Below are positions 1 through 64,000 of a DNA stretch of 64,000 bases, in pieces. Below the pieces are notes generated by a model. It was not told where the DNA came from, searched no databases, and worked only from the letters and a program-made list of their open reading frames with translations. Position numbers and translations under genes: made by a program. How positions within the stretch are numbered: position 1 is the first letter of the stretch; each line of letters begins with the position of its first letter. The stretch is taken from positions 3,844,001 through 3,908,000 of the forward strand of contig OY751485.1 of assembly GCA_963565915.1 (NCBI GenBank), read 5' to 3'. The stretch comes from Entoloma clypeatum. Lineage: Eukaryota; Basidiomycota; Agaricomycetes; Agaricales; Entolomataceae.

Positions 1-3000
1 TGACATGCTAAGTCCATACATTGAGGAGTCGGGGAATGCGTGTGTTATGCGGTAGGGGCCATCGTAACGAGGCATGAACTTCGCTGCACGTCCATCTCCT
101 GCTTGTATGTAGTCCCGTCGTCTATGTTCTGTGGATAAAAGGACTTTGTCGCCAATGTGGAAATGAGGGTCCGGCCCGCGTGAGAGGTTTGCGTTGTGTG
201 CCTGATTTAACTTCGCGGCCAGCAGCCTGTCCTGAGCCTCTGCAATGTCACTCGAGAGTCGTCGGATGAAGGTAGTTGCGGGAGCTGGATCATCCGTGGC
301 CGAACTGGGTGCACCCCGTACCAGCGGTGGAATGAGGCGGGGGTGGTGGCCCGATTTCAACATGAATGGTGCATAGCCTGTTGATGAGTTTACAGTGTTC
401 ATAATGCTGAAACGAACCCTTGGCAGTGCCTTAACCCAGCCCACTTGATCGCGATCGACAAGGAAACGGATGCTTTGGATAACGGTCTTGTTCGTTCGTT
501 CGGAAGCGCCGTCTGTTTGAGGATGGTAAGAGGTTGAAACTTTGTGCTTAATCCCTGTGAGAGTCATTAGGCTTCTCCAGAATTTCGACATGAAGAGCTT
601 ATCGCGGTCCGTAATCATTTCCTCGGGGCATCCATTTTCGCAATACCAATGGTCGAAAAAAAGGTCAGCCAGTTCCTCCGCAGATGTGTCGGTTCGGCAA
701 GGGACAAGTTGGATGTCGGCACCAAGTCTGTCAGTAATCGTGAGGAGGCAGTCCAAACCATTGTCGGAAGGTAACGGGCCGATAAAGTCCATGGCGATCG
801 ATTTGAAGCGGCCATCCGGGATAGCGAGCGGATGTAAGGGACCAGGGGGTTTGGAGGTGCGTGACTTATTACGTTGGCATTGAGAACATGATGGGACATA
901 GGCATTGAGTAGGTCGCGGCGCATGTTGGGCCAGTAGAACTCGTGTCGAAGGGCCTCGTAGGTCTTGTCACCACCGAAATGGCCGAGGTTGTCATGTGCA
1001 AGGCGGAAAATCCCTTCCCGAAGGCTTTTGATGTTTGGTATGACGAGGCGGTTGCCAACAAACAGTAGGCCGTCTTTCACTTTCAGGCCAAACTTGACAT
1101 CAACACTATTACCCTTGAGGTCGTTGATTAGCTTTGAACACCAGCCATCGTTTGCGTATCCAGTGCGAATGTCTGATGTGAAGGAATCGTCGGAGGAGAT
1201 ACGGAATATGGCAGCGACGGAGGTGGGGGAGTCCGGTGTGGGGCAAGGACTTTGCGCAGGGTCGCCTCTATCAGGAAAGCGTGACATTGCGTCCGCAACG
1301 CTGTTGGCTTCTCCGTTTATGTATGTAATGGAGTGGTCGTATTGGGATATATATTCCATCCATCGCGCCTGGCGCATGGACAGGTCGCGTTGTGTTTCGA
1401 AGTTTTGAAGGGTTTTGTGGTCGGTGTAGATGTGGATGTGTGAGCCTAGCAAATCAGACCGCCATTTACGGAGGGCGTGGATAATGGATAACAGCTCGAG
1501 TTCGTGTACCGGGTAGTGTTTCTCCGCATCGCGAAGGGCTCGGCTTTCGAAAGCCACAGGCCGGGCAGACTTCCACGAGGGGCCGAATGAGAGGACACTC
1601 CCTATGCGTCGTTTGCTGGCATCACAGGTGAGGAAGATCAAGTTGTCGCCTGGGTTGACGTGATCGATGGAGGTGAGGCAATCACAGGAAGTGACAAGTG
1701 ATTTGATGCAATCGAAGGCATGCTGGTGCGATTTTGTCCAGTTGGGAAAGACATTGTTACAGTCTTTCTTGGTGAGAGGGGTCAGGATCGCAGTATGTTC
1801 AGCGAGGCGGGGTAGGAATGCAGCGATGTAGCGGACGAGGCCCAGGAAGCGACGAACCTCCTTGGCGTTCCTTGGGCGCGGCCAGTCGAGAATTTTCTGG
1901 ATTTTAGATTTGTCGGCCTCGATCCCGCGGCTTGAGATATGGTGACCTAGGAAATCAATTTCGTGGCAAAATAGTTTGGACTTCTTCAAGGAACAGAACA
2001 GGTGAGCCTGGCGCAGTGCTTTAAGGATGGTGGAGATGTTGGCCTCATGCTCTGGGAGGTCTTTGGACCAGATGACAATGTCGTCCAGGTACACGTGGCA
2101 GATCTTGCCAATGTGGTCCTTGAGGGCCAGTGACACTCGCCGTTGGTGGGTGGCGGGGGCATTGCGGCAGCCCATGGGCATGACGGTCCATTCCCAAAGG
2201 CCAAACGGCGTTAATGTTGCGGTATACTTGACATGGTCGGGGTGGACGCGGGTCTGGAAAAATGAATTAGTCATGTCTATCGTTCCCCAGATCTTTCCCT
2301 TGGCACAGTCTGCAAGGATATCGTCGATACGAGGCAGGGGGAAGGCATCAGGAACTGTGACTTTGTTGAGTAAACGATAGTCTACCACCCATCGGGGAAG
2401 GACCTCAGGATCAGCCTTGGGGATGATGAAGGAAGGGGAAGCATAAGGGGAGGAGGAGGGTCGGATTCGTCCTGCTGCGATGTGCTGGTTGATGAGCATC
2501 CTCCAAGCATCGCGATATTTGCGGGGGCAGGAGTACGGACGGGAAGTGGCAAAGGTGGAGCCGGGCTTGATTTCAATGCGATGATGGACATCGTCGGGTA
2601 GCAGGTCGACATGGGGAATGTCGGAGGGGAAGCAGTCGGAGAAAAGTTTCTTGAATTTCGCATCCAATCCGGAAAGACTGTCGGCGAGAGCGAGTTGTTC
2701 GACACGGGATCTGATTAGAGCGACGATGTTGACGTCCCCAATCGTATGTGCAGAGAAGTCGAAGCGCTTGGGGTTCTTCGCGAAAAGTTCACCGAGCTCT
2801 CCAAGGACGGATTTGTGGCGTAGTCTGAAGGCAAGACGGCCCTCTAGGATCAATTTCCTCTCGAGTTTGCGGCGTAGTGGTGGGGACAGGGGAGGGTTCC
2901 TCCGCACATTCTTGAGGTCTGGGGGGTTCAAGAGGTCGTAACCGTCATCCTTGCATTTCGCAGTGTTGCATTCGACGTCAATGACAATTCTATTTTGCTT

Positions 3001-4779
3001 AATGAAGCTGAGGCCAAGAATAATATCTGCATGAAGGTTAGGGACTATGAAGGCATGTAGTACGTGTGAGGTCCATAAGGCGTCTGTCGATTGTAAGTGC
3101 AGTTTAACATAATGTGTGACCCGACAGGCGTCCTCATCCCCACTGTAAGCGCCCGAGATTTCAAAGCTTTTGTATGCGCGATGGCGGGTGAGGGCGAAGA
3201 CGTCAACGGTTTCTTCAGAAATCAGGACTGGTGGGCAACCGGTGTCAATAAGAGCACGAATATGTGTCGGGGCACAGGTGGCAGGGGCATCGATGGCACA
3301 GGGCCACCAGATGTGTTCGGGGAGGGAGAAGGAATTGGAGAGGGGAGTGGGGGCATTGGGGGAAGGAAGAGAAGTGAGGGGAGAAGATACATACTCATCT
3401 GAGGCAAAGCCTTCGTTATAGTCGATGGAGATCGCGTCATCTTCAGAGGATGAGGAGTTGTCCCCGCTGGCCATGGGCTGGTTGTCGAAGATGGCAGAAA
3501 CAGGGATTGATCTGGCATGGGGCGGAGATGAGGAGTTAAGCTCAGGGTAAAAGTTATTGGAGAACGGGACATGGACAGGAGGGGGAGGGAGGTGAGGGGT
3601 GACTGGGGGGGCAGGGGCCGGAAGGAGAGGAGTGCGGCGAGGGGGGGTCATCACCGCTGCAATAACGGTGGGTGTAGACTCAATAGGTGCTGGGGAGACC
3701 GAGACGGAGGCGACGATCGTGGGGTTGTTATCGGGAGCGCGTTTGGCCGTGGCGGCAGCCACAGCACCCGCCTGGTTACAGTTTGCGACGGCTTCAACTG
3801 TTGGGCGGCGGTAGGGGCACTGGGCAGCCACGTGGGATGTGTAGAATTCTCGGCAGGAGAAGCAACCACCAAACTGTCGGAGGAGGTTGCGTTGGTCGTC
3901 TGTGAGGGGTTCCATACCGATGGCGTCGTTGGGGCGTGAGATACGATTGCTGTAGTTTGATGTGGTGGCCGTAGTCGTGGGCCGGGGGGGTGGGGGAATA
4001 TTGGGACGGGGAGGCAAGGGGAAAACATTGGCGTTGGTGGTGGGGGTGGGAGGGGTATGTTGCATGACGTGGGAGGCAATGGCGGAGAACATTACGGAGC
4101 GCTCTGCACGCAGCTTCTCGTCAATCAGCCGGACGTGGAGTTGCCAGGCCTCGAAGGATGGGATGCTGTCGAGAAGGCCGGTAGGCAGGGTCGCTGCGCG
4201 TGGAGTCCCATCTGGATTCATGCCTGGGGATGCATTTTGCAGAATGCCGACGGAGTTGTTCTGGCGGTATGCAGTTCGCAGCGTTGGGATCATACGTATA
4301 ATTAAATATTCACGGATGTTGTCGGCGGCAACGTGGATGGCAGGGCGGTGAGACATCAGAGCATTCGCAGCACAGAAATCATTGCTCCATTCCCAGAAGG
4401 AGTGGTTGGGGTTCTGGTGGTTGATGACCCGGGCAACAATCTCGTCCTCCCAGTCAACAGGGAGCCATCTCTTCTTGAGTTCTGTCATGAATTGCGGGAA
4501 AGATAGTGCGGCGAGGGTGTCTTGGTTTGTGGATGCCCAAGAGTAGATCGAAGGTGTAGAAAAATTTAGAAGGACTTGGCGGACCTGGTTGGCTGGGAGG
4601 ATTGCTTTGTGGTTAAAATAACGTGCCGCGGCGATTTCGAAAGCCTGCGTCACGGGTAGGGTGAGCTTCCCGTCGGAGACCATGGGTGGTTTGCCAATGG
4701 TGCCTTCATTCAGGAGGCGAGCCAATGGTTCTGCAGAGGCGGGAACAGTGGGCATGGCGAGGCCAGAGTATGAATACAT
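1..4779 (-). CDS. Ty3/gypsy Gag-Pol polyprotein, single frame, 3' end off window
   Basis: Read on the minus strand with codons in register with position 1, there is no stop from 5337 down to 1; the first ATG is at 4779-4777. Domains in order: an alpha-helical Gag; a zinc knuckle (CFSC...H...C) at about 3890-3820; an aspartic protease with LIDTG near 3240-3260; reverse transcriptase with YLDD at about 2073-2084 (preceded by FGLWEWTVMPMG, the usual F-G-L block); RNase H with an IYTDHKTL block near 1430-1400; integrase with an HHCC finger (HDNLGH...CSQC, about 1010-865) and the D,D,E core (MDFIG, ITDRD, ERTNK) down to about 500. No frameshift or stop was found, so the copy could be coding-competent. 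Between 4780 and 5337 the frame is open but lacks ATG. Confidence 0.88.
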   Translation of the reverse strand, partial: MYSYSGLAMPTVPASAEPLARLLNEGTIGKPPMVSDGKLTLPVTQAFEIAAARYFNHKAILPANQVRQVLLNFSTPSIYSWASTNQDTLAALSFPQFMTELKKRWLPVDWEDEIVARVINHQNPNHSFWEWSNDFCAANALMSHRPAIHVAADNIREYLIIRMIPTLRTAYRQNNSVGILQNASPGMNPDGTPRAATLPTGLLDSIPSFEAWQLHVRLIDEKLRAERSVMFSAIASHVMQHTPPTPTTNANVFPLPPRPNIPPPPRPTTTATTSNYSNRISRPNDAIGMEPLTDDQRNLLRQFGGCFSCREFYTSHVAAQCPYRRPTVEAVANCNQAGAVAAATAKRAPDNNPTIVASVSVSPAPIESTPTVIAAVMTPPRRTPLLPAPAPPVTPHLPPPPVHVPFSNNFYPELNSSSPPHARSIPVSAIFDNQPMASGDNSSSSEDDAISIDYNEGFASDEYVSSPLTSLPSPNAPTPLSNSFSLPEHIWWPCAIDAPATCAPTHIRALIDTGCPPVLISEETVDVFALTRHRAYKSFEISGAYSGDEDACRVTHYVKLHLQSTDALWTSHVLHAFIVPNLHADIILGLSFIKQNRIVIDVECNTAKCKDDGYDLLNPPDLKNVRRNPPLSPPLRRKLERKLILEGRLAFRLRHKSVLGELGELFAKNPKRFDFSAHTIGDVNIVALIRSRVEQLALADSLSGLDAKFKKLFSDCFPSDIPHVDLLPDDVHHRIEIKPGSTFATSRPYSCPRKYRDAWRMLINQHIAAGRIRPSSSPYASPSFIIPKADPEVLPRWVVDYRLLNKVTVPDAFPLPRIDDILADCAKGKIWGTIDMTNSFFQTRVHPDHVKYTATLTPFGLWEWTVMPMGCRNAPATHQRRVSLALKDHIGKICHVYLDDIVIWSKDLPEHEANISTILKALRQAHLFCSLKKSKLFCHEIDFLGHHISSRGIEADKSKIQKILDWPRPRNAKEVRRFLGLVRYIAAFLPRLAEHTAILTPLTKKDCNNVFPNWTKSHQHAFDCIKSLVTSCDCLTSIDHVNPGDNLIFLTCDASKRRIGSVLSFGPSWKSARPVAFESRALRDAEKHYPVHELELLSIIHALRKWRSDLLGSHIHIYTDHKTLQNFETQRDLSMRQARWMEYISQYDHSITYINGEANSVADAMSRFPDRGDPAQSPCPTPDSPTSVAAIFRISSDDSFTSDIRTGYANDGWCSKLINDLKGNSVDVKFGLKVKDGLLFVGNRLVIPNIKSLREGIFRLAHDNLGHFGGDKTYEALRHEFYWPNMRRDLLNAYVPSCSQCQRNKSRTSKPPGPLHPLAIPDGRFKSIAMDFIGPLPSDNGLDCLLTITDRLGADIQLVPCRTDTSAEELADLFFDHWYCENGCPEEMITDRDKLFMSKFWRSLMTLTGIKHKVSTSYHPQTDGASERTNKTVIQSIRFLVDRDQVGWVKALPRVRFSIMNTVNSSTGYAPFMLKSGHHPRLIPPLVRGAPSSATDDPAPATTFIRRLSSDIAEAQDRLLAAKLNQAHNANLSRGPDPHFHIGDKVLLSTEHRRRDYIQAGDGRAAKFMPRYDGPYRITHAFPDSSMYGLSMS

Positions 4780-5318
4780 TGTGCTATGATGGCCGGAGAA
4801 CAAGTACTCGGAGCTCGAGTCAGAGTCTGAGTCGGAGTCGTCGGGAATAAGGCTGGGAGGGAACAGGAGGGGGGTCGGCGTGGGGGAAACCAGGGGCAGG
4901 ACAGGGAGGGACTGTGGTGAAACAAGGGGGGTCCGTGAGTGCGCGGAGGTGTCAAAGAGTCGGGAGAACAACGATGATTCCGAGGATATTTGGAAAAGCG
5001 GGTCGGACTTTGGGGGTGTGGCTATATGCGGTCGTTTGGTGTCGGGCTTTGAGGAACTAGGTTCTGGGGTGGCTATATGCGGTCGTGGGGAGGGAGAGAG
5101 GACAGGCAAATTGAGGGGGGACTGGGGCAGGGACGTCGAGGACAAGGAAGAGAGAGAGAGAGATGAGTCAATAGCACCTTGTAATCGTGCTAGAAGGCTG
5201 GGTCTGTCGGTGCCGTTATGGAAGTGTGTGGCAATCGAGTCCGACGAGTCTGTCGAGGGCGTCAGGGGATCGAGAGGGGAGTCCAGCGTGGGAGAGCCGC
5301 CAGGGAGGGGGGGGGGAA

Positions 5319-5369
5319 TGTTCAGGGTCTGGGATGTTCACGTTCAGGGTCCGGGATGTTCAGGGTCCA
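5319..5369. repeat. Short direct repeats at 5' end of gypsy leader
   Basis: The 9-mer TTCAGGGTC occurs at 5321, 5343 and 5359, separated by GGGATG-containing spacers. It lies between the presumed LTR and the open gag frame, so it belongs to the element's 5' leader. Function unknown. Confidence 0.7.
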
Positions 5370-5487
5370 AGATATTTAGCCCGAGGGCAACGATTGTTTC
5401 TTCAAAAGTGAAGACCTGACCTCGGTCGGTCCACTCAGGAGGGTTCGGACAGCTGAAGAAACAAGGTTGTTGTATGGGGAGAGAAAA

Positions 5488-6936
5488 CTAGAAACTACAG
5501 ATATGTGCGATGAGTATATATATCGGACTTCTTAGATCACGTGGGGATGTGAATGGTAAGCGGAGCTTACAGACATCATCAGCAAAGATCGCAGTCTTTG
5601 GGATGCCATCTTCACTAATCAGCCCACGATACATTCCAGGACAGTTGAGTGGCATGGCAACTGGACCAAAAATACCTCAAATGGTCTGGATTTACAGCGA
5701 AGGAAGCTCACCATTGCCTTGATCGTCGAGTGCAATGACACCTCCTATCCCGCCATGCACGAGGAGATCATCCACAGCTTGCTTTGCGGCTACCTCCAGT
5801 TGTTCATGCAGATACTTGACCCTGTGCGCGACAGTAGTGGCGGTGGAAAGTCGAATAAAATACTGCGAATCCAGCAGTTAGACGAGGCATGGATATCACA
5901 AGTAGAAAGATACCTCACGTCACCATCTCCAGTACCAGAAACGCCTACTGCACGGGCTGGCGGCTTATCCGTGAATATCTTGGATAGAACTCTGCGGAAC
6001 CAGTTTTGTGTGCTTGTGTTGTGGGTGTCCCATTCTTCAGCCCAAAATCCACTTCCCATGGAAGGTGTGTCCCCAATACGCCCCACGAGTTTGTTTGTTC
6101 GACCGCCCGTGGATGTCAATGCGGCAATACAACCTCTGGTGTCCAAGGCCACGGCCCCTACCGTGCCCGTCGGCAACTGATCAAGAGATGGCATGACATC
6201 TTCGTAAGAAGGCGGAAGCTCCTGGGGAAGGGGTTGCTCTGGAAGCCCTAGCCCGCGGCGGTGTTCTCTCCACCTATGTTCGGTGAAGAAGTAGGATGGA
6301 TCGACAAGCTGAACACCGAGAGAGGAGCCGGCCTCTTCCGCTGTAGCGCCAGAGAGAAATGTATGAGGCGCGGAAGACGGCGACAAGTAGAGAGCGCGAG
6401 CGAGCTGAGAAGGGTTGCGAGCACGCGTAAGGAGAGTGAGGCCAAGACCACGTCGACTAACAGAGATGTTGGGATGCGAAGCCGGGGATTTTGAAAGCAT
6501 AAGTGACGCTTCAAGTTCGTTCTGACCTCATGTCAAACTCTGAGAGGGTTATGAAATATTCTGATGTAACCTTTCCTTGGACGTTGAAAACGGCACCTTT
6601 GCCAGCATTGAAGAGTGGATTGTCTTGTGTGCAATCAGCGACAAGATATGAGATAGAGAGCAGGAGTTCACCTTCCATTGACGTTACAGCTGCGACTACG
6701 GCATCTATGGCTTCGCCTCCCTCGAAGGACATCGTATCCCTTGAAGAAGAGGTGTTCAGGATCATGTAGGGTCCGTCGTGGAAGGCGATTTGACTGACTG
6801 CTTCCAAAGCGAGCCTTAAGGAGGTCTTGTAAGCCGCATGCTGCTCATGGGTAGAGCCTTTCCTTGACATGGTACCCGCACCTCCATGTATCACCAGGAC
6901 ATATCTGCTCGCCCGGTATTCCTTTTCTCCAGCCAT
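5488..6936 (-). CDS. Asparaginase / isoaspartyl peptidase (Ntn-hydrolase, type 2), possibly damaged
   Basis: Plant-type asparaginase family: autocleaves before a Thr nucleophile and hydrolyses asparagine or isoaspartyl peptides in the cytosol. Exons read 6936-6672, 6623-6571, 6521-5919, 5862-5712 and 5660-5488; introns of 48, 49, 56 and 51 nt have GT-AG borders. Visible motifs are VIHGGAG at the N terminus, NPLFNAGKGAVF, the nucleophile block GTVGAVALD, the substrate-binding RIGDTP and SGTGDGD, and LNCPGMYRG near the C terminus. Two oddities: around 6720-6780 the conserved GYDVLR can be read only in a different frame from the following GGEAIDAV, suggesting an extra base in a GGG run or an unresolved intron; and the last codons after IFADDV appear to come from the gypsy LTR, which supplies the stop at 5488. 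Start chosen at the last Met before the first beta strand; an upstream Met exists at 6984. Confidence 0.85.
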
Positions 6937-6982
6937 GCAAGTTATAATCCGGGTTTTTCCGACACACTTGGCTGCACCACTC
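6937..6982. promoter_or_regulatory. 46-bp divergent intergenic region
   Basis: Only 46 bp separate the asparaginase start (6936, minus) from the REI1 start (6983, plus). The two promoters and 5' UTRs must overlap each other or the neighbouring coding sequence. No TATA element is evident inside it. Confidence 0.55.
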
Positions 6983-8283
6983 ATGCAAGGGCCATCGACG
7001 AATCAAGCCCTTTTTACATGTTTATCATGTTCAATCGCTTTCCTCTCTGCAGAGGAACAAAGTGCGTCAACTAATGTCTTATTCAAGTTATTGACATCGA
7101 TAAACCGGGCTAGGAGTGCATTATCGCTCAGACCATCATCGATATAATATGAAACGACGCGTGGCCTCTCTCCCTCCCGTCAGCGCATCCATTTTCGACC
7201 AAAAAGTGTTAGAGGCAAGGCCGACATTACCAGAACGCAAGGCCGAAAGTGCCATTACGGCCACAGTTAAAACTATCGATAAGAAGATTTCGGCGACCCG
7301 AGCACGCATATCGATTCATGATTGTCTGTTCTGCACCCACCAGTCTCGCGCTATCGAGGATAACCTTATACACATGTCCATCGTTCACTCATTCTTTATT
7401 CCGGATGCAGAATACCTGGTCGATCTGTCCGGCTTAATCTCCTATCTCGGCGAGAAAATTGCCCTTGGGAATGTTTGCTTGTTCTGTAACGAAAAAAGCA
7501 GGGAATATAGATCTCTGCAGGCAGTGAGGCAACATATGCTCGATAAAAGCCACTGCAAACTTGCCTACGAATCCTCGGAAGACCGTTTGGAGATCTCTGA
7601 CTTTTACGACTTCACAACTTCATACCCTTCCGACAAGCCAAGAGCAAACCATAAAGGAGGAAGACACGAGCAGGACTGGGAGGACATTGAGGACGGTGAC
7701 GACCGGGAGGATGTCGATGAAGTTATCGACGACAACGGATGCGACACCGCACTAGATGCTGATGAAAGCATTCCAAATAGCCAACTCACCTACGGCGATT
7801 CCCCTTTCGAGCTTATACTGCCCTCAGGAGCACGCATCGGACATCGATCTTTGCAGAGATATTACATGCAATCATTGTCAAAACCTCCCCATGATTCAAA
7901 AGGAGATCCAAATTCAGGTGCAGCTATTGTGCGTCGGTTGCTTGCCGACAGAAATTCGGCCCTTGTACCGCGCAAAGGCGGATTCGGGGCATTTGGTTCA
8001 GGGACAGATGTTGTCAGAGCTAGGAATCGTGGTGAAGCGCGAGAGGCGGGAAAACACATCAGGCAATTCAGGGATCAAAAACGCCGTGAAGATTTCAAAA
8101 CCAAGGTTGGCTTCATCGCCAATTCACAGAAACATTTTCGGGATCCGCGTGAGTAATATAATACTATCCAAAGATATCTTCTCTTAACATAACCCGGATA
8201 TCACAGTTCTTCAGGTATTTATTATTCCATCATCCGGCCGCGTTCCCAGCTCACATCATCCAGTGATTAAGCTTAGAATATGA
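6983..8283 (+). CDS. rei1: REI1/ZNF622-like pre-60S ribosome factor
   Basis: Cytoplasmic factor that acts in late 60S subunit maturation, helping recycle the Arx1/Alb1 export factors. Exons 6983-7061, 7114-8148 and 8207-8283 give 396 residues; introns of 52 and 58 nt have GT-AG borders. The first C2H2 finger (CLSC...H.....H, followed by RYNMKRRVASLPP) is split by intron 1. Two further fingers follow (CLFCTHQS..., CLFCNEKS...H...H), then an acidic stretch, the conserved LPSGARIGHRSLQRYY block, and a C terminus with HFRDPLLQ that is restored only if the second intron is removed. That match is the reason for choosing the 8149-8206 intron over the in-frame stop at 8156. The exact C-terminal tail after LLQ is less certain. 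Confidence 0.9.
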
Positions 8284-8450
8284 GGCGGCCGCCAATGACG
8301 ATGTTTGATGCTGCGTTTTATTGACGACTTTGACTTTCTATGTATGGTGACTGCCTTGTTACATCTCAGATGAAATTAAACTCGGACTAATAAAACGAAT
8401 GTGATTCCAAAATGTATCGGGTATAGCTGTTCAAAGGTTCAACTGGAGTC
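8284..8450. other. Short convergent intergenic region
   Basis: 167 bp between the ends of REI1 and RAX2; it must hold both 3' ends. Nothing else recognised. Confidence 0.5.
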
Positions 8451-11400
8451 CTAATATAAATAAGCCGCAGGGACGACACCCTCTTGACCTGTGCGAAGAT
8501 CACGGGCGTACCACCACCTGAAAACGAGGGTGGGTCAACAATTTTTAGGCCAAACAAAAGAAGATCATACGCGGGATCACGATCATCTAACACTTCGACC
8601 TCTGCACCCGCAGAGATGGGCAGCTCACCCTCACCAGTGCCATCGAAGGAATATCGCGCATGTGCTGGCCGACTCATCTCCTCACCCATCATACCTCCTA
8701 TGGCATCTGATGGTGTTTCGGCACGAATATAATTGCTCGCGTCAGGAGCGAAGGGATCATGTATATCCTTGGGAACCTTCTCTTCTTCCCTCCCCTCAGT
8801 GGCATTGTCGAACGGGCTTGTACCCAAGATTGTGGTACGAGTGGCAGCATTGATATGCTCCAGCAACGAGGAAGGACGATGATGTGTGGAATCGTTGTCC
8901 TCTGCCTCCGTTGAATCTAACTTGCCTAGTTTATCGTCACGTCGGGATAAAAGAGTCCAGATGATCCCGATCAACGCAAGCAAGAAGACAACGCCAGCAG
9001 AAATCGCTATTGATATCAGAATTACGACACCGGCTGCCAGGAATTCTTTATGAGGCGAATCAGACTGAGATAATGCAGGGCGAATAGCAATGGAAAACTC
9101 ACGACGCTGACTGAAGTTAAACGAAGTTAAAGAGTTGAAAAGTGAGGAAGCCGCCCCTGATACACCAGTCACAGCAGTCGACAAGATGTAAGGAATGAAG
9201 TTATGCCCATCGAAAAGAGCACATGAAGCAGTGCCAAAAGACGAGGAGTCGAGCAACCCAGAGACTAAAAGCATTCGATCACGCTCAATTACACCATTAA
9301 CGGCATGTGTATCTTCCAATGGCACCATGGTGAGCTGTGCAATGGTAGAGTTTCCCCGGAAGCTGGAATCTACAAATCGTTCAGAACGGATTGCCGGCAA
9401 GTGGACGACGCTTACCGAAATTCGACCAGCTCAGCCCATTCCAGAACGATAAAAAGGACGACGTTCCATCCAAGGACCTAGCTCTCTCGATGAGAATATA
9501 TCGCTAACACCAGATCTAGCACTGACCGCCCTGCAGCAAAAATGCTGCTGAGATTTTTGTCATTTACTTCCACGGCAGTCACAGGGCCTGGAAGATCTGT
9601 TGATGTCCCAAGTCCTGTCCAAGTCGTATTGATGAAGCTGAATTGCGCGACGTTCGAAATGGCATTGTCAGATATTGCAATGGAACCTGATGCAATGAGG
9701 AAGTCTTGATTGTTCTACGGTATCGTTAGTGAAACAGAGCTGTTTTGTGCCCTTGGTCACTTACGCCAGCATACGCTACAGCGGCAACTTCTCCTCGAAT
9801 GCCATTACCAAGAGCATTCCACTGTTGGCTCATAGTGTCGTACGCACAAATGGCTTGACAGGGTAGCGATCCAGCTTGAGAAAATGAGCCGGCGATGATT
9901 ATTGTGTTCGGTTTAGAGGTAGATTTTGTGATAGAACGGACCACGACGGGTGCGCTCGCTGGAGCCTGAAGAGCCTGAATGGCATTAGTGTTCCAAGCCT
10001 GCTGGGAAAGGTCGTAGATGGCTAGACCATCTACGTTCGTATCTTGGATTTGAAATTCGCCTCCTATATACAATTGATTTCCGTCGACGAGGAGGGCACG
10101 CACAGTTCCGTTTATTTGGCTTCCCTGAAGGCCATGCGTTATACCAGAAGTAGGATCATAGAGAGCGACACCCGCGTGGGCGATGGGAGAAGGAGAAGAA
10201 AAGAATGAGAAGTTTCCGCCGATGACAGCAATTCTTGTGGAAGACGATGAATTGGTCCAGAATGCTCCAGTAAGAACGGAGGGTGCGAAGGCTGGAAGTG
10301 GGGGCGGAAGAGTTGATAGCTGCGTAGATTGAGTTTGTCTGGAAAAGATCTTGGATCGTTTGAGATGCGACACCCATGTCAAGGCTTTAGGAATGGGGGA
10401 TCTACGCCGGTTTGAACTAAGGCTAGGGCTTGATGACCCACGAACGCCATCCAACTGAGCACCCAAGGGTGTGACAATAGGACCACTGGCGTCGCCGTTC
10501 TTGAGGAAAACCAGTCCGCTTGCTCCATATTTTCGGGATGCAATGACATTGCCGGAAATCAGTTGAGTCGACGACGTTCCATTAGCGATGAATGTCATGG
10601 CCCCGACCAAAAAGCCCCCGCCATTTACCCAACTGCCTGTCTCGATATCCCAAACAGCGAAGCCCGAGGCATACCCAAGTGCATCACTCTCGGCTGTCAA
10701 CAGCTCTGTGAAGTTTCCCGCTACTTGCAACTGTCCACCCTTCAAGCCAAGACTCGTCACTTCACCATTCAATCCAGCACCTAGAGGGCTCCACGTGGAT
10801 TGTTGGACATTATAGAGTGCAATACCACGAAGTTGACCGGTAGTGGAACCTGACAAAGTGTCCGTGAATCCGCCACCAATGAACAAGAGGTCGCCACTCA
10901 GCATCAGTGAAGTCACAGGGCCATTTAGGCCGTTATCTGTAAGGCGCTGCAGGGCACCATCTTTGTAAGCTACAATATTGGCTGAGCCGGAAGCTGAACC
11001 TGAAGACAAGGTGAAGTTTCCTCCCAAGAAAATCATTCCAGAAGGATGATGAGCAATGGTAGTTATCGCCGAGGGGTTCGCAAACGACAAGCCATTGCTT
11101 CCCCCAGCTCCTCCGTACATGTTAAAGGCGATAGCGTCCAAAGATGTTTCGCTAGAATTCGGCAGCATCTTTGTTGCATCGACAGAGGAGCTAGCTGCTT
11201 TTCGAGGCCATTCCAAAAATCCGAAACCATTCTTTGTCCCTTGCCCATGATTGGCCTGGCCTCCCTGCGATTCGCCAGATGTGTTGTTGTTGGACTTGAA
11301 GATGAGCTGGACTCTGTCTGCAACCAGTTCATACTTTCCGCCTTGGCCAGATCCAGTAGGAGCATCCGCCAGTGTCATGGAGATCGTAACGACGAAGTCG

Positions 11401-13009
11401 GAAGAGGAAGGAGAGATGGGACCGCTGTATACAAGAACGGCTGCATCTTGAGTGTTTTGTTGGGACACGGTCGATATCCAAGGTTGCAAATTTTCCCCGG
11501 GAAATACGGTGATTTTGACCGCCGTACGCAGTGCACAATCTTGGAAATTAGTACAACCGGGTACAAGCAAATTGACGTCGTAATTTCCAACTGCGGATAC
11601 GTAAGGGTACCAAGTCAAACTGGGGCCTGTAGAGGGAGATGTCCCTAAAGCGACAGCTGACACAAGGACAGTCTGGGTGGTTCCAGGAATATCTGTATTC
11701 GCAACTTTGGCAACCCAATTCCCGTTTCTTGTAGTGTTGGATGCACCCTGGGCAAAACAAGATACACCATTGTTCGAATCAACTGCCGATGCAAATGCGC
11801 CGGAAGACAGCAGTTGAAGGAGATGCAAACCCGGTGTACCAGTGAATTCCGACAGTTTTATTTGTACACCGGTGATACTCAGTGTGCTGTCGAAAAGAAA
11901 GTCTTGGTAAAGCAAAGAAGAGTCGGTTGAAAGGGGACAGGGATCAGTGCATGATTGAGTTTGTCCGGTCGCGGGGTCTCTATAATGCAAGGTTTGAATT
12001 TGATTGTCCGGGATAGTTGTAACACTGAATAGGGTCTGTCAATAGAGTTCGGCCGTCAACAAGTTGGGTAATACCTGAAACCAGTTGTCCGGTGACCGTC
12101 GAGGAAAGTATTCCCTAAACGAACACCATTGGAGGATATAAAGGCGAACGTCCGAACTGTTATGAGGGCTGTATTTTGGTCTGCCGCGAACCAAGTATTG
12201 CCTGGGCCGTCTTCGCCCGAGGGGCAGAGAATGTTTTCAATATTACCGAATTTTGGATCGGAGGATGATGTAGAGCCAATGACCTGAGCATTTTCCAGGG
12301 GCACTGGGACAAGAGAAGAAGAGAAGGGTGTTGCCCCAGCCGAGTATGGTATGTTCGGGTTGTTAGACTCGTTCAAAGCTGAACCTCCGGCACCTTGGAA
12401 GGTGGTGATGAAAGAACCCGCCAAGAATATACTGGAGTCGGACGAGTTCGTGGTAATGGAGAAAACTCTGGATTGTGCGCCTGAAACCCCAACGAACGGC
12501 GGACTCGACCACGAAAGGGACTTGGGATCCCAAACAGCGACGGAGGAGCCCGGAGATGTGAAGCTACCACCTGCCCATACTTTGTTGTCCTTCGAGTCGC
12601 AAAGTACGGTGTCGACTAGGCCATTTGGAGCATTGGAACTTAGAGCAGCAAATACGCCAGATGCAGGTGTATAGGAAGCGACGTTGTTTGCAGATGCGCC
12701 GCCGATCGAAGAGAACGAGCCAGCGAGATAGAAGACGTCTCCTAGTGCACATCCCCCGGCGATACGGCCACCAGGGTTGGTGGAGGCGAGGTAAGTTAAC
12801 GCGCCGTCTGGAGATCGCACGAGAAGGGAGGAAGTGGATGGATCAAAAGCGATGGAAGACGAGGAATTTCGGAAGATATCAAGACCTGCAAACGTGCCAG
12901 CGAGACCGACTGTTCCCATCCGGTCAAAGTCAACCTTTGGGAGGGTCGCAAGGACGCGGTTCGCAGCAAGAGAGAGGGTGATGAGAGAGCATGACAGAAT
13001 CATATGCAT
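8451..13009 (-). CDS. rax2: RAX2-like cortical cell-polarity protein
   Basis: Large type I membrane glycoprotein marking sites of polarised growth or budding in fungi. Six exons (13009-12075, 12024-9765, 9714-9527, 9477-9416, 9369-8571, 8517-8451) join in frame to 1436 residues; the five introns are 46-53 nt with GT-AG borders. Visible: a signal peptide (MHMILSCSLITLSL...), an ectodomain of repeated Kelch/propeller-like blades (GGxF motifs such as AGSFSSIGGA, GGNFTLSSG, GGGFTDTL, GGEFQIQD), many Asn-X-Ser/Thr sites, a single membrane segment near 9020-8940, and a cytoplasmic tail that ends in an SH3-like domain (ALYDF-type core absent, but DDRDPAWWYARD...GVVPAAYLY). The SH3 is read only after removing the last intron (8518-8570). 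An alternative start lies at 13090. Seems intact. Confidence 0.93.
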
Positions 13010-13379
13010 TAGAATATCACGATTTGCATACGGTGCAGACAAGTGTGGGCTCAACGGGAGGGAGACGACCTGGACGTCGTGGACAACCACAGCGAGGATG
13101 AGGGGGATGGTCTAAGCGAGGCTTAAATATTCGTTGCCAACGATGAACCATGCATTTCACACGGCCATTGCCGATACAACGTAAACTATGTACTTAGTTC
13201 GCAGTTCAGCCATACTTTTTCTCAAAATGTATTCTATTCTAGGATTCTTTATCACCCTTCACCAGAATGTTCGTCATGTCGACGTCCAAACCGACCGGCG
13301 TCAAAAATGGCGACTTTTGTTCGAATGATCTATCAGGAGAAAGGGTCAAGCGGCCCAGGGGGAGGACAGTCATCTACAC
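13010..13379. other. Intergenic region upstream of rax2
   Basis: Promoter region for the minus-strand rax2 gene and 3' region of the next minus-strand gene. No repeat or ORF of note. Confidence 0.5.
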
Positions 13380-13809
13380 TCACTGGGGATACCGATAGCG
13401 ATGGACTATGGGCTTCTGGGCATCACTAATCAGCAACTTTGTTTCCGACAAATCCAGCGACATCGCAGTGTGCTTCGTCGCGAGTTCCGTCCACAGGTCA
13501 CGGGGAGCGGTATAGAGCGCAATCCAGCGTGTCAAGTAAACATCGTCGGCGGGTTCTGGGGCATACTTGTAGGCTGCAGCAACAAGCAAGGAGGCTATCA
13601 CAGTATTGCGCCAAAACGGGCTGCTGAATCCTGCAATGACAATGTTGAGAAAGAAGCAGTCGGAAGATATGAGCATTCTAGCCTTCTTTCGGGTATTGAT
13701 AAGGTTCCTCATGGTTTCCGATTTCGACATGCACTGACGAAAATGCCTTGCGTCTCGAGAGGAGGGTGGACAGTGCCAGTCGCTGGCGGACCAATACGAC
13801 AAGGGACAT
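13380..13809 (-). CDS. Small mitochondrial single-pass membrane protein
   Basis: Exons 13809-13683 and 13630-13380 give 125 residues. The N terminus (MSLVVLVRQRLALS...RRKAFSS) is basic, hydroxylated and lacks acids, a clear mitochondrial targeting signal. A conserved-looking PYQYPKEGFSSPFW block precedes one membrane helix (TVIASLLVAAAYKYAP), then a charged tail ending HRYRYPQ. The arrangement resembles small accessory subunits of respiratory complex I (ESSS/NDUFB11-like), but this is inference from architecture, not a confident match. The single intron (13631-13682) begins with GC rather than GT; no GT donor restores the frame nearby. Start is 115 bp from the divergent RPEL gene. Confidence 0.7.
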
Positions 13810-13924
13810 GAGATGGACAAACATTGACAAACACCTTGCGACGCAATAGGTACAAACAGCATAATAATCGAATATATATATAATCCTGTCTGATAACTTT
13901 GCATCTACATAAGTGATCAACACG

Positions 13925-14434
13925 ATGTGTATGACTGTCCCCTCATTTCACAATAGACAGCCCTGCTGACTATCATATCCTCTGCCCCTTGTCGTCTTCA
14001 ACAGCCTCTATCCCTGTGAGGAAATCTTCCATCGATGAAGCGACCCGCCAGACCCTGGAGAAGCATCTCAATGCCCGCCCGGACAAGCAGGAACTAGTAG
14101 AGCGTAATGTCCTCAAGGGCATGTCCTACCCAAGCTATATGGAAGCGTCCCCGTGGCTGATTTCTGGGTGCAGACGATAAAGGGATTTCACAACTTCTGA
14201 TCGCAGCGAGGGAAAAACTGGAACGATCACAGCTTGAGGTTTGCTTGTGAAGGTCCTACGTTGTTGATGGCATTGACCAGCAAGGAACAGGACAAACTCG
14301 ATCATGCATTGCAACACCGCCCGCGGATTGAAGAATTGGTGAGGGAAGGCATTCTGACAGGTATGATTGATAACCACTGATTTTTTTTCAACCTATCTGA
14401 CCCCTTGACAGAGGAAGAAATACCTCATTCATAA
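13925..14434 (+). CDS. Short RPEL-repeat protein
   Basis: Five small exons (13925-13928, 14005-14118, 14174-14238, 14291-14360, 14412-14434) read to 91 residues. It carries two RPEL-type repeats: L..HLNARPDKQELVER.VLK and L.HALQHRPRIEELVREGIL. RPEL motifs bind G-actin in animals; in fungi these short proteins are uncharacterised. Three assignments depend on splicing: the first exon supplies only ATG plus one base; intron 2 (14119-14173) has a GC donor (GCATGT) and is needed to give VLKDDKG; intron 4 gives the terminal EEEIPHS. Without the introns each repeat is followed at once by stops. Exon 1 is the least certain part. Confidence 0.75.
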
Positions 14435-14603
14435 GGTGCAAAGTCTCCATTCACTAGGTGATCCTATGGAACTATCACAAGCGGTGTACTGGCGGCAGAT
14501 AAACTGAGTTTAAGATTAGCAAGTATAACTAACAGAGCGGTACCAATCCTTAATGCACATTGATGTGTAGGATAACTTTGGGATAACTGTGGTGATGTTG
14601 GTT

Positions 14604-15287
14604 CTAATGTTGACGGCTTCTTCTCTCTCGCAGCCTCTCCCTCATCTCAGTGGCAACACGTCTCGTTCCCTCAGTTCCTGTCCATCCACGGCGGCCCAAC
14701 CAAGCCACCAATTTGGGTGTCAACGCAGCAGTCAAACCGACGCGGACGGGGAGAAAGAGGGTTTTATGGATGGTGTACGCAAGAACGAGCATGGCATAGA
14801 GACCTTCTTGGCCGCTTGGACCAGGATGCTGGTAGGCGCTTTCTAGTTCGTCCAGACCCGGCTCTGCAGGGCGCGAACGAAGGATATTTGCTACTGCGGC
14901 TTTGACGCTTGCTGCAACATGAGCGACATATTCGGCACCAAGAAGGTTGATGCCGACAAAGGCGACACCAAAGTCGAGAGCGGAAAGAATGAGATAGACA
15001 CCCAACGCATACCAGCCATAAGACTTGATGAGATGCTTGAGGCGCTGGGAGAGGGTAGCGTTGGAGGGCAGGGAGGTATGTGATGGTTCGGGAGACGAGT
15101 CTTGCGACGAGGGTGTGTTGGAGTGTCGGACAGGAAAGTGATGAAAAGGGCGGGAATTGGTGGGCCAGGTGCGAGGTGGAAGGGACGTCAGCGGACGCAG
15201 GCGCGTGATGGGGAGAATGGGTGCAGGCGATAAGCGGGACGTGAGGACCCTCAGGAGCGGCATTCGAGGAAGAAGCGGGCGAACCAT
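14604..15287 (-). CDS. FAM210/DUF1279 mitochondrial membrane protein
   Basis: 227 residues in one exon. The N-terminal 50 residues are rich in Arg, Leu, Ser and Pro, as in a mitochondrial presequence. The DUF1279 domain follows (LKHLIKSYGWYALGVYLILS...DFGVAFVGINLLG), with a hydrophobic segment, then a second hydrophobic stretch (LAYTIHKTLFLPVRVGLTAALTP, split here as LAYTIHKTLF and LPVRVGL) typical of yeast Nat2 and animal FAM210A/B. The C terminus is strongly basic. Divergent from S-adenosylmethionine decarboxylase; complete, no introns seen. Confidence 0.88.
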   Translation of the reverse strand: MVRPLLPRMPLLRVLTSRLSPAPILPITRLRPLTSLPPRTWPTNSRPFHHFPVRHSNTPSSQDSSPEPSHTSLPSNATLSQRLKHLIKSYGWYALGVYLILSALDFGVAFVGINLLGAEYVAHVAASVKAAVANILRSRPAEPGLDELESAYQHPGPSGQEGLYAMLVLAYTIHKTLFLPVRVGLTAALTPKLVAWLGRRGWTGTEGTRRVATEMRERLRERRSRQH

Positions 15288-15393
15288 GGTGGGTGTGATG
15301 AACAGTAAATATTATAAATAATAAACATAAAATGTAATGTTTGGTCTGGTCCCTGTGCAGGCCGACACACAGAAACTCACCTCGTTCGATAGC
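15288..15393. promoter_or_regulatory. Divergent promoter with upstream ATGs before SAM decarboxylase
   Basis: AT-rich 106 bp shared by the FAM210 and SAM decarboxylase genes. Reading toward the decarboxylase it holds a 7-codon ORF (ATG at about 15300, ending TAA), a minimal start-stop ATGTAA at 15332-15337, and an ATG at 15337 that overlaps that stop and extends the main frame by 19 codons. Whether these lie in the mRNA depends on the transcription start. Confidence 0.5.
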
Positions 15394-16737
15394 ATGCCCC
15401 AAGACACACCTGACGACACCCATACACCTTTCGAGGGCCCAGAAAAGCTGCTCGAGATCTGGTTCAAGCCATCCGCCGATGATGTGCTAGATGCCGCCCA
15501 ACCTTCTGCAAATGGGAGGACAGGCCTCCGCAAAATCCATCGCAGAGTTTGGGAAGAAATGCTTGACATCGTCAAATGCCAAGTCCTCAGTGTCATCGAT
15601 GGCACTGAAATGGACGCCTATCTCCTCAGGTCATTTTTTTTCCGTCCATTTCCTGTGGCATCTTTGCTGATTAGATCTAGTGAATCATCTTTCTTCGTCG
15701 CTCCTCATCGCCTGATACTCAAAACATGCGGAACAACCCTCAACCTCCTTGGTTTGCCACGCATCCTCGAAATCGCCTCGACTCAGGCAAATATGCCATC
15801 TGTCCACCGTTGTTTCTATTCGCGCAAGTCATTTATGTTTCCTGAACGCCAACTCGGCCCCCATAGGGAATGGAAACAAGAAGTTGAATTTCTGGACAGG
15901 ATATTCAAGAACGGCTCCGCCTACACAGTTGGAAGAATGAACGGCGACCACTGGTTATTATACCTCACTAGTCCTATCGATGATAAATGCACTCGTTACA
16001 CCGCCCCCTCCTCCACAGATTCGCCAGCCTTCGATCACTTCCCCGATTATACTCTAGAAATCCTAATGAGCGATTTAGGAGCCACCGCATGCGAACCATT
16101 TTTTACATCCTTCTCTCCCTCTGATGATCCCCGGTGCCATGGCATTGCTCTGTCCGGCAGCTTGGGAATCACTCAGATATTCCCCTCCCATCTCACCACC
16201 CTCGATGCTTATTCTTTTTCACCATGCGGCTACTCCGCCAACGCGCTGGTTAAATGGGGTAATGATTCTGACAAAAGTTATCCTTCCTGTGAGGAGGACA
16301 GGTCAAACGCAGCCTCATCGAAGGAGGGATATTACACCATACATGTGACGCCAGAAGTGGGCTGGTCCTACGCGAGTTTCGAGTGCAACGTTCCATCTCA
16401 TTCTTCGGAAAGTACTCGGACAGTTCCTGATCTTAGGTCCCTCATTCGACGCGTCGTCGCCATTTTCAAACCGGGCCGATTAAGCCTTACTCTCTTCATC
16501 TCTAGAAATGACCATGAAGCAGATCAGGGCGAGAACATTGAAACTGCCCAACAAGCCTTCAAGTTGGCTTTGTCAAAACCTGACCATGCCGCACTCTATC
16601 CTACCGTCAAAACAAGCGGCGATCGAGCTTCTGACACCAATAGAAGCAGCAGCAAAGGGTATAAGAGGACTGACAAGATCAATTATGAGTTCGAAGGGTA
16701 TGACCTCGCATTCGCCAGCTTCGAGCTTTTAGAATAG
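15394..16737 (+). CDS. spe2: S-adenosylmethionine decarboxylase proenzyme
   Basis: Makes decarboxylated SAM, the aminopropyl donor for spermidine and spermine. Exons 15394-15629 and 15681-16737 give 430 residues. The proenzyme self-cleaves at Glu-Ser; removing the 51-nt intron restores the canonical YLLSESSFFV cleavage block, followed by ILKTCGTT with the catalytic Cys. Other family blocks are FEGPEKLLEIWF near the N terminus, CFYSRKSFMFPERQLGPH, NGDHWLLYLTSP, and GYYTIHVTPE...SYASFE in the C-terminal half. The intron length is a multiple of three and has no stop, so unspliced mRNA would encode 17 extra residues next to the cleavage site. The start at 15394 matches the usual N terminus; an in-frame ATG lies at 15337. 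Confidence 0.95.
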   Translation: MPQDTPDDTHTPFEGPEKLLEIWFKPSADDVLDAAQPSANGRTGLRKIHRRVWEEMLDIVKCQVLSVIDGTEMDAYLLRSFFFRPFPVASLLIRSSESSFFVAPHRLILKTCGTTLNLLGLPRILEIASTQANMPSVHRCFYSRKSFMFPERQLGPHREWKQEVEFLDRIFKNGSAYTVGRMNGDHWLLYLTSPIDDKCTRYTAPSSTDSPAFDHFPDYTLEILMSDLGATACEPFFTSFSPSDDPRCHGIALSGSLGITQIFPSHLTTLDAYSFSPCGYSANALVKWGNDSDKSYPSCEEDRSNAASSKEGYYTIHVTPEVGWSYASFECNVPSHSSESTRTVPDLRSLIRRVVAIFKPGRLSLTLFISRNDHEADQGENIETAQQAFKLALSKPDHAALYPTVKTSGDRASDTNRSSSKGYKRTDKINYEFEGYDLAFASFELLE

Positions 16738-16829
16738 GCGGATATGCTGGCGAAAGTTCATTGTACGTTTGTTAGGTTCGGCATGCTTCGTTATCACTAC
16801 ATACCAAACTTAAGGTGATCAAATGACAG

Positions 16830-16994
16830 GCGATACTGCAAGCGACCTCTGCCAAACAAATCGTCGAGCTAATGTCCAGTTTGTCCCCACTTCAGGCCTT
16901 CAAGGATGGCCAGCTAGCTCCGTTGTATGTAACGCTATTTTTTGCGCGCGCCTTCAACTCCAAGTTACCACTATACCAACTTGCGAACGACTGA
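16830..16994 (+). CDS. Possible last exon of an unidentified small gene
   Basis: After an acceptor-like AAATGACAG, 54 codons run open to TGA at 16992-16994. The translation (containing QIVELMSSLSPLQAF and APLYVTLFFARAF) looks protein-like and ends near a likely gene end. I could not find an upstream exon that joins in frame; ATG CTG GCG at 16744 with a GTACGT donor leaves the wrong phase. Not recognised. Confidence 0.3.
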   Translation, partial: AILQATSAKQIVELMSSLSPLQAFKDGQLAPLYVTLFFARAFNSKLPLYQLAND

Positions 16995-17046
16995 GATGGC
17001 GAGGTTAACGTTCTCCGACAATCTACACAGCAATGAATGGTTTTAT

Positions 17047-17204
17047 TCAGTTGCGAGTTTGTACAGTGCTTTGCATACAGTACATATCACTCTGCATTTC
17101 GAGGCGATTTTTTTTTGAGTCGGCGGGCAAAATATCGTTGAGTAGCTGGTCGGTGGTGTCCAAGTGCACGACCATGAGTTGGCGGCGGCAGTCGTCGATA
17201 ACTG
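17047..17204 (-). CDS. Possible last exon of a second unidentified small gene
   Basis: On the minus strand, after ACCACAG, a frame reads VIDDCRRQLMVVHLDTTDQL and on to a TGA at 17049-17047. It is convergent with the previous exon. Composition suggests coding sequence, but no start or upstream exon could be fixed. Not recognised. Confidence 0.22.
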
Positions 17205-17596
17205 TGGTAGGCGCTTGACTTGGAGCGGTCGCGATGCGATGGACGATGCGGTCACACCCAAATTGTTACATCAGATCATTGATGATCATTAATTCCGAAG
17301 GTCGACTCTTTTTAAGTATTTCAAGTTCGATGATTGTTGAGCTTCCGGTACAGGGTTTTGATCTTCGCACGAGGGCGGATCCAGATAGATGTTACATTCG
17401 TTGGAATGCGGCGCATAGTATTTTCTACAACAACCAGTAGAAAAGGAATAGAGAGGCGTTTTTGGTGGTGGAGATACTGTGGTATCTTGGAAGATGGAGG
17501 ATTAAAAACGCCAGATGGATAATACACCTATCCAAATATATAATCTGAACAAGTGTCGCATATAAAGCGATGTAGGCAGGCGCCAATGTCCCATCC
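17205..17596. other. Intergenic, nothing recognised
   Basis: Only short overlapping ORFs in several frames; no motif, repeat or convincing exon. Confidence 0.4.
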
Positions 17597-19111
17597 TTAA
17601 GGATTGCGAGGAGAGTCGGCCAGTCGATTACTACAAAAGCCGCACAAAGGGCAAAGACGCACGTATAACTCGGCCATTGGCCAAGTCACAGAAGCCTACG
17701 GAAAGTTCAGACACGTCATCTCAACCGTACCCTTGATGGAGGACTCACGAATCCCCAGCTTTTGATGGCAAAAAGCATTGCGAATGCGTCGCTATGTGAA
17801 ACATGGGCGTATGTGAGTATGTCGAAAATTTGTTCTCGTACGGGCAGGCGGTCAAAATGGCCTGCCGTATCGCCAGAATCATCGCTTGTACTGCTTCCTC
17901 TCACATCCGCACTTCCGTCCACCTGGGCACAGAAAACTCGGCGGTATGACTCACGGGACGACTCATCGGTCTGGAATGTCGATTCTCGGGGCATGAGAAT
18001 CAAATCGAACTGATCCGAACCTGAACATAAGTGATGAAAACTGATCCATTCGCGCAGTCTGGGAGAGAGTTTCGATGCATCTCCAGTTGAAAGGCAACGG
18101 GAAACTGTTGTATAGGTATCAAGTGCAAGGCATGACGTCTCGCGGATTTCGTCCAGGGTCTCATCCAAAAACCTAGCGAGCGATTCATTGAAAGTTGTGG
18201 CGTTTGGCATTTCGGCTGAGTTGATCGACTTTGAACCCCGAATTATAAACTCGGGAAGAGGTGCCAATGTGGGATGTGTCCAAGGTACAATCAAGGAGGG
18301 GATAGTAACCCTCAGACCTTGACATGGGAAGGAAGGCGGCTGCGTCTCCTGGGGCTTAGGCGCAATCAAAGGTAAATATGGAAATGTTGCTAGGTCTGCT
18401 GTAAAGCGACCTGTCTGCAGATTCTGTAAACTTGATCCGCTTGGCGATTCGGACGCAGGGGAAGGGCTGTCTTCGCAAGTACGGGAGGTGGACACAATAT
18501 TCCGACTGGAGATGATTTTCTCTTGACATAAATTGTGAAGGAAACCCAAAGATGGTTCCTCGGTGTCGGCCGTCTCTCGTTTCATGAGCAGGGGTGCGGT
18601 CTGAGAGGCGGCCTTACGTCTCTTTTTAGGAGTATAATGGCACTCCTTTTTCATGTCCTCTTTGCAATGATTGCATACAGGTAAGCTTCGATCGCACTGT
18701 AAATAAAAGACCTATGATTCCGCCTCTTGAAAAAAAAGGTGAAAGTGCTCTGCGGACTAACTTTCAAATTTTCTGAACGACACCAGTCGCAACGTGGGAT
18801 CCCTCGATGAGCCGGTGTCGGCAATGGGGTATATTTACACACTCTGCCTGTCGACCACAAGCAATGGTTGCAAGCTGGTAACACTCGATCACACTCCAAA
18901 AAACAGTGTAAGGATCATAACAAGGTTGCATTGATCGGCGAACCTTCAAGTTGTTTAAGCGACAGTGGTCACAACGAGGTTTACCTCGGCGACCAATCCA
19001 AAGTGACTGGCGGGCCATGTATACTTTCGGATTTGGTATCTTGATGGTGAGCTGAGAATCATCGCTCGGATTTCGCCAGGGCTCCGGTTTAACTTTGGAG
19101 CCACCTGCCAT
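17597..19111 (-). CDS. Transcription factor with two tandem Zn2Cys6 clusters
   Basis: Exons 19111-18944, 18893-18762, 18696-17749 and 17695-17597 give 448 residues. Cluster 1 is RCDHCRLNNLK joined across intron 1 to CDRVLPACNHC...C; cluster 2 is RCDWCRSENLK joined across intron 2 to CDRSLPVCNHC...C. Each has the C-X2-C-X6-C-X6-C-X2-C-X6-7-C spacing of fungal binuclear zinc clusters. Both introns sit at exactly the same place, between Lys and the third Cys, which points to duplication of an exon pair. A basic stretch (TPKKRRKAAS) follows, then a Ser/Pro-rich region and an uncharacterised C-terminal half. The last intron (17696-17748) is inferred; without it the protein stops at 17716. Nuclear DNA binding is the expected role; targets unknown. 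Confidence 0.85.
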
Positions 19112-19369
19112 TTTGATAAGCAGAAACCTGAGCGGGGGCGGTCTGGGGAAAAAGAGAGATCAACAGGAACTGACTGGTTCGGTATAGTCGTTAGAGGCTC
19201 GCGAAAGAACAGCTTACCCAGTTCAAACCAATGCCTCTACCTTATGGGAGGAGCTGTAAAGGCAACAAGCCGAAAACCCAAAGCGAAAGAGTTTGGCGTA
19301 TAAAATTACCACTTACACCTCGCTAGTTGAAGATAAGAACACAAACTCAGACCCCGAACTAGTTACTAC
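19112..19369. other. Upstream region of the zinc-cluster gene
   Basis: About 260 bp separating the gene start from the Harbinger insertion; its promoter is therefore short or partly displaced by the transposon. Confidence 0.45.
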
Positions 19370-19372
19370 TTA

Positions 19373-19470
19373 GAGCTCGTTCGCATGTCTCTTGTGCGCG
19401 AAATTTTGCGGCTGTGCACACCAACATTTGATGATGGCAAATCAGCTGGCCATCGGAGCTCGAACTGGTG
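19373..19470 (+). repeat. Left terminal inverted repeat of Harbinger element
   Basis: Pairs with 47525-47623 in inverted orientation, with scattered mismatches and small indels. Outer ends GAGCTCGTTYG; flanked by TTA. Confidence 0.8.
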
Positions 19471-19931
19471 CCAAATTTGTCATGCTCAGACTCGGAGCCA
19501 GAGCCAACTGACAGAGTATATAGAGAAGATTATGGTACTATGCTCTGCCCTGACTTCGGAGGGGCTGTGCAGGCTGTCCTCACTTCGGAGATAAGCTCAT
19601 ATAGCACCATTTCTCTCTCTAAATATGCTGAATTTTATGATCATTGTCATTTATCCACCTTGTATACTACGATCTAGTATTGAAGCCAACGAAAGGGCAG
19701 AAGAGGACGGCGATTTAGCTTTATCAGTCATTTATTACCAAATTTGGGAGTGTCACTCCTCAAAGTCAAAATCATGGGAATTCGGGTTGTTCCGTTGTGT
19801 TTGTTGCAGTGGATGAAGCCAAAGAAGGACGATTTCACTCTCAGACAATGTGACATGATGTGACTCCAAAGTGAGGACGCCTGCACAGCCCATCTGAAGT
19901 CAGGGCAGAGCATAGTACTACTGTTGAGCAA

Positions 19932-20970
19932 ATGCCTCTATCAACAAGACTTCGCCAACAAATTGTCCACCTTGGTGCTCTCATCACAAATGTTATTGTT
20001 CCTACTATTCTGCAGATCTTTCAGTCCCTTTACATCAAGGAGCCTTATCATACATCTATTCTTTCTGGAGAAGGTTGGGTTCAGAAACTCCTCCATGGTC
20101 ATCCGAAGTGCATTCAGTGTGAATTAGGTGTCACCAAACATGTCTTTGAACAGCTCATTGTAGAACTCTACGTTATGGGATACACACATTCAAAATATCT
20201 CTTGTTGGAGGAACAACTTGCCATTTTTCTCTATATGGTGGTCATGGGTTTGACTGTTCGGCATATTGGTGAACGATTCCAATGGGTGAGTTTCTGTTTT
20301 TTTTTTTTTTTTGAATAATATTGATACTTCAAAAAGATGGTCCAAATTTTCTCATCCCCTCCATTCTACCCAAGACATATCACTCAGCCAACCTCCTATG
20401 ATTCATCGTCTCATCCACTGCATAAAAATCGGAAGCTATGGCCTTTTTTTCGTCATGCATTAGATGCAATTGATGGTAGTCATATCCATTTTCACCTCCC
20501 TTCTTTCATCAAGCAGCATTCCAAAATCGCAAAGGATTCACATCACAGAACTGCCTCTTCTGCTGCACATTCAATCTTCTTTTCACATATGCACTCACAG
20601 GATGGGAGGGATCAGCAGCTGATGCATGGGTTTACAACAATGCTATAAACACCGACTTGGTCATTCCTGATGGATGGTATTATCTTGCAGATGCTGGTTT
20701 TCCACACTGTAACCAACTTCTCATTCCTTACCAAAGTGTTCGCTATCATCTTCCAGAGTGGGGGTGAGTCAAGATATGGTATGATGCTTCCCCTTTCTAG
20801 TATATGTTGAATTCTTACGATAATATCCATGAGTCCTCAGAACAAATATGAATCATTCAACCTCCATCATGCACAGGCATGGAATGTTATTGAGCACATT
20901 TTTGGTGTGCTCAAACGGCGCTTTTGCATTTTACTTCTTGCATCAGAATATAGCATTGAAATTCAATCAC
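19932..20970 (+). pseudogene. Harbinger transposase, N-terminal and catalytic part
   Basis: DDE nuclease of the DDE_Tnp_4 type. Readable parts in order: an N-terminal helical region with a GLTVRHIGERFQ block, an intron, ALDAIDGSHIHF (first Asp), TYALTGWEGSAADAW (in another frame), YYLADAGFPHC (second Asp), a GT-AG intron near 20765-20838, and AWNVIEHIFGVLKRRF (Glu). The frame shifts near 20510, and the exon 2 border is damaged, so it is not functional as read. The coding sequence breaks at Arg-Ile (20975) where the large insertion begins and continues at 44582. Confidence 0.75.
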
Positions 20971-20975
20971 GTATT

Positions 20976-21157
20976 TGTAACAAGAGTTACATGAAAAGCC
21001 CTCAATCTCACAGAACAAGGTAAGCTTGACCGAAATCTGGTATCGGCTGTACAATGTCGTGTGAGGTAAAAGGCTTCCTTTACATAAGCAGCTGTGCTCA
21101 GCCTAATACAGTAACTCCAATGACCAACTGATGACCATGCCAATCCCACTCGTTACA
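20976..21157 (-). repeat. Left LTR of hairpin-array element
   Basis: 182 bp, TGTAACAAG...CTCGTTACA, six-base inverted tips. Compared by eye with the right copy it differs at about eight positions, all transitions; at two sites one copy has CA where the other has TG, as expected from decay of an ancestral CG. Confidence 0.8.
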
Positions 21158-24100
21158 TATCCCCCTTCAAGATTGCTGCTGCAATCTTCACTTGACTTTG
21201 TGTGGGGAGATTGGAGTGGGAGGTCATGGTAGCCTCCAACAAATTCGGATTTTGAAGGATTGACTGCAAAGATTCATGGTCGTGGGTATAATCTGAAGTC
21301 TTTGGACTCCAATAGAATAAAAGGATAAATAATAATAATTTAGAATGAGTTGCACCACCTTTGTTGAGCCCTCGAGTCAATCAGGGGTCATTAGACCCTC
21401 CCGATTATCACCGAGGTTCCAACGGAGGTAGGGCAGCTCGTATCAAGTCGGATTTTGACTTGTTGTTGGACGCGTGCCAAATTGTTGAATGCGCGTGGTC
21501 ACGTGGTCACGTGAGGTCACAGGACCTCGTTGATTTGTTTGATCGTTTATCGCTCGTTGATAAACAAGCTTCTTGGTGATCACCACCACCTTTCGAGGCT
21601 CTTCCATGAGCCTCGTCTCTCGTAGCTCGACGCCTACCTGCTTGACAACCGGGGCACGTTCAGTGCTGAGCGACGTTAGTCGCCCACCATCGTCAAGACT
21701 CACAGGGAGCGCGAATTGGAGAGGGACGAGGGCATTTCTGCCCTCCATTGTCCATTGGGGGGGCTGATAGCTGAGGTGAAGGCTCGGACGCCTGCACAGG
21801 GGCATATGAAGGTGCGTGGCACCTTCACTAGTACCAGAGAATGACACAATGCATGTTGTTCATTGTTTACTGACATCTTTTTTCATTTGAGGGACAATGT
21901 CCCTCTAGGATTTCTTTTTTCATTGTTGGTCGACTACTGGGAGTTGACCCCGTCTCGTTACACATCGATGAGGAGAGCTTCAGCTCGTCTTCGTCGACTG
22001 CTGCTTCATTCACCAATGCCGCCCCATTGCTGACGTTTGTCATCGACAGACGACTCCTGGTTGAGGGGTGATTGTTGTCCCTCCATTCTTGTCGGTCGAC
22101 CACCTTCGTGTCGACCCTGTTCCATTACGCATCGACAAGAGGAGCTTCGGCTCGTCCTCGTCAATGCCTTTGACATCATGCCATGCTGTCCCAATGCCAG
22201 CGTTCGTCGTCGTTTAGACAACTCCTGGTCGAGGGATGTACATTGTCCCTCCGTCTTTTCCTCAGTCGACTCCTTCGAGTCGACCTCGTCCGGCTACGCC
22301 TCGAGAAGGGCGAGCTTCGGCTCGATTTCCCGTCGACTTCGACTTCTGCCGATGCCATCCAAATGCCAGCGTTTTGTTGCAGTGACGGGCGGTTGGCGTC
22401 TATGACCAGTGCCGGGCACTGGTCGGTTGGGGACGCACAATTTGCGCATCTCCATGTCTGAGAAGGTAGAGGGGTACCTTCCTCCTGTAGTGGGGACGAC
22501 GCCATGGGCGTCGTTTGTTGTCATTGACGATATTTTGTTTGAGGGACAACTGTCGTCCCTCTAGGTTCCTCATTTCCTATTGGTCGACTCATTTGAGTCA
22601 ACCTCGAGTCCTTGCATGTCAATGAGAGCAAGCTTCGGCTCGTACTAGTGTCGACTGCTCTGATATCCCCTAACACCGTCCAACTGCCAGTGTTTATCAA
22701 TGCACGGAGGCCTTGGACGTGCATTGTTGCACGTCCCAGACATGCATCATTGTGCGTTGACTGGGTTTACAAAGGTACATGGTACCTTCTATGTCAAATG
22801 GGGACGGCGCATGAGGCGTCGTCCGTCGTTAATTAACGACTCTTGTTCGGGGGGTGACTGTCATCCCCCTAGGTCCTATCTCCATTATAAACTGACTCAT
22901 AAGTCAGTTCCTCTATGACGAGGTGCAGGGAACGTTAGGTTCCCTGTGGCGACTAGATGGTCATCTGATTGCTGAGGTATCAACGCGACGCGATGCAGGT
23001 TCCTTTGTACCTGCTTGGTATTCATCGAGTATGTTGGGATACCTTGTACCCAATTAGAGTACATGGACGGTGCCATCGGCGCCCTCAATTCAATCACAAT
23101 TTCTTCAACTAGAATGACATCTTGTGTCATTTGCGAGATCAGTGGGAGATGCTGGGGCAATTGCTACCCCATTTCCTCCCCTTCTTGCTTTATTCCTACT
23201 TCTGAAGCACATCTCGAGGGTCCCAAGTTGGCCCTCTTTTTGCCAGTTGGGGACAATCATTTTCCCCTGTCGCGTTTCACGACTTTTTCTTTTCCAAATG
23301 ATGTGTTGTCATTTTGGAAACTGGATGATATTACATCTCCAGTTTTGTTGGGGAGACCTTTTGAATTCCCCAGGTCCGTTTTCTGGACGACATTCATTGT
23401 TGTCCAATGTTCTTTTCTCTTGTACTGACTTCATGTCAGTATTTATCACCATCTCAGGCTCAGATGAGCCTGAAGCTTTCGGAGGTTCTATTGAACCTTC
23501 TTGACCTCTCTGTGGCATTTTCACGCTGTTCGGTAATTGTTACCAAAAATGACTGGTGTCATCCTATATCTCTATTTAACCAAATCAATTTGGTTAACCA
23601 TTCTATCATAACCAAGGGGTCTCTTGACTCCTCCATGGTTGACGACGACCACATCTTTGGTCATTCTCATCATGGATGACTCAAGAGTCATCCTTGGTGC
23701 AGGTTCTTTCGAACCTGCTTGGTTTTGTGGCACATTTTCTTCCAACATGCAAGGTGTATTGACACCTTGTATATTACGAAGTGGTGCTGTTATACCACCT
23801 GTCATTTGATGACTATTGTGGGAATGACACCTTTCGTTCCCACTGGTTCTCATGTTTCACGGTCATCTCTGTCTGTGCAGGTTTATTTAAACCTGCTTGT
23901 TCCGTTTTTGGGGTGGTTTCGTGGGACAGCTATGTTCCCATTTCCTCCCCTTCTTGCTTCATACTACGACGAAGCACATCAGGGTTCCTGTGAGGCAATT
24001 TCCCTCACTTGTCCTCTGGGGATAATTTATCCCTTGTCATTTGCAACGACCTTTTTTATTCTTCCAGATGATGGTATCTGTGTATGCCATCTTTATATTG

Positions 24101-24808
24101 GGGCTTATATTCCCCAAGTCGTGGTCCACAACTTTGCATTTAACAAACAATATATGTTCATTTTTTATTGGCGAGACTTTTGCCAAGTATATTATCTTTG
24201 GCGAGCTTAGCTCGCCATGTTGTTTGTTCATTTCTGGGGTTCGCAAGAATCCCCATGTTGACATGAACCTCTCATAAATGACATGTTGTCATTTCTCTCT
24301 TTCTTCGGCATGAACATCTTTTGTGCCTTTCATACGATGATATCTCAGTATGCCATCTATGTACATGTTGTATGGGGACATATAATCCCCATGTCGCAGT
24401 TTGCGACTCTTAGTTCAATGAACTATAGGCATTTTTGTTGACAAGATCCTTTGCCACCTATACTTTCTTTGGCGAGCTTAGCTTGCCATATTGTCAGTTT
24501 ATTTTTGGGGTTCATGTTGATCCCCATGTCGTTCACATGAATGACAACTATACCAGTCTTCATTACTGGTACTATATGAGACAACAACCCATTGTTATCG
24601 TCAACTTCATTTTTTTAAATGACATATTGTCATTCTTGTATCATAAATGACACATTGTCGTTTCTACTTTACTTTCGACGGTGTTGGTTCTTCAACCTCA
24701 CGCCATCCTTTCTATTTTATTGCCAGAAGGTACATGGTACCTTCCTCGTGTATTGTAGATGGCGCTATCGCCATCTATAGTCTCTTTGTGACTATTTCAT
24801 AGTACAGC
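21158..24808. repeat. Hairpin array, segment 1
   Basis: From about 21480 onward nearly every 30-50 bp contains a short perfect inverted repeat, each of different sequence. Checked examples: GAGGGAC/GTCCCTC 21889-21905 (loop 3), ACGACGCC/GGCGTCGT 22496-22514 (loop 3), GAGGGAC/GTCCCTC 22541-22561 (loop 7), AAGGTAC/GTACCTT 22772-22788 (loop 3), TTAACCAAAT/ATTTGGTTAA 23576-23597 (loop 2), GGATGACTC/GAGTCATCC 23674-23693 (loop 2), GCAGGTTC/GAACCTGC 23699-23718 (loop 4), GCAGGTTTA/TAAACCTGC 23877-23896 (loop 2). A 7-bp stem with a loop of 3-9 is expected by chance about once per 2.3 kb, so density is tens of times above chance. No convincing gene. Confidence 0.85.
21889..22870. repeat. Degenerate tandem modules within the hairpin array
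   Basis: A block led by a GAGGG...CCCTC hairpin recurs at about 21889, 22063, 22231, 22541 and 22850. Each is followed in the same order by a GTCGAC-type dyad, a GAGCTTCGGCTCGT-type dyad and a CCAATGCCAGCGTT-like motif. Spacing is about 170 bp, then about 310 bp. Module copies differ in arm sequence but keep arm pairing. Confidence 0.65.
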
Positions 24809-24959
24809 TTTTTTTTTTTTTTTTTTTGGTGTCAACAATTTATATACTGGTACCCTGAGGGCAGTCCGGTCGCCTACTACTACAAGTTGGCAGTAAAGAA
24901 TTTTAACATGCGTGTGGGCTAGCACAGAAATGTCCAAAAAATAGAAAAGATGGTACAGC

Positions 24960-26429
24960 TGTAAGGGCAAGCCCCTAGAGGATTAGAGATCTTAGCAAGG
25001 AAGTCATTTCTTCTATCCTTGTTTCTTTCTGTTCCTCAACTCTGCCCATACAATGTCAAGACAATCCTCCTTTTTGTTGACTGCTCTCGCAACTCCATCA
25101 CCCTCCTATAACCTCCGATGCTGCTCCGATGCTGCTCCGATCTACTCCGAAATCTCTCCACCTGTTCTGACTCTCCTCCATCCACCCCCACTGGGTTCCA
25201 ATGTTCCGAAGCCTTGTTCAGGATAGTTCCCTCTGATGGATTTCCATCCATCTTACCGTAAGGGCAACATCGCTTTCATTGGTTTCACTAACACCAAGGT
25301 CCATCTTACCCTCCATATTCCTATATCCTGGTACCTCCATCGGAGCTCCGCACTCCTCCGATATAGCTCCGCACTTTTCCGACATAGCTCCGCACTTCCT
25401 GCACACTTGACACTGTCGTTTCTCCATCGGAGCTCCACATGTTGAGAATACATTCTAGACGGATGTCTCGACAGTCAATCACATGTCTATAAACATGTGT
25501 ATTCCCATATGGAGTTACATATGGAAGTGTTCTAGACTTAGAACAATCTAGACTCGCTCTAGATCCCTGACTCATTAGATATGTGTCAGAGGTACATAAC
25601 ATATGACATGTTATGTCACATCATGTGCTTGTCACACTATATGACTATAAGTCACATATTACCATATATGTGAGTTTATGGTTCTGCGACAGAACTCAGT
25701 TTGTACTTGTTTGTACATGGTCTGTGCGCATCCTTGTAGGTATAAATACTCGATGTATCTGTATCTGCAAATATAGGACTTTTACCAAGTACCTTCATCA
25801 CTCAAGCTCTTCTCGCTCTCCTTGCTTCCAATGTGAGTATCTTACCCAGGCTTCCCTGCGTATGTAGGTGTGCTGTTTCAATACCACATTTCTCCATGCC
25901 CAGCGATACAGGCAATATCCCTTCCCTTCTCCCTTCTTCTCCCTTTCACATTCTCTTTCCACCACCTCCGACGATTTCCGATGATCTCCGACGATTCCCA
26001 ACATACCTCCGGCGTATCTCCGATATTCCGACGGCCTGTTCTCTGCCCTTCGGTCTTTCGACATGACCTTATTACTTCAAGTCCATGCACGGTACAATAC
26101 ATCACTTATATATTTATCTCTTCAACCCCCATCTCCGACGTCCTCCGATCCGCTCCGCTTTTCAGAGCGGATATCTTATTTCAAATATTCCTACTATTTC
26201 ATATATTCTCATTGCCATTCCGCTTCCATTTCCAATTCCCTTTTTCTATATATCTGCTTCGGTTGCAGGGGATTCCTTAGAGTTTTCTCTTTGGATCTCC
26301 CTTGCAAGGTACGATATATTGTTGTTTAGTAGTCTTTAATCTAATCTTTGGATCTCCCTTGCAAGTCGTCCAACGTCGGAGTCGCTTCGGAGCACTTCGG
26401 AGTTGTTGGATCGTAAGGTCGCCCTTACA
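24960..26429 (+). mobile_element. Solo LTR, 1.47 kb, TSD ACAGC
   Basis: Starts TGTAAGGGC and ends GCCCTTACA, the same tips as the chromovirus LTR at 38097, and has the same GGATCTCCCTTGCAAG blocks near its 3' end, but is three times longer. Target duplication ACAGC at 24955-24959 and 26430-26434. Copy B of the surrounding DNA (33683) carries the unoccupied site with one ACAGC, proving the borders. No gag or pol inside; it is full of TCCGA motifs. Confidence 0.8.
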
Positions 26430-26634
26430 ACAGCGATAAGATGCAATCAAGGGACTACAGAGGAGAGCATACACAAAAGGTAACACAATATGTAGAGAGA
26501 GATGACATACATGTAGCTGGATACTCCTTGAGGGGAGTATGACTTTAAGCATCCCCATGACCAGTTCACACCTCCCCATCATCACGGCCATGGCCAGAGG
26601 CAGGGCTTTCCGATGAGTACCGGTTTCCCCAGTC

Positions 26635-27430
26635 AAGGGACATACATGGAGGTTGAGCCCAGATGGCTCGCCCCTCGAATATTGGGCCATGATCCAGCCC
26701 CGGTCAAAACGGTGCTGCCAAAACTGACAGCGTGGAGAGTTGGCAGTGTGAGGTTTGCTGCAGTTCTTGCAATGAGTGTTGTGAGGACAAGGAGTCCCCT
26801 CAGTGGTGGGAGGAACGGGAGGGTTCGCATCAGGGCGTCCCTTGCAGCAGGTGACAAGAGAGCGATGGTTTTCTTCGCGGTGAGGACCCCTACAAATGGG
26901 GCAGAATACGCACATGGAGTTGCAGAAGTTCGTGTTATGTCCCCACAAACAGCAGCGGGTGCAGAAAGGCATACCAATCTTCATGGAGGCCTTTCGGAAG
27001 AGGATGCCCGCGATGCAGAAGACTTGAGGATGAGGGGTGGCATGACCCGCACGCCGAGTCCCACACCCAGTGAGCAACGGGAGCTCAAAACGGGTGTCTT
27101 CGATTGGAAGCAGACCGTTGTCCCCACATTTAGGGAGCAGTTGATGAATGTCTTCATCCGGGAGCCAGTTTGGGAGTCCCAGATGTCGAAATAGATGGTG
27201 CATGTGTCGGCGCACCTGGAATCATGAACGATCCGGGGTGGAGCTGCAAGGCGGACGCTGTCTTTGAAGACAGAAGAGTGGAGGGCGCTTTTAGCGTCCT
27301 TGGAGGTGATAGGTCTGTCACCGCGGTAAAATGGGACACCTACAAGTTTACAGAATGAGCGGGATGAAGGCACCTCGCATTGGACTGTGGATCCTTCGGG
27401 AACGACAGAGTGTATGAAGGTTTCCAACCT
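26635..27430 (-). pseudogene. LINE ORF1 fragment, copy A
   Basis: Minus-strand frames carry paired zinc knuckles (CTRCCLWGHNTNFC, CPICRGPHREENH, CKNCSKPHTANSPRC) and FWQHRFDRGWIMAQ, the C-terminal signature of Tad-like ORF1 proteins. It keeps about 110 bp near 27000-27110 that copy B lacks. The frame shifts at about 26990, so it is broken. Confidence 0.6.
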
Positions 27431-27518
27431 GGAGAGGTCGGAGGGGGAAGGGACGCTGGTTGTGGTGAGGCAGAGCCCACCGTAAGCCAGGCAGAAGGAT
27501 TCGATTTCATATTACAGC

Positions 27519-28416
27519 CTTTAAGACTGTAAATTGGGAAGGGAAAAATCTTGTGTTGCGGGATTATGTGGTATGATATAGGTGCCGTTGTCACCTATTT
27601 GTCAGGGGAGGTGTCCCCTCCTCTGCCCCCTTCCAAAATGTTCTGTGGGTTTCTTGGAATCCCCGCTTTCCCCCCTTCTTGCCTCATTCACAACGAAACA
27701 AATTATTGGGGGGAGGTTGAGTTTTTGAGACACTACAATTGTCTCAGAGGACAATTTCTATCCTCCACAGAATGTGGAAATGACAGACTTGGTGTCTGTC
27801 TATTCTGTCAGATGGGTCTCTATGAGTCTCCATCCATTACAAATTATATGGAGGACACTTGTGGTCCTCCCTCGTCTTCTTTGGCAGGACTTTTTGGTGC
27901 CCTGCATGTTGCCAACTTTATACTTGGCAAAATTTGACCTCTCGAGGCAACATAGTCACCTCAGGTTTTACGGAGGACACTTTTGTCCTTCCTTTTGTCA
28001 TTTCGCGGCGACCACTTTTAGTGGGCTGCCTGTCGCCGACTTTATGTTCGGCGCGATCTGATTCCAATGTGGTGTCTGTCACCACAGCTTTCGACGAACC
28101 ATCGCAGATGACAATAACCTTGTCATCTACTTTTGCAACCTTAGCGACTTTTGTCGCTACAGTTTCGGCATCTATTGCCATAACTTTAGTTTCTCCATGG
28201 ACGATCTTTATCTCATCCATTTTGTCATTTGCAACAACAATTGTTGTTGCTGTAGCAGCTACTGTAGCTGCTGGTTCTCGACATTCGCAGATGACATTCT
28301 TGTCATCTATTGTTGATTTATTGCAGACGACAACTTTGTCGTCTTCCTTTGCAACTTCAGCGACATTTGTTGCTGCTATCTCAGCACTTTGTGCTGTAAT
28401 TATTTTATTTCTGTGG
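27519..28416. repeat. Hairpin array, segment 2 (copy A)
   Basis: Continues the array beyond LINE A. Examples: a perfect 20-bp palindrome at 28231-28250 (GCAACAACAA/TTGTTGTTGC), GATGACA/TGTCATC 28290-28307, AGACGACAA/TTGTCGTCT 28325-28344. Here centres are about 24-36 nt apart. A minus-strand ORF crosses it but its residues mirror the dyads. Homology to copy B stops sharply at 28416. Confidence 0.82.
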
Positions 28417-28929
28417 CACGGAGTCAAAAGTAAATTCGTCAGGGGACTCGTCGGCGGAATCGGTGGCAAAACGTTCAGAGTATTTCCTCTGTAAATCTCT
28501 AAGGAATCTCTGTTCCTGCGCGTCTGTTGGTCTCGAGAAGGGGTCAAGTCTCTCGCCTCGCGCCCAATGGTTGTACTCGGTCTGTTGTTCTTCGGTGGTG
28601 AAGTGGGCATAGATCTGCTGCTTCGAGTAAGATGTGATGATGTGACTCTGGGACGTCTCAATGTGAGTGTTCTAATCAATCTTCTGATAACGGTTGTCTG
28701 GACACCGATAAACTCTCTGATCTCTGTGATCCGACCTGTCTGAGGTCCTTCTTGAACGCGAAAGCTTTCGAGTTCATTCTGTCGGGCGTTGTAATGCGCG
28801 ATCTGGTGTTGCCGAGCAAGATGGATGCTCTCTGCTAACTCGCTGTGGGCGCGATGCTCGTCGTTGTCTAGTTCTTCGTCAAGCACCTGCTGTAGGATGC
28901 GACGGATCTCCGATTCGATGTACTGCTGG
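28417..28929 (-). CDS. Unidentified partial ORF left of the gap
   Basis: Minus strand from the gap edge: a helical, Gln/Arg/Glu-rich protein segment (IESEIRRILQQVLDEELD, HSELAESIHLARQHQIAHYN), then after a frame change near 28620 a further coding-like stretch (QQTEYNHWARGERLDPFSRP, FLRDLQRKYSERFATDSADE) up to the junction at 28417. Not recognised. It lies at a sharp breakpoint with the array, so it is probably part of another inserted element whose rest is in the gap. Confidence 0.4.
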
Positions 28930-29129
28930 NNNNNNNNNNNNNNNNNNNNNNNNNNNNNNNNNNNNNNNNNNNNNNNNNNNNNNNNNNNNNNNNNNNNNNN
29001 NNNNNNNNNNNNNNNNNNNNNNNNNNNNNNNNNNNNNNNNNNNNNNNNNNNNNNNNNNNNNNNNNNNNNNNNNNNNNNNNNNNNNNNNNNNNNNNNNNNN
29101 NNNNNNNNNNNNNNNNNNNNNNNNNNNNN
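28930..29129. other. Assembly gap of 200 N
   Basis: Exactly 200 N, which suggests a fixed-size placeholder. It falls between two copies of the same hairpin-array segment. Confidence 0.95.
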
Positions 29130-30980
29130 GCAGAGAACGAGTGCAATATATATCCGCAGGGGTGCCAGTCTCCATTCACATCTTGTTGGCGCAGTACTGC
29201 TCCTGTCGCCCATTTTGATGCATCAGATTCTATGATGAACGGTTTGTCAGTGTTCGGCATCAACAATACCAGTGATTCCGCGAATTTGTCCTTTAATGTG
29301 TCAAATGCCGTCTGGCAGTCTTCGCTCCATTCCCACTCCTGATCCTTCTTCGTCAGATCATTCAGGGGTTTGGCAGTGTCCGAGTAGTGTCCAATAAACC
29401 TTCGGTAGAAGTTTCCAAATCCAAGGAAAGATCTGACTTGCTTGACAGTCGTGGGTTCTGGCCATTTTGCTATCCCCGATAACTTAACGGGGTCCATTGC
29501 GATTTCGTTTTCTTGATAATCAGTCCGAGGTATTCGCACTGCCTGACTCCAAATTCGCATTTTTCCAGGTTGAGATAGAGGTCATTCTCTATCATTTTCC
29601 TTAGTACGCGGAGCGTTCGTTCGGTGTTGATTTTGTCATTGACTGAGAAGATGAAGATGTCGTCCAAATAAATGAGCAACCATCCTTCCTCAAGTTCTTC
29701 TTTGAAGATTTCATTCATCATCGCCTGAAACGTGGGTGGCATGCCTGCTAACCCAAAGAAGGCAACCAAGGGTTTGTACAACCCTCGATTGGTTTTGAAT
29801 GCAGCCTTCCATTCATCGCCAGGTTTGATCCGTACATTGTTGTATCCCAACGCATGTCCAGTTTAGTAAAGACCTTTGCTCCTTTCAGTTTGTCCAATAA
29901 ATCTCCGACCAGGGGCAACGGGTATGCGTTTTTCACCGTTCCCTCGTTCAATCGCCGATAGTTCTGACAGGGTCTGAGCTTATCCGAGTCCTTTTTAGCC
30001 ATGAAGAAAAAGGGTGATGCCATTGGTGATTTCGAGGGTCTGATGTACCCCTTTCGAAGGTTCTCATCAAGGAATTCGTCCAATTTAGTTTGTTCTTCCG
30101 GTGACAAAGGATAAACCTTGCAGTCTTTCGGGATGAAGTCCGGTTTTAAGTCAATTGTGTGGTCCCATGTTTTGTGTTCCGGTAATCTCTCAGATGCCGC
30201 TTTCTCAAACACCTTCTGATACTGATCGTATCGTTCTGGTAGTTCTTTCTTTGGTTTGTCCGCAGTGTCCGTGTTGTGTGTCAGTTTCTGGGAGATCGAG
30301 GTTTTGGCTTGGATCCAAATATCCTCAATGGGTTCGTCCGTTGTGACATATGTCCTGAATAGGTCTAGGTCATCGTCTGATTCTTTATCTATTCTTTTCA
30401 AGATAGGTCCATTTGCTGGTAGAGCCTCCTTTTTTGGTTTAAGGGTCTCTTCATCATCAATTTCTTCTATTGTTGCGAAGATCCTTTGTTTAGGTTCTTC
30501 TTTCATCCATGCTGTAATTGCAATGGGTTTCTTGTCTTTTGATGCTAAGAGCTCATCAAATTTCTTCCTCATGACCCCTGCCAGGGTCTTCTTGAACCTG
30601 ATAGTTTCAATATCCAAGGTTCCTCTTTCCCAATCAATCTTCGGGTTGTATTGTTTTAACCAGGGTAACCCCAAAATAGCGGTTTCCTTTCCAAGTCCAG
30701 TTACCAAGAATCTGACGTTGAGTTCTTTGTCATCAATCCAGATTTTCTTCCATGTACAATGGGTGATCGTTCCTTCTTTGTTCTTTGTTCTGTCCACATT
30801 GAACACACGAATGGGCTTTAGTAACGGGATAAGCTCCATTCGGTTAGCTGTGGCGAACTTCTGATCCAAGAAGGTTCCTCCTGCTCCTGAGTCTATCAGG
30901 GCGTTTATCTTTAGTCTTTCATCGATGCTTTCTCCTTCTCCTGACATTGAAATGGGGATCGAAAAAGATTTGTCATTCAT
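29130..30980 (-). pseudogene. Gypsy pol: protease, RT, partial RNase H, two frameshifts
   Basis: Protease ALIDSGAGGTF, then GLPWLKQYNP; RT with SPMASPFFFMAKKDS, KLDMRW and YLDDIFIFS; RNase H start [13 protein letters not shown] near 29210. Frame breaks: one G is missing near 29855 in the codons after DMRW, and one base near 29535 before IAMDPVKL. Otherwise close to intact, so decay is recent or sequencing error in homopolymers is possible. Ends at the gap. Confidence 0.8.
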
Positions 30981-31047
30981 GTCGGCTACAATTACAGGTG
31001 ATAGGGAGATTGAAACTGAGCGGGGGCTGACATCGGTACAGGCCGCT

Positions 31048-31950
31048 TTATTGAAAACCCTGTTTCTCCATTTCGGAGATCAAGGCGTCTTGTTCCTCAT
31101 TTGGTAAGTCCTTGAAAATGCCTCGGATATGGGCATATGCGTCGGATGCTTTTTTGAACATATTGTTCGCAACCAGGGTTTTTCCTCCTTTGTGTGCATC
31201 AGCACGATGTCCTGCCTGGTGGCAGACGAAGCATAACCCTTTCTTGAAGTGGTTGTCTCTCTCTTCGGCAGTCAGCCGGTCAATGTCCATGGCATTAGGG
31301 TCTGGGGCGAAATGCGCGTTTCGGGGTGCGGGGTTATAGTTCACTTTGAACTTCTTTTTTCCCCCATCGGGTCTGAGTCTTTGAGCCACTGCCTTGGCCC
31401 TTCTCCACTGGTTGTCCAGTCTGGATGCCGTGGTGTACCATTCTTCCATTGTTCCTGGGACCTTATCAAGGCCCAATATCTTGTCTCGGAGCGCATGTGG
31501 CAACGCCTCCATGAAGTAGTCTCTGAGAGATCGATCGTCTTTGATCAGACTCTCTGCAGCCCATAACTTGAATTTTTCAACATATTCATCGGCAGTCATG
31601 CCTTCCATTCTTTGTGTTTTCATCATGGTTAATGCATCTCCTTCTTTGTCGGCTGGGGAAAACAACTTCCTCAGTTTCTCGATGAACTCCGTGTATTTCG
31701 GGTACACAGATACTCCGGTGGTGCTGATATCTCTGTGCCAGGACTCCTTCCAGGGTCCGGCAGTTCCTCCTTTCATGTATGAGACAGTGAACAGGATTTT
31801 CTTCTTGTCAGAGTTGTAAATGTCATCGTTCATCTCCAGGTACAGGTTTGCATCGAACAAAAATTCAGATAGTTTCCTTCTATCTCCATTGAAGATCGCC
31901 GGCGGGCTGATCTTGATTTCTTTTTCTGGGGTCCTTACTTGAGAAGTCAT
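31048..31950 (-). CDS. Gypsy Gag with zinc knuckle
   Basis: 300 residues, complete. Retrotransposon Gag core (PPAIFNGDRRKLSEFLFD, YTEFIEKLRKLFSPAD) and a knuckle CFVCHQAGHRADAH in which the last Cys is His. It ends at 31048, overlapping nothing; pol starts 67 bp later in the same direction. Confidence 0.82.
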   Translation of the reverse strand: MTSQVRTPEKEIKISPPAIFNGDRRKLSEFLFDANLYLEMNDDIYNSDKKKILFTVSYMKGGTAGPWKESWHRDISTTGVSVYPKYTEFIEKLRKLFSPADKEGDALTMMKTQRMEGMTADEYVEKFKLWAAESLIKDDRSLRDYFMEALPHALRDKILGLDKVPGTMEEWYTTASRLDNQWRRAKAVAQRLRPDGGKKKFKVNYNPAPRNAHFAPDPNAMDIDRLTAEERDNHFKKGLCFVCHQAGHRADAHKGGKTLVANNMFKKASDAYAHIRGIFKDLPNEEQDALISEMEKQGFQ

Positions 31951-32243
31951 TTCTACAAGTGGAGTCTTTGGGGTGTCTGGGGTCAGTCTGGGTGCAGCAA
32001 CAGCAGCAGCTGGCGGCGGTGGGTTTCGTCTCGGAGAGAGGTAAGAGGGTGATGTGGGTTGACTGGTACGAAAGAGGAGGTTACTCTTCTGTACGGTGTC
32101 GGCGGTGGTCGTGGTGTGACAGGTGCGTCAACGAACTCCTGTTCGTCTTCTGAGTCGGACGGGACTCCAAAGGTGGATCGTCAGGGAAGAATCTTTGCAT
32201 CTAAAACCGCGGTGGGTTGACGATGTTGAGCAGCTTGACCTTT

Positions 32244-32799
32244 TGTTACGGCGATAGCCTACAACAACAAGTTCAACAGATCGGATCACGTGGGTTCGAA
32301 CTGGTTCCACAACAAGTCCCTCAATAGGTCGACTTGGTCAATCAGCGAGTTCCTCAGAAGGATGACTCGGTTCGGGTCAAGCAGAGCTAAGTCCTCGCAA
32401 GGCACTTAGTTAGAGAGCGTTCGAAGTAATAGACAAGTAAGCGTTGTTTGCCTAGGTCAAGCTGAGGACCTCTACTCTAAGGTTACAGGTCTTATATACG
32501 TTATCCTATAGCTATAAATAAGTAAGTGCTGCGCAGGAGCTAAATAAGCTATTGGTTAGATAGATGTTTCAAGGGGCTGTGGCATAAGAGTCAGAGATAA
32601 GGCCGCGAGGCTGTGAGTCATAGATAACGAGTGAAAATGTATCTAAAAGGGGAATAGTCCGAGTCAGTGTGAGTCATAGCGCTGATAGAGGGGACACATG
32701 TCCCAGGGTTGTCGGAGTTAAGTGAAACGGGGTGTGATGGGGATCAAGGGTTGAAGGGTCGTGTGAAGGTGCGTAGGAAGAGGGTGTAAAAGTGTAACA
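32244..32799 (-). repeat. Presumed 5' LTR of the decayed gypsy
   Basis: On plus it starts TGTTACGGCG and ends GTGTAACA, so tips are TGTTAC/GTAACA inverted; 556 bp. The right border is supported by the empty site; the left border is inferred from the matching tips only. Confidence 0.55.
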
Positions 32800-33534
32800 G
32801 TATCTGTGTATGCCATCTTTATATTGGGGCTTATATTCCCCAAGTCGTGGTCCACAACTTTGCATTTAACAAACAATATATGTTCATTTTTTATTGGCGA
32901 GACTTTTGCCAAGTATATTATCTTTGGCGAGCTTAGCTCGCCATGTTGTTTGTTCATTTCTGGGGTTCGCAAGAATCCCCATGTTCACATGAACCTCTCA
33001 TAAATGACATGTTGTCATTTCTCTCTTTCTTCGGTATGAACATCTTTTGTGCCTTTCATACGATGGTATCTCGGTATGCCATCTATGTACATGTTGTATG
33101 GGGACATATAATCCCCATGTCGCGGTTTGCAACTCTTAGTTCAATGAACTATAGGCATTTTTGTTGACAAGATCTTTTGCCACCTATACTTTCTTTGGCA
33201 AGCTTAGCTTGCCATATTGTCAGTTTATTTTTGGGGTTCACATTGATCCCCATGTTGTTCACATGAATGACAACTATACCAGTCTTCATTACTGGTACTA
33301 TATGAGACAACAACCCATTGTTATCGTCAACTTCATTTTCTTAAATGACATATTGTCATTCTTGTATCATAAACGACACATTGTCGTTTCTACTTTACTT
33401 TCGACGGTGTTGGTTCTTCAACTTCACGCCGTCCTTTCTATTTTATTGCCAGAAGGTACATGGTACCTTCCTCATGTATTGTAGATGGCGCTATCACCAT
33501 CTATAGTCTCTTCGTGACTATTTCATAGTACAGC
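32800..33534. repeat. Hairpin array, segment 3 (start of copy B)
   Basis: Second copy of 24074-24808. Hairpins retained, e.g. GGCAAGC/GCTTGCC and GGCGAGC/GCTCGCC with TTA loops, AAATGACA/TGTCATTT. Differences from copy A are mostly transitions. Confidence 0.82.
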
Positions 33535-34663
33535 TTTTTTTTTTTTTTTTTTTTGGTGTCAACAATATATATACTGGTACCCTGAGGGCAGTCCGGTCGC
33601 CTACTACTACAAGTCGGCAGTAAAGAATTTTAACATGCGTGTGGGCTAGCACAGAAATGTCCAAAAAATAGAAAAGATGGTACAGCGATAAGATGCAATC
33701 AAGGGACTACAGAGGAGAGCATACACAAAAAATAACACAATATGTAGAGAGAGACGACATACATGTAGCTGGATACTCCTTGAGGGGAGTATGACTTTAA
33801 GCGTCCCCATGACCAGTTCACACCTCCCCATCATCACGGCCACAGCCAGAGGCAGGGGCTTTCCGACGAGTACCGGTTTCCCGGTCAAGGGATGTACATG
33901 GAGGTCGAGCCCAGATGGCTCGCCCCTCGAATATTGGGCCATGATCCAGCCCCGGTCAAAACGGTGCTGCCAAAACTGACAGCGTGGAGAGTTGGCAGCG
34001 TGAGGTTTGCTGCAGTTCTTGCAATGAGCGTTGTGAGGACAAGGAGTCCCCTCGGCGGTGGGAGGAACGGGAGGGTTCGCATCAGGGCATCCCTTGCAGC
34101 AGGTGGCAAGAGAGCGATGGTTTTTTTCGCGGTGAGGACCCCTACAAATGGGGCAGAATACGCACGTGGAGTTGCAGAAGTTCGTGTTATGTCCCCACAA
34201 ACAGCAGCGGGTGCAGAAAGGCATACCAATCTTCATGGAGGCCTTTCGGAAGAAGCAGACCATCGTCCCCACGTTTAGGGAGTGGTTGACGAATGTCTTT
34301 ATCCGGGAGCCAGTTTGGGAGTCCCAGATGTCGAAATAGATGGTGCATGTGTCGGCGCACCTGGAATCATGAACGATCCGGGGTGGAGCCGCAAGGCGGA
34401 TGCTGTCTTTGAAGACAGAAGAGTGGAGGGCGCTTTCAGCGTCCTTGGAGGTGATAGGTCTGTCACCGTGGTCAAATGGGACACCTACAAGTTTACAGAA
34501 TGAGCGGACAGAATGAGCGGGATGAAGGCACCTCGCATCAGACTGTGGATCCTTCGGGAATGACAGAGCGTATGAAGGTTTCCAACCTGGAGAGGTCGGA
34601 GGGGGCAGGGACACTGGTTGTGGTGAGGCAGAGCCCACCGTAAGCCAGGCAGAAGGATTCGAT
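33535..34663 (-). mobile_element. ORF1-only LINE, copy B
   Basis: T run from 33535 (poly-A on minus), perfect 13-bp duplication TTCATAGTACAGC at 33522-33534 and 34664-34676. 1129 bp. Its 3' end (CAACAATATATATACTGGTA) resembles that of the full LINE at 54.9 kb (CAACAATTTATATAGTGGTA), yet it contains only ORF1-type sequence. This is the pattern of a HAL1-like, ORF1-only derivative mobilised in trans. Confidence 0.78.
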
Positions 34664-34752
34664 TTCATAGTACAGCCTTTAAGACTGTAAGTTGGGAAGG
34701 GAAAAATCTCGCGTTGTGGGATTATATGGTATGATATAGGTGCCATTGTCAC
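33646..34752 (-). pseudogene. LINE ORF1-type protein fragment, copy B
   Basis: An open minus-strand frame that begins in flanking array DNA (34752) and crosses the LINE. Zinc knuckles CTRCCLWGHNTNFC, CPICRGPHREKNH and CKNCSKPHAANSPRC, then FWQHRFDRGWIMAQ. Compared with copy A about 110 bp is deleted at FFRKAS, after VGTMVC. The N-terminal part is 5'-truncated, so the apparent start codon is not the native one. Confidence 0.55.
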
Positions 34753-36161
34753 CTATTTGTCGGGGGAGGTGTCCCCTCCTCTGCCCCCTTCCAAAATGTT
34801 CTGTGGGTTTCTTGGAATCCCCGCTTTCCCCCCTTCTTGCCTCGTTCACAACGAAACAAATTATTGGGGGGAGGTTGAGTTTTTGAGACACTACAATTGT
34901 CTCAGAGGACAATTTCTATCCTCCACAGAATGTGGAAATGACAGACTTGGTGTCTGTCTATTCTGTCAGATGGGTCTCTATGAGTCTCCATCCATTACAA
35001 ATTATATGGAGGACACTTGTGGTCCTCCCTCGTCTTCTTTGGCAGGACTTTTTGGTGCCCTGCATGTTGCCAACTTTATACTTGGCAAAATTTGACCTCT
35101 CGAGGCAACATAGTCACCTCAGGTTTTACGGAGGACACTTTTGCCCTTTCTTTTGTCATTTCGCGGCGACCACTTTTAGTGGGCTGCCTGTCGCCAACTT
35201 TATGTTCGGCATGATCTGATTCCAATGTGGTGTCTGTCACCACAGCTTTCAACGAACCATCGCAGATGACAATAACCTTGTCATCTACTTTTGCAATCTT
35301 AACGACTTTTGTCGCTACAGTTTTGGCATCTATTGCCATAACTTTAGTTTCTCCATGGACGATCTTTATATCATCCATTTTGTCACTTGCAACAATTGTT
35401 GTTGCTGTAGCAGCTACTGTAGCTGCTGGTTCTCGACATTCACAGATGACATTCTTGTCATCTATTGTTGATTTATTGCAGACGACAACTTTGTCATCTT
35501 CCTTTGCAACTTCAGCGACATTTGTTGCTGCTATCTCAGCACTTTGTGCTGTAATTATTTTATTTCTGTGGATGACTTTCATGCCATCCACTTTGTCATT
35601 TGTGACAACTATATTTGCTGCGGCAGCTACTAAAGCTGCCAGATCTTCTCTATTGCAGACGACATCTTTGTCATCTAATTTCCGACCTTTAATGACATTT
35701 TCTGTCTTTGTTGCAGCACATGTTGCCGCAGAGTTTGTACTCTCTTGGACGACATTCCTTTCATCCAGACTCTTGTGTTTATGATGTTCCAACCTGCGGA
35801 CATCTTGTTTTTCAGATGCGACTATTTGAAGCACCAAATGAACTTCACAAGTTCGTTCTCCAGTGGTCATGGCTTGACCACTCTGCTTCAATATCAAGCA
35901 GACAATCTTTTCATTACACATAGAGCACAATTTTGTGCTCTTGTCGTCAGTCGACACATGTTGTCGACTTTCGCTATTCTTGCGATGTTGATGGCGGCAT
36001 TTTCGTTGCTGTCTCTTCTTCTCTACTGTGACAGAGTCTTCTGTACTCTGTCTCTCTTTCTCATTGTCTCTTTGATGGTGAATATTTCACCGTTGAGTAT
36101 CATTCTCGCCTGGGTTTTGTTGACCCAGATGTTTGCGTTTATTTTGATGATCTTCTTGTTG

Positions 36162-37121
36162 TTAATAATGAACCTGTTGTTCATTACTTGCAGTCCGATG
36201 TGGTCTATTTGACCCATCATTTCTGGGCAATGAGGTTTTTTCATCTTGAGGGTTATTAGAACCCTCTTGGCTATGATTTTCATGTGGGCGACTATTCTGT
36301 CGCCATGGTTTTTGTGAACTTTGGAAGTTCAGAGAACTTCCAGCCCATTTTGGGCTCTTGCTGTGCATCCACAGTTGACGGCGTCTTTCAGACCACAAAT
36401 GTGGTGCCAATTCTTCTGTTGAGGGTAAAGGTACCCTCGGAAATCTTGTTTCCATTGTTGGTGGTCGTGTTCTATGGGTTGGTTGGGATTTCGCAACCCA
36501 TTCTGACCACCACAAAGGCTGTTGATCTGCCTGCGATGAAGGTCTTTGAATTTCAAGACCTTCTTCTGAAGTTGACGGAACTTGTGTTCCGTCAAGACTG
36601 TCTATGTCTCTTTTGCAAACGGGACCTATGGAGTCTTTACTCCATATTTTGAGACAACTGTTGTTGTCTTCCTTCGCCGTTTTCAATTTGGCGATGATTT
36701 CCAGAGTCTCTTCATTGACTCTGGAGGAGGAGGTTATTTTAACCTCCGTTTCTTGATTCATATTAACAGAAATGTTCCTGTTCTCTTCTCTAGACTCTAG
36801 GAGAGAATTGGAAGACTTATAAGTCTTCCGTTCTAGTCTGTCGACTACATGTCGTGGACTTTTCAAACTTTCAATTGAAGACTTAATAGTCTTCAGATCT
36901 TCACAATCCACTTCGGAGTGGTGGTCAACACCATCTCCATGGTTCAGAAGTTGATGAGGCTCATAAGCCTCATGGTTTCTTTCTGTGACAATATCTTGAT
37001 GTTGTGCAGCTTCTATCTCTGAAGACTTTAATGTCTTCACATCTCTGTTCTGTTGAATGCAGTGATGTTCTTCATCACCTCTCAGAATGCTGAGAGGTCC
37101 AGATGGCTCGCATTGAGTCAT
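36162..37121 (-). other. Long minus-strand ORF within the array, 319 codons
   Basis: Open frame of 319 codons in the same orientation as the element. The composition is hydrophilic (Ser, Glu, Asn, His) and residue patterns follow the dyads, e.g. repeated LK-(T/S)-IKS. No motif recognised. It may be remnant coding DNA remodelled by the hairpins or chance. Confidence 0.25.
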
Positions 37122-37206
37122 TTCTCCATGTGCAACATGAGAAGCTTGTCACAAATATTCCATATATGCAATTGAAGGTTCTTCATGAACCTTCGGCATG
37201 TTCTTG

Positions 37207-37878
37207 TTAATTCTTGAAGACTTCAAAGCCTTCAGTTCTGATCTGAATAGTCTCTTTGTTTGAAGACATAACTGTCTTCATATCTCCATTCCGTTGAACG
37301 GAGTGATATTCTAAGTCACCTCTCCAATTGTTGAGAGGTTCAGATGGCTTGCAATGAGCCATTTCTCCATGCGCAACATGATAAACATGTTGCAAACTTT
37401 CCGCATGGATGTTAGAAGGTTCTTCATGAGCCTTCGGGATGTTTGCGTTCATTTTGGAAGACTTCACAGCCTTCCTCTTCATCTTAAAGACATGCTCGGC
37501 ATGTCGGACCACTTCTCCATAGAGGTCCTTGTAATATGCTAGAGGTTTATGAGCCTCTATAGGTGCATATGGCTTTGTGCACCTGTCCAACTCCATATTG
37601 AGTTCACGGACAAATGACCACTTGAAGTGGTCAACATACTCTCTTTCGTTGCATAGTATATCGCAACCATACACCTCATTCACACTTGCGAGAGTGAATC
37701 TATGAGCTTCATAGCTCATACACTTGAGATGGTCATTATCAATAACCATCGGAATGATGGACCATAGTTCCATCTTGAAATCCATGATTAGCCTGTGGTC
37801 CAGCCATGGCATCTCTTTCACAACTCTGCGAATAGTATCTCGATACCGAATTCTCGGTTCAACATAAGTTGACTGCAA
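37207..37878 (-). other. Long minus-strand ORF within the array, 223 codons
   Basis: More protein-like than its neighbour: MPWLDHRLIMDFKMELWSII, NEVYGCDILCNEREYVDHF, YYKDLYGEVVRHAEHVFKMK. No family recognised. It lies toward the 5' side of the minus-oriented element and could be the remnant of a gag-like gene. Confidence 0.3.
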
Positions 37879-38096
37879 CTAGGCAGTCATGTCCACCCTA
37901 GTAGACTTTGCTACATGTAATGTAGTACTTGCAGAATATGTAGACAAGGTCTCCAGTTTGCGACAACTGGACCTCAAGCCTTTTGAGAGGCTTCTTGATG
38001 CGTTTGACACGACGGAAGGGCTCAGAAATGAGCCATTTCCATATAAGGAAATGCCAGCTGGCAGCAAAGGTGCCAGCTCATCCCGAAAAAGGGAGC

Positions 38097-38530
38097 TGTA
38101 AGGGCAACCACTTTCACTTTTCACTTTTCCTTTACTTTCCTCCTTTCCTTTCTATTCCACCATCTCCGACGTCCTCCGATCGTATCCGCTGTCTCCGACA
38201 TCTTATCCGCCTCTCCGCATCTGACGACTCCGCCCCCATCCGCTACTCCGCACGTCGGATCGCAGGTACTATCATTCATCTTGTTTCCATTCATCCTTCA
38301 TCGCTACTCCCGATCATTGCTCATCATTCATGTGTCTCGTTTTATCTCTTATTTCATATCTCATTTTACTATTTATCGCAGCTAGCTTGCAGGGGAATCC
38401 TTAGAACTTTCTCTTCGGATCTCCCTTGCAAGGTATGTGTTGTATTACTTATTAGACTGCTCAATCTAAACTTCGGATCTCCCTTGCAAGTATCTGAGTT
38501 TGAGTCTTGGATCGTAAGGTCGCCCTTACA
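38097..38530 (+). repeat. 5' LTR of chromovirus
   Basis: 434 bp, TGTAAGGGC...GCCCTTACA, rich in TCCGA/TCCGC motifs. Contains TATTTAT at 38370 and AGAACTTTCT at 38403-38412, and two copies of CTTCGGATCTCCCTTGCAAG about 60 bp apart. Confidence 0.92.
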
Positions 38531-38532
38531 GT

Positions 38533-38542
38533 AGAAAGTTCT
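38533..38542 (+). promoter_or_regulatory. Predicted self-primer binding site
   Basis: AGAAAGTTCT, three bases after the LTR, is the exact complement of AGAACTTTCT at 38403-38412, which lies about 30 bp after a TATTTAT box and could be the mRNA 5' end. No TGG tRNA-type site is present. This is the Tf1/sushi arrangement in which the transcript's own 5' end primes reverse transcription. The same pair occurs in the copy at 60434-64000. Confidence 0.6.
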
Positions 38543-38691
38543 CATCTAATTGGACCGGGTCCGATTGCATCGTTGTCACGATTCCGCGCTTCGGAGTAGC
38601 TTCGTCCGCGTCCGACTCCGATACATCTCACACCCCTTCCAGTTCTTCTAATTACCTCTCCGTAACCGGTGATTCTGCTCCGCGCATAGTA

Positions 38692-39846
38692 ATGGACGAC
38701 CCCAATCGCCTTGAACAGCTCGAGCACGAGTTCCAGGAACAACGTCAAACTCTCGCTGATATCTCGACTCAACTTGACCAACTCCTCCTCGCCTTCAACG
38801 CAATTCCTGCCCCAGCTCCGCCACCTATCCCACCTGCTCCCGCACCCGCACCTCCACCTGCTCCGCTCGCTCCGGCCAATCCGGGCGTGCGTCGAGCAAA
38901 ACCCGCCAATCCGTCAGACTTCGACGGATCGCGCGCAAATGGCTGGACCTTTCTAAACTCCTGTGAATTGTTTATGGGGCTGGCTCCGGAACAGTTCGCA
39001 GACGACCACGCTAAAATTTATTGGGCCTTATCTTTCATGAAGAGTGGACGCGCAGCACGCTTTGCGGATCGCATTATCCGACAAGAGCGGAGGACCGGTG
39101 CTCCGCCTTATCGGACTTGGGTGGACTTCCGCGCCGTCTTTACAACGGAGTTCACTCCGAAGAATGAGGAACAGGACGCGAGACTGATCCTCGAAGGAGA
39201 ATCCTATTATCAAGGTCAACGGGATGTCGAGACCTATATTGACGAGTTCAAAGACTACATTGACAAAGCAGGCTATCAGGAGGATACCAATATAGTACTC
39301 AAATTCCGCCATGGTCTCCGTTCCGACATTCAGAACGAGATCGCCACCCTGACCCACGGACGGCCTGCGGACGACAACCCCGATGAGTGGTACTCTGCAG
39401 CACGAGTCAACGACGACAATAGAATTGCCAACAAAGCCTTCAAAGCCACTGCTCCGACCCGCACATCTGCCTTCCGCAACGTCGTCGGACCAAGAGTACC
39501 TGGCACCTCAGTATTCCCTCGCCCCTACATTCCATTCACTCCGCGTCCAGCTCCGCTCGCATCCGCAACCGCTCCGCCGACAAGGGACCCTAATGCAATG
39601 GACATTGATACTTCACGCGTCAAAGGCAAGAATGCCAATGCATGCTTCAGATGTAACAAAACGGGTCACTTCAGTCGTGAATGCCCCCTTCGCTTCGACG
39701 TCCGATTCATGACGATGGAGGAACAAGACGAGTTTATCATGGAACAACTCGTGGTCAAGGACGCGGCGGAAGGCAACTCCGTTCCGCCCACGGAGTCTGC
39801 GGAGTCGGAGGGAGGACAGGAGGATTTTCCTCCTCACAACGAGTGA
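38692..39846 (+). CDS. Chromovirus Gag
   Basis: 384 residues. N-terminal coiled region (LEQLEHEFQEQRQTLADIS), Pro/Ala-rich linker, the conserved capsid region (FLNSCELFMGLAPEQFADDH, YTVYEEFKTRF-like DFRAVFTTEFTPKNE, VETYIDEFKDYIDKAGY), and a zinc knuckle CFRCNKTGHFSREC at about 39640-39690. Ends in a TGA at 39844; pol is in the -1 frame and overlaps its 3' end by up to 166 nt. Confidence 0.92.
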   Translation: MDDPNRLEQLEHEFQEQRQTLADISTQLDQLLLAFNAIPAPAPPPIPPAPAPAPPPAPLAPANPGVRRAKPANPSDFDGSRANGWTFLNSCELFMGLAPEQFADDHAKIYWALSFMKSGRAARFADRIIRQERRTGAPPYRTWVDFRAVFTTEFTPKNEEQDARLILEGESYYQGQRDVETYIDEFKDYIDKAGYQEDTNIVLKFRHGLRSDIQNEIATLTHGRPADDNPDEWYSAARVNDDNRIANKAFKATAPTRTSAFRNVVGPRVPGTSVFPRPYIPFTPRPAPLASATAPPTRDPNAMDIDTSRVKGKNANACFRCNKTGHFSRECPLRFDVRFMTMEEQDEFIMEQLVVKDAAEGNSVPPTESAESEGGQEDFPPHNE

Positions 39847-42800
39847 ACAGTGCGCCCTCGTTGTCTACTAAAAATCGTTATGCTGCCTTATTTATGGAAC
39901 AATATGATCCTATACCCTCCATCTCTAAGCCTGCAAACGATCCTATAGTCGCACCCAACTCCGCAAACCCTATCCGCATCCGCTTCTCTAAGTGGGAGCG
40001 GCGGCTTCCAAAACAATATGTTCTCGCCGCAGCCGCTCGCTCCGACAATTCCCTCGAACTAGACATAGTTCTCGAAACTACCGACACTAAAGACATACTA
40101 TCACAAAAGGCCTTACTCGACAGTGGGGCAACAGGATCGTTTATTGAACGTACTCTGGTCGAGAAACACCGACTCTCTACTCGAAAACTACAACGCGCAA
40201 TTCCGGTATACAACATCGACGGAACTCCGAATGAGGCCGGAGCAATAACGGAGGTGTTGGACGTAGTGCTCCGCTATCGGGATCACTCGGAACGGACCCA
40301 GCTTGCAGTCACAAGTTTGGGAAAACAAGGAATCGTGTTAGGCTTCACTTGGCTCAAAGAACACAACCCCGAGGTAGATTGGACTTCAGGGGAAGTGAAG
40401 ATGAGCCGGTGTCCTGCACGATGTCGGACATGCCAACAGGAGGCAGCCCAAGAGCGGAAGGAGCGGAAGTTCGAACAAGTCCGCATCCGAGCCTGTCGGA
40501 TGGGTTCCACTCCGACGTCCGGTCTAGAGGAGGAGGCTCCACGCGGCCCATGGGTGGAGGATGTCACAGAAGGAGAAGAAACGGAGGAGTTAGCGGAAGA
40601 CGATGAGGAAGAGGATGAGTTTGAGGAGGGAGACCGCCTTTTTGTCGGAACAGTACCTGCGGAGGCGGAGTTCATCCGCGCTTCATCCAATATCTCGCAA
40701 CGTCTATCGGAGGCCTTCCTCAGTAACCAGAAACCCAAATCTTTCCGCGATTCCGTACCAGACCACTTGTTTGATTTCGAAGACGTATTCTCAAAGACCT
40801 CTTTCGACACCTTACCGGAAGAGCGGACGTGGGACCACGCCATTGAACTTGTTCCGGACGCCTCTCCGGCGGGTTGTAAGGTATATCCGCTCGCCCCGAA
40901 CGAACAGAAAGAACTCGACGCGTTTTTGGAGGAAAACCTTGCAACTGGTCGGATCCGCCCTTCCAAGTCTCCGATGGCATCTCCGGTGTTCTATATCAAG
41001 AAAAAGGATGGCTCCCTTCGTCTTGTACAAGACTACCGGTCACTCAATTCCAAAACTATCAAAAACAAGTATCCGCTTCCGCTCATATCCGAACTGATCA
41101 ATAAACTTCAACGCGCTCAATACTTCACCAAACTCGACATCCGCTGGGGTTACAACAATGTACGGATAAAGCCCGGAGACGAGTGGAAGGCCGCTTTTCG
41201 GACCAATCGCGGACTCTATGAACCATTGGTGATGTTCTTCGGCCTCACTAATAGTCCATCCACATTCCAGACTATGATGAACGAGATCTTTCAGGACCTT
41301 ATCACTGAAGGTGTAGTTTGTGTTTACCTTGACGATATACTCATCTTCACGGAGACCCTTGCGGAACATCGGAGGGTCACACGGATTGTACTGGAACGAC
41401 TTCGCGAACACAAACTCTATCTAAAACCAGAGAAATGCGAGTTTGAGCAAACGCGCATTGAATACTTAGGCCTTATTATTGAACAAGGACGCGTAGAGAT
41501 GGATCCGGTGAAAGTAGCGGGGGTCGCGGAGTGGCCTGCTCCGACAAACGTCCGAGAAGTACAGTCCTTTCTGGGGTTCACTAACTTCTATCGCCGTTTT
41601 ATTGAAGGGTTTTCGGACATCGCGCGCCCTCTTTTCGAGCTCACGAAGAAGGGGCACCTCTGGTCTTGGAAGGAAGGAGAAGTGTCCGCATTTGCGGAGT
41701 TGAAGCGGAGGATTACATCCGCTCCGATCCTGGTCTTAGCTGATCATCGAAAGGAGTGGCGGGTAGAAGCGGATAGCTCGGACTTTGCAACCGGAGCAGT
41801 ACTGTCCCAACCAACAGAGGACGGTAAGTGGCACCCTGTCGCATTCTATTCCAAAAGCCTCAGTCCGGTGGAACGCAACTACGAGATCTATGACAAGGAG
41901 ATGTTGGCAGTGGTCCGCGCATTAGAGGAGTGGAGGCACTTCCTTGAAGGAGCGGAGAAGACAGTGGAGATTTGGACGGACCACAAAAATCTTGAGTACT
42001 TCATGACAGCTCAAAAACTAAATCGACGACAAGCTAGATGGTCCTTATACCTCGCTCGTTTCGATTTTAAAATGCACCATCGACCTGGAAAGTCAATGGG
42101 CAAGTCCGACGCTTTGTCCCGACGAGCGGACCACGGAGACGGATCGCGGGACAACGAAAACATCATCCTTCTTCGACCAGAATTGTTTGCAGTGCGAGCA
42201 ATGCGTGGGGTAACTGTTCAAGGGGAAGAACGCGACGTCCTCTGCCAGGTCCGACAGGGAATCCGAGAGGGGCTACTGGAGGATAGTGTGGCGGAGGTCG
42301 TCAGATCCCTTCCGACCGTCGGAGCGGGGTCTGTCCGAAGTGCGGAGTGGAGGCAAGCGGAAGGTTTGCTCTACTTCAGGGATCGTATCTATGTTCCTAA
42401 TAATCCCCAACTGCGTCATCGGATCCTCACACAACACCACGACACTCCGGTGGCCGGACATCCGGGACGGTGGAAAACCTTGGAACTGGTGTCGCGCAAT
42501 TACTGGTGGCCACACATGTCTCGTTTAATAGGTCAATATTGCAAGACATGCGACTCATGCCTCCGCACCAAGGTCCGACGCACTCCGCCCTCCGGAGAGC
42601 TCAATCCACTACCGGTCCCCACGGAGCGGTGGCAAGTAACCAGTGTTGACTTCATTACTGAACTACCAGAAGCCCACGGCTACGACGCTATCATGGTGGC
42701 AGTGGACTCAGTAGGGAAGCGGGGACACTTCATCCCGACGCACTCCGACATCTCCGCACTCGGGACTGCACGCTCCTATATTCAAAACGTCTGGAAACTC

Positions 42801-43751
42801 CACGGACTACCGGAGGCCATTGTCTCCGACCGCGGACCACAGTTTGTCGCCAAGTTCACGCGCGAACTATATAGGCTACTTGGCATTAAGATTGCTGCCT
42901 CGACAGCCTACCATCCGCAGTCGGACGGACAGACGGAGCGGGTCAATCAAGGATTGGAACAATATCTTCGCCTATTCGTCAATGAACGTCAAGATGATTG
43001 GGACGAATGGCTTCCGATGGCTGAATTTGCATACAACAACCATGTTCACGCATCGACACGTCAAACTCCGTTCTACATTGACACCGGCCGCCATCCGCGC
43101 ATGGGATTCGAACCTCGCGAGAAGCGGACGGAAATCGAGGCGGTAGCGGATTTCAGCGAGCGGATGAAGTCCGCTCTGGAAGAGGCTCGCGCAGCACTAA
43201 CAAAGGCAAAGGACGACATGGCGCGATACTACAACCAGCATCGGAGCACCACTCCGACATTCCGCCCGGGGGACAAGGTCTTTTTAGACTCATCGGACCT
43301 CAAAACCACCCGACCCACAAAAAAACTTGCACATCGGTACGTAGGCCCTTTCCCAGTGGTCCGACCTGTCGGAACACATGCCTACGAACTTCGCCTTCCC
43401 CCTTCCATGTCCCGCATTCACCCAGTATTCCACGTCGTCAAACTTTCACTAGTTCCCGACGACCCTTTCCGACGCCAAGTCCGCCCTCCTCCGCCTCCGA
43501 CGGTAGTGGGAGAAGAATTGGAGTATGATGTTGAAAACCTCTTGGACAGCCGACTGCATCGAGGCAAGCTTCAATTCTTGGTCAAATGGAAGGGATATGG
43601 CTACGAAGAGAATTCCTGGGAAGCAGAAGACAATGTCCACGCTCCGCGCCTAGTCCGCGACTTCTACCGACGTCATCCGGGAGCTCCGCGTCGGATCTCC
43701 GCTGCGATATTCGACTCATTTCGCCTGACACGTCGAGACGCCGTGCCTTGA
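39681..43751 (+). CDS. Chromovirus Pol: PR-RT-RH-IN-chromodomain
   Basis: Open frame of 1356 codons from 39681; real translation probably enters by frameshift or reinitiation near the gag stop. Protease ALLDSGATGSF; RT with KLDIRWGYNNVRI and VYLDDILIF (about 41320-41345); RNase H VEADSSDFATGAVL and [11 protein letters not shown]; integrase HHCC (HHDTPVAGHPG...CKTCDSC), D,D,E core (SVDFITELPEA, IVSDRGPQF, GQTERVNQ); C-terminal GPY/F-like PFPVVRPVG and a chromodomain VENLLDSRLHRG, FLVKWKGYGYEENSWE at about 43530-43660. No stop or shift, so potentially active. Confidence 0.95.
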   Translation: MPPSLRRPIHDDGGTRRVYHGTTRGQGRGGRQLRSAHGVCGVGGRTGGFSSSQRVNSAPSLSTKNRYAALFMEQYDPIPSISKPANDPIVAPNSANPIRIRFSKWERRLPKQYVLAAAARSDNSLELDIVLETTDTKDILSQKALLDSGATGSFIERTLVEKHRLSTRKLQRAIPVYNIDGTPNEAGAITEVLDVVLRYRDHSERTQLAVTSLGKQGIVLGFTWLKEHNPEVDWTSGEVKMSRCPARCRTCQQEAAQERKERKFEQVRIRACRMGSTPTSGLEEEAPRGPWVEDVTEGEETEELAEDDEEEDEFEEGDRLFVGTVPAEAEFIRASSNISQRLSEAFLSNQKPKSFRDSVPDHLFDFEDVFSKTSFDTLPEERTWDHAIELVPDASPAGCKVYPLAPNEQKELDAFLEENLATGRIRPSKSPMASPVFYIKKKDGSLRLVQDYRSLNSKTIKNKYPLPLISELINKLQRAQYFTKLDIRWGYNNVRIKPGDEWKAAFRTNRGLYEPLVMFFGLTNSPSTFQTMMNEIFQDLITEGVVCVYLDDILIFTETLAEHRRVTRIVLERLREHKLYLKPEKCEFEQTRIEYLGLIIEQGRVEMDPVKVAGVAEWPAPTNVREVQSFLGFTNFYRRFIEGFSDIARPLFELTKKGHLWSWKEGEVSAFAELKRRITSAPILVLADHRKEWRVEADSSDFATGAVLSQPTEDGKWHPVAFYSKSLSPVERNYEIYDKEMLAVVRALEEWRHFLEGAEKTVEIWTDHKNLEYFMTAQKLNRRQARWSLYLARFDFKMHHRPGKSMGKSDALSRRADHGDGSRDNENIILLRPELFAVRAMRGVTVQGEERDVLCQVRQGIREGLLEDSVAEVVRSLPTVGAGSVRSAEWRQAEGLLYFRDRIYVPNNPQLRHRILTQHHDTPVAGHPGRWKTLELVSRNYWWPHMSRLIGQYCKTCDSCLRTKVRRTPPSGELNPLPVPTERWQVTSVDFITELPEAHGYDAIMVAVDSVGKRGHFIPTHSDISALGTARSYIQNVWKLHGLPEAIVSDRGPQFVAKFTRELYRLLGIKIAASTAYHPQSDGQTERVNQGLEQYLRLFVNERQDDWDEWLPMAEFAYNNHVHASTRQTPFYIDTGRHPRMGFEPREKRTEIEAVADFSERMKSALEEARAALTKAKDDMARYYNQHRSTTPTFRPGDKVFLDSSDLKTTRPTKKLAHRYVGPFPVVRPVGTHAYELRLPPSMSRIHPVFHVVKLSLVPDDPFRRQVRPPPPPTVVGEELEYDVENLLDSRLHRGKLQFLVKWKGYGYEENSWEAEDNVHAPRLVRDFYRRHPGAPRRISAAIFDSFRLTRRDAVP

Positions 43752-43762
43752 AGGGGGGGTGA

Positions 43763-44196
43763 TGTAAGGGCAACCACTTTCACTTTTCACTTTTCCTTTA
43801 CTTTCCTCCTTTCCTTTCTATTCCACCATCTCCGACGTCCTCCGATCGTATCCGCTGTCTCCGACATCTTATCCGCCTCTCCGCATCTGACGACTCCGCC
43901 CCCATCCGCTACTCCGCACGTCGGATCGCAGGTACTATCATTCATCTTGTTTCCATTCATCCTTCATCGCTACTCCCGATCATTGCTCATCATTCATGTG
44001 TCTCGTTTTATCTCTTATTTCATATCTCATTTTACTATTTATCGCAGCTAGCTTGCAGGGGAATCCTTAGAACTTTCTCTTCGGATCTCCCTTGCAAGGT
44101 ATGTGTTGTATTACTTATTAGACTGCTCAATCTAAACTTCGGATCTCCCTTGCAAGTATCTGAGTTTGAGTCTTGGATCGTAAGGTCGCCCTTACA
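43763..44196 (+). repeat. 3' LTR of chromovirus
   Basis: 434 bp, same length and by eye the same sequence as 38097-38530; followed by GGAGC. Confidence 0.92.
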
Positions 44197-44399
44197 GGAG
44201 CTCTGAGTGAACTCCTGGGGGCCAGACAACTCAAAAGAGACCATAAGCTGTGTGTAGGTGACACAGCTAGGCACTAAGCAAAAGAGGAGGCTTCAAAGTG
44301 AAGCCTCTGGGCCAGATGGGGTAGGTGCAGCTAGAGAGCTGATAGCAATGGGGGTGTTCCCCTGTAGCAGTTGATAGCAGTTAAGGATAGCTTAAAAAA
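44197..44399. repeat. Hairpin array, segment 5
   Basis: Between the chromovirus and the right LTR of the host element: GGAGCTCTGAGTGAACTCC, GTGTAGGTGACAC, GAGGCTTCAAAGTGAAGCCTC. This shows that the array fills the host element to its right end. Confidence 0.78.
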
Positions 44400-44581
44400 T
44401 ATAACAAGAGTTACATGAAAAGCCCTCAATCTCACAGAACAAGGTAAGCTTGACCGAAATCTGGTATTGGCTGTACAATGTCGTGTGAGGTAAAAGGCTT
44501 CCTTTACATAAGTGGCTGTGCTCAGCCTAATATGGTAACTCCAATGACCAACTGATAACCATGCCAATCCCACTTGTTACA
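44400..44581 (-). repeat. Right LTR of hairpin-array element
   Basis: 182 bp, same length as the left LTR; the first dinucleotide is TA instead of TG. Followed by GTATT. Confidence 0.8.
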
Positions 44582-44586
44582 GTATT

Positions 44587-44904
44587 CCTGCAGCATTAGC
44601 TACTCTTCACAACTTCATTCGGATTCATGATCCGCAAGAGGAAGCTGAAGAGTCTGACAATACAGATGATTCACTTGGCAGATCGAACACAGGCAATGAT
44701 TTTGGAAGTGAAGATATTGAAGACAAGGAACCACAGACAGAGGCAACTATCCAATGGGACAGGATTGCAGATGTGATGTGGAATTAGTATCAAGATGTGC
44801 TTCAGGAACAGATAGACACTGGTTTGCTTGATGATGAAGATACCAATGATAACAACACCAATGATGAGTATGACATTGGTAATGAAGACAGTGGTGATAC
44901 ATAG
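44587..44904 (+). pseudogene. Harbinger transposase, C-terminal part beyond the insertion
   Basis: Directly after the second GTATT the frame continues PAALATLHNFIRIHDP, the usual C-terminal block after the catalytic Glu, then an acidic tail rich in Asp, Glu and Asn. One in-frame TAG follows MWN. It joins in sense with the part ending at 20975. Confidence 0.75.
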
Positions 44905-44922
44905 AGGTACAAAGGCTTACGA

Positions 44923-46950
44923 TTATCCCATGTGATTCTTATATATAGAAAGCTCCCTGGAAATATAATTGTCACGAACTTCTCCTGGCTCCAATGCAAG
45001 AAGTGCAGCTGCCTTTGCAGGCATCTTGGAAATCAGAGAAACAAGGTATGACTTATCCACTGCATCCAACCAAGAATTCTTTTGAATATTGATGGTTGCA
45101 TTGAGAATATTTGATTCCAGAGTAACAGCAACCTGTTCGATGGCACCAGCAACCTGATCAAGGGAACCATGGATGCCCTGAAGTAGAATCATGTTCTGAG
45201 AGGCTGCAGAATTGGTATTGGAATTTTTTGACAGGCAGTTGGAATCTGTCCGTGCTGATTTCCATTTCCCTCTGCTACTAGCGGAACGGACTGAGTCACC
45301 CACCAAAGCTGGTGGTGCTGGCGCAAAAGATATTGCCGATGGAGAAGATAATGGCTGTGGGAGAGATGGTGATAGTGGCTGTGACAAAGATGATGATGAT
45401 ACATGTTGTAAAGATAATGGCAACAACAATTGAGAAGGAGACTGAGATGGTGGCTGCAGGAGGGGGGGAGACAATGACAAATGAGACAGAGCAGACAACA
45501 ATGGTGTTAAGTAGGTGAAAAGTCGGAGCTTCGTCGGAGTCCGTCGGAGGTCAGACGTAGGACTGAGACCGGAGCGGAACTCTGGAAATGCGGAGGAACG
45601 ACGAAGGGGAGGGACGTGGCTTCAACATATGTGTTGCGCCGCCGTTTGTTGGATAAGGTGTCCCAATTTCAGGAGATCGGAGGAGAGGTCGGAGGTGCGG
45701 AGGTTCTCGGAAAGATCTCGGTGAGAGACACGTTGATGTGGAAATGGTCGGACGATGTCGGAGTTGTAACTCGGACACAGTACTGAGCTCGTCGAAGGGT
45801 AACGATGGAGGAAGAGCAGTAGATGAGGATGTCGTCGGCGTATTGTACCACAGCGAGGATCTCTGGCATGAACGGGGAGTAGGAGTGAACTTTGTTGATA
45901 TTCGAACTGAGGAACTACAGGTATGGTACGAGCTTAAATATCTAAATGTGATTACTTTACGGAGATGGTCGGAGTAGGTCCGGAGTTGTGGCGTAAGTTG
46001 CCAGCGACTGTAACGAACATCGGAGATGTCGGTTAGTGGACCATGTGGAAAAGGCGATGCATAAGTAAACGGGAATATGAATATGAAATGCATAAAGGCA
46101 TGGAGTTATGAATATGAAATGCACGATGGCAACGTGCGGAGATGCGGAGGTAACGGATGTCCAGAATGTCGGAGGACTATCGGAGTGGATCGGAGATTCG
46201 GAGACGGATATAACAAATGGATCAAGTAGCAAGATTGGATCAAGAGCAAATTTGGAAGGTTGAAAAGGCATTTGGGCGGGCTTGGCAGGAGTAGTCGAGA
46301 TACCTGGTTGGAGAGGTCAATTTGGTGGACATCACTATAGACATATAGCTTACTCAGGGCTTCATCTTCATTATCATCAGATTGATGCAGGCTAACATTG
46401 GAAGTAGTGCCGTGAAAGGAAAACTGGCCAGTGGCAGTTGACAGCAAGACCCAGGACATCACATTGTGATATTGGAATCCCTGCAGTTTGAATGACTTGA
46501 AATTCATCAGACATAGACATAAGAAACGAAGCTAAAAATGATAGATACTGGATTACTGCCTGCATAACCAGCAATAACACTTGACTCTGTAGGGGTACTA
46601 GCCTCACTACTCATCCTTGCACCCATGCCTGAGCTTGAATTAAATTTATTCTTGGCAGTAAATCTACTCTTTAGCTGGATACAATAATATGAGTGGACTG
46701 GAAGTGGCAGGATCAACACCAGTGGTTGAAGAATCAGGCTTACTGATTGCCATTTGGTTCTGGCATGTTTCGAGGTCTTGACTGGGCCTTTGGTATGGAA
46801 AGAGGCAATATGAGCAGCAACAGCAAAGGAGGCCTCCTTGAAGCTGGCAGACCCCATTTTCATAGACTCCTCCTTGAGGAACACAATAAAAGCCTGTGTC
46901 TCCCAATACTTCCAATTGGCTTTGGGTGGCTTCAAGAATTGAGCTTGCAT
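44923..46950 (-). pseudogene. Harbinger Myb/SANT-type accessory gene, interrupted
   Basis: Second gene of the Harbinger element, minus strand. N-terminal exon at 46950-46690: WKYWETQAFIVFLKEES, FKEASFAVAAHIASF, KHARTKWQS, the fungal Myb/SANT-like DNA-binding domain. Middle exons near 46660-46320 (FQYHNVMSWVLLS, DVHQIDLSNQVS). C-terminal exon 45501-44923 with a Ser/Pro/Leu/Gln stretch and a helical end (LLQGIHGSLDQVAGAIEQ). An insertion of about 0.7 kb near 45515-46260 separates the parts. The protein would help the transposase bind its ends. Confidence 0.6.
45515..46260. mobile_element. TCGGA/TCCGA-rich insertion, type unknown
   Basis: Between two exons of the Myb gene lies DNA dense in CGGAG/TCGGA, the same word that marks the gypsy LTRs in this window, and no coding motif. 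It is probably a solo LTR or a non-autonomous derivative in minus orientation, but clear tips and a target duplication were not found. Confidence 0.35.
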
Positions 46951-47003
46951 AGATGTGGATTGGAAAGTTAAGGAGATATGGAGAAGTAAATGATATACAC
47001 AGA

Positions 47004-47421
47004 CACTCCTGACACTGGTAAGTTTTTCTGGAGGAAAAATCTATTGTGAAAAAGGAATCCTCTTTCCTTTGGGTGTATCTTTGAGAAAGATACAAAGTAT
47101 TTCATATAGAAAAATTTTAGGAAAGATATAATGTGTTTCCAAAGTATTTCTTCTGGTAAAACTTTTCATTTTTCCAAGAGTTTTTCTCAAAAATAAACTT
47201 ATTCCATTGTTCAAACAATGGATCTAGTTTTTCCTCAAGAAAAACTGTAGGATAAACAAAAAGTTTTTTGGCTAAAAATATTTGGAAAAAACATTACATG
47301 TTTTCTTGAAAATTTCCATATAAAATACTTTGTATCTTTCTTAAAGATATACCCAAAGGAAAGAGGATTCCTTTTTCATAATGAATTTTTCCTCCAGAAA
47401 GACTTTTCAGTGTCAGGAGTG
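47004..47421. mobile_element. MITE-like inverted-repeat element, 418 bp
   Basis: CACTCCTGACACTG at 47004 is exactly inverted at 47408-47421, and arms continue pairing for about 110 bp (TTTTTCTGGAGGAAAAAT, GGAATCCTCTTTCCTTTGGG). A possible 3-bp duplication AGA flanks it. Lies inside the Harbinger element near its right end. No ORF. Confidence 0.7.
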
Positions 47422-47524
47422 AGAGGACAGAGTAGAAGATGGTAAGAGTTTGGAGGCGACAAATGTGCAATTGTCGGACGGCGAAGCTTATTGCAGAATC
47501 CATCGATGGGTGGTTGCTGCTGTT

Positions 47525-47623
47525 CAACCTCAGTTTGAGCTCCGATGGCCAGCTGATTTGCCATCATCAAATGTTGGTGCACAGCCACAAATTTTTGTGC
47601 AGAAGAGACATCCAAACGAGCTC
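47525..47623 (-). repeat. Right terminal inverted repeat of Harbinger element
   Basis: Inverted copy of 19373-19470, ending CGAGCTC at 47623 with TTA after it. Confidence 0.8.
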
Positions 47624-47626
47624 TTA

Positions 47627-48322
47627 TGCAGCACAACCTGAAATTGCTCTGTGACTTGTGCACTTCAACATCACGATATGATGGTATCATGGACCTACCA
47701 AACAGGTGTGGTATGGCAGCCCCCTAAGTAGACCTGGATTTGGTTCAGGGTCCCATATGGTGGCCCTCCCTGACAAAGAATATTTTTCTGTCATTGACTC
47801 TCAAACCCACACTTTTGTACCCCATGTCAGCAATGATGAATGAAAATCACCCATTTCACCCTCATTGCACAATCCCAAATCAGATTCCATTTTCCATCTT
47901 TGGCTTTGATCTTGATATCCTGTAAAGTAAAATTTGATTTTATTAGTCTATTTTTAGTTTTGAAAATAAGATTCCATTTTCACATTCTATTTTTACTTTC
48001 AAGAAACCGATTTGACATTCTATCTTTAGTTTTTGCAAACACATTTTAATACTGGCTTCAATCCACTCTTCAACTAATGTCTATTCATGTAGGTGGTCAT
48101 CTGTTATGAGACATGCACAGTTTGGCAGAGATGTTTTCCCACATCAAAAGTCACATTTTTATCCCATGCCTGCCAGTGTCACCACATCTCCAGCCAAACA
48201 AAAAATACTACACCAGCATGATTCCAAAGGCTGGGACCTCTGCGCTACATAGTCAGGAAAGTTCAGATGCATCTACAAGAGTCTACATGCTAATGCTCAT
48301 AGCATCAGCAAAAGGGGTCTCC
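47627..48322. other. Non-coding or decayed DNA right of Harbinger
   Basis: AT-rich with several lines of repeated TTTTAGTTTT/CATTCTATTTT words at 47930-48050. Short ORFs only. Nothing identified. Confidence 0.4.
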
Positions 48323-48603
48323 CTTGGATGGTACTTGAAGTGCTTTTGACAGCCAAAGGTGCTTCAAGTCAGTTCCAAGAGGAGGCTTGGGCTTAAGTAG
48401 GACTTAAATGCTATTTAAACCTGCTTTTATGGGACTTGGGCCAACTTGAAAAATTCTGTGATTATTTTCAAAATGTTCCAAGTCAGCCCAAGTCTAGAGA
48501 AAGTAGCTTTAAGTAGCATTTAAGTCCTACTTAAGCCCAAGCCTCCTCTTGGATCTGACTTGAAGCACCTTTGGCTGCCAAAAGCACTTAAGTAGCATCC
48601 AAG
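48323..48603. mobile_element. MITE-like element, 281 bp
   Basis: CTTGGATG at 48323 pairs with CATCCAAG at 48596-48603; arms of about 85 bp are nearly perfect (GCCAAAGGTGCTTCAAGTCAG; CCAAGAGGAGGCTTGGGCTT). AT-rich centre, no ORF. Confidence 0.75.
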
Positions 48604-49670
48604 TAGTATTGGACATTTTTCTGATATACTCCAGACCTTTTCTCATGACCCAACCCTCAATCTGTCCACACATCAATTTCCTCTTGATCTAGTTGTATGC
48701 CCTATCATGGCCCTTCAAGAAGATCAGATAATCTCTGAGGCAGCTCACAAACTATCTCTAGAGATTGAAGGGATCCTTGATTACTTTTATCATCTGCACT
48801 ATCTGCCCCTGCTCATTGAAGCCTGAGAGACAATAGATCAGCTGATCAGAGCAAAAATGGACAAATGGACAAATGCGTCAATGGGCACAAACACCATCTT
48901 ATGAAACTTTGAATGGGAGGAAGGCAATGTTGTCTTTTGCAGTACATCATGTGCATGGCTCAGGTTGCTGAGATTGAATGGCAATGATGTAGCTATGACC
49001 TCATACAACTCTGTTTCATAGACCATCCATTATCTTGGAGAGGTCTCCCTGCATCCAATGGTGTCTGTCTTCCGGCTTGATTTTCCAGCAGTCCTCCAGT
49101 TCTGTGAATGGTTAGGAGGGAAAAAGATGATCAATGAATGCTGCCACGATCTCATGCTGAGAGATGGAAAATGGCTTGTCAAGGTCCTTGGAACATGACT
49201 TCTCCATCCAACCGGTGTTGATGTTGAACTGCTGTTCATGAGGGAATTTACAATTGAAATTGATCTTATATTCAAATGCAAACTGCTTGTCAATCGAAAG
49301 ATCTATGCAGCCCATTATTGGCATAATGGTCACTGGAGGACATGGTTCTGGATTGAGGTGGGTCCTTTCTCATTGAACCTCAAATCTGCTTTTTAAACTG
49401 TCCCTCTGAAGCTGGAGGCTTTGGCAAGTTCTATCTCATGATGTTCATCTTCTGTGTTCTGAGGTGTCGGAAATTGTGATATAGGCTTATGCAAATTGAA
49501 TATGTCAGAAAGTGAAAAGACCAACATTTCTTTCATATCATGCTTCCAAAATCACCATATCTGACTCATGTATCATTCAGCATTCTGCGGAACATCTGAG
49601 TATATCATGCCAGAACTCTTGAGAGTCAAGGATACACCAAGACTGTTGATTGGTGGACACTTGGCATATT
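48604..49670 (+). pseudogene. Decayed protein-coding remnant, unidentified
   Basis: Plus-strand frames read protein-like stretches broken by several stops (ALQEDQIISEAAHKLSLEIE, LDYFYHLHYLPLLIE, FPAVLQFCEWLGGKKMINE, CKLLVNRKIYAAHYWHNGHW). Probably the coding part of an old transposon or a displaced gene. No family recognised. Confidence 0.35.
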
Positions 49671-50189
49671 TAGTGTTCAAGGGTTCAGTCCAGTCTGGTT
49701 TTTTGACCAAAAAATTGATGAACTGGAGACTGGCAGTTTATTTTTTTTTCTCAAAGTCTGAAAAAACTGGACTGGACTGGTAAAGACTAGTTTAAACCAG
49801 TTTAAACTGGTAAAATCCTCAACCATTTATAAACCTACCAAAAGCCTGTTTTTTCAATCAAAAACTTGAAAATATACTCAATTTGTTATCAATAACATGT
49901 TTCTCAAGCATTTTGGATATAAACTCTTGTAAAAATGATTGAAAACTGTATAAAAGAACATCTTTGCCTATAAAAGTACAGTTTTTGAATGAATATATAA
50001 TCAAAAACTAGAACTGGGGGGTGAACCAGTCCAATTGTTTTCCAAATTTGGAGAGACTGGAGACTGGTTGAGCTCAAAATCAGTGAGACCTGAATTGCGC
50101 CAGTTCAGGTCTCTTCCAGTCCAGTCCAGTCCAGTCCAGTCCAGTTTAGATTCATTTTCCAGTTCATAAGACTGAACCCTCAAACACTA
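49671..50189. mobile_element. Non-autonomous element with TAGTGTT...AACACTA ends
   Basis: TAGTGTTCAAGGGTTCAGTC at 49671 is inverted at 50170-50189 with few mismatches. The interior is low-complexity CCAGT/ACTGG (sets of CCAGTCCAGT at 50117-50145; AAACCAGTTTAAACTGG at 49794). No ORF. A relative lies at 51743. Confidence 0.65.
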
Positions 50190-50840
50190 GATGTATTGCT
50201 TTATGAGATGATGGTATATACTCAATCATGAAGTCAAGCTGATATTTCTCTAGATTGGGCTGTCACCATGTTATGATGAGAATGTTAATGCCATATATCA
50301 CCATATCTTGTCTGACCCACCAATTTTCCTGCTGGATATGCCTTCTGATGCACATAGCCCCATGATGGGACCGCTGCAGCGTGACCTGTCAAAGTGCCTC
50401 AGGAAGAATAGAGGAGAAGAGATCAAGAGACACCCATTCTTTCGGAAATATATTGATTGGCATTAGTGTTCAAAAGTCCAGTTTTTAAAAAAATAACATC
50501 AGCAAACTGTAGCAAACACTCCCAAACATGTAGTGTGGTGTAGTGCCATAGCATGTTATAGCAGTGTAACTGAGGGCTATAGCATGATGTAGCAAGATGT
50601 AGTCTTGTAACATACAACTGCCTAAGTATTGTAGTACCCTAGTAAGTCATAGCCTTGTAACACTTCATAACATAGAACTGCTATATCATGATAGTAACCT
50701 AGTAAGCCATACTCACCAATCAATCCTCATGCTTGGGTTTTCTTACATGCAAATGGCATGAGAATACAAAAGAAGACATGAATTATAATATGAAAATGAG
50801 AGCCCTAATGTGTGAACAGTGATGTACATATGCTCCTTGG
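50190..50840. other. AT-rich DNA with short tandem words
   Basis: 50500-50720 repeats GTAGCA/TATAGCA and a degenerate 35-40-bp unit ending CCTAGTAAGTCATA. No gene. Confidence 0.4.
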
Positions 50841-51720
50841 CCCCCCCCTCCCCACTGCCATCGTGTTCTCCATTAGTGTGATTGGCACAGCAGGGTGCTG
50901 TCCCCCACCCTTGCCATGTCCTCTCGCGCCATCCCACCATTCTTAGGCATGTCCTGCCCCACGTGGCGTGGCCATGTTCTCTTGTGCCCTTGCATGTCCT
51001 GCCGTTTTTGTGCATATCCTGCCCTCTCCCCTGCCATTTTTGTGCATGTACTGCCCTTCCTTCCACCGTTCTTAGGCATGTCCCACCCCACTCATCCCTC
51101 GGCAGGCGTGGCCATGTTTCCTTGCACCCTCGCATGTCCTGCCCTTCCCCCCGCTGTTTTTCTGCTGTGGTTGTTGTAGTAGCCCTCCACCCCACCGTCA
51201 CCCACCGCCATTGTGTTCTGTTAGTATGTGTGGTGTGGAACAGCAGGGTGCTCACTGGTAGTGTGGCCTGCATGGCCATCATGCAAATGGAGAGAGGAGG
51301 GGTTCTTTAACTCCCTCCATCTCCCTCACATCTGTCACCTCCCTCCCTCACATCTGCTTCCTCCCCCCATCCTCTTCGTCAACCCCTCCTCTCTCCATTT
51401 GCATGATGGCCATGCAGGCCACACTACCAGTGAGCACCCCGCTGTTCCACACCACACATACTAACAGAACACAATGGCGGTGGGCGACAGTGGGATGGAG
51501 GGCTACTGCAATGACCACAGCAGAAGAACAGCAGGGGGAAGGGCAGGACATGCGAGGGCGCAAGGGAACGTGGCCATGCCTGCCGAGGGACACATGGGGC
51601 AGGACATGCCTAAGAATGGTGGAATGGTGTGAGGGGATGTGGCAAGGGTGGGGGACAGCACCCTGCTGTGCCAATCACACTAACAGAGAACACGACAGTG
51701 GTGGGGGTGGTGGGGAGGGG
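50841..51720. mobile_element. Fold-back (long palindrome) element
   Basis: CCCCTCCCCA...TCGTGTTCT..GTTAGTGTGATTGGCACAG at the left is inverted at the right end (51660-51720). The inner part 51180-51300 (GTGTGGCCTGCATGGCCATC) is inverted at 51395-51480, centre near 51340. The left arm carries an extra copy of a GCATGTCCTGCC-containing segment, so arms are of unequal length. ORFs in this stretch are by-products of the palindrome. Confidence 0.7.
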
Positions 51721-51742
51721 TATTGATACGGTCACCACAGAA

Positions 51743-52680
51743 TAGTATTCAAAAGTTTGGTCTGGTCTGGTCTTTTGGCCAAAAAAAAAAAGACCGAGAC
51801 TGAGACCAGTCTTTCGGCACCACTAATTTTGGAAAAACTGGACTGGACCATGTGAAACTGGTCTTTCCCAGCTGCCACACAAAGACCAATGCTTCACTTC
51901 CACCACCTCAATGGCCATTTCCTCCAGCCTGCCCAACAGCCGCCCTTTGCCCCCAACAGCCTCCTTGTGTGCCCAACAGCCGCCTCTGGTCCCCAATGGA
52001 CCCCACCATGCCCAATGGCCTCTTCGCATCTGCAACGGCCGCCTCTCATCCTCAATGGACCCTGCCCATGCCCAACCGCCTCTTCTCATCTGCAATGGTC
52101 GCCTCTCGTCTGCAACGGCCGCCTTTCATCTGCAACAGCCGTCTCTCATCCCCAATGGACCCCACCCCCGCCCAACGGCATCTTCTCATCTGCAATGGCT
52201 GCCCTTTGCCCCCAACAGCTGCCTCTCATCTCCAATGGACCCCACCTGCGCCCAACAGCCTCTTTGCGTCTGCAACGGCTGCCTCTCAGGACCCTGCCCA
52301 TGCCCAGCCACCTCTTCTTGTCTGCAATGGTCGCCTCTTGTCTGCAATGGCTGCCTCTCATCTGCAACGGCTGCCTGGCCGCCCTTTGCCCCCAATGGCC
52401 CCACTTGGGAGCAGGGCAAAGAGTGACACATGCATTGTGCATGTCTGTAGTACTTTTTTTTGTATATAGTGTAGTACAAAAGGGCCGTGTCAAAGACCAG
52501 TTTGAGACTGGTTTAAACTGGTCTCTGGCTGGTCTCTCAATATATATTTTTTATTGAAACCAAAGACCGGGGGGGCCTTGGAGTGTGAGAGACCAAGACC
52601 GAAGTTTGGTTCTTTTTGGTCCCATTTTTGGTCCCATCCAGTCTGGTTCTGGTTCACTAAGACTGAACCTTGAAACACTA
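51743..52680. mobile_element. Non-autonomous element carrying a minisatellite
   Basis: TAGTATTCAAAAGTTTGGTC at the left and AAGACTGAACC.TTGAAACACTA at the right are inverted, related to the ends at 49671/50189. Between them are GGTCT-rich flanks and the minisatellite described next. Confidence 0.55.
51905..52425 (+). repeat. GC-rich minisatellite, unit about 30-36 bp
   Basis: Degenerate units such as CCTCTCATCTGCAACGGCCG and CAATGGACCCCACC..CGCCCAA repeat about 15 times. Because units lack stops, all three plus-strand frames stay open for 170-220 codons; these are not genes. Confidence 0.8.
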
Positions 52681-53300
52681 CCGCAGAAGAATGGTGGGGC
52701 GAAGGGCGGGACATGTGAATAAGGCGTGAGAAAATGTGGCAATGCACTACTGAGGAACAGGGGTGGGGGGGAGTTTTGAGAGATGCGTGGGGTGGGGGGG
52801 ACTTGTCTTGGGTTTGGTGCGACATTTGGTATCTCTTTTCAGTTCTGTAGTCTTGTAGAATTTGTTTTCAAATGGAAATGATTTCTGATACTACCACTTT
52901 CATGTGTTACAAGTGAATCTGATAAATGAGCCAATATTGCAATTCATAGCATTGAAGAAACACAGTCTGTAGTGATACATAGTCATGAGAGGTTGCTCTG
53001 TAGCACCACAGAGTGATGGCAGCTTGCTATATAGTGATGGCAGGCTGCTACAGAGTGCTACAGAGTGATGGCAGGTTGCTACAGAGCACTCTGGACACTC
53101 CCCAGCATCTCCAGATTTTGCTGATTTGAATTAACCACTAACCAGACCAAACCAAACCAGTGGTTTGGTTAACCAACTTATTTGAGTTAATCAGAATCAG
53201 ACATACCACTGGTTTAAGTTAATCACTTTTGGGGGAAAAAATTAACCAGGCTTAACTGGTTTAAATAGTGTTTTGAAGTCCAGTCCTAAAATTTGGTTTG
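52681..53300. other. Repeat scraps: GATGGCAG-TTGCTA units and TTAACC-rich tract
   Basis: 52980-53100 has short tandem units (GATGGCAGSTTGCTA, CTACAGAGTG). 53130-53280 is a TTAACCA/GGTTAA-rich inverted tract like that at 59530-59705. No gene. Confidence 0.45.
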
Positions 53301-54870
53301 AGATCTGAACACCAAGACAGCAAAAGCCGCAGAAGCTGGCACTTCTAGGCAGCAAGTCCTACAAAATGTTGAACAATGTTTAACAGAACTATCCCCTGTA
53401 ACTCCGACTACTCCGACACCTCCGGGTTTTCAGCCCATCACACCTCTGCATAATATTCCGATCCCCACATCCCCCATAGAATCCGCACCCCCATCTCCTA
53501 CAAACAAACCTCAGAATATTTTCTTCCCCCAAGCCCTTGCAGATGCTTTTGTCTTAATGACCAATGAACTCAAATGCAGCAAAGGTCACAAGCATCACAA
53601 AAAGGCTAAGGATCCAGACCCCTTCAATGGTTCCGATCCCCAGAAACTTAACCAGTTCATCCTCCAATGCACATTGTTTTTCTGCGACAACTCCGAGTAT
53701 GATGATGACTCTGCCAAAATCACTCTCGCCATCTCTTTCCTCCGAGGCACAGCTCTCAATTATTTTGAGCATTTCATCATTGAACCAGACCCAGACAACC
53801 CCCCGGACTGATATGAAGATTGGTCCACATTCCTCTACACACTTCACATGGAATTCAGGGTTCGTTGTGGATGCTGCCGACTCTCTGGACAATCTCAAAA
53901 TGCGCGAAAATCAACATATTCTCAAGTATAATATTGAGTTCACATGCCTTGCTGCCAAAACACACTGGGACAGCTCCGCCCTGCATCACCAATACTACTC
54001 CAGGTTGGTGGAGCAGATTAAAGATGTCCTTGGGACTCAAGTAAAGCCAAGCACATTATCAGCACTTAGAGAGCTAGCACAGACCATTGATGCTCGCCAC
54101 TGGCAAATCTGCATCCAAATCCAACAAATCTGAAGCTAAAACTCCCTCTGCAAACTCCAATAAAAACTCCAAAGCCAAACCGCAGACACAGAACCAGGGC
54201 AAACAGTCGAAGCCTTGCTCCGCTCCCAAGTCTGACATCTCTGACAAACTCAGACAAGACAGGAAGCTAACTCCGGAGGAACACAAACACCGTTTTGACA
54301 ACAACCTCTGCATGTTTTGTGGCAAAGCTGGACACATTGCGAAAGATTGCCTGAAGTCTTCGTCCTCTGCCTCTAAGGCTAAGGTGCACACTGCCCAAGC
54401 CAAGACCACAGACGAAACAAAAAATTAGCGGACAGTCCACAGGACTCTGTACGGCCTGAGGACTGTGTTGAACCCATCTGTACTACCGCTTTACTCAACG
54501 CTTCCGCTCTTTCCAATCCCAATTCCCTCCATGTCCGACTTACATCTCCGCTTATCTCTGATTCTTCCCTGATAGCTGCCCTTGTGGACTCCGGCTCTAC
54601 TCATTGCTTATTGACTCCCATTACGCTTCATCCTATAAACTCCCTTTCACCTCCATACCTCTGATTGAACTTAAATTATTTGATGGAACGTCCAACTCCG
54701 TCATTACTCAGGCGGTTGATCTCCCTGTATACTTTTCCTCTGGTGAATATATGGCCATTACAGCCTATGTGACTCCGCTCGATTCCTCCTGTTCTATGGT
54801 TCTTGGATACAACTGGCTCACCCGCTACAATCCTATGATTGGTACCAACCAAGCTGGACTCTTTGACTAG
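53300..54870 (+). pseudogene. Gypsy gag and protease remnant
   Basis: Plus-strand Gag typical of fungal gypsy elements: DPDPFNGSDPQKLNQFILQ, ISFLRGTALNYFEH, an in-frame TGA where Trp is expected (53810), DAADSLDNLKMRENQHI, then frame changes to a zinc knuckle CMFCGKAGHIAKDC (54308-54350) and a protease start ALVDSGSTHCL with GYNWLTRYNP. At least three frame breaks. Cut at 54870 by the LINE that follows. Related gag is at 59944. Confidence 0.75.
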
Positions 54871-55211
54871 ACGATGGGACGTCTATCCTTTTTTTTTTGT
54901 TTTTTTTTTTCCTTCAACAATTTATATAGTGGTATACTAGGGGTACAGTCTGCTTGACATAGAGTGAACTACATCAATCCAAGGATCTACGTACACATGA
55001 AGAACAAGCAGCACAAAGCTCCGTCGAGCTGGTAAGTCCTCGCGCCAGGATGGGGGAGTCTGTTGTAAACAAATGTGTTAGTATGCGCACCCGAATATTC
55101 AGCTGCACAATACAGGAGCTCTCCGACCTTGTGAGGTTGGCCGTTGATGGCGCTGGGGGGTGTCTGCGCCCTACCCACCAAAGAAGCACCTGTGCGGTTC
55201 TTACCCTTCAA

Positions 55212-57482
55212 TCATGTTCGCTTGCCAGAGGGGGCTGCACCCCTTTGTACCCGGCATGCTACCACGCGACTACCGCCAATGATTGAGTTGGGTGTTGGAT
55301 GATCCCTAAAGGCAAAAGCCCCTGGGTTGTCCATAATGAATTTCCCAAAGACGTCCCAGATGGGAGTGTTCCTCGAGAAGGTGGGCATGTCTGGGGGCCT
55401 GGTGGGGTGGTGCAGATATTTGTAGAATACGTGGGCGAAGTCCTCGACGGACCCTGATCCACAGTCGCATTGTTCAATTTTGTCACCAATGTTGAACCTA
55501 TGTCTATAGTGGCCAATTGGGGAATGACTGGTGAGGGCACGAACCATTTGAGTTGTGAGGGATTGGGAGTGACCCACATCCTTAAGCCATGTGCCGCCCT
55601 TGAGGTGGGACGGTTCATTCTTTTGGCCTGGGCATGGTCTTGGCATCTGACGCACGACCTTGGGAATTGGTAGTGATGGCCGATGTACTTGGGGGACTGG
55701 TACAGACTGTTCCAGTCGCCGAGCATGTCATCCATGAATTGCTTCGTGTTGAAGTTGAGGGATCTGGAGGCTGACTCACCACACTCGATGCGTATTGAGG
55801 AGGCAAAGTCGTGCACTGCACGGTGGGGTTCGAAGCCATGGTCCGAGCAATTGGGGACATGGTGAAAGAAGACCTTGGATTTCAGACCTGGTTCCTCAAA
55901 CCAAGGGACCAGGTTACTGATGATAGCGAGTGCAGTTGCCTGCGAGGAGTGGAGATCTGGATCTGTAGCGCACCGGATGGCGTTGACAGAGTCGGTGAAG
56001 ATGTGGATTTCTTCCAGTTGAGAGAGACCCCCTAGCAGGCTGACCAGGTTGGAGAACCCATGTCTGATGGCTAAGGTTTCAGTGTTGTCAGAGACTGCGA
56101 GGCCGCCAGCTGCCCAGTCTTTGTTGATGGAGTACCCCATGTGCCAGGTTTCCCAAGCTGCAACAGCTTGGTGGCCCGACATGAGGAAGGGAATGGCCGC
56201 GTCAGTGACAATGATGGCGGACTTGTTGGAGCAGATGTTGGTGTCAAACACCTTGTTGAGGGTGATGAGGCGCAACTTCCTGGCTTCGGCACGATCCTTG
56301 GCGGTCTTGCCGCAAATAAGGGTGATGTCATGGATGACGCAATCAGAGAAGCAGTCGAGGACACATTTTCCTGGTTTGTTGTAGTTGTTGAAAGGTGATA
56401 GGGGGGACAGTTACGTTTGCATGATATGCCCATATATCGATGAGAGGGGATTTAAGGTTGTACATAAACTCCGGGAAGTACCATGGTCGCTTTGAGGGGT
56501 CTTCCTCATTGCAGACCATGACAGTCATGTGTCGTGGTGCAAGAGAGTGCATACAGACATGGTTTTTGCAGGAGAGCTTCTTTAGGTGCAAATGCACTGG
56601 AGGCAAGCTGGCAAGGGATTCAACTGCCCCTGTGGGGGTGGTACGGAAGGCTCCCAGGATCCACAGGGCTGCACGTCTCTGGACTCTGGAGATAGACATG
56701 ATGACTCCCTTGTTACAGGCGCCATTGAAGTTCCATAGATTAGCACCATATAGTGCGATCAGCAGAATACATGATTGGTACAGGGTGCATTTGTGTTTGG
56801 GCGTGAGTCCGCGGACTGAATTTCCCAGTGACAGTAAGGCTCCCATTGCAGAGAAGGCCTTAGTGGCATACCATTTCACATGCTCAGTGAAGAGAAGCTT
56901 ACGGTTGAAAAAGAAACTCAGATACCTCCAGAAGGTTTTGGGAGCAAGGGGGGAGTTGCCGGTGAAGGGCACATATCCTAGGTCAACCGGGGGATTATCG
57001 TCGCCATTCTTCCTGGAGAAATGGAACACCTCCGATTTGGAGTGTTCAAGGACAAGCCCTAAGGCTGTAGTCAACTCAAACAGACACTTGTATGCCTTTT
57101 TTAGTTTGGCGAGGTTCTCTTTCCATGTCTCAGACTGGACTATGATGGTCCCGTCATCCATGTAAAAAATGAGGCTAGCCTGTGATTGTTCAGCGTGGAA
57201 TGCGTACATTAGCGGGGCAAGATAGATGGACGATAGCACAGGGGAGAGGGCAGAGCCCTGTCCTATGTCAATGTCCACCAAGAACAGGTCTGAGAGGTCG
57301 TCCTCCCAGGCGTATTGAGTCTGTCTCCCTATTAGGTAGTTGGAGAAGAAATCCACAACAGTGTCGGGGAACCCCATCCTATCCAATATAAGCATGATGA
57401 CTGAATGGTTTAGAGAGGAAAAGTACTGTGCCAAATCAATGGTGACAACACTTGTCTTGAGTTTCCTTGACCACCCTGCATG
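55212..57482 (-). pseudogene. LINE ORF2: reverse transcriptase, RNase H, zinc motif
   Basis: RT part (57434-56343) with SVVTIDLAQYFSSLNH, DIDIGQGSALSPVLSSIYL and FYMDDGTIIV (the DD pair). RNase H part (56275-55600) with IIVTDAA, a Glu near TLAIRHG, IFTDSVNAI and a late His/Asp block. C-terminal part TSHSPIGHYRHRFNI and CDCGSGSVEDFAHVF, the CCH-type end of Tad/R1-like LINEs. Frame changes near 56340 and 55620, 5' end missing; not functional. Confidence 0.75.
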
Positions 57483-57484
57483 TA

Positions 57485-59103
57485 CAGTGCCTCACAAAAC
57501 TGATTCAATATTTGCTACTTTGTGAATACCTTCAAAATAACTTTGCAAATAATGCCAATCAAAAGAAGGTATTGGTACCTGGTTAAAAGCCCTGCTTCAG
57601 GACTCTCGGAATCTGCAATAATTATGTAATTCCCATAAAGAATGATCAATATATGATCAAATTACTCCAGGGACTCATTGAATCAGTTTTGTGAGTATGT
57701 ACAATAAATACAGTATTTTATACTTTAGTACTTGGTATTACCCCCCTTAGCTTTGATTACTGCCTCTACCCTTCTTGGCATACTTTCTATCAGGTTTTGA
57801 CACACTTCTGGCTCTATATTATTCCACACCTCTGCTGCTCTGTCCCAAATCTCCCAGACTCCCTTGGGTGGTGTTGGATATTCATTCAACTTCCTTTTAA
57901 TATGAACCCAGAGGTGTTCAATAGGATTGAGGTCTGGGGACTGTGCAGGCCAATCCAGCAGAGCAATATTCTTGCTGTCCATCCATTTTTTGGCCTTCTT
58001 GGAGGTGTGCTTGGGGTCATTGTCCTGCTGAAAAATGATCTCCTCTTCAGAGATTCCACTCTCCTCCATGCTGGGCAGCAAATTGTCCTCCAAAATGGAC
58101 ACATATTGATCAGCATCCATCCTCCCCTCAACCTCTGCAAGTCTCCCCACACCTTCCCAACCCATACAACCCCAAACCATAATATTTCCTCCCCGAAACT
58201 TGACTGTGCCCTGAACCTCTCTTTCAATAAGCCCCTCACCCTTCTTTTTCCAGACCCATTCCTTGCCATCTGACCCAAACCTGTTGATTTTGGTCTCATC
58301 TGACCAAATGAACCTCTTCCAGTCCTCCACTGTCCATTCCCTGTGCTTCATAGCAAATGCCAACCGCCTCTTCCGATGTATGGCCTTTAAGAAAGGTCTT
58401 TTCTTCTTTGTTACAGCCTTGAATTCATGTTTTCTGAGAACCCTTCTCACAGTTTCTGGGGAGACAGGATTGGAGATGACAGTGTTGATGTGTTTGGTAG
58501 CCTGCACAGCATTGGAGGCTCTCCCTGAGGCGATTTGTGAAAGTATGTTTCGTGTGTTGGTGGGAGAAAGCTTGGATGGACGACCACCAGAAGAGAGATT
58601 GCGATGAGAAAGAAGATTCTGAAGCACTCTGGAGACAGTTGGTTGGCTGACACCCAGGTTAGAGGCAATATGACGAGTGGAGTGACCATTGGAGACCAGA
58701 GAAAGAATGTTTTCCTTGTGGGAAGAGGAGATAGGGCACATGATTAATTATGGAGGCTGTTGAGGTTGGATTCTTCTTATACAACTTTCCTTGACAACCC
58801 ATCAGGGTTCTATTCAAGTTCCATCAGTAAGTCATGACAACTGGTTACCATACAACCAGTGAAGCATTTGATTCTGATAATTGCCATAGGTACTCACAAA
58901 ACTGATTCAATGAGTTGCTGATTTAATTTAATCATATCTCCATGGATTATGATTTAAATCATATGATTCCTTTATATTCTGAAAGCCCTGAAGTAGGGCT
59001 TTCAATTATATACCAAAGGTTTAATTCAATTGGTATTCTTTGCAGAGTTATCTTGAAGGTATTCAAAAAGCAACAAACATTGAATCAGTTTTGTGAGGCA
59101 CTG
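57485..59103 (-). mobile_element. Tc1/mariner transposon, complete, TSD TA
   Basis: 1619 bp between TA dinucleotides (57483-57484, 59104-59105). Outer inverted ends CAGTGCCTCACAAAACTGAT. A second, inner pair of the same 19-bp core lies in opposite orientation to its outer partner (near 57677-57697 and 58889-58909). Carries one intact transposase. Confidence 0.92.
57725..58741 (-). CDS. Tc1 transposase (DD34E)
   Basis: 338 residues, no stop or shift. N-terminal paired-type helix-turn-helix (IASNLGVSQPTVSRVLQN; a second HTH with PVSPETVRRVLRKH), GRPS linker, then the catalytic triad: WSDETKIN, QQDNDPKHTS and LNPIEHLW, with 34 residues between the second Asp and Glu, the Tc1 spacing. C terminus typical (WNNIEPEVCQNLIESMPRR). 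Likely functional as far as coding goes. Confidence 0.95.
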   Translation of the reverse strand: MCPISSSHKENILSLVSNGHSTRHIASNLGVSQPTVSRVLQNLLSHRNLSSGGRPSKLSPTNTRNILSQIASGRASNAVQATKHINTVISNPVSPETVRRVLRKHEFKAVTKKKRPFLKAIHRKRRLAFAMKHREWTVEDWKRFIWSDETKINRFGSDGKEWVWKKKGEGLIEREVQGTVKFRGGNIMVWGCMGWEGVGRLAEVEGRMDADQYVSILEDNLLPSMEESGISEEEIIFQQDNDPKHTSKKAKKWMDSKNIALLDWPAQSPDLNPIEHLWVHIKRKLNEYPTPPKGVWEIWDRAAEVWNNIEPEVCQNLIESMPRRVEAVIKAKGGNTKY

Positions 59104-59154
59104 TATCTATTGATGAGTTCTATCACATTGAACTATTATTAGACTATGAGGAAG

Positions 59155-59943
59155 GCACCGCGCGTGCCTGCACGATGCATTTTGCATGTTGTTTACTATT
59201 ATTTGGTCAGAATACGGAACCTCTATAACTTAAAATCCATGACGAAGTTTCATAAAATAAATACTTACTTAATGACATATAATTCCCTCCTACCTAATTG
59301 ATATAGTATAAACCCTTACTTGTTTCTGTGTAGACATAATAAGCAGATGTGCGATGTTTTTGGGAATTTGTTTACATGAATTTGACACATTTGATATGTG
59401 CATGATGCGCGTCATCCAATGTTGAAACAACACATCCACCCATTTCTGACTCTGCAATGAGGGCACACATGCCAAAAATCATGTGTGAACATTAACTAAG
59501 TAACATGGCTCCTGTGGACAATTTGTGATATTTGTATGGTTTAACTGAGTTTAACCACCAAATTAACCAAACCAATGAAAGATTAACTGGTTAATGATGG
59601 TTTGGTCTGGTTTAGATTTTTTTCTGAAAATTTCTTAACTGGTTAAGGTTTAGGTTAATGGATTTGGGGTCAATTAACCAAACCAAACCAAACTTTCAAA
59701 CACTAATCTCCTTGTTTCGCGCTTTGTTTCGAGAGGTGCTTGATAGTCTTATCTGTCTCGCGAGGTGATCCCATGGCTCTCGAGTATCATAGCTAAGCCC
59801 ATAGTGGTGACCAGCACTATGTCCTACATTGCCACAGTCTCTAAATGTTAAAATCTCTCTCTAATGTTGCCACTAAAGTCCTCAGAGTCAGAGCTCATCT
59901 AGGACTCTCTATATCTCTTAGAGATAGGGTGAAAAGGTGAAAA
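59155..59943. other. AT-rich DNA with TTAACC inverted tract
   Basis: 59530-59705 is a MITE-like TTAACC/GGTTAA tract ending ACTTTCAAACACTAA, like the tips at 50189. No gene in the rest. Confidence 0.45.
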
Positions 59944-60425
59944 ATGCACAGATTTAGGCCTAGACACATTGTGGTCCTATCACCACTATTACATTGGACT
60001 TCCATATCAGATCAAGAACATCCTCTCCCAACAACCCAAGATGAAGTCAAACTATTGACACTCGCTACTGGAAATGTCAACAAGAGAAATCCAGAACTGA
60101 TAAACCCACTCCCAAGTCTGACAAGAAACCATCTGCTCTGAACCAATCCACCACACAAACATCATCATCCAAACCATCCACTCCTGCTACCACTTCCACT
60201 CAGAAATCTGACCTCTCCAGTAAATTAGGCAAAGATGGCAAACTGACATATCAAGAATGCAAACATCGTCTTGATAATAACCTTTGCTTATTCTGTGGTA
60301 GTGTCAGACACACTGTCAAGAACTGTCCCAAGTCCATCTCCTATGCTTCCAAGGCTAAAGGGAAGGCCACCCAAGTTGGCACTCAAGCCAAGGATAAAGG
60401 TAAGGAGATTGAGTCAAAAAAATAG
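59944..60425 (+). pseudogene. Second gypsy gag remnant
   Basis: C-terminal Gag piece related to that at 54.1 kb: a broken IDTRYWKCQQE block, Ser/Thr/Lys-rich linker, DLSSKLGKDGKL, HRLDNNLCLFCGSVRHTVKNC (knuckle; ends TAG at 60423). The N-terminal part and pol are missing. Cut by the chromovirus derivative at 60434. Confidence 0.65.
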
Positions 60426-60433
60426 GCAGTGGT

Positions 60434-60937
60434 TGTAAGGGCGACCTTACGATCCAAGACTCAAACTCAGATACTTGCAAGGGAGATCCGAAGTTTAGAT
60501 TGAGTAGTCTGATAAGTAATACAACACATACCTTGCAAGGGAGATCTGAAGAGAAAGTTCTAAGGATTCCTCTGCAAGCTAGCTAGATAAATAGTAAAAT
60601 GAGATATGAAATAAGAGATAAAACAAGATGCATGAATGATGAGCAGTGATCGGGAGTAGGGATGGGGGATGAATGGAAACAAGATGAATGATAGTACCTG
60701 CAATCCAATGTGCGGAGTAGCGGATGGGCACAGAGTTGTCAAATGCGGAGAGGCGGATAAGATATTGGAGGCAGTGGATATGATCAGAGGACGTCGGAGA
60801 TGGTGGAATAGAAAGGAAAGGAAGAAAGGAAAGAAAAAGTGAGAAGAAGAGGGAGCGGAGAATATCAGAGATGGTGGAATAGAAAGGAAAGGAAGAAAGG
60901 AAAGGAAAAGTGAAAAGTGAAAGTGGTTGCCCTTACA
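60434..60937 (-). repeat. 3' LTR of decayed chromovirus
   Basis: 504 bp; longer than 434 because of a tandem duplication of a purine-rich segment around 60790-60930 (GGTGGAATAGAAAGGAAAGG twice). Confidence 0.85.
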
Positions 60938-60969
60938 TCATCCCCCCTTCAAGGCACGGCGTCTCGACG

Positions 60970-63700
60970 TGTCAGGCGAAACAAGTCAAATATCCCGGTG
61001 GTGATCCACCGCAGAGCTTCCGGATGATGTCGTTAGAAGTCATGGACTAGGCGCAGAGCATGGACATTGTCTTCTGCTTCCCAGGAATTCTCTTCGTAGC
61101 CAGCCATATCCCTTCCATTTGACCAAGAATTGAAGCTTGCCTCAATGCAGTTGGCTGTCCAAGAGGTTTTCAACATTGTACTCCAATTCTTCTCCAACTA
61201 CTGTCGGAGGTGGAGGAGAGTGGACTTGGCATTGGAAAGGGTTGTCGGGAACTAGTGAAAGTTTGATGACATGGAATACTGGGTGAATGCGGGACATGGA
61301 AGGGGGAAGGCGAAGTGCATAGGCATGTGTTCCGACAGGTCGGACCACTGGGAAAAAGCCTATGTATTGATGTGCAAGTTTTTTTGTGGGTCAGGTGGTT
61401 TTGAGGTCTGATGAGTCTAAAAAGACCTTGTCCCCTAGGCGGAATGTCAGAGTGGTGCTCCGATGCTGGTTGTAGTATCGCGCCATGTCATCTTTTGCCT
61501 TAGTGCTGCATGAGCCTCCTCCAGAGCGGACTTCATTCGCTCGCTGAAATCTGCTACCGCCTTGATCTCCATCCGCTTCTCACGAGGTTCGAATCCCATG
61601 CGCGGATGGCAGCCAGTGTCAATGTAGAACGGAGTTTGATGTGTCGATGTGTGAACATGGTTGTTGTATGCAAATTCAGACATTGGAAGCCATTCGTCCC
61701 AATCGTCTTGACATTCATTGACGAATAGGCGAAGGTATTGTTCCAATCCTTGATTGACCCGCTCTGTCTGTCTGTCCGACTGCAGATGGTAGGCTGTCGA
61801 GGCAGCAACCTTAATGCTAAGCAGCCTGTATAGTTCGTGCATGAACTTGGCGACAAACTGTGGTCCTCGGTTGGAGACAATTGCCTCTGGTAGTCTGTGC
61901 AGTTTCCAGATGTTTTGAACATAGGAGCGTGCAGTCCTGAGTGTGGAGATGTCAGAGTGCATTGGGATGAAGTGTCCCCGCTTCCCTACTGAGTCCACTA
62001 CCACCATGATAGCATCATAGCCATGGGCTTCTGGTAGTTCAGTAATGAAGTCAACACTGGTTACTTGCCATCACTCCGTGGGGACCGGTAGCAGATTGAA
62101 CTCTCCAGAGGGCGGAGTGCGTCGGACCTTGGTGCGGAGGCATGGGTCGCATGTCATGCAATATTGACCTATTAAACGAGACATGTGTGGCCACCAGTAA
62201 TTGTGCAACACCAGTTCCAAGGTTTTCCACCATCCAGGATGTCCGGCCACCGGTGTGTCATGGTGTTGTGTGAGGATCCAATGTCGCAGTTGGGGATTGT
62301 TAGGAACATAGATATGATCCCTGAAGTAGAGCAAACCTTCCGCTTGCCTCCACTCCGCACTGTGGACGGACCCTGCTCCGATGGTCGGAAGGGATTTGAC
62401 AACCTCCGCCACACTATCCTCCAGTAACCCCTCTCAGATTCCCTGTTGGACCTGGCAGAGGACGTCGTGTTCTTTTCCTTGAACAGTTACCCCATGCATT
62501 GCTCGCACTGCAAACAATTCTGGTTGAAGAAGGATGATGTTTTCATTGTCCCGCAATCTGTCTCTGTGGTCCGCTCATCGGAACAAAGTGTCGGACTTGC
62601 CCATTGACTTGCCAGGTTGATGGTGCATTTTGAAATCGAAACAAGCAAGGTATAAGGACCATCTAGCTTGTCATCGATTTAGTTTTTGAGCTGTCATGAA
62701 TTACTCAAGATTTTTGTGGTCCGTCCAAATCTCCACTGTCTTCTCCGCTCCTTCAAGGAAGTGCCTCCACTCCTCCAATGTGCGGACCACCGCCAATATC
62801 TCCTTGTTGTAGATCTCGTAGTTGCATTCCACCGGACTAAGGCTTTTGGAATAGAATGTGACAGGGTGCCACTTACCATCCTCTGTTGGTTGGGACAGTA
62901 CTGCTCTGGTTGCAAAGTCTGTGGGTCAGGGTGGCAATCTCGTTCTGAATGTCGGAACGGAGACCATGGCGGAATTTGAGTACAATGTTGGTATCCTCCT
63001 GATAGCCCACTTTGTCAATGTAGGTCTCAACATCCCGTTGACCTTGATAGTAGGATTCTCCTTTGAGGATCAGTCTCATGTCCTGTTCCTCATTCTTCGG
63101 AGTGAACTCTGCTGTGAAGACTGCATGGAAGTCCATCCAAGTCCAATAAGGCAGAGCACCGGTCCTCCGCTCCTGTTGGATAATGCGATCCGCAAAGCAT
63201 GCTGCACGTCCACTCTTCATGAAAGATAAGGCCCAATAAATTTTAGCGTGGTCATCTGCGAACTGTTCCAGAGCCAGCCCTATAAACAATTCACAGGAAT
63301 TTAGAAAGGTCCAGCCATTTGCATGTGATCCGTTGAAGTCTGATGGATTGGTGGGTTTTGCTTGATGCACACTCGGATTGGCCAGAGCGAGCAGAGCAGG
63401 TATAGGTGCGGGTGGAGGAGCAGGTGGAATAGGTGGTGGAGCTGGGGCAGGAATTGTGTTGAAGGCAAGGAGGAGTTGGTCAAGTTGAGTCGAGATATCA
63501 GCGAGAGTTTGACATTGTTCCTGGAACTTGTGCTAGAGCTATTCAAGGCAATTGGGGTTGTCCATTACTATGCGCAGAGCAGAATCACCAGTTATGAAGA
63601 GGTAATTAGAAGAACTGGAAGGGGTGTGAGATGTATCAGAGTTGGACGTGGACGAAGCTGCTCCAAAGCGTGGAATCGTGACAACAATGCAATTGGACCC
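60970..63700 (-). pseudogene. Gag-pol deletion remnant of chromovirus
   Basis: Minus strand from right: Gag N terminus to [11 protein letters not shown] near 62925, then directly RNase H (LCNQ.., read in another frame as [14 protein letters not shown]), integrase finger and core (62412-62071, 62007-61447: IVSNRGPQF, QTERVNQ) and a chromodomain remnant (61348-61142) with a CGA-to-TGA stop at LDSQLH*. Most differences from the intact copy are CG to TG or CA. Confidence 0.85.
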
Positions 63701-63726
63701 GGTCCAATTAGATGAGAACTTTCTAC

Positions 63727-64000
63727 TGTAAGGGCGACCTTATGATCAAAGACTCAAACTCAGATACTTGCAAGGGAGATCTGAATTTTGGTTTGAGCAG
63801 TCTGATAAGTAATACAACACATACCTTGCAAGGGAGATCTGAAGTTTAGATTGAGCAGTCTGATAAGTAATACAACACATACCTTGCAAGGGAGATCTGA
63901 AGAGAAAGTTCTAAGGATTCCCCTGCAAGCTAGCTAGATAAATAGTAAAATGAGATATGAAATAAGAGATAAAACAAGACACATGAATGATGAGCAGTGA
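63727..64000 (-). repeat. 5' LTR of decayed chromovirus, partial
   Basis: Begins TGTAAGGGCGACC at 63727 and continues past the edge; includes an extra tandem copy of the GATCTGAA...TTGAGCAGTCTGATAAG segment at 63777-63905. Confidence 0.85.

Follow-up and report, generated by a model that had tools for sequence, protein, structure and literature searches.

The window (the whole 64,000-nucleotide stretch of the Entoloma clypeatum genome that was analysed) carries a dense array of short hairpins, which forms the internal region of an LTR retroelement spanning 20976-44581 (Table 1). The original prediction had set the unit at 21158-44399; the array does lie there, but the element in its entirety makes the better unit and measures about 7.7 kb without its insertions.

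Anatomy of the element and its open frame

The element is bounded by TG...CA direct terminal repeats; the two LTRs are identical at 174 of 182 positions, all 8 differences being transitions, one of which makes the LTR at 44400 begin with TATAAC. The LTR was overlapped by 34 of the 40 genome matches, including the two in the window. The edge of the polypurine tract, TATCCCCCTTC on the plus strand, was identical in 9 of 16 copies and 1-2 bases off in the other 7. Target duplications of 5 bp were read by eye in 4 further elements (AGCAT in C15, CTGGA in C5, AGAGG in C10 and CGTTC in C1), counting only elements with both outer edges pairable on one strand; 2 opposite-strand pairs were excluded. 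Going by these LTRs, 5-bp target duplications and polypurine tract, the array family is a family of LTR retroelements. Since the polypurine tract GAAGGGGGA precedes the 3′ LTR in the minus-strand orientation and one long open frame is present, the sense strand is probably the minus strand, on which the order would be 5′ LTR, short leader, long ORF, about 4 kb of noncoding sequence, polypurine tract and 3′ LTR. The 40 bases next to the LTR, scanned in both orientations for a TGG and for an 8-nt LTR complement, contained neither.

Table 1 Features of the element in the window (window positions)
Feature	Position	Strand	Remark
Target-site duplication, left copy	20971..20975		GTATT; equals 44582-44586
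LTR, 182 bp	20976..21157	-	TGTAAC...GTTACA; 3′ LTR on sense strand
Polypurine tract	21158..21170	-	Adjoins 3′ LTR; sense GAAGGGGGATA
Hairpin array, noncoding	21159..24808	-	Downstream of ORF on sense strand
Later insertion	24809..27505		Related copy at 33535-34663; holds LTR-like stretch 24960-26429
Array segment	27506..28416	-	Duplicate of 34664-35571: noncoding, then ORF C-terminal part
Ty3-type fragment	28417..32799	-	Gag, protease; RT-like by eye; 200 bases are N
Array segment	32800..33534	-	Duplicate of 24074-24808
Later insertion	33535..34663		Second, shorter copy of the 24809-27505 insert
Array segment	34664..35075	-	Past ORF stop
Hairpin array	35076..38096	-	Doubles as the larger part of the long open frame, which is broken in the window copy
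Nested Ty3 chromovirus	38097..44196	+	Own LTRs; GGAGC target duplication
Open-frame start	44197..44244	-	MVSFELSGPQEF... (window, by eye); MASFELSG... in L085
Leader on sense strand	44245..44399	-	Contains an 8-bp and a 9-bp hairpin
LTR, 182 bp	44400..44581	-	5′ LTR on sense strand
Target-site duplication, right copy	44582..44586		GTATT; equals left copy

Other copies lack the insertion beginning at 24809: C2_367000, C2_1906737 and C10_977562, for instance, run straight from about window position 24804 to about 34662. The segment 28417-32799 had been taken for a clean insertion, which did not hold, as 32800-35571 on its right repeats 24074-28416 at 95-99%. It matched DUF4939 (3.8e-08), with RVP_2 just over the cut-off and Ty3_capsid and gag-asp_proteas under it, and no repeats of at least 40 nt were found within it. 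The nested chromovirus matched models for gag, RT, RNase H, integrase and chromo.

The minus strand holds a single ORF, whose length works out arithmetically at roughly 1,020 codons. In-frame stops along it amount to 0.5-1.0%, whereas the two remaining sense frames have 3.7-8.4%. Each of 12 stretches has a longest sense frame (130-434 aa) that exceeds shuffles (P ≤0.01, 100 shuffles); in the L085 copy, the start of the frame is open. Plus-strand frames exceeded shuffles in 3 of the 12 stretches (P ≤0.01) and outlasted the sense frame in one. In the noncoding part, 6 stretches had no sense frame longer than shuffles give (P 0.09-0.68). The pN/pS of the ORF was 0.42-0.80 in frame and 0.59-1.24 in shifted frames, and thus we claim no selection on the protein beyond the open frame itself.

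No match over the cut-off was found for the ORF protein in Pfam or PDB. Its pieces gave only weak Pfam matches (Omp28, DUF2239 and CARD_2, E 0.019-0.071) and no gag domain, and a diverged gag would escape such a search. A single-sequence structure model of the N-terminal piece was uninformative (mean pLDDT 32). The predicted product is, on this showing, a retroelement protein without a known family match. As no reverse transcriptase, integrase or other pol of the element's own was seen, pol being confined to the nested elements, the element was probably moved in trans.

Density, shape and folding energy of the hairpins

The array has 10.7 perfect stems of at least 7 bp (loops 2-10 nt) per kb. 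Window positions 1-20000 have 0.3 per kb (6 such stems altogether), and shuffled sequence averages 0.0-1.2 per kb over 5 shuffles each. These counts bear out the dense array of the original prediction, its density equalling neither that of shuffled sequence nor that of the gene island, and the five hairpins cited as examples (22496-22514, 23576-23597, 23674-23693, 23877-23896 and 28231-28250) are all present. In the seven kilobases of which the array makes up 80% or more (21001-25000 and 35001-38000), the counts are 7, 11, 8, 7, 12, 14 and 12 stems. The right flank mostly holds 0-3 per kb; the exceptions are 47001-48000, with a foldback repeat and 8 stems, and 49001-50000, with 5. Smaller hairpin clusters were seen in other mobile DNA of the window, at 25235-25616 and 47051-47374.

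With loops allowed to 12 nt, 81 stems of at least 7 bp were counted in the non-redundant array (7,260 bases). Lowering the minimum to 6 bp gives 128 stems over 8,142 bases of array (a duplicated segment among them); the median spacing of their centres is 53 nt and the lower quartile 32, so that the predicted hairpin every 30-50 bp was slightly optimistic. Counts by stem length stay flat between 6 and 8 bp and stop at 10, with none longer. Loops are 42% A on the sense strand and, by eye, share no motif apart from this A-richness. The hairpins had been described as all distinct, with no repeated unit, which is true only in part, for the window holds diverged internal repeats (62-77% identity) carrying corresponding hairpins. 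Similar stems were also noticed by eye to recur within the array.

Chance or composition as the cause is ruled out by the shuffle densities, and an artefact of one copy by the similar density (6.2-13.1 hairpins per kb) in 25 of 25 aligned stretches, each of at least 1,200 bases, the window included and some from one element, so that the elements are fewer. A by-product of the protein sequence is likewise ruled out, as the ORF holds 11, 15 and 7 hairpins against means of 0.8-1.2 under synonymous shuffles. Non-family sequence in the fetched loci holds 1.25 hairpins per kb, also over most shuffles. A possible third hairpin family at C2:377463-377798 was rejected, having just four hairpins and not an array; these lie in a frame that by eye resembles gag, next to a foldback repeat that has been inserted. 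Nothing reached the gathering score in Rfam, where one sub-threshold match was obtained (E 0.28).

Folding-energy excess (MFED, computed in 350-nt windows with 20 shuffles each) was 34.9% (21159..24808, noncoding) and 43.7% for the sense strand of the window copy, compared with 0.3-5.7% in controls, and 39.3-40.7% in five segments from four other copies; the nested Ty3 element, at 3.5-5.7%, showed little excess. Sense MFED topped antisense in 7 of 7 segments, with P 0.005 in the window and a non-significant difference in the C2 copy (P 0.21). Neither the raw strand difference in folding energy nor flanking-mismatch counts were used, since both are bound to composition. Predicted sense pairs include 5-8% G-U, against 10-14% in controls.

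Conservation of stems and the origin of the array

Across copies, the stems are conserved. When arms were defined in one stretch and divergence was measured between two others, hairpin arms diverged 0.57 times as fast as the rest, whereas the ratio was 0.91 for mirror repeats, 0.91 for complementary arms 60 nt apart and 0.79 for those 200 nt apart. With CpG/TpG/CpA sites excluded, divergence was 4.0% in stems, 9.4% in loops and 6.7% in the rest, and transversions 1.2, 4.2 and 2.3%, respectively; part of the copy divergence is post-insertion decay. Stems are slower in the coding and noncoding halves alike, and at codon positions 1, 2 and 3. A related family of about 76% identity retains 83% of the window's stem pairs, against 20-36% when slid.

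Covariation, on the other hand, is modest. Between internal units diverged by 23-38%, 72-79% of stem pairs remain Watson-Crick, and changes on both sides give Watson-Crick pairs in 19 of 27 cases in the window (49 of 200 with slid partners) and in 14 of 23 in the C2 copy (45 of 142 slid). The cross-copy check proposed originally gave, for stem states common to at least 2 stretches, Watson-Crick alternatives in 17 of 125 cases, against 102 of 1,809 in non-stem pseudo-pairs. In close copies another Watson-Crick pair is seen in 35 of 819 pair columns. Both sides changed by transition in every one of the 35, and for 31 of them a copy with just one of the changes exists, a pattern that independent hot-spot decay could also produce. 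A first covariation count (85 double changes, 19.7 expected) was withdrawn as evidence, because its stems were window-defined and the alternatives all transitions, mostly with intermediates. Re-paired double changes in the far family decide nothing, as one slid control (-3) matches the true register (12 of 22 vs 4 of 10; 11 of 17 vs 9 of 12). An apparent strand bias among stem changes (odds ratio 1.38) was also withdrawn, since regions disagree and unique-state counts show none.

We lean, by a little, towards the array being a genome-scale ordered RNA structure (GORS) in a pol-less LTR element, its stems kept by selection on pairing. The RNA of the element would fold as a chain of short, mostly unbranched stem-loops through coding and noncoding parts, maintained in a manner akin to the GORS of some RNA viruses. 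Three meanings had been suggested originally, and the folded RNA of a non-autonomous retroelement fits best because of the LTRs, target duplications and polypurine tract, the stem conservation with its controls and the folding energies; a purely noncoding RNA is contradicted by the long minus-strand frame. The folded molecule would be RNA rather than DNA, and the benefit may be a more compact form for packaging, or shelter of the RNA from nucleases and silencing. Counting against this reading are the lack of extra tolerance for G-U over A-C in stems, the low G-U share of predicted sense pairs, the modest covariation, the non-significant strand difference in the C2 copy, the long plus-strand frames of some stretches, the missing TGG site near the LTR and the hairpin level of non-family sequence. 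More tentatively, and just short of an even bet, the whole RNA, coding part included, would be selected as a chain of 7-9-bp stem-loops, making this a GORS outside RNA viruses, with an energy excess well over the top genome mean of a virus survey and a protein of no known family.

The strongest rival, itself unlikely, is a mutational footprint, also among the suggested meanings: template switching during reverse transcription or replication would copy inverted stretches and mend stems, with no function. Hairpins are reported to arise and to be maintained through template switching (PMC8794818), and the scarcity of G-U in predicted pairs, the strand-symmetric mismatches (43 G-U against 55 A-C on the sense strand for states in at least 2 stretches, no excess G-U tolerance) and the hairpin clusters in other mobile DNA of the window would suit copying at the DNA level. 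Yet stem counts are flat over 6-8 bp and end at 10 without a tail, and mending predicts paired changes, while unpaired single changes dominate the shared states (98 G-T or A-C against 17 Watson-Crick). The small excess of the nested Ty3 element and the survival of the open frame also speak against it.

A shade less probable is an ancient founder followed by drift, in which a few hairpin units multiplied by internal duplication and then decayed without present selection on pairing. The corresponding hairpins of the internal repeats, the recurring stems seen by eye and the age of the window copy, old enough for 8 of 182 LTR differences, agree with this; the slower stems, with ascertainment controlled, and the largely re-paired double changes between diverged units do not. 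Least probable are hairpins acting at the DNA or protein level (cruciforms, single-stranded cDNA hairpins, or dispersed packaging signals bound by the element's protein), for which the symmetric mismatches and an ORF product that could be the binding partner may be cited, and against which stand the lack of a loop motif by eye and the slightly favoured sense folding, the packaging-signal version being a special case of the RNA reading.

Comparison with known systems

Whole-genome folding in some RNA viruses is usually linked to their persistence in animal hosts. If the pairing-selected RNA is real, the same folding would occur in a fungal retroelement, stronger and at fixed places, which would separate its cause from animal immunity. 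The many genomic copies would offer a system for measuring selection on pairing, the question would arise how a reverse transcriptase copies so folded a template, and a retroelement protein without a known family match would be added.

TR-GAG elements are LTR elements with a single non-pol ORF that holds a gag domain. The present element shares the single non-pol ORF, but no gag domain was detected in the ORF pieces. LARD and TRIM elements also have LTRs without pol and are thought to be moved in trans, but they encode no protein, and the long ORF here sets the element apart from LARDs, whose large interior is noncoding; the chain of short hairpins also differs from the LTR-to-LTR pairing described for Cassandra. 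Template-switch hairpins are likewise perfect local inverted repeats, but the cited part of PMC8794818 concerns changes in microRNA and rRNA genes, whereas here 81 stems of at least 7 bp in 7.3 kb are length-limited and slow-evolving.

Folding of this pattern has otherwise been described chiefly in RNA virus genomes. Positive-strand RNA viruses with GORS carry several hundred stem-loops in a row over coding sequence, most of them without branches, together with raised MFED and less diverse paired sites (PMC7642675). The fungal element resembles them in its folding energy, raised throughout, and in the lower diversity of paired sites in the predicted structure. It differs in its host, a fungal genome, in its carrier, an LTR retroelement, and in having few G-U pairs. 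Its mean MFED of 35-44% in the window compares with 23.4% for the highest genome mean in the cited part of that survey, in which local peaks above 50% also occur, and its stem positions are fixed across copies, whereas those of the viruses shift (PMC7642675, same part).

Structure and coding capacity of the element

The anatomy of the element is firm: it is an LTR retroelement with a long ORF of no recognised family and with hairpins throughout. The 5-bp flanks, read by eye, also agreed in four more elements (AGCAT, CTGGA, AGAGG and CGTTC), those at which both outer edges could be paired on one strand. Searching the genome (60 Mb, 20 contigs) with the LTR gave 40 matches, 34 of which overlapped the LTR. 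Element ends on opposite strands, 12–15 kb apart, were paired at C5:109666 with C5:124624 and at C2:1908237 with C2:1920156 (C2 and C5 being contigs with copies); their flanking 5 bases agree or nearly so when read in the element orientation, and these pairs reflect either inversion or chance.

Features of the element and its surroundings in the window
Feature	Position	Description	Observation
LTRs	20976-21157 and 44400-44581	182-bp direct repeats	8/182 differences, all transitions
Target-site duplication	both sides of 20976-44581	GTATT	matching flanks
Interrupted gene	20480-20970	DDE_Tnp_4 matches	insertion site of the element
Large duplicates	24074-28416 and 32800-35571	array plus inserted element	flank a Ty3-type fragment
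Withheld bases	28930-29129	read as N	within the Ty3-type fragment

The copy at C2:367000-377830 passes directly from window position 24804 to 34662 and from 38097 to 44197; thus, the intervening stretches are later insertions, without which the element measures about 7.7 kb. The large duplication resembles the outcome of recombination between copies more than that of a simple insertion. The interrupted gene is presumably of the Harbinger type. Matches to the Rax2 and adenosylmethionine decarboxylase models among the genes suggest a fungal genome.

The polypurine tract GAAGGGGGATA adjoins the 3′ LTR on the minus strand, and over 11 bases its edge was identical in 9 of 16 copies and off by one or two in the other 7. 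Over 35076-37878, the longest minus-strand frames had 130–434 aa with P ≤ 0.01 (100 shuffles) in all 12 stretches, whereas the plus strand gave P ≤ 0.01 in 3/12 and a longer frame than the minus strand in one. In-frame stops made up 0.5–1.0% of codons, while the two remaining sense frames had 3.7–8.4%; each piece was scored in 6 to 15 stretches, and the frames were picked as open in the window. Indels were multiples of three in 45/107 cases in the frame region, 30/216 before position 25000 and 4/44 elsewhere. In L085, one of the fetched copies, 482 codons of this frame are uninterrupted, MASFELSG... included; by arithmetic, the ORF would span about 1,020 codons from the ATG at 44244, matching L085, to the stop at 35076, with the nested element excluded and the frame unmended. 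The ORF pieces hit no Pfam family above cut-off and found no match in a PDB sequence search, and no pol domains were seen beyond the nested elements. Literature searches of open-licence papers met no earlier description of such an element.

Hairpin density, stem length and folding

The original prediction, that the interior is a dense array of short hairpins, holds, and its five examples were all present. Counting perfect stems of at least 7 bp with loops of 2–10 nt, the seven kb that are at least 80% array had 7, 11, 8, 7, 12, 14 and 12 hairpins, compared to means of 0.0–1.2 per kb in shuffles (5 per kb, dinucleotide-preserving) and to 6 in total in window 1-20000. In the right flank, 47001-48000 (with the foldback repeat) had 8 and 49001-50000 had 5. 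This foldback repeat (47004-47421; 208-nt arms, 80% complementary) itself holds several small perfect hairpins. Six perfect 7–9-bp hairpins also lie in less than 200 bases at 25480-25673, within a part of another element (24960-26429) that resembles an LTR, and six more cluster at C9:3606891-3607069. Counted over both strands, TCCGA occurs 207 times in the window, in excess of the 123 expected, with clusters seen by eye in LTR-like stretches of other elements (25100-26400, 38160-38620 and 45520-46200).

With loops of 3–12 and 50 shuffles, 21159-24808 had 15, 15 and 6 stems of 7, 8 and 9 bp (1.36, 0.26 and 0.02 in shuffles) and none of 10 bp or more, while 34690-38096 had 22, 19, 5 and 1 stems of 7, 8, 9 and 10 bp and none longer; a gene stretch had 2, 0 and 1 (1.94, 0.38 and 0.14 in shuffles). 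The array stem lengths thus lack the fall-off that chance predicts. On the sense strand, A makes up 42% of the loop bases. The 5′ arms had a purine majority in 58 and a minority in 16 of the 81 array hairpins (21159-44399), which none of the readings accounts for.

The sense strand folded better than its shuffles (350-nt windows, 20 shuffles) by 34.9% in the noncoding half (10 windows) and 43.7% in the other half (9 windows), and by 39.3–40.7% in five segments of four other copies, compared to 0.3–5.7% in the controls (gene stretch and nested Ty3). A right-flank stretch in 200-nt windows gave 3.6%, with 9/30 windows below z −2. Sense folding exceeded antisense in 7/7 segments; the difference was significant in the window (P 0.005) but not in the C2 copy (P 0.21).

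Divergence and covariation of stems

Since scoring stems in the copy of their discovery is biased, stems were defined in one stretch and divergence was scored between two others. The set comprised 25 stretches, the window among them, each with 1,200 or more aligned bases and several of them from one element; the counts, drawn from related copies, carry no simple P value. Stems diverged by 6.6%, loops by 10.8% and the rest by 11.7%; away from CpG, TpG and CpA, as judged in the window, the values were 4.0, 9.4 and 6.7%. The arms-to-rest ratio was 0.57 for hairpins, compared to 0.91 for mirror repeats and 0.91 and 0.79 for complementary arms 60 and 200 nt apart, found likewise; some bias is therefore present, yet it is insufficient to explain 0.57. 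Stems were slower in the noncoding (8.1% vs 12.9%) and coding halves (6.1% vs 11.2%). They were also slower at each codon position, with 6.4% vs 12.1% at the first (loops 7.5%), 4.8% vs 9.6% at the second (loops 14.3%) and 7.0% vs 11.8% at the third (loops 10.6%). Selection on base pairing is likely.

Covariation among close copies is weak. An alternative Watson-Crick pair occurred in 35/819 pair columns, all via transitions on both sides, and the single-change intermediate was present in other copies for 31 of them; re-paired states were 17/125 among shared stem states vs 102/1,809 in non-stem pseudo-pairs. Among diverged internal units of the window (62–77% identity), 19/27 double-changed pairs were re-paired vs 49/200 with slid partners, and in the C2 copy 14/23 vs 45/142, although the pairs of units overlap and were counted in both directions, so that the counts are not independent.

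A second, related hairpin-rich family (L072-L081; 10 of 12 fetched stretches used) shares 21771-22690 with the window, being 73–77% identical over roughly 900 bases, and has 42 genome matches, 15 at ≥85% identity. It keeps 83% of the window stem pairs, vs 20–36% when slid. Its double changes are not decisive, because, for stems defined in two of its stretches (L074 and L080), shifting the partners by −3 gives no fewer re-paired changes than the true register.

Readings of the hairpins

The best reading, still unproven, is that the genomic RNA is the folded molecule, as in viruses with genome-scale ordered RNA structure; against it, G-U was no commoner than A-C among shared stem states on the sense strand (43 vs 55). 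Three rivals remain, namely that the hairpins form at the DNA level, that they are frozen founder repeats, or that template switching was their source. A by-product of the encoded protein is ruled out, since the three sense frames had 11, 15 and 7 hairpins vs means of 0.8–1.2 (largest 4) in 200 synonymous-codon shuffles, so the protein sequence does not force them. As for RNA folding in viruses, a coronavirus study, by a procedure similar but not identical to ours, gives 15% for SARS-CoV-2 and 7.5–10.7% for hepatitis C virus, with a highest recorded genome mean of 23.4% and local peaks above 50% (PMC7642675).
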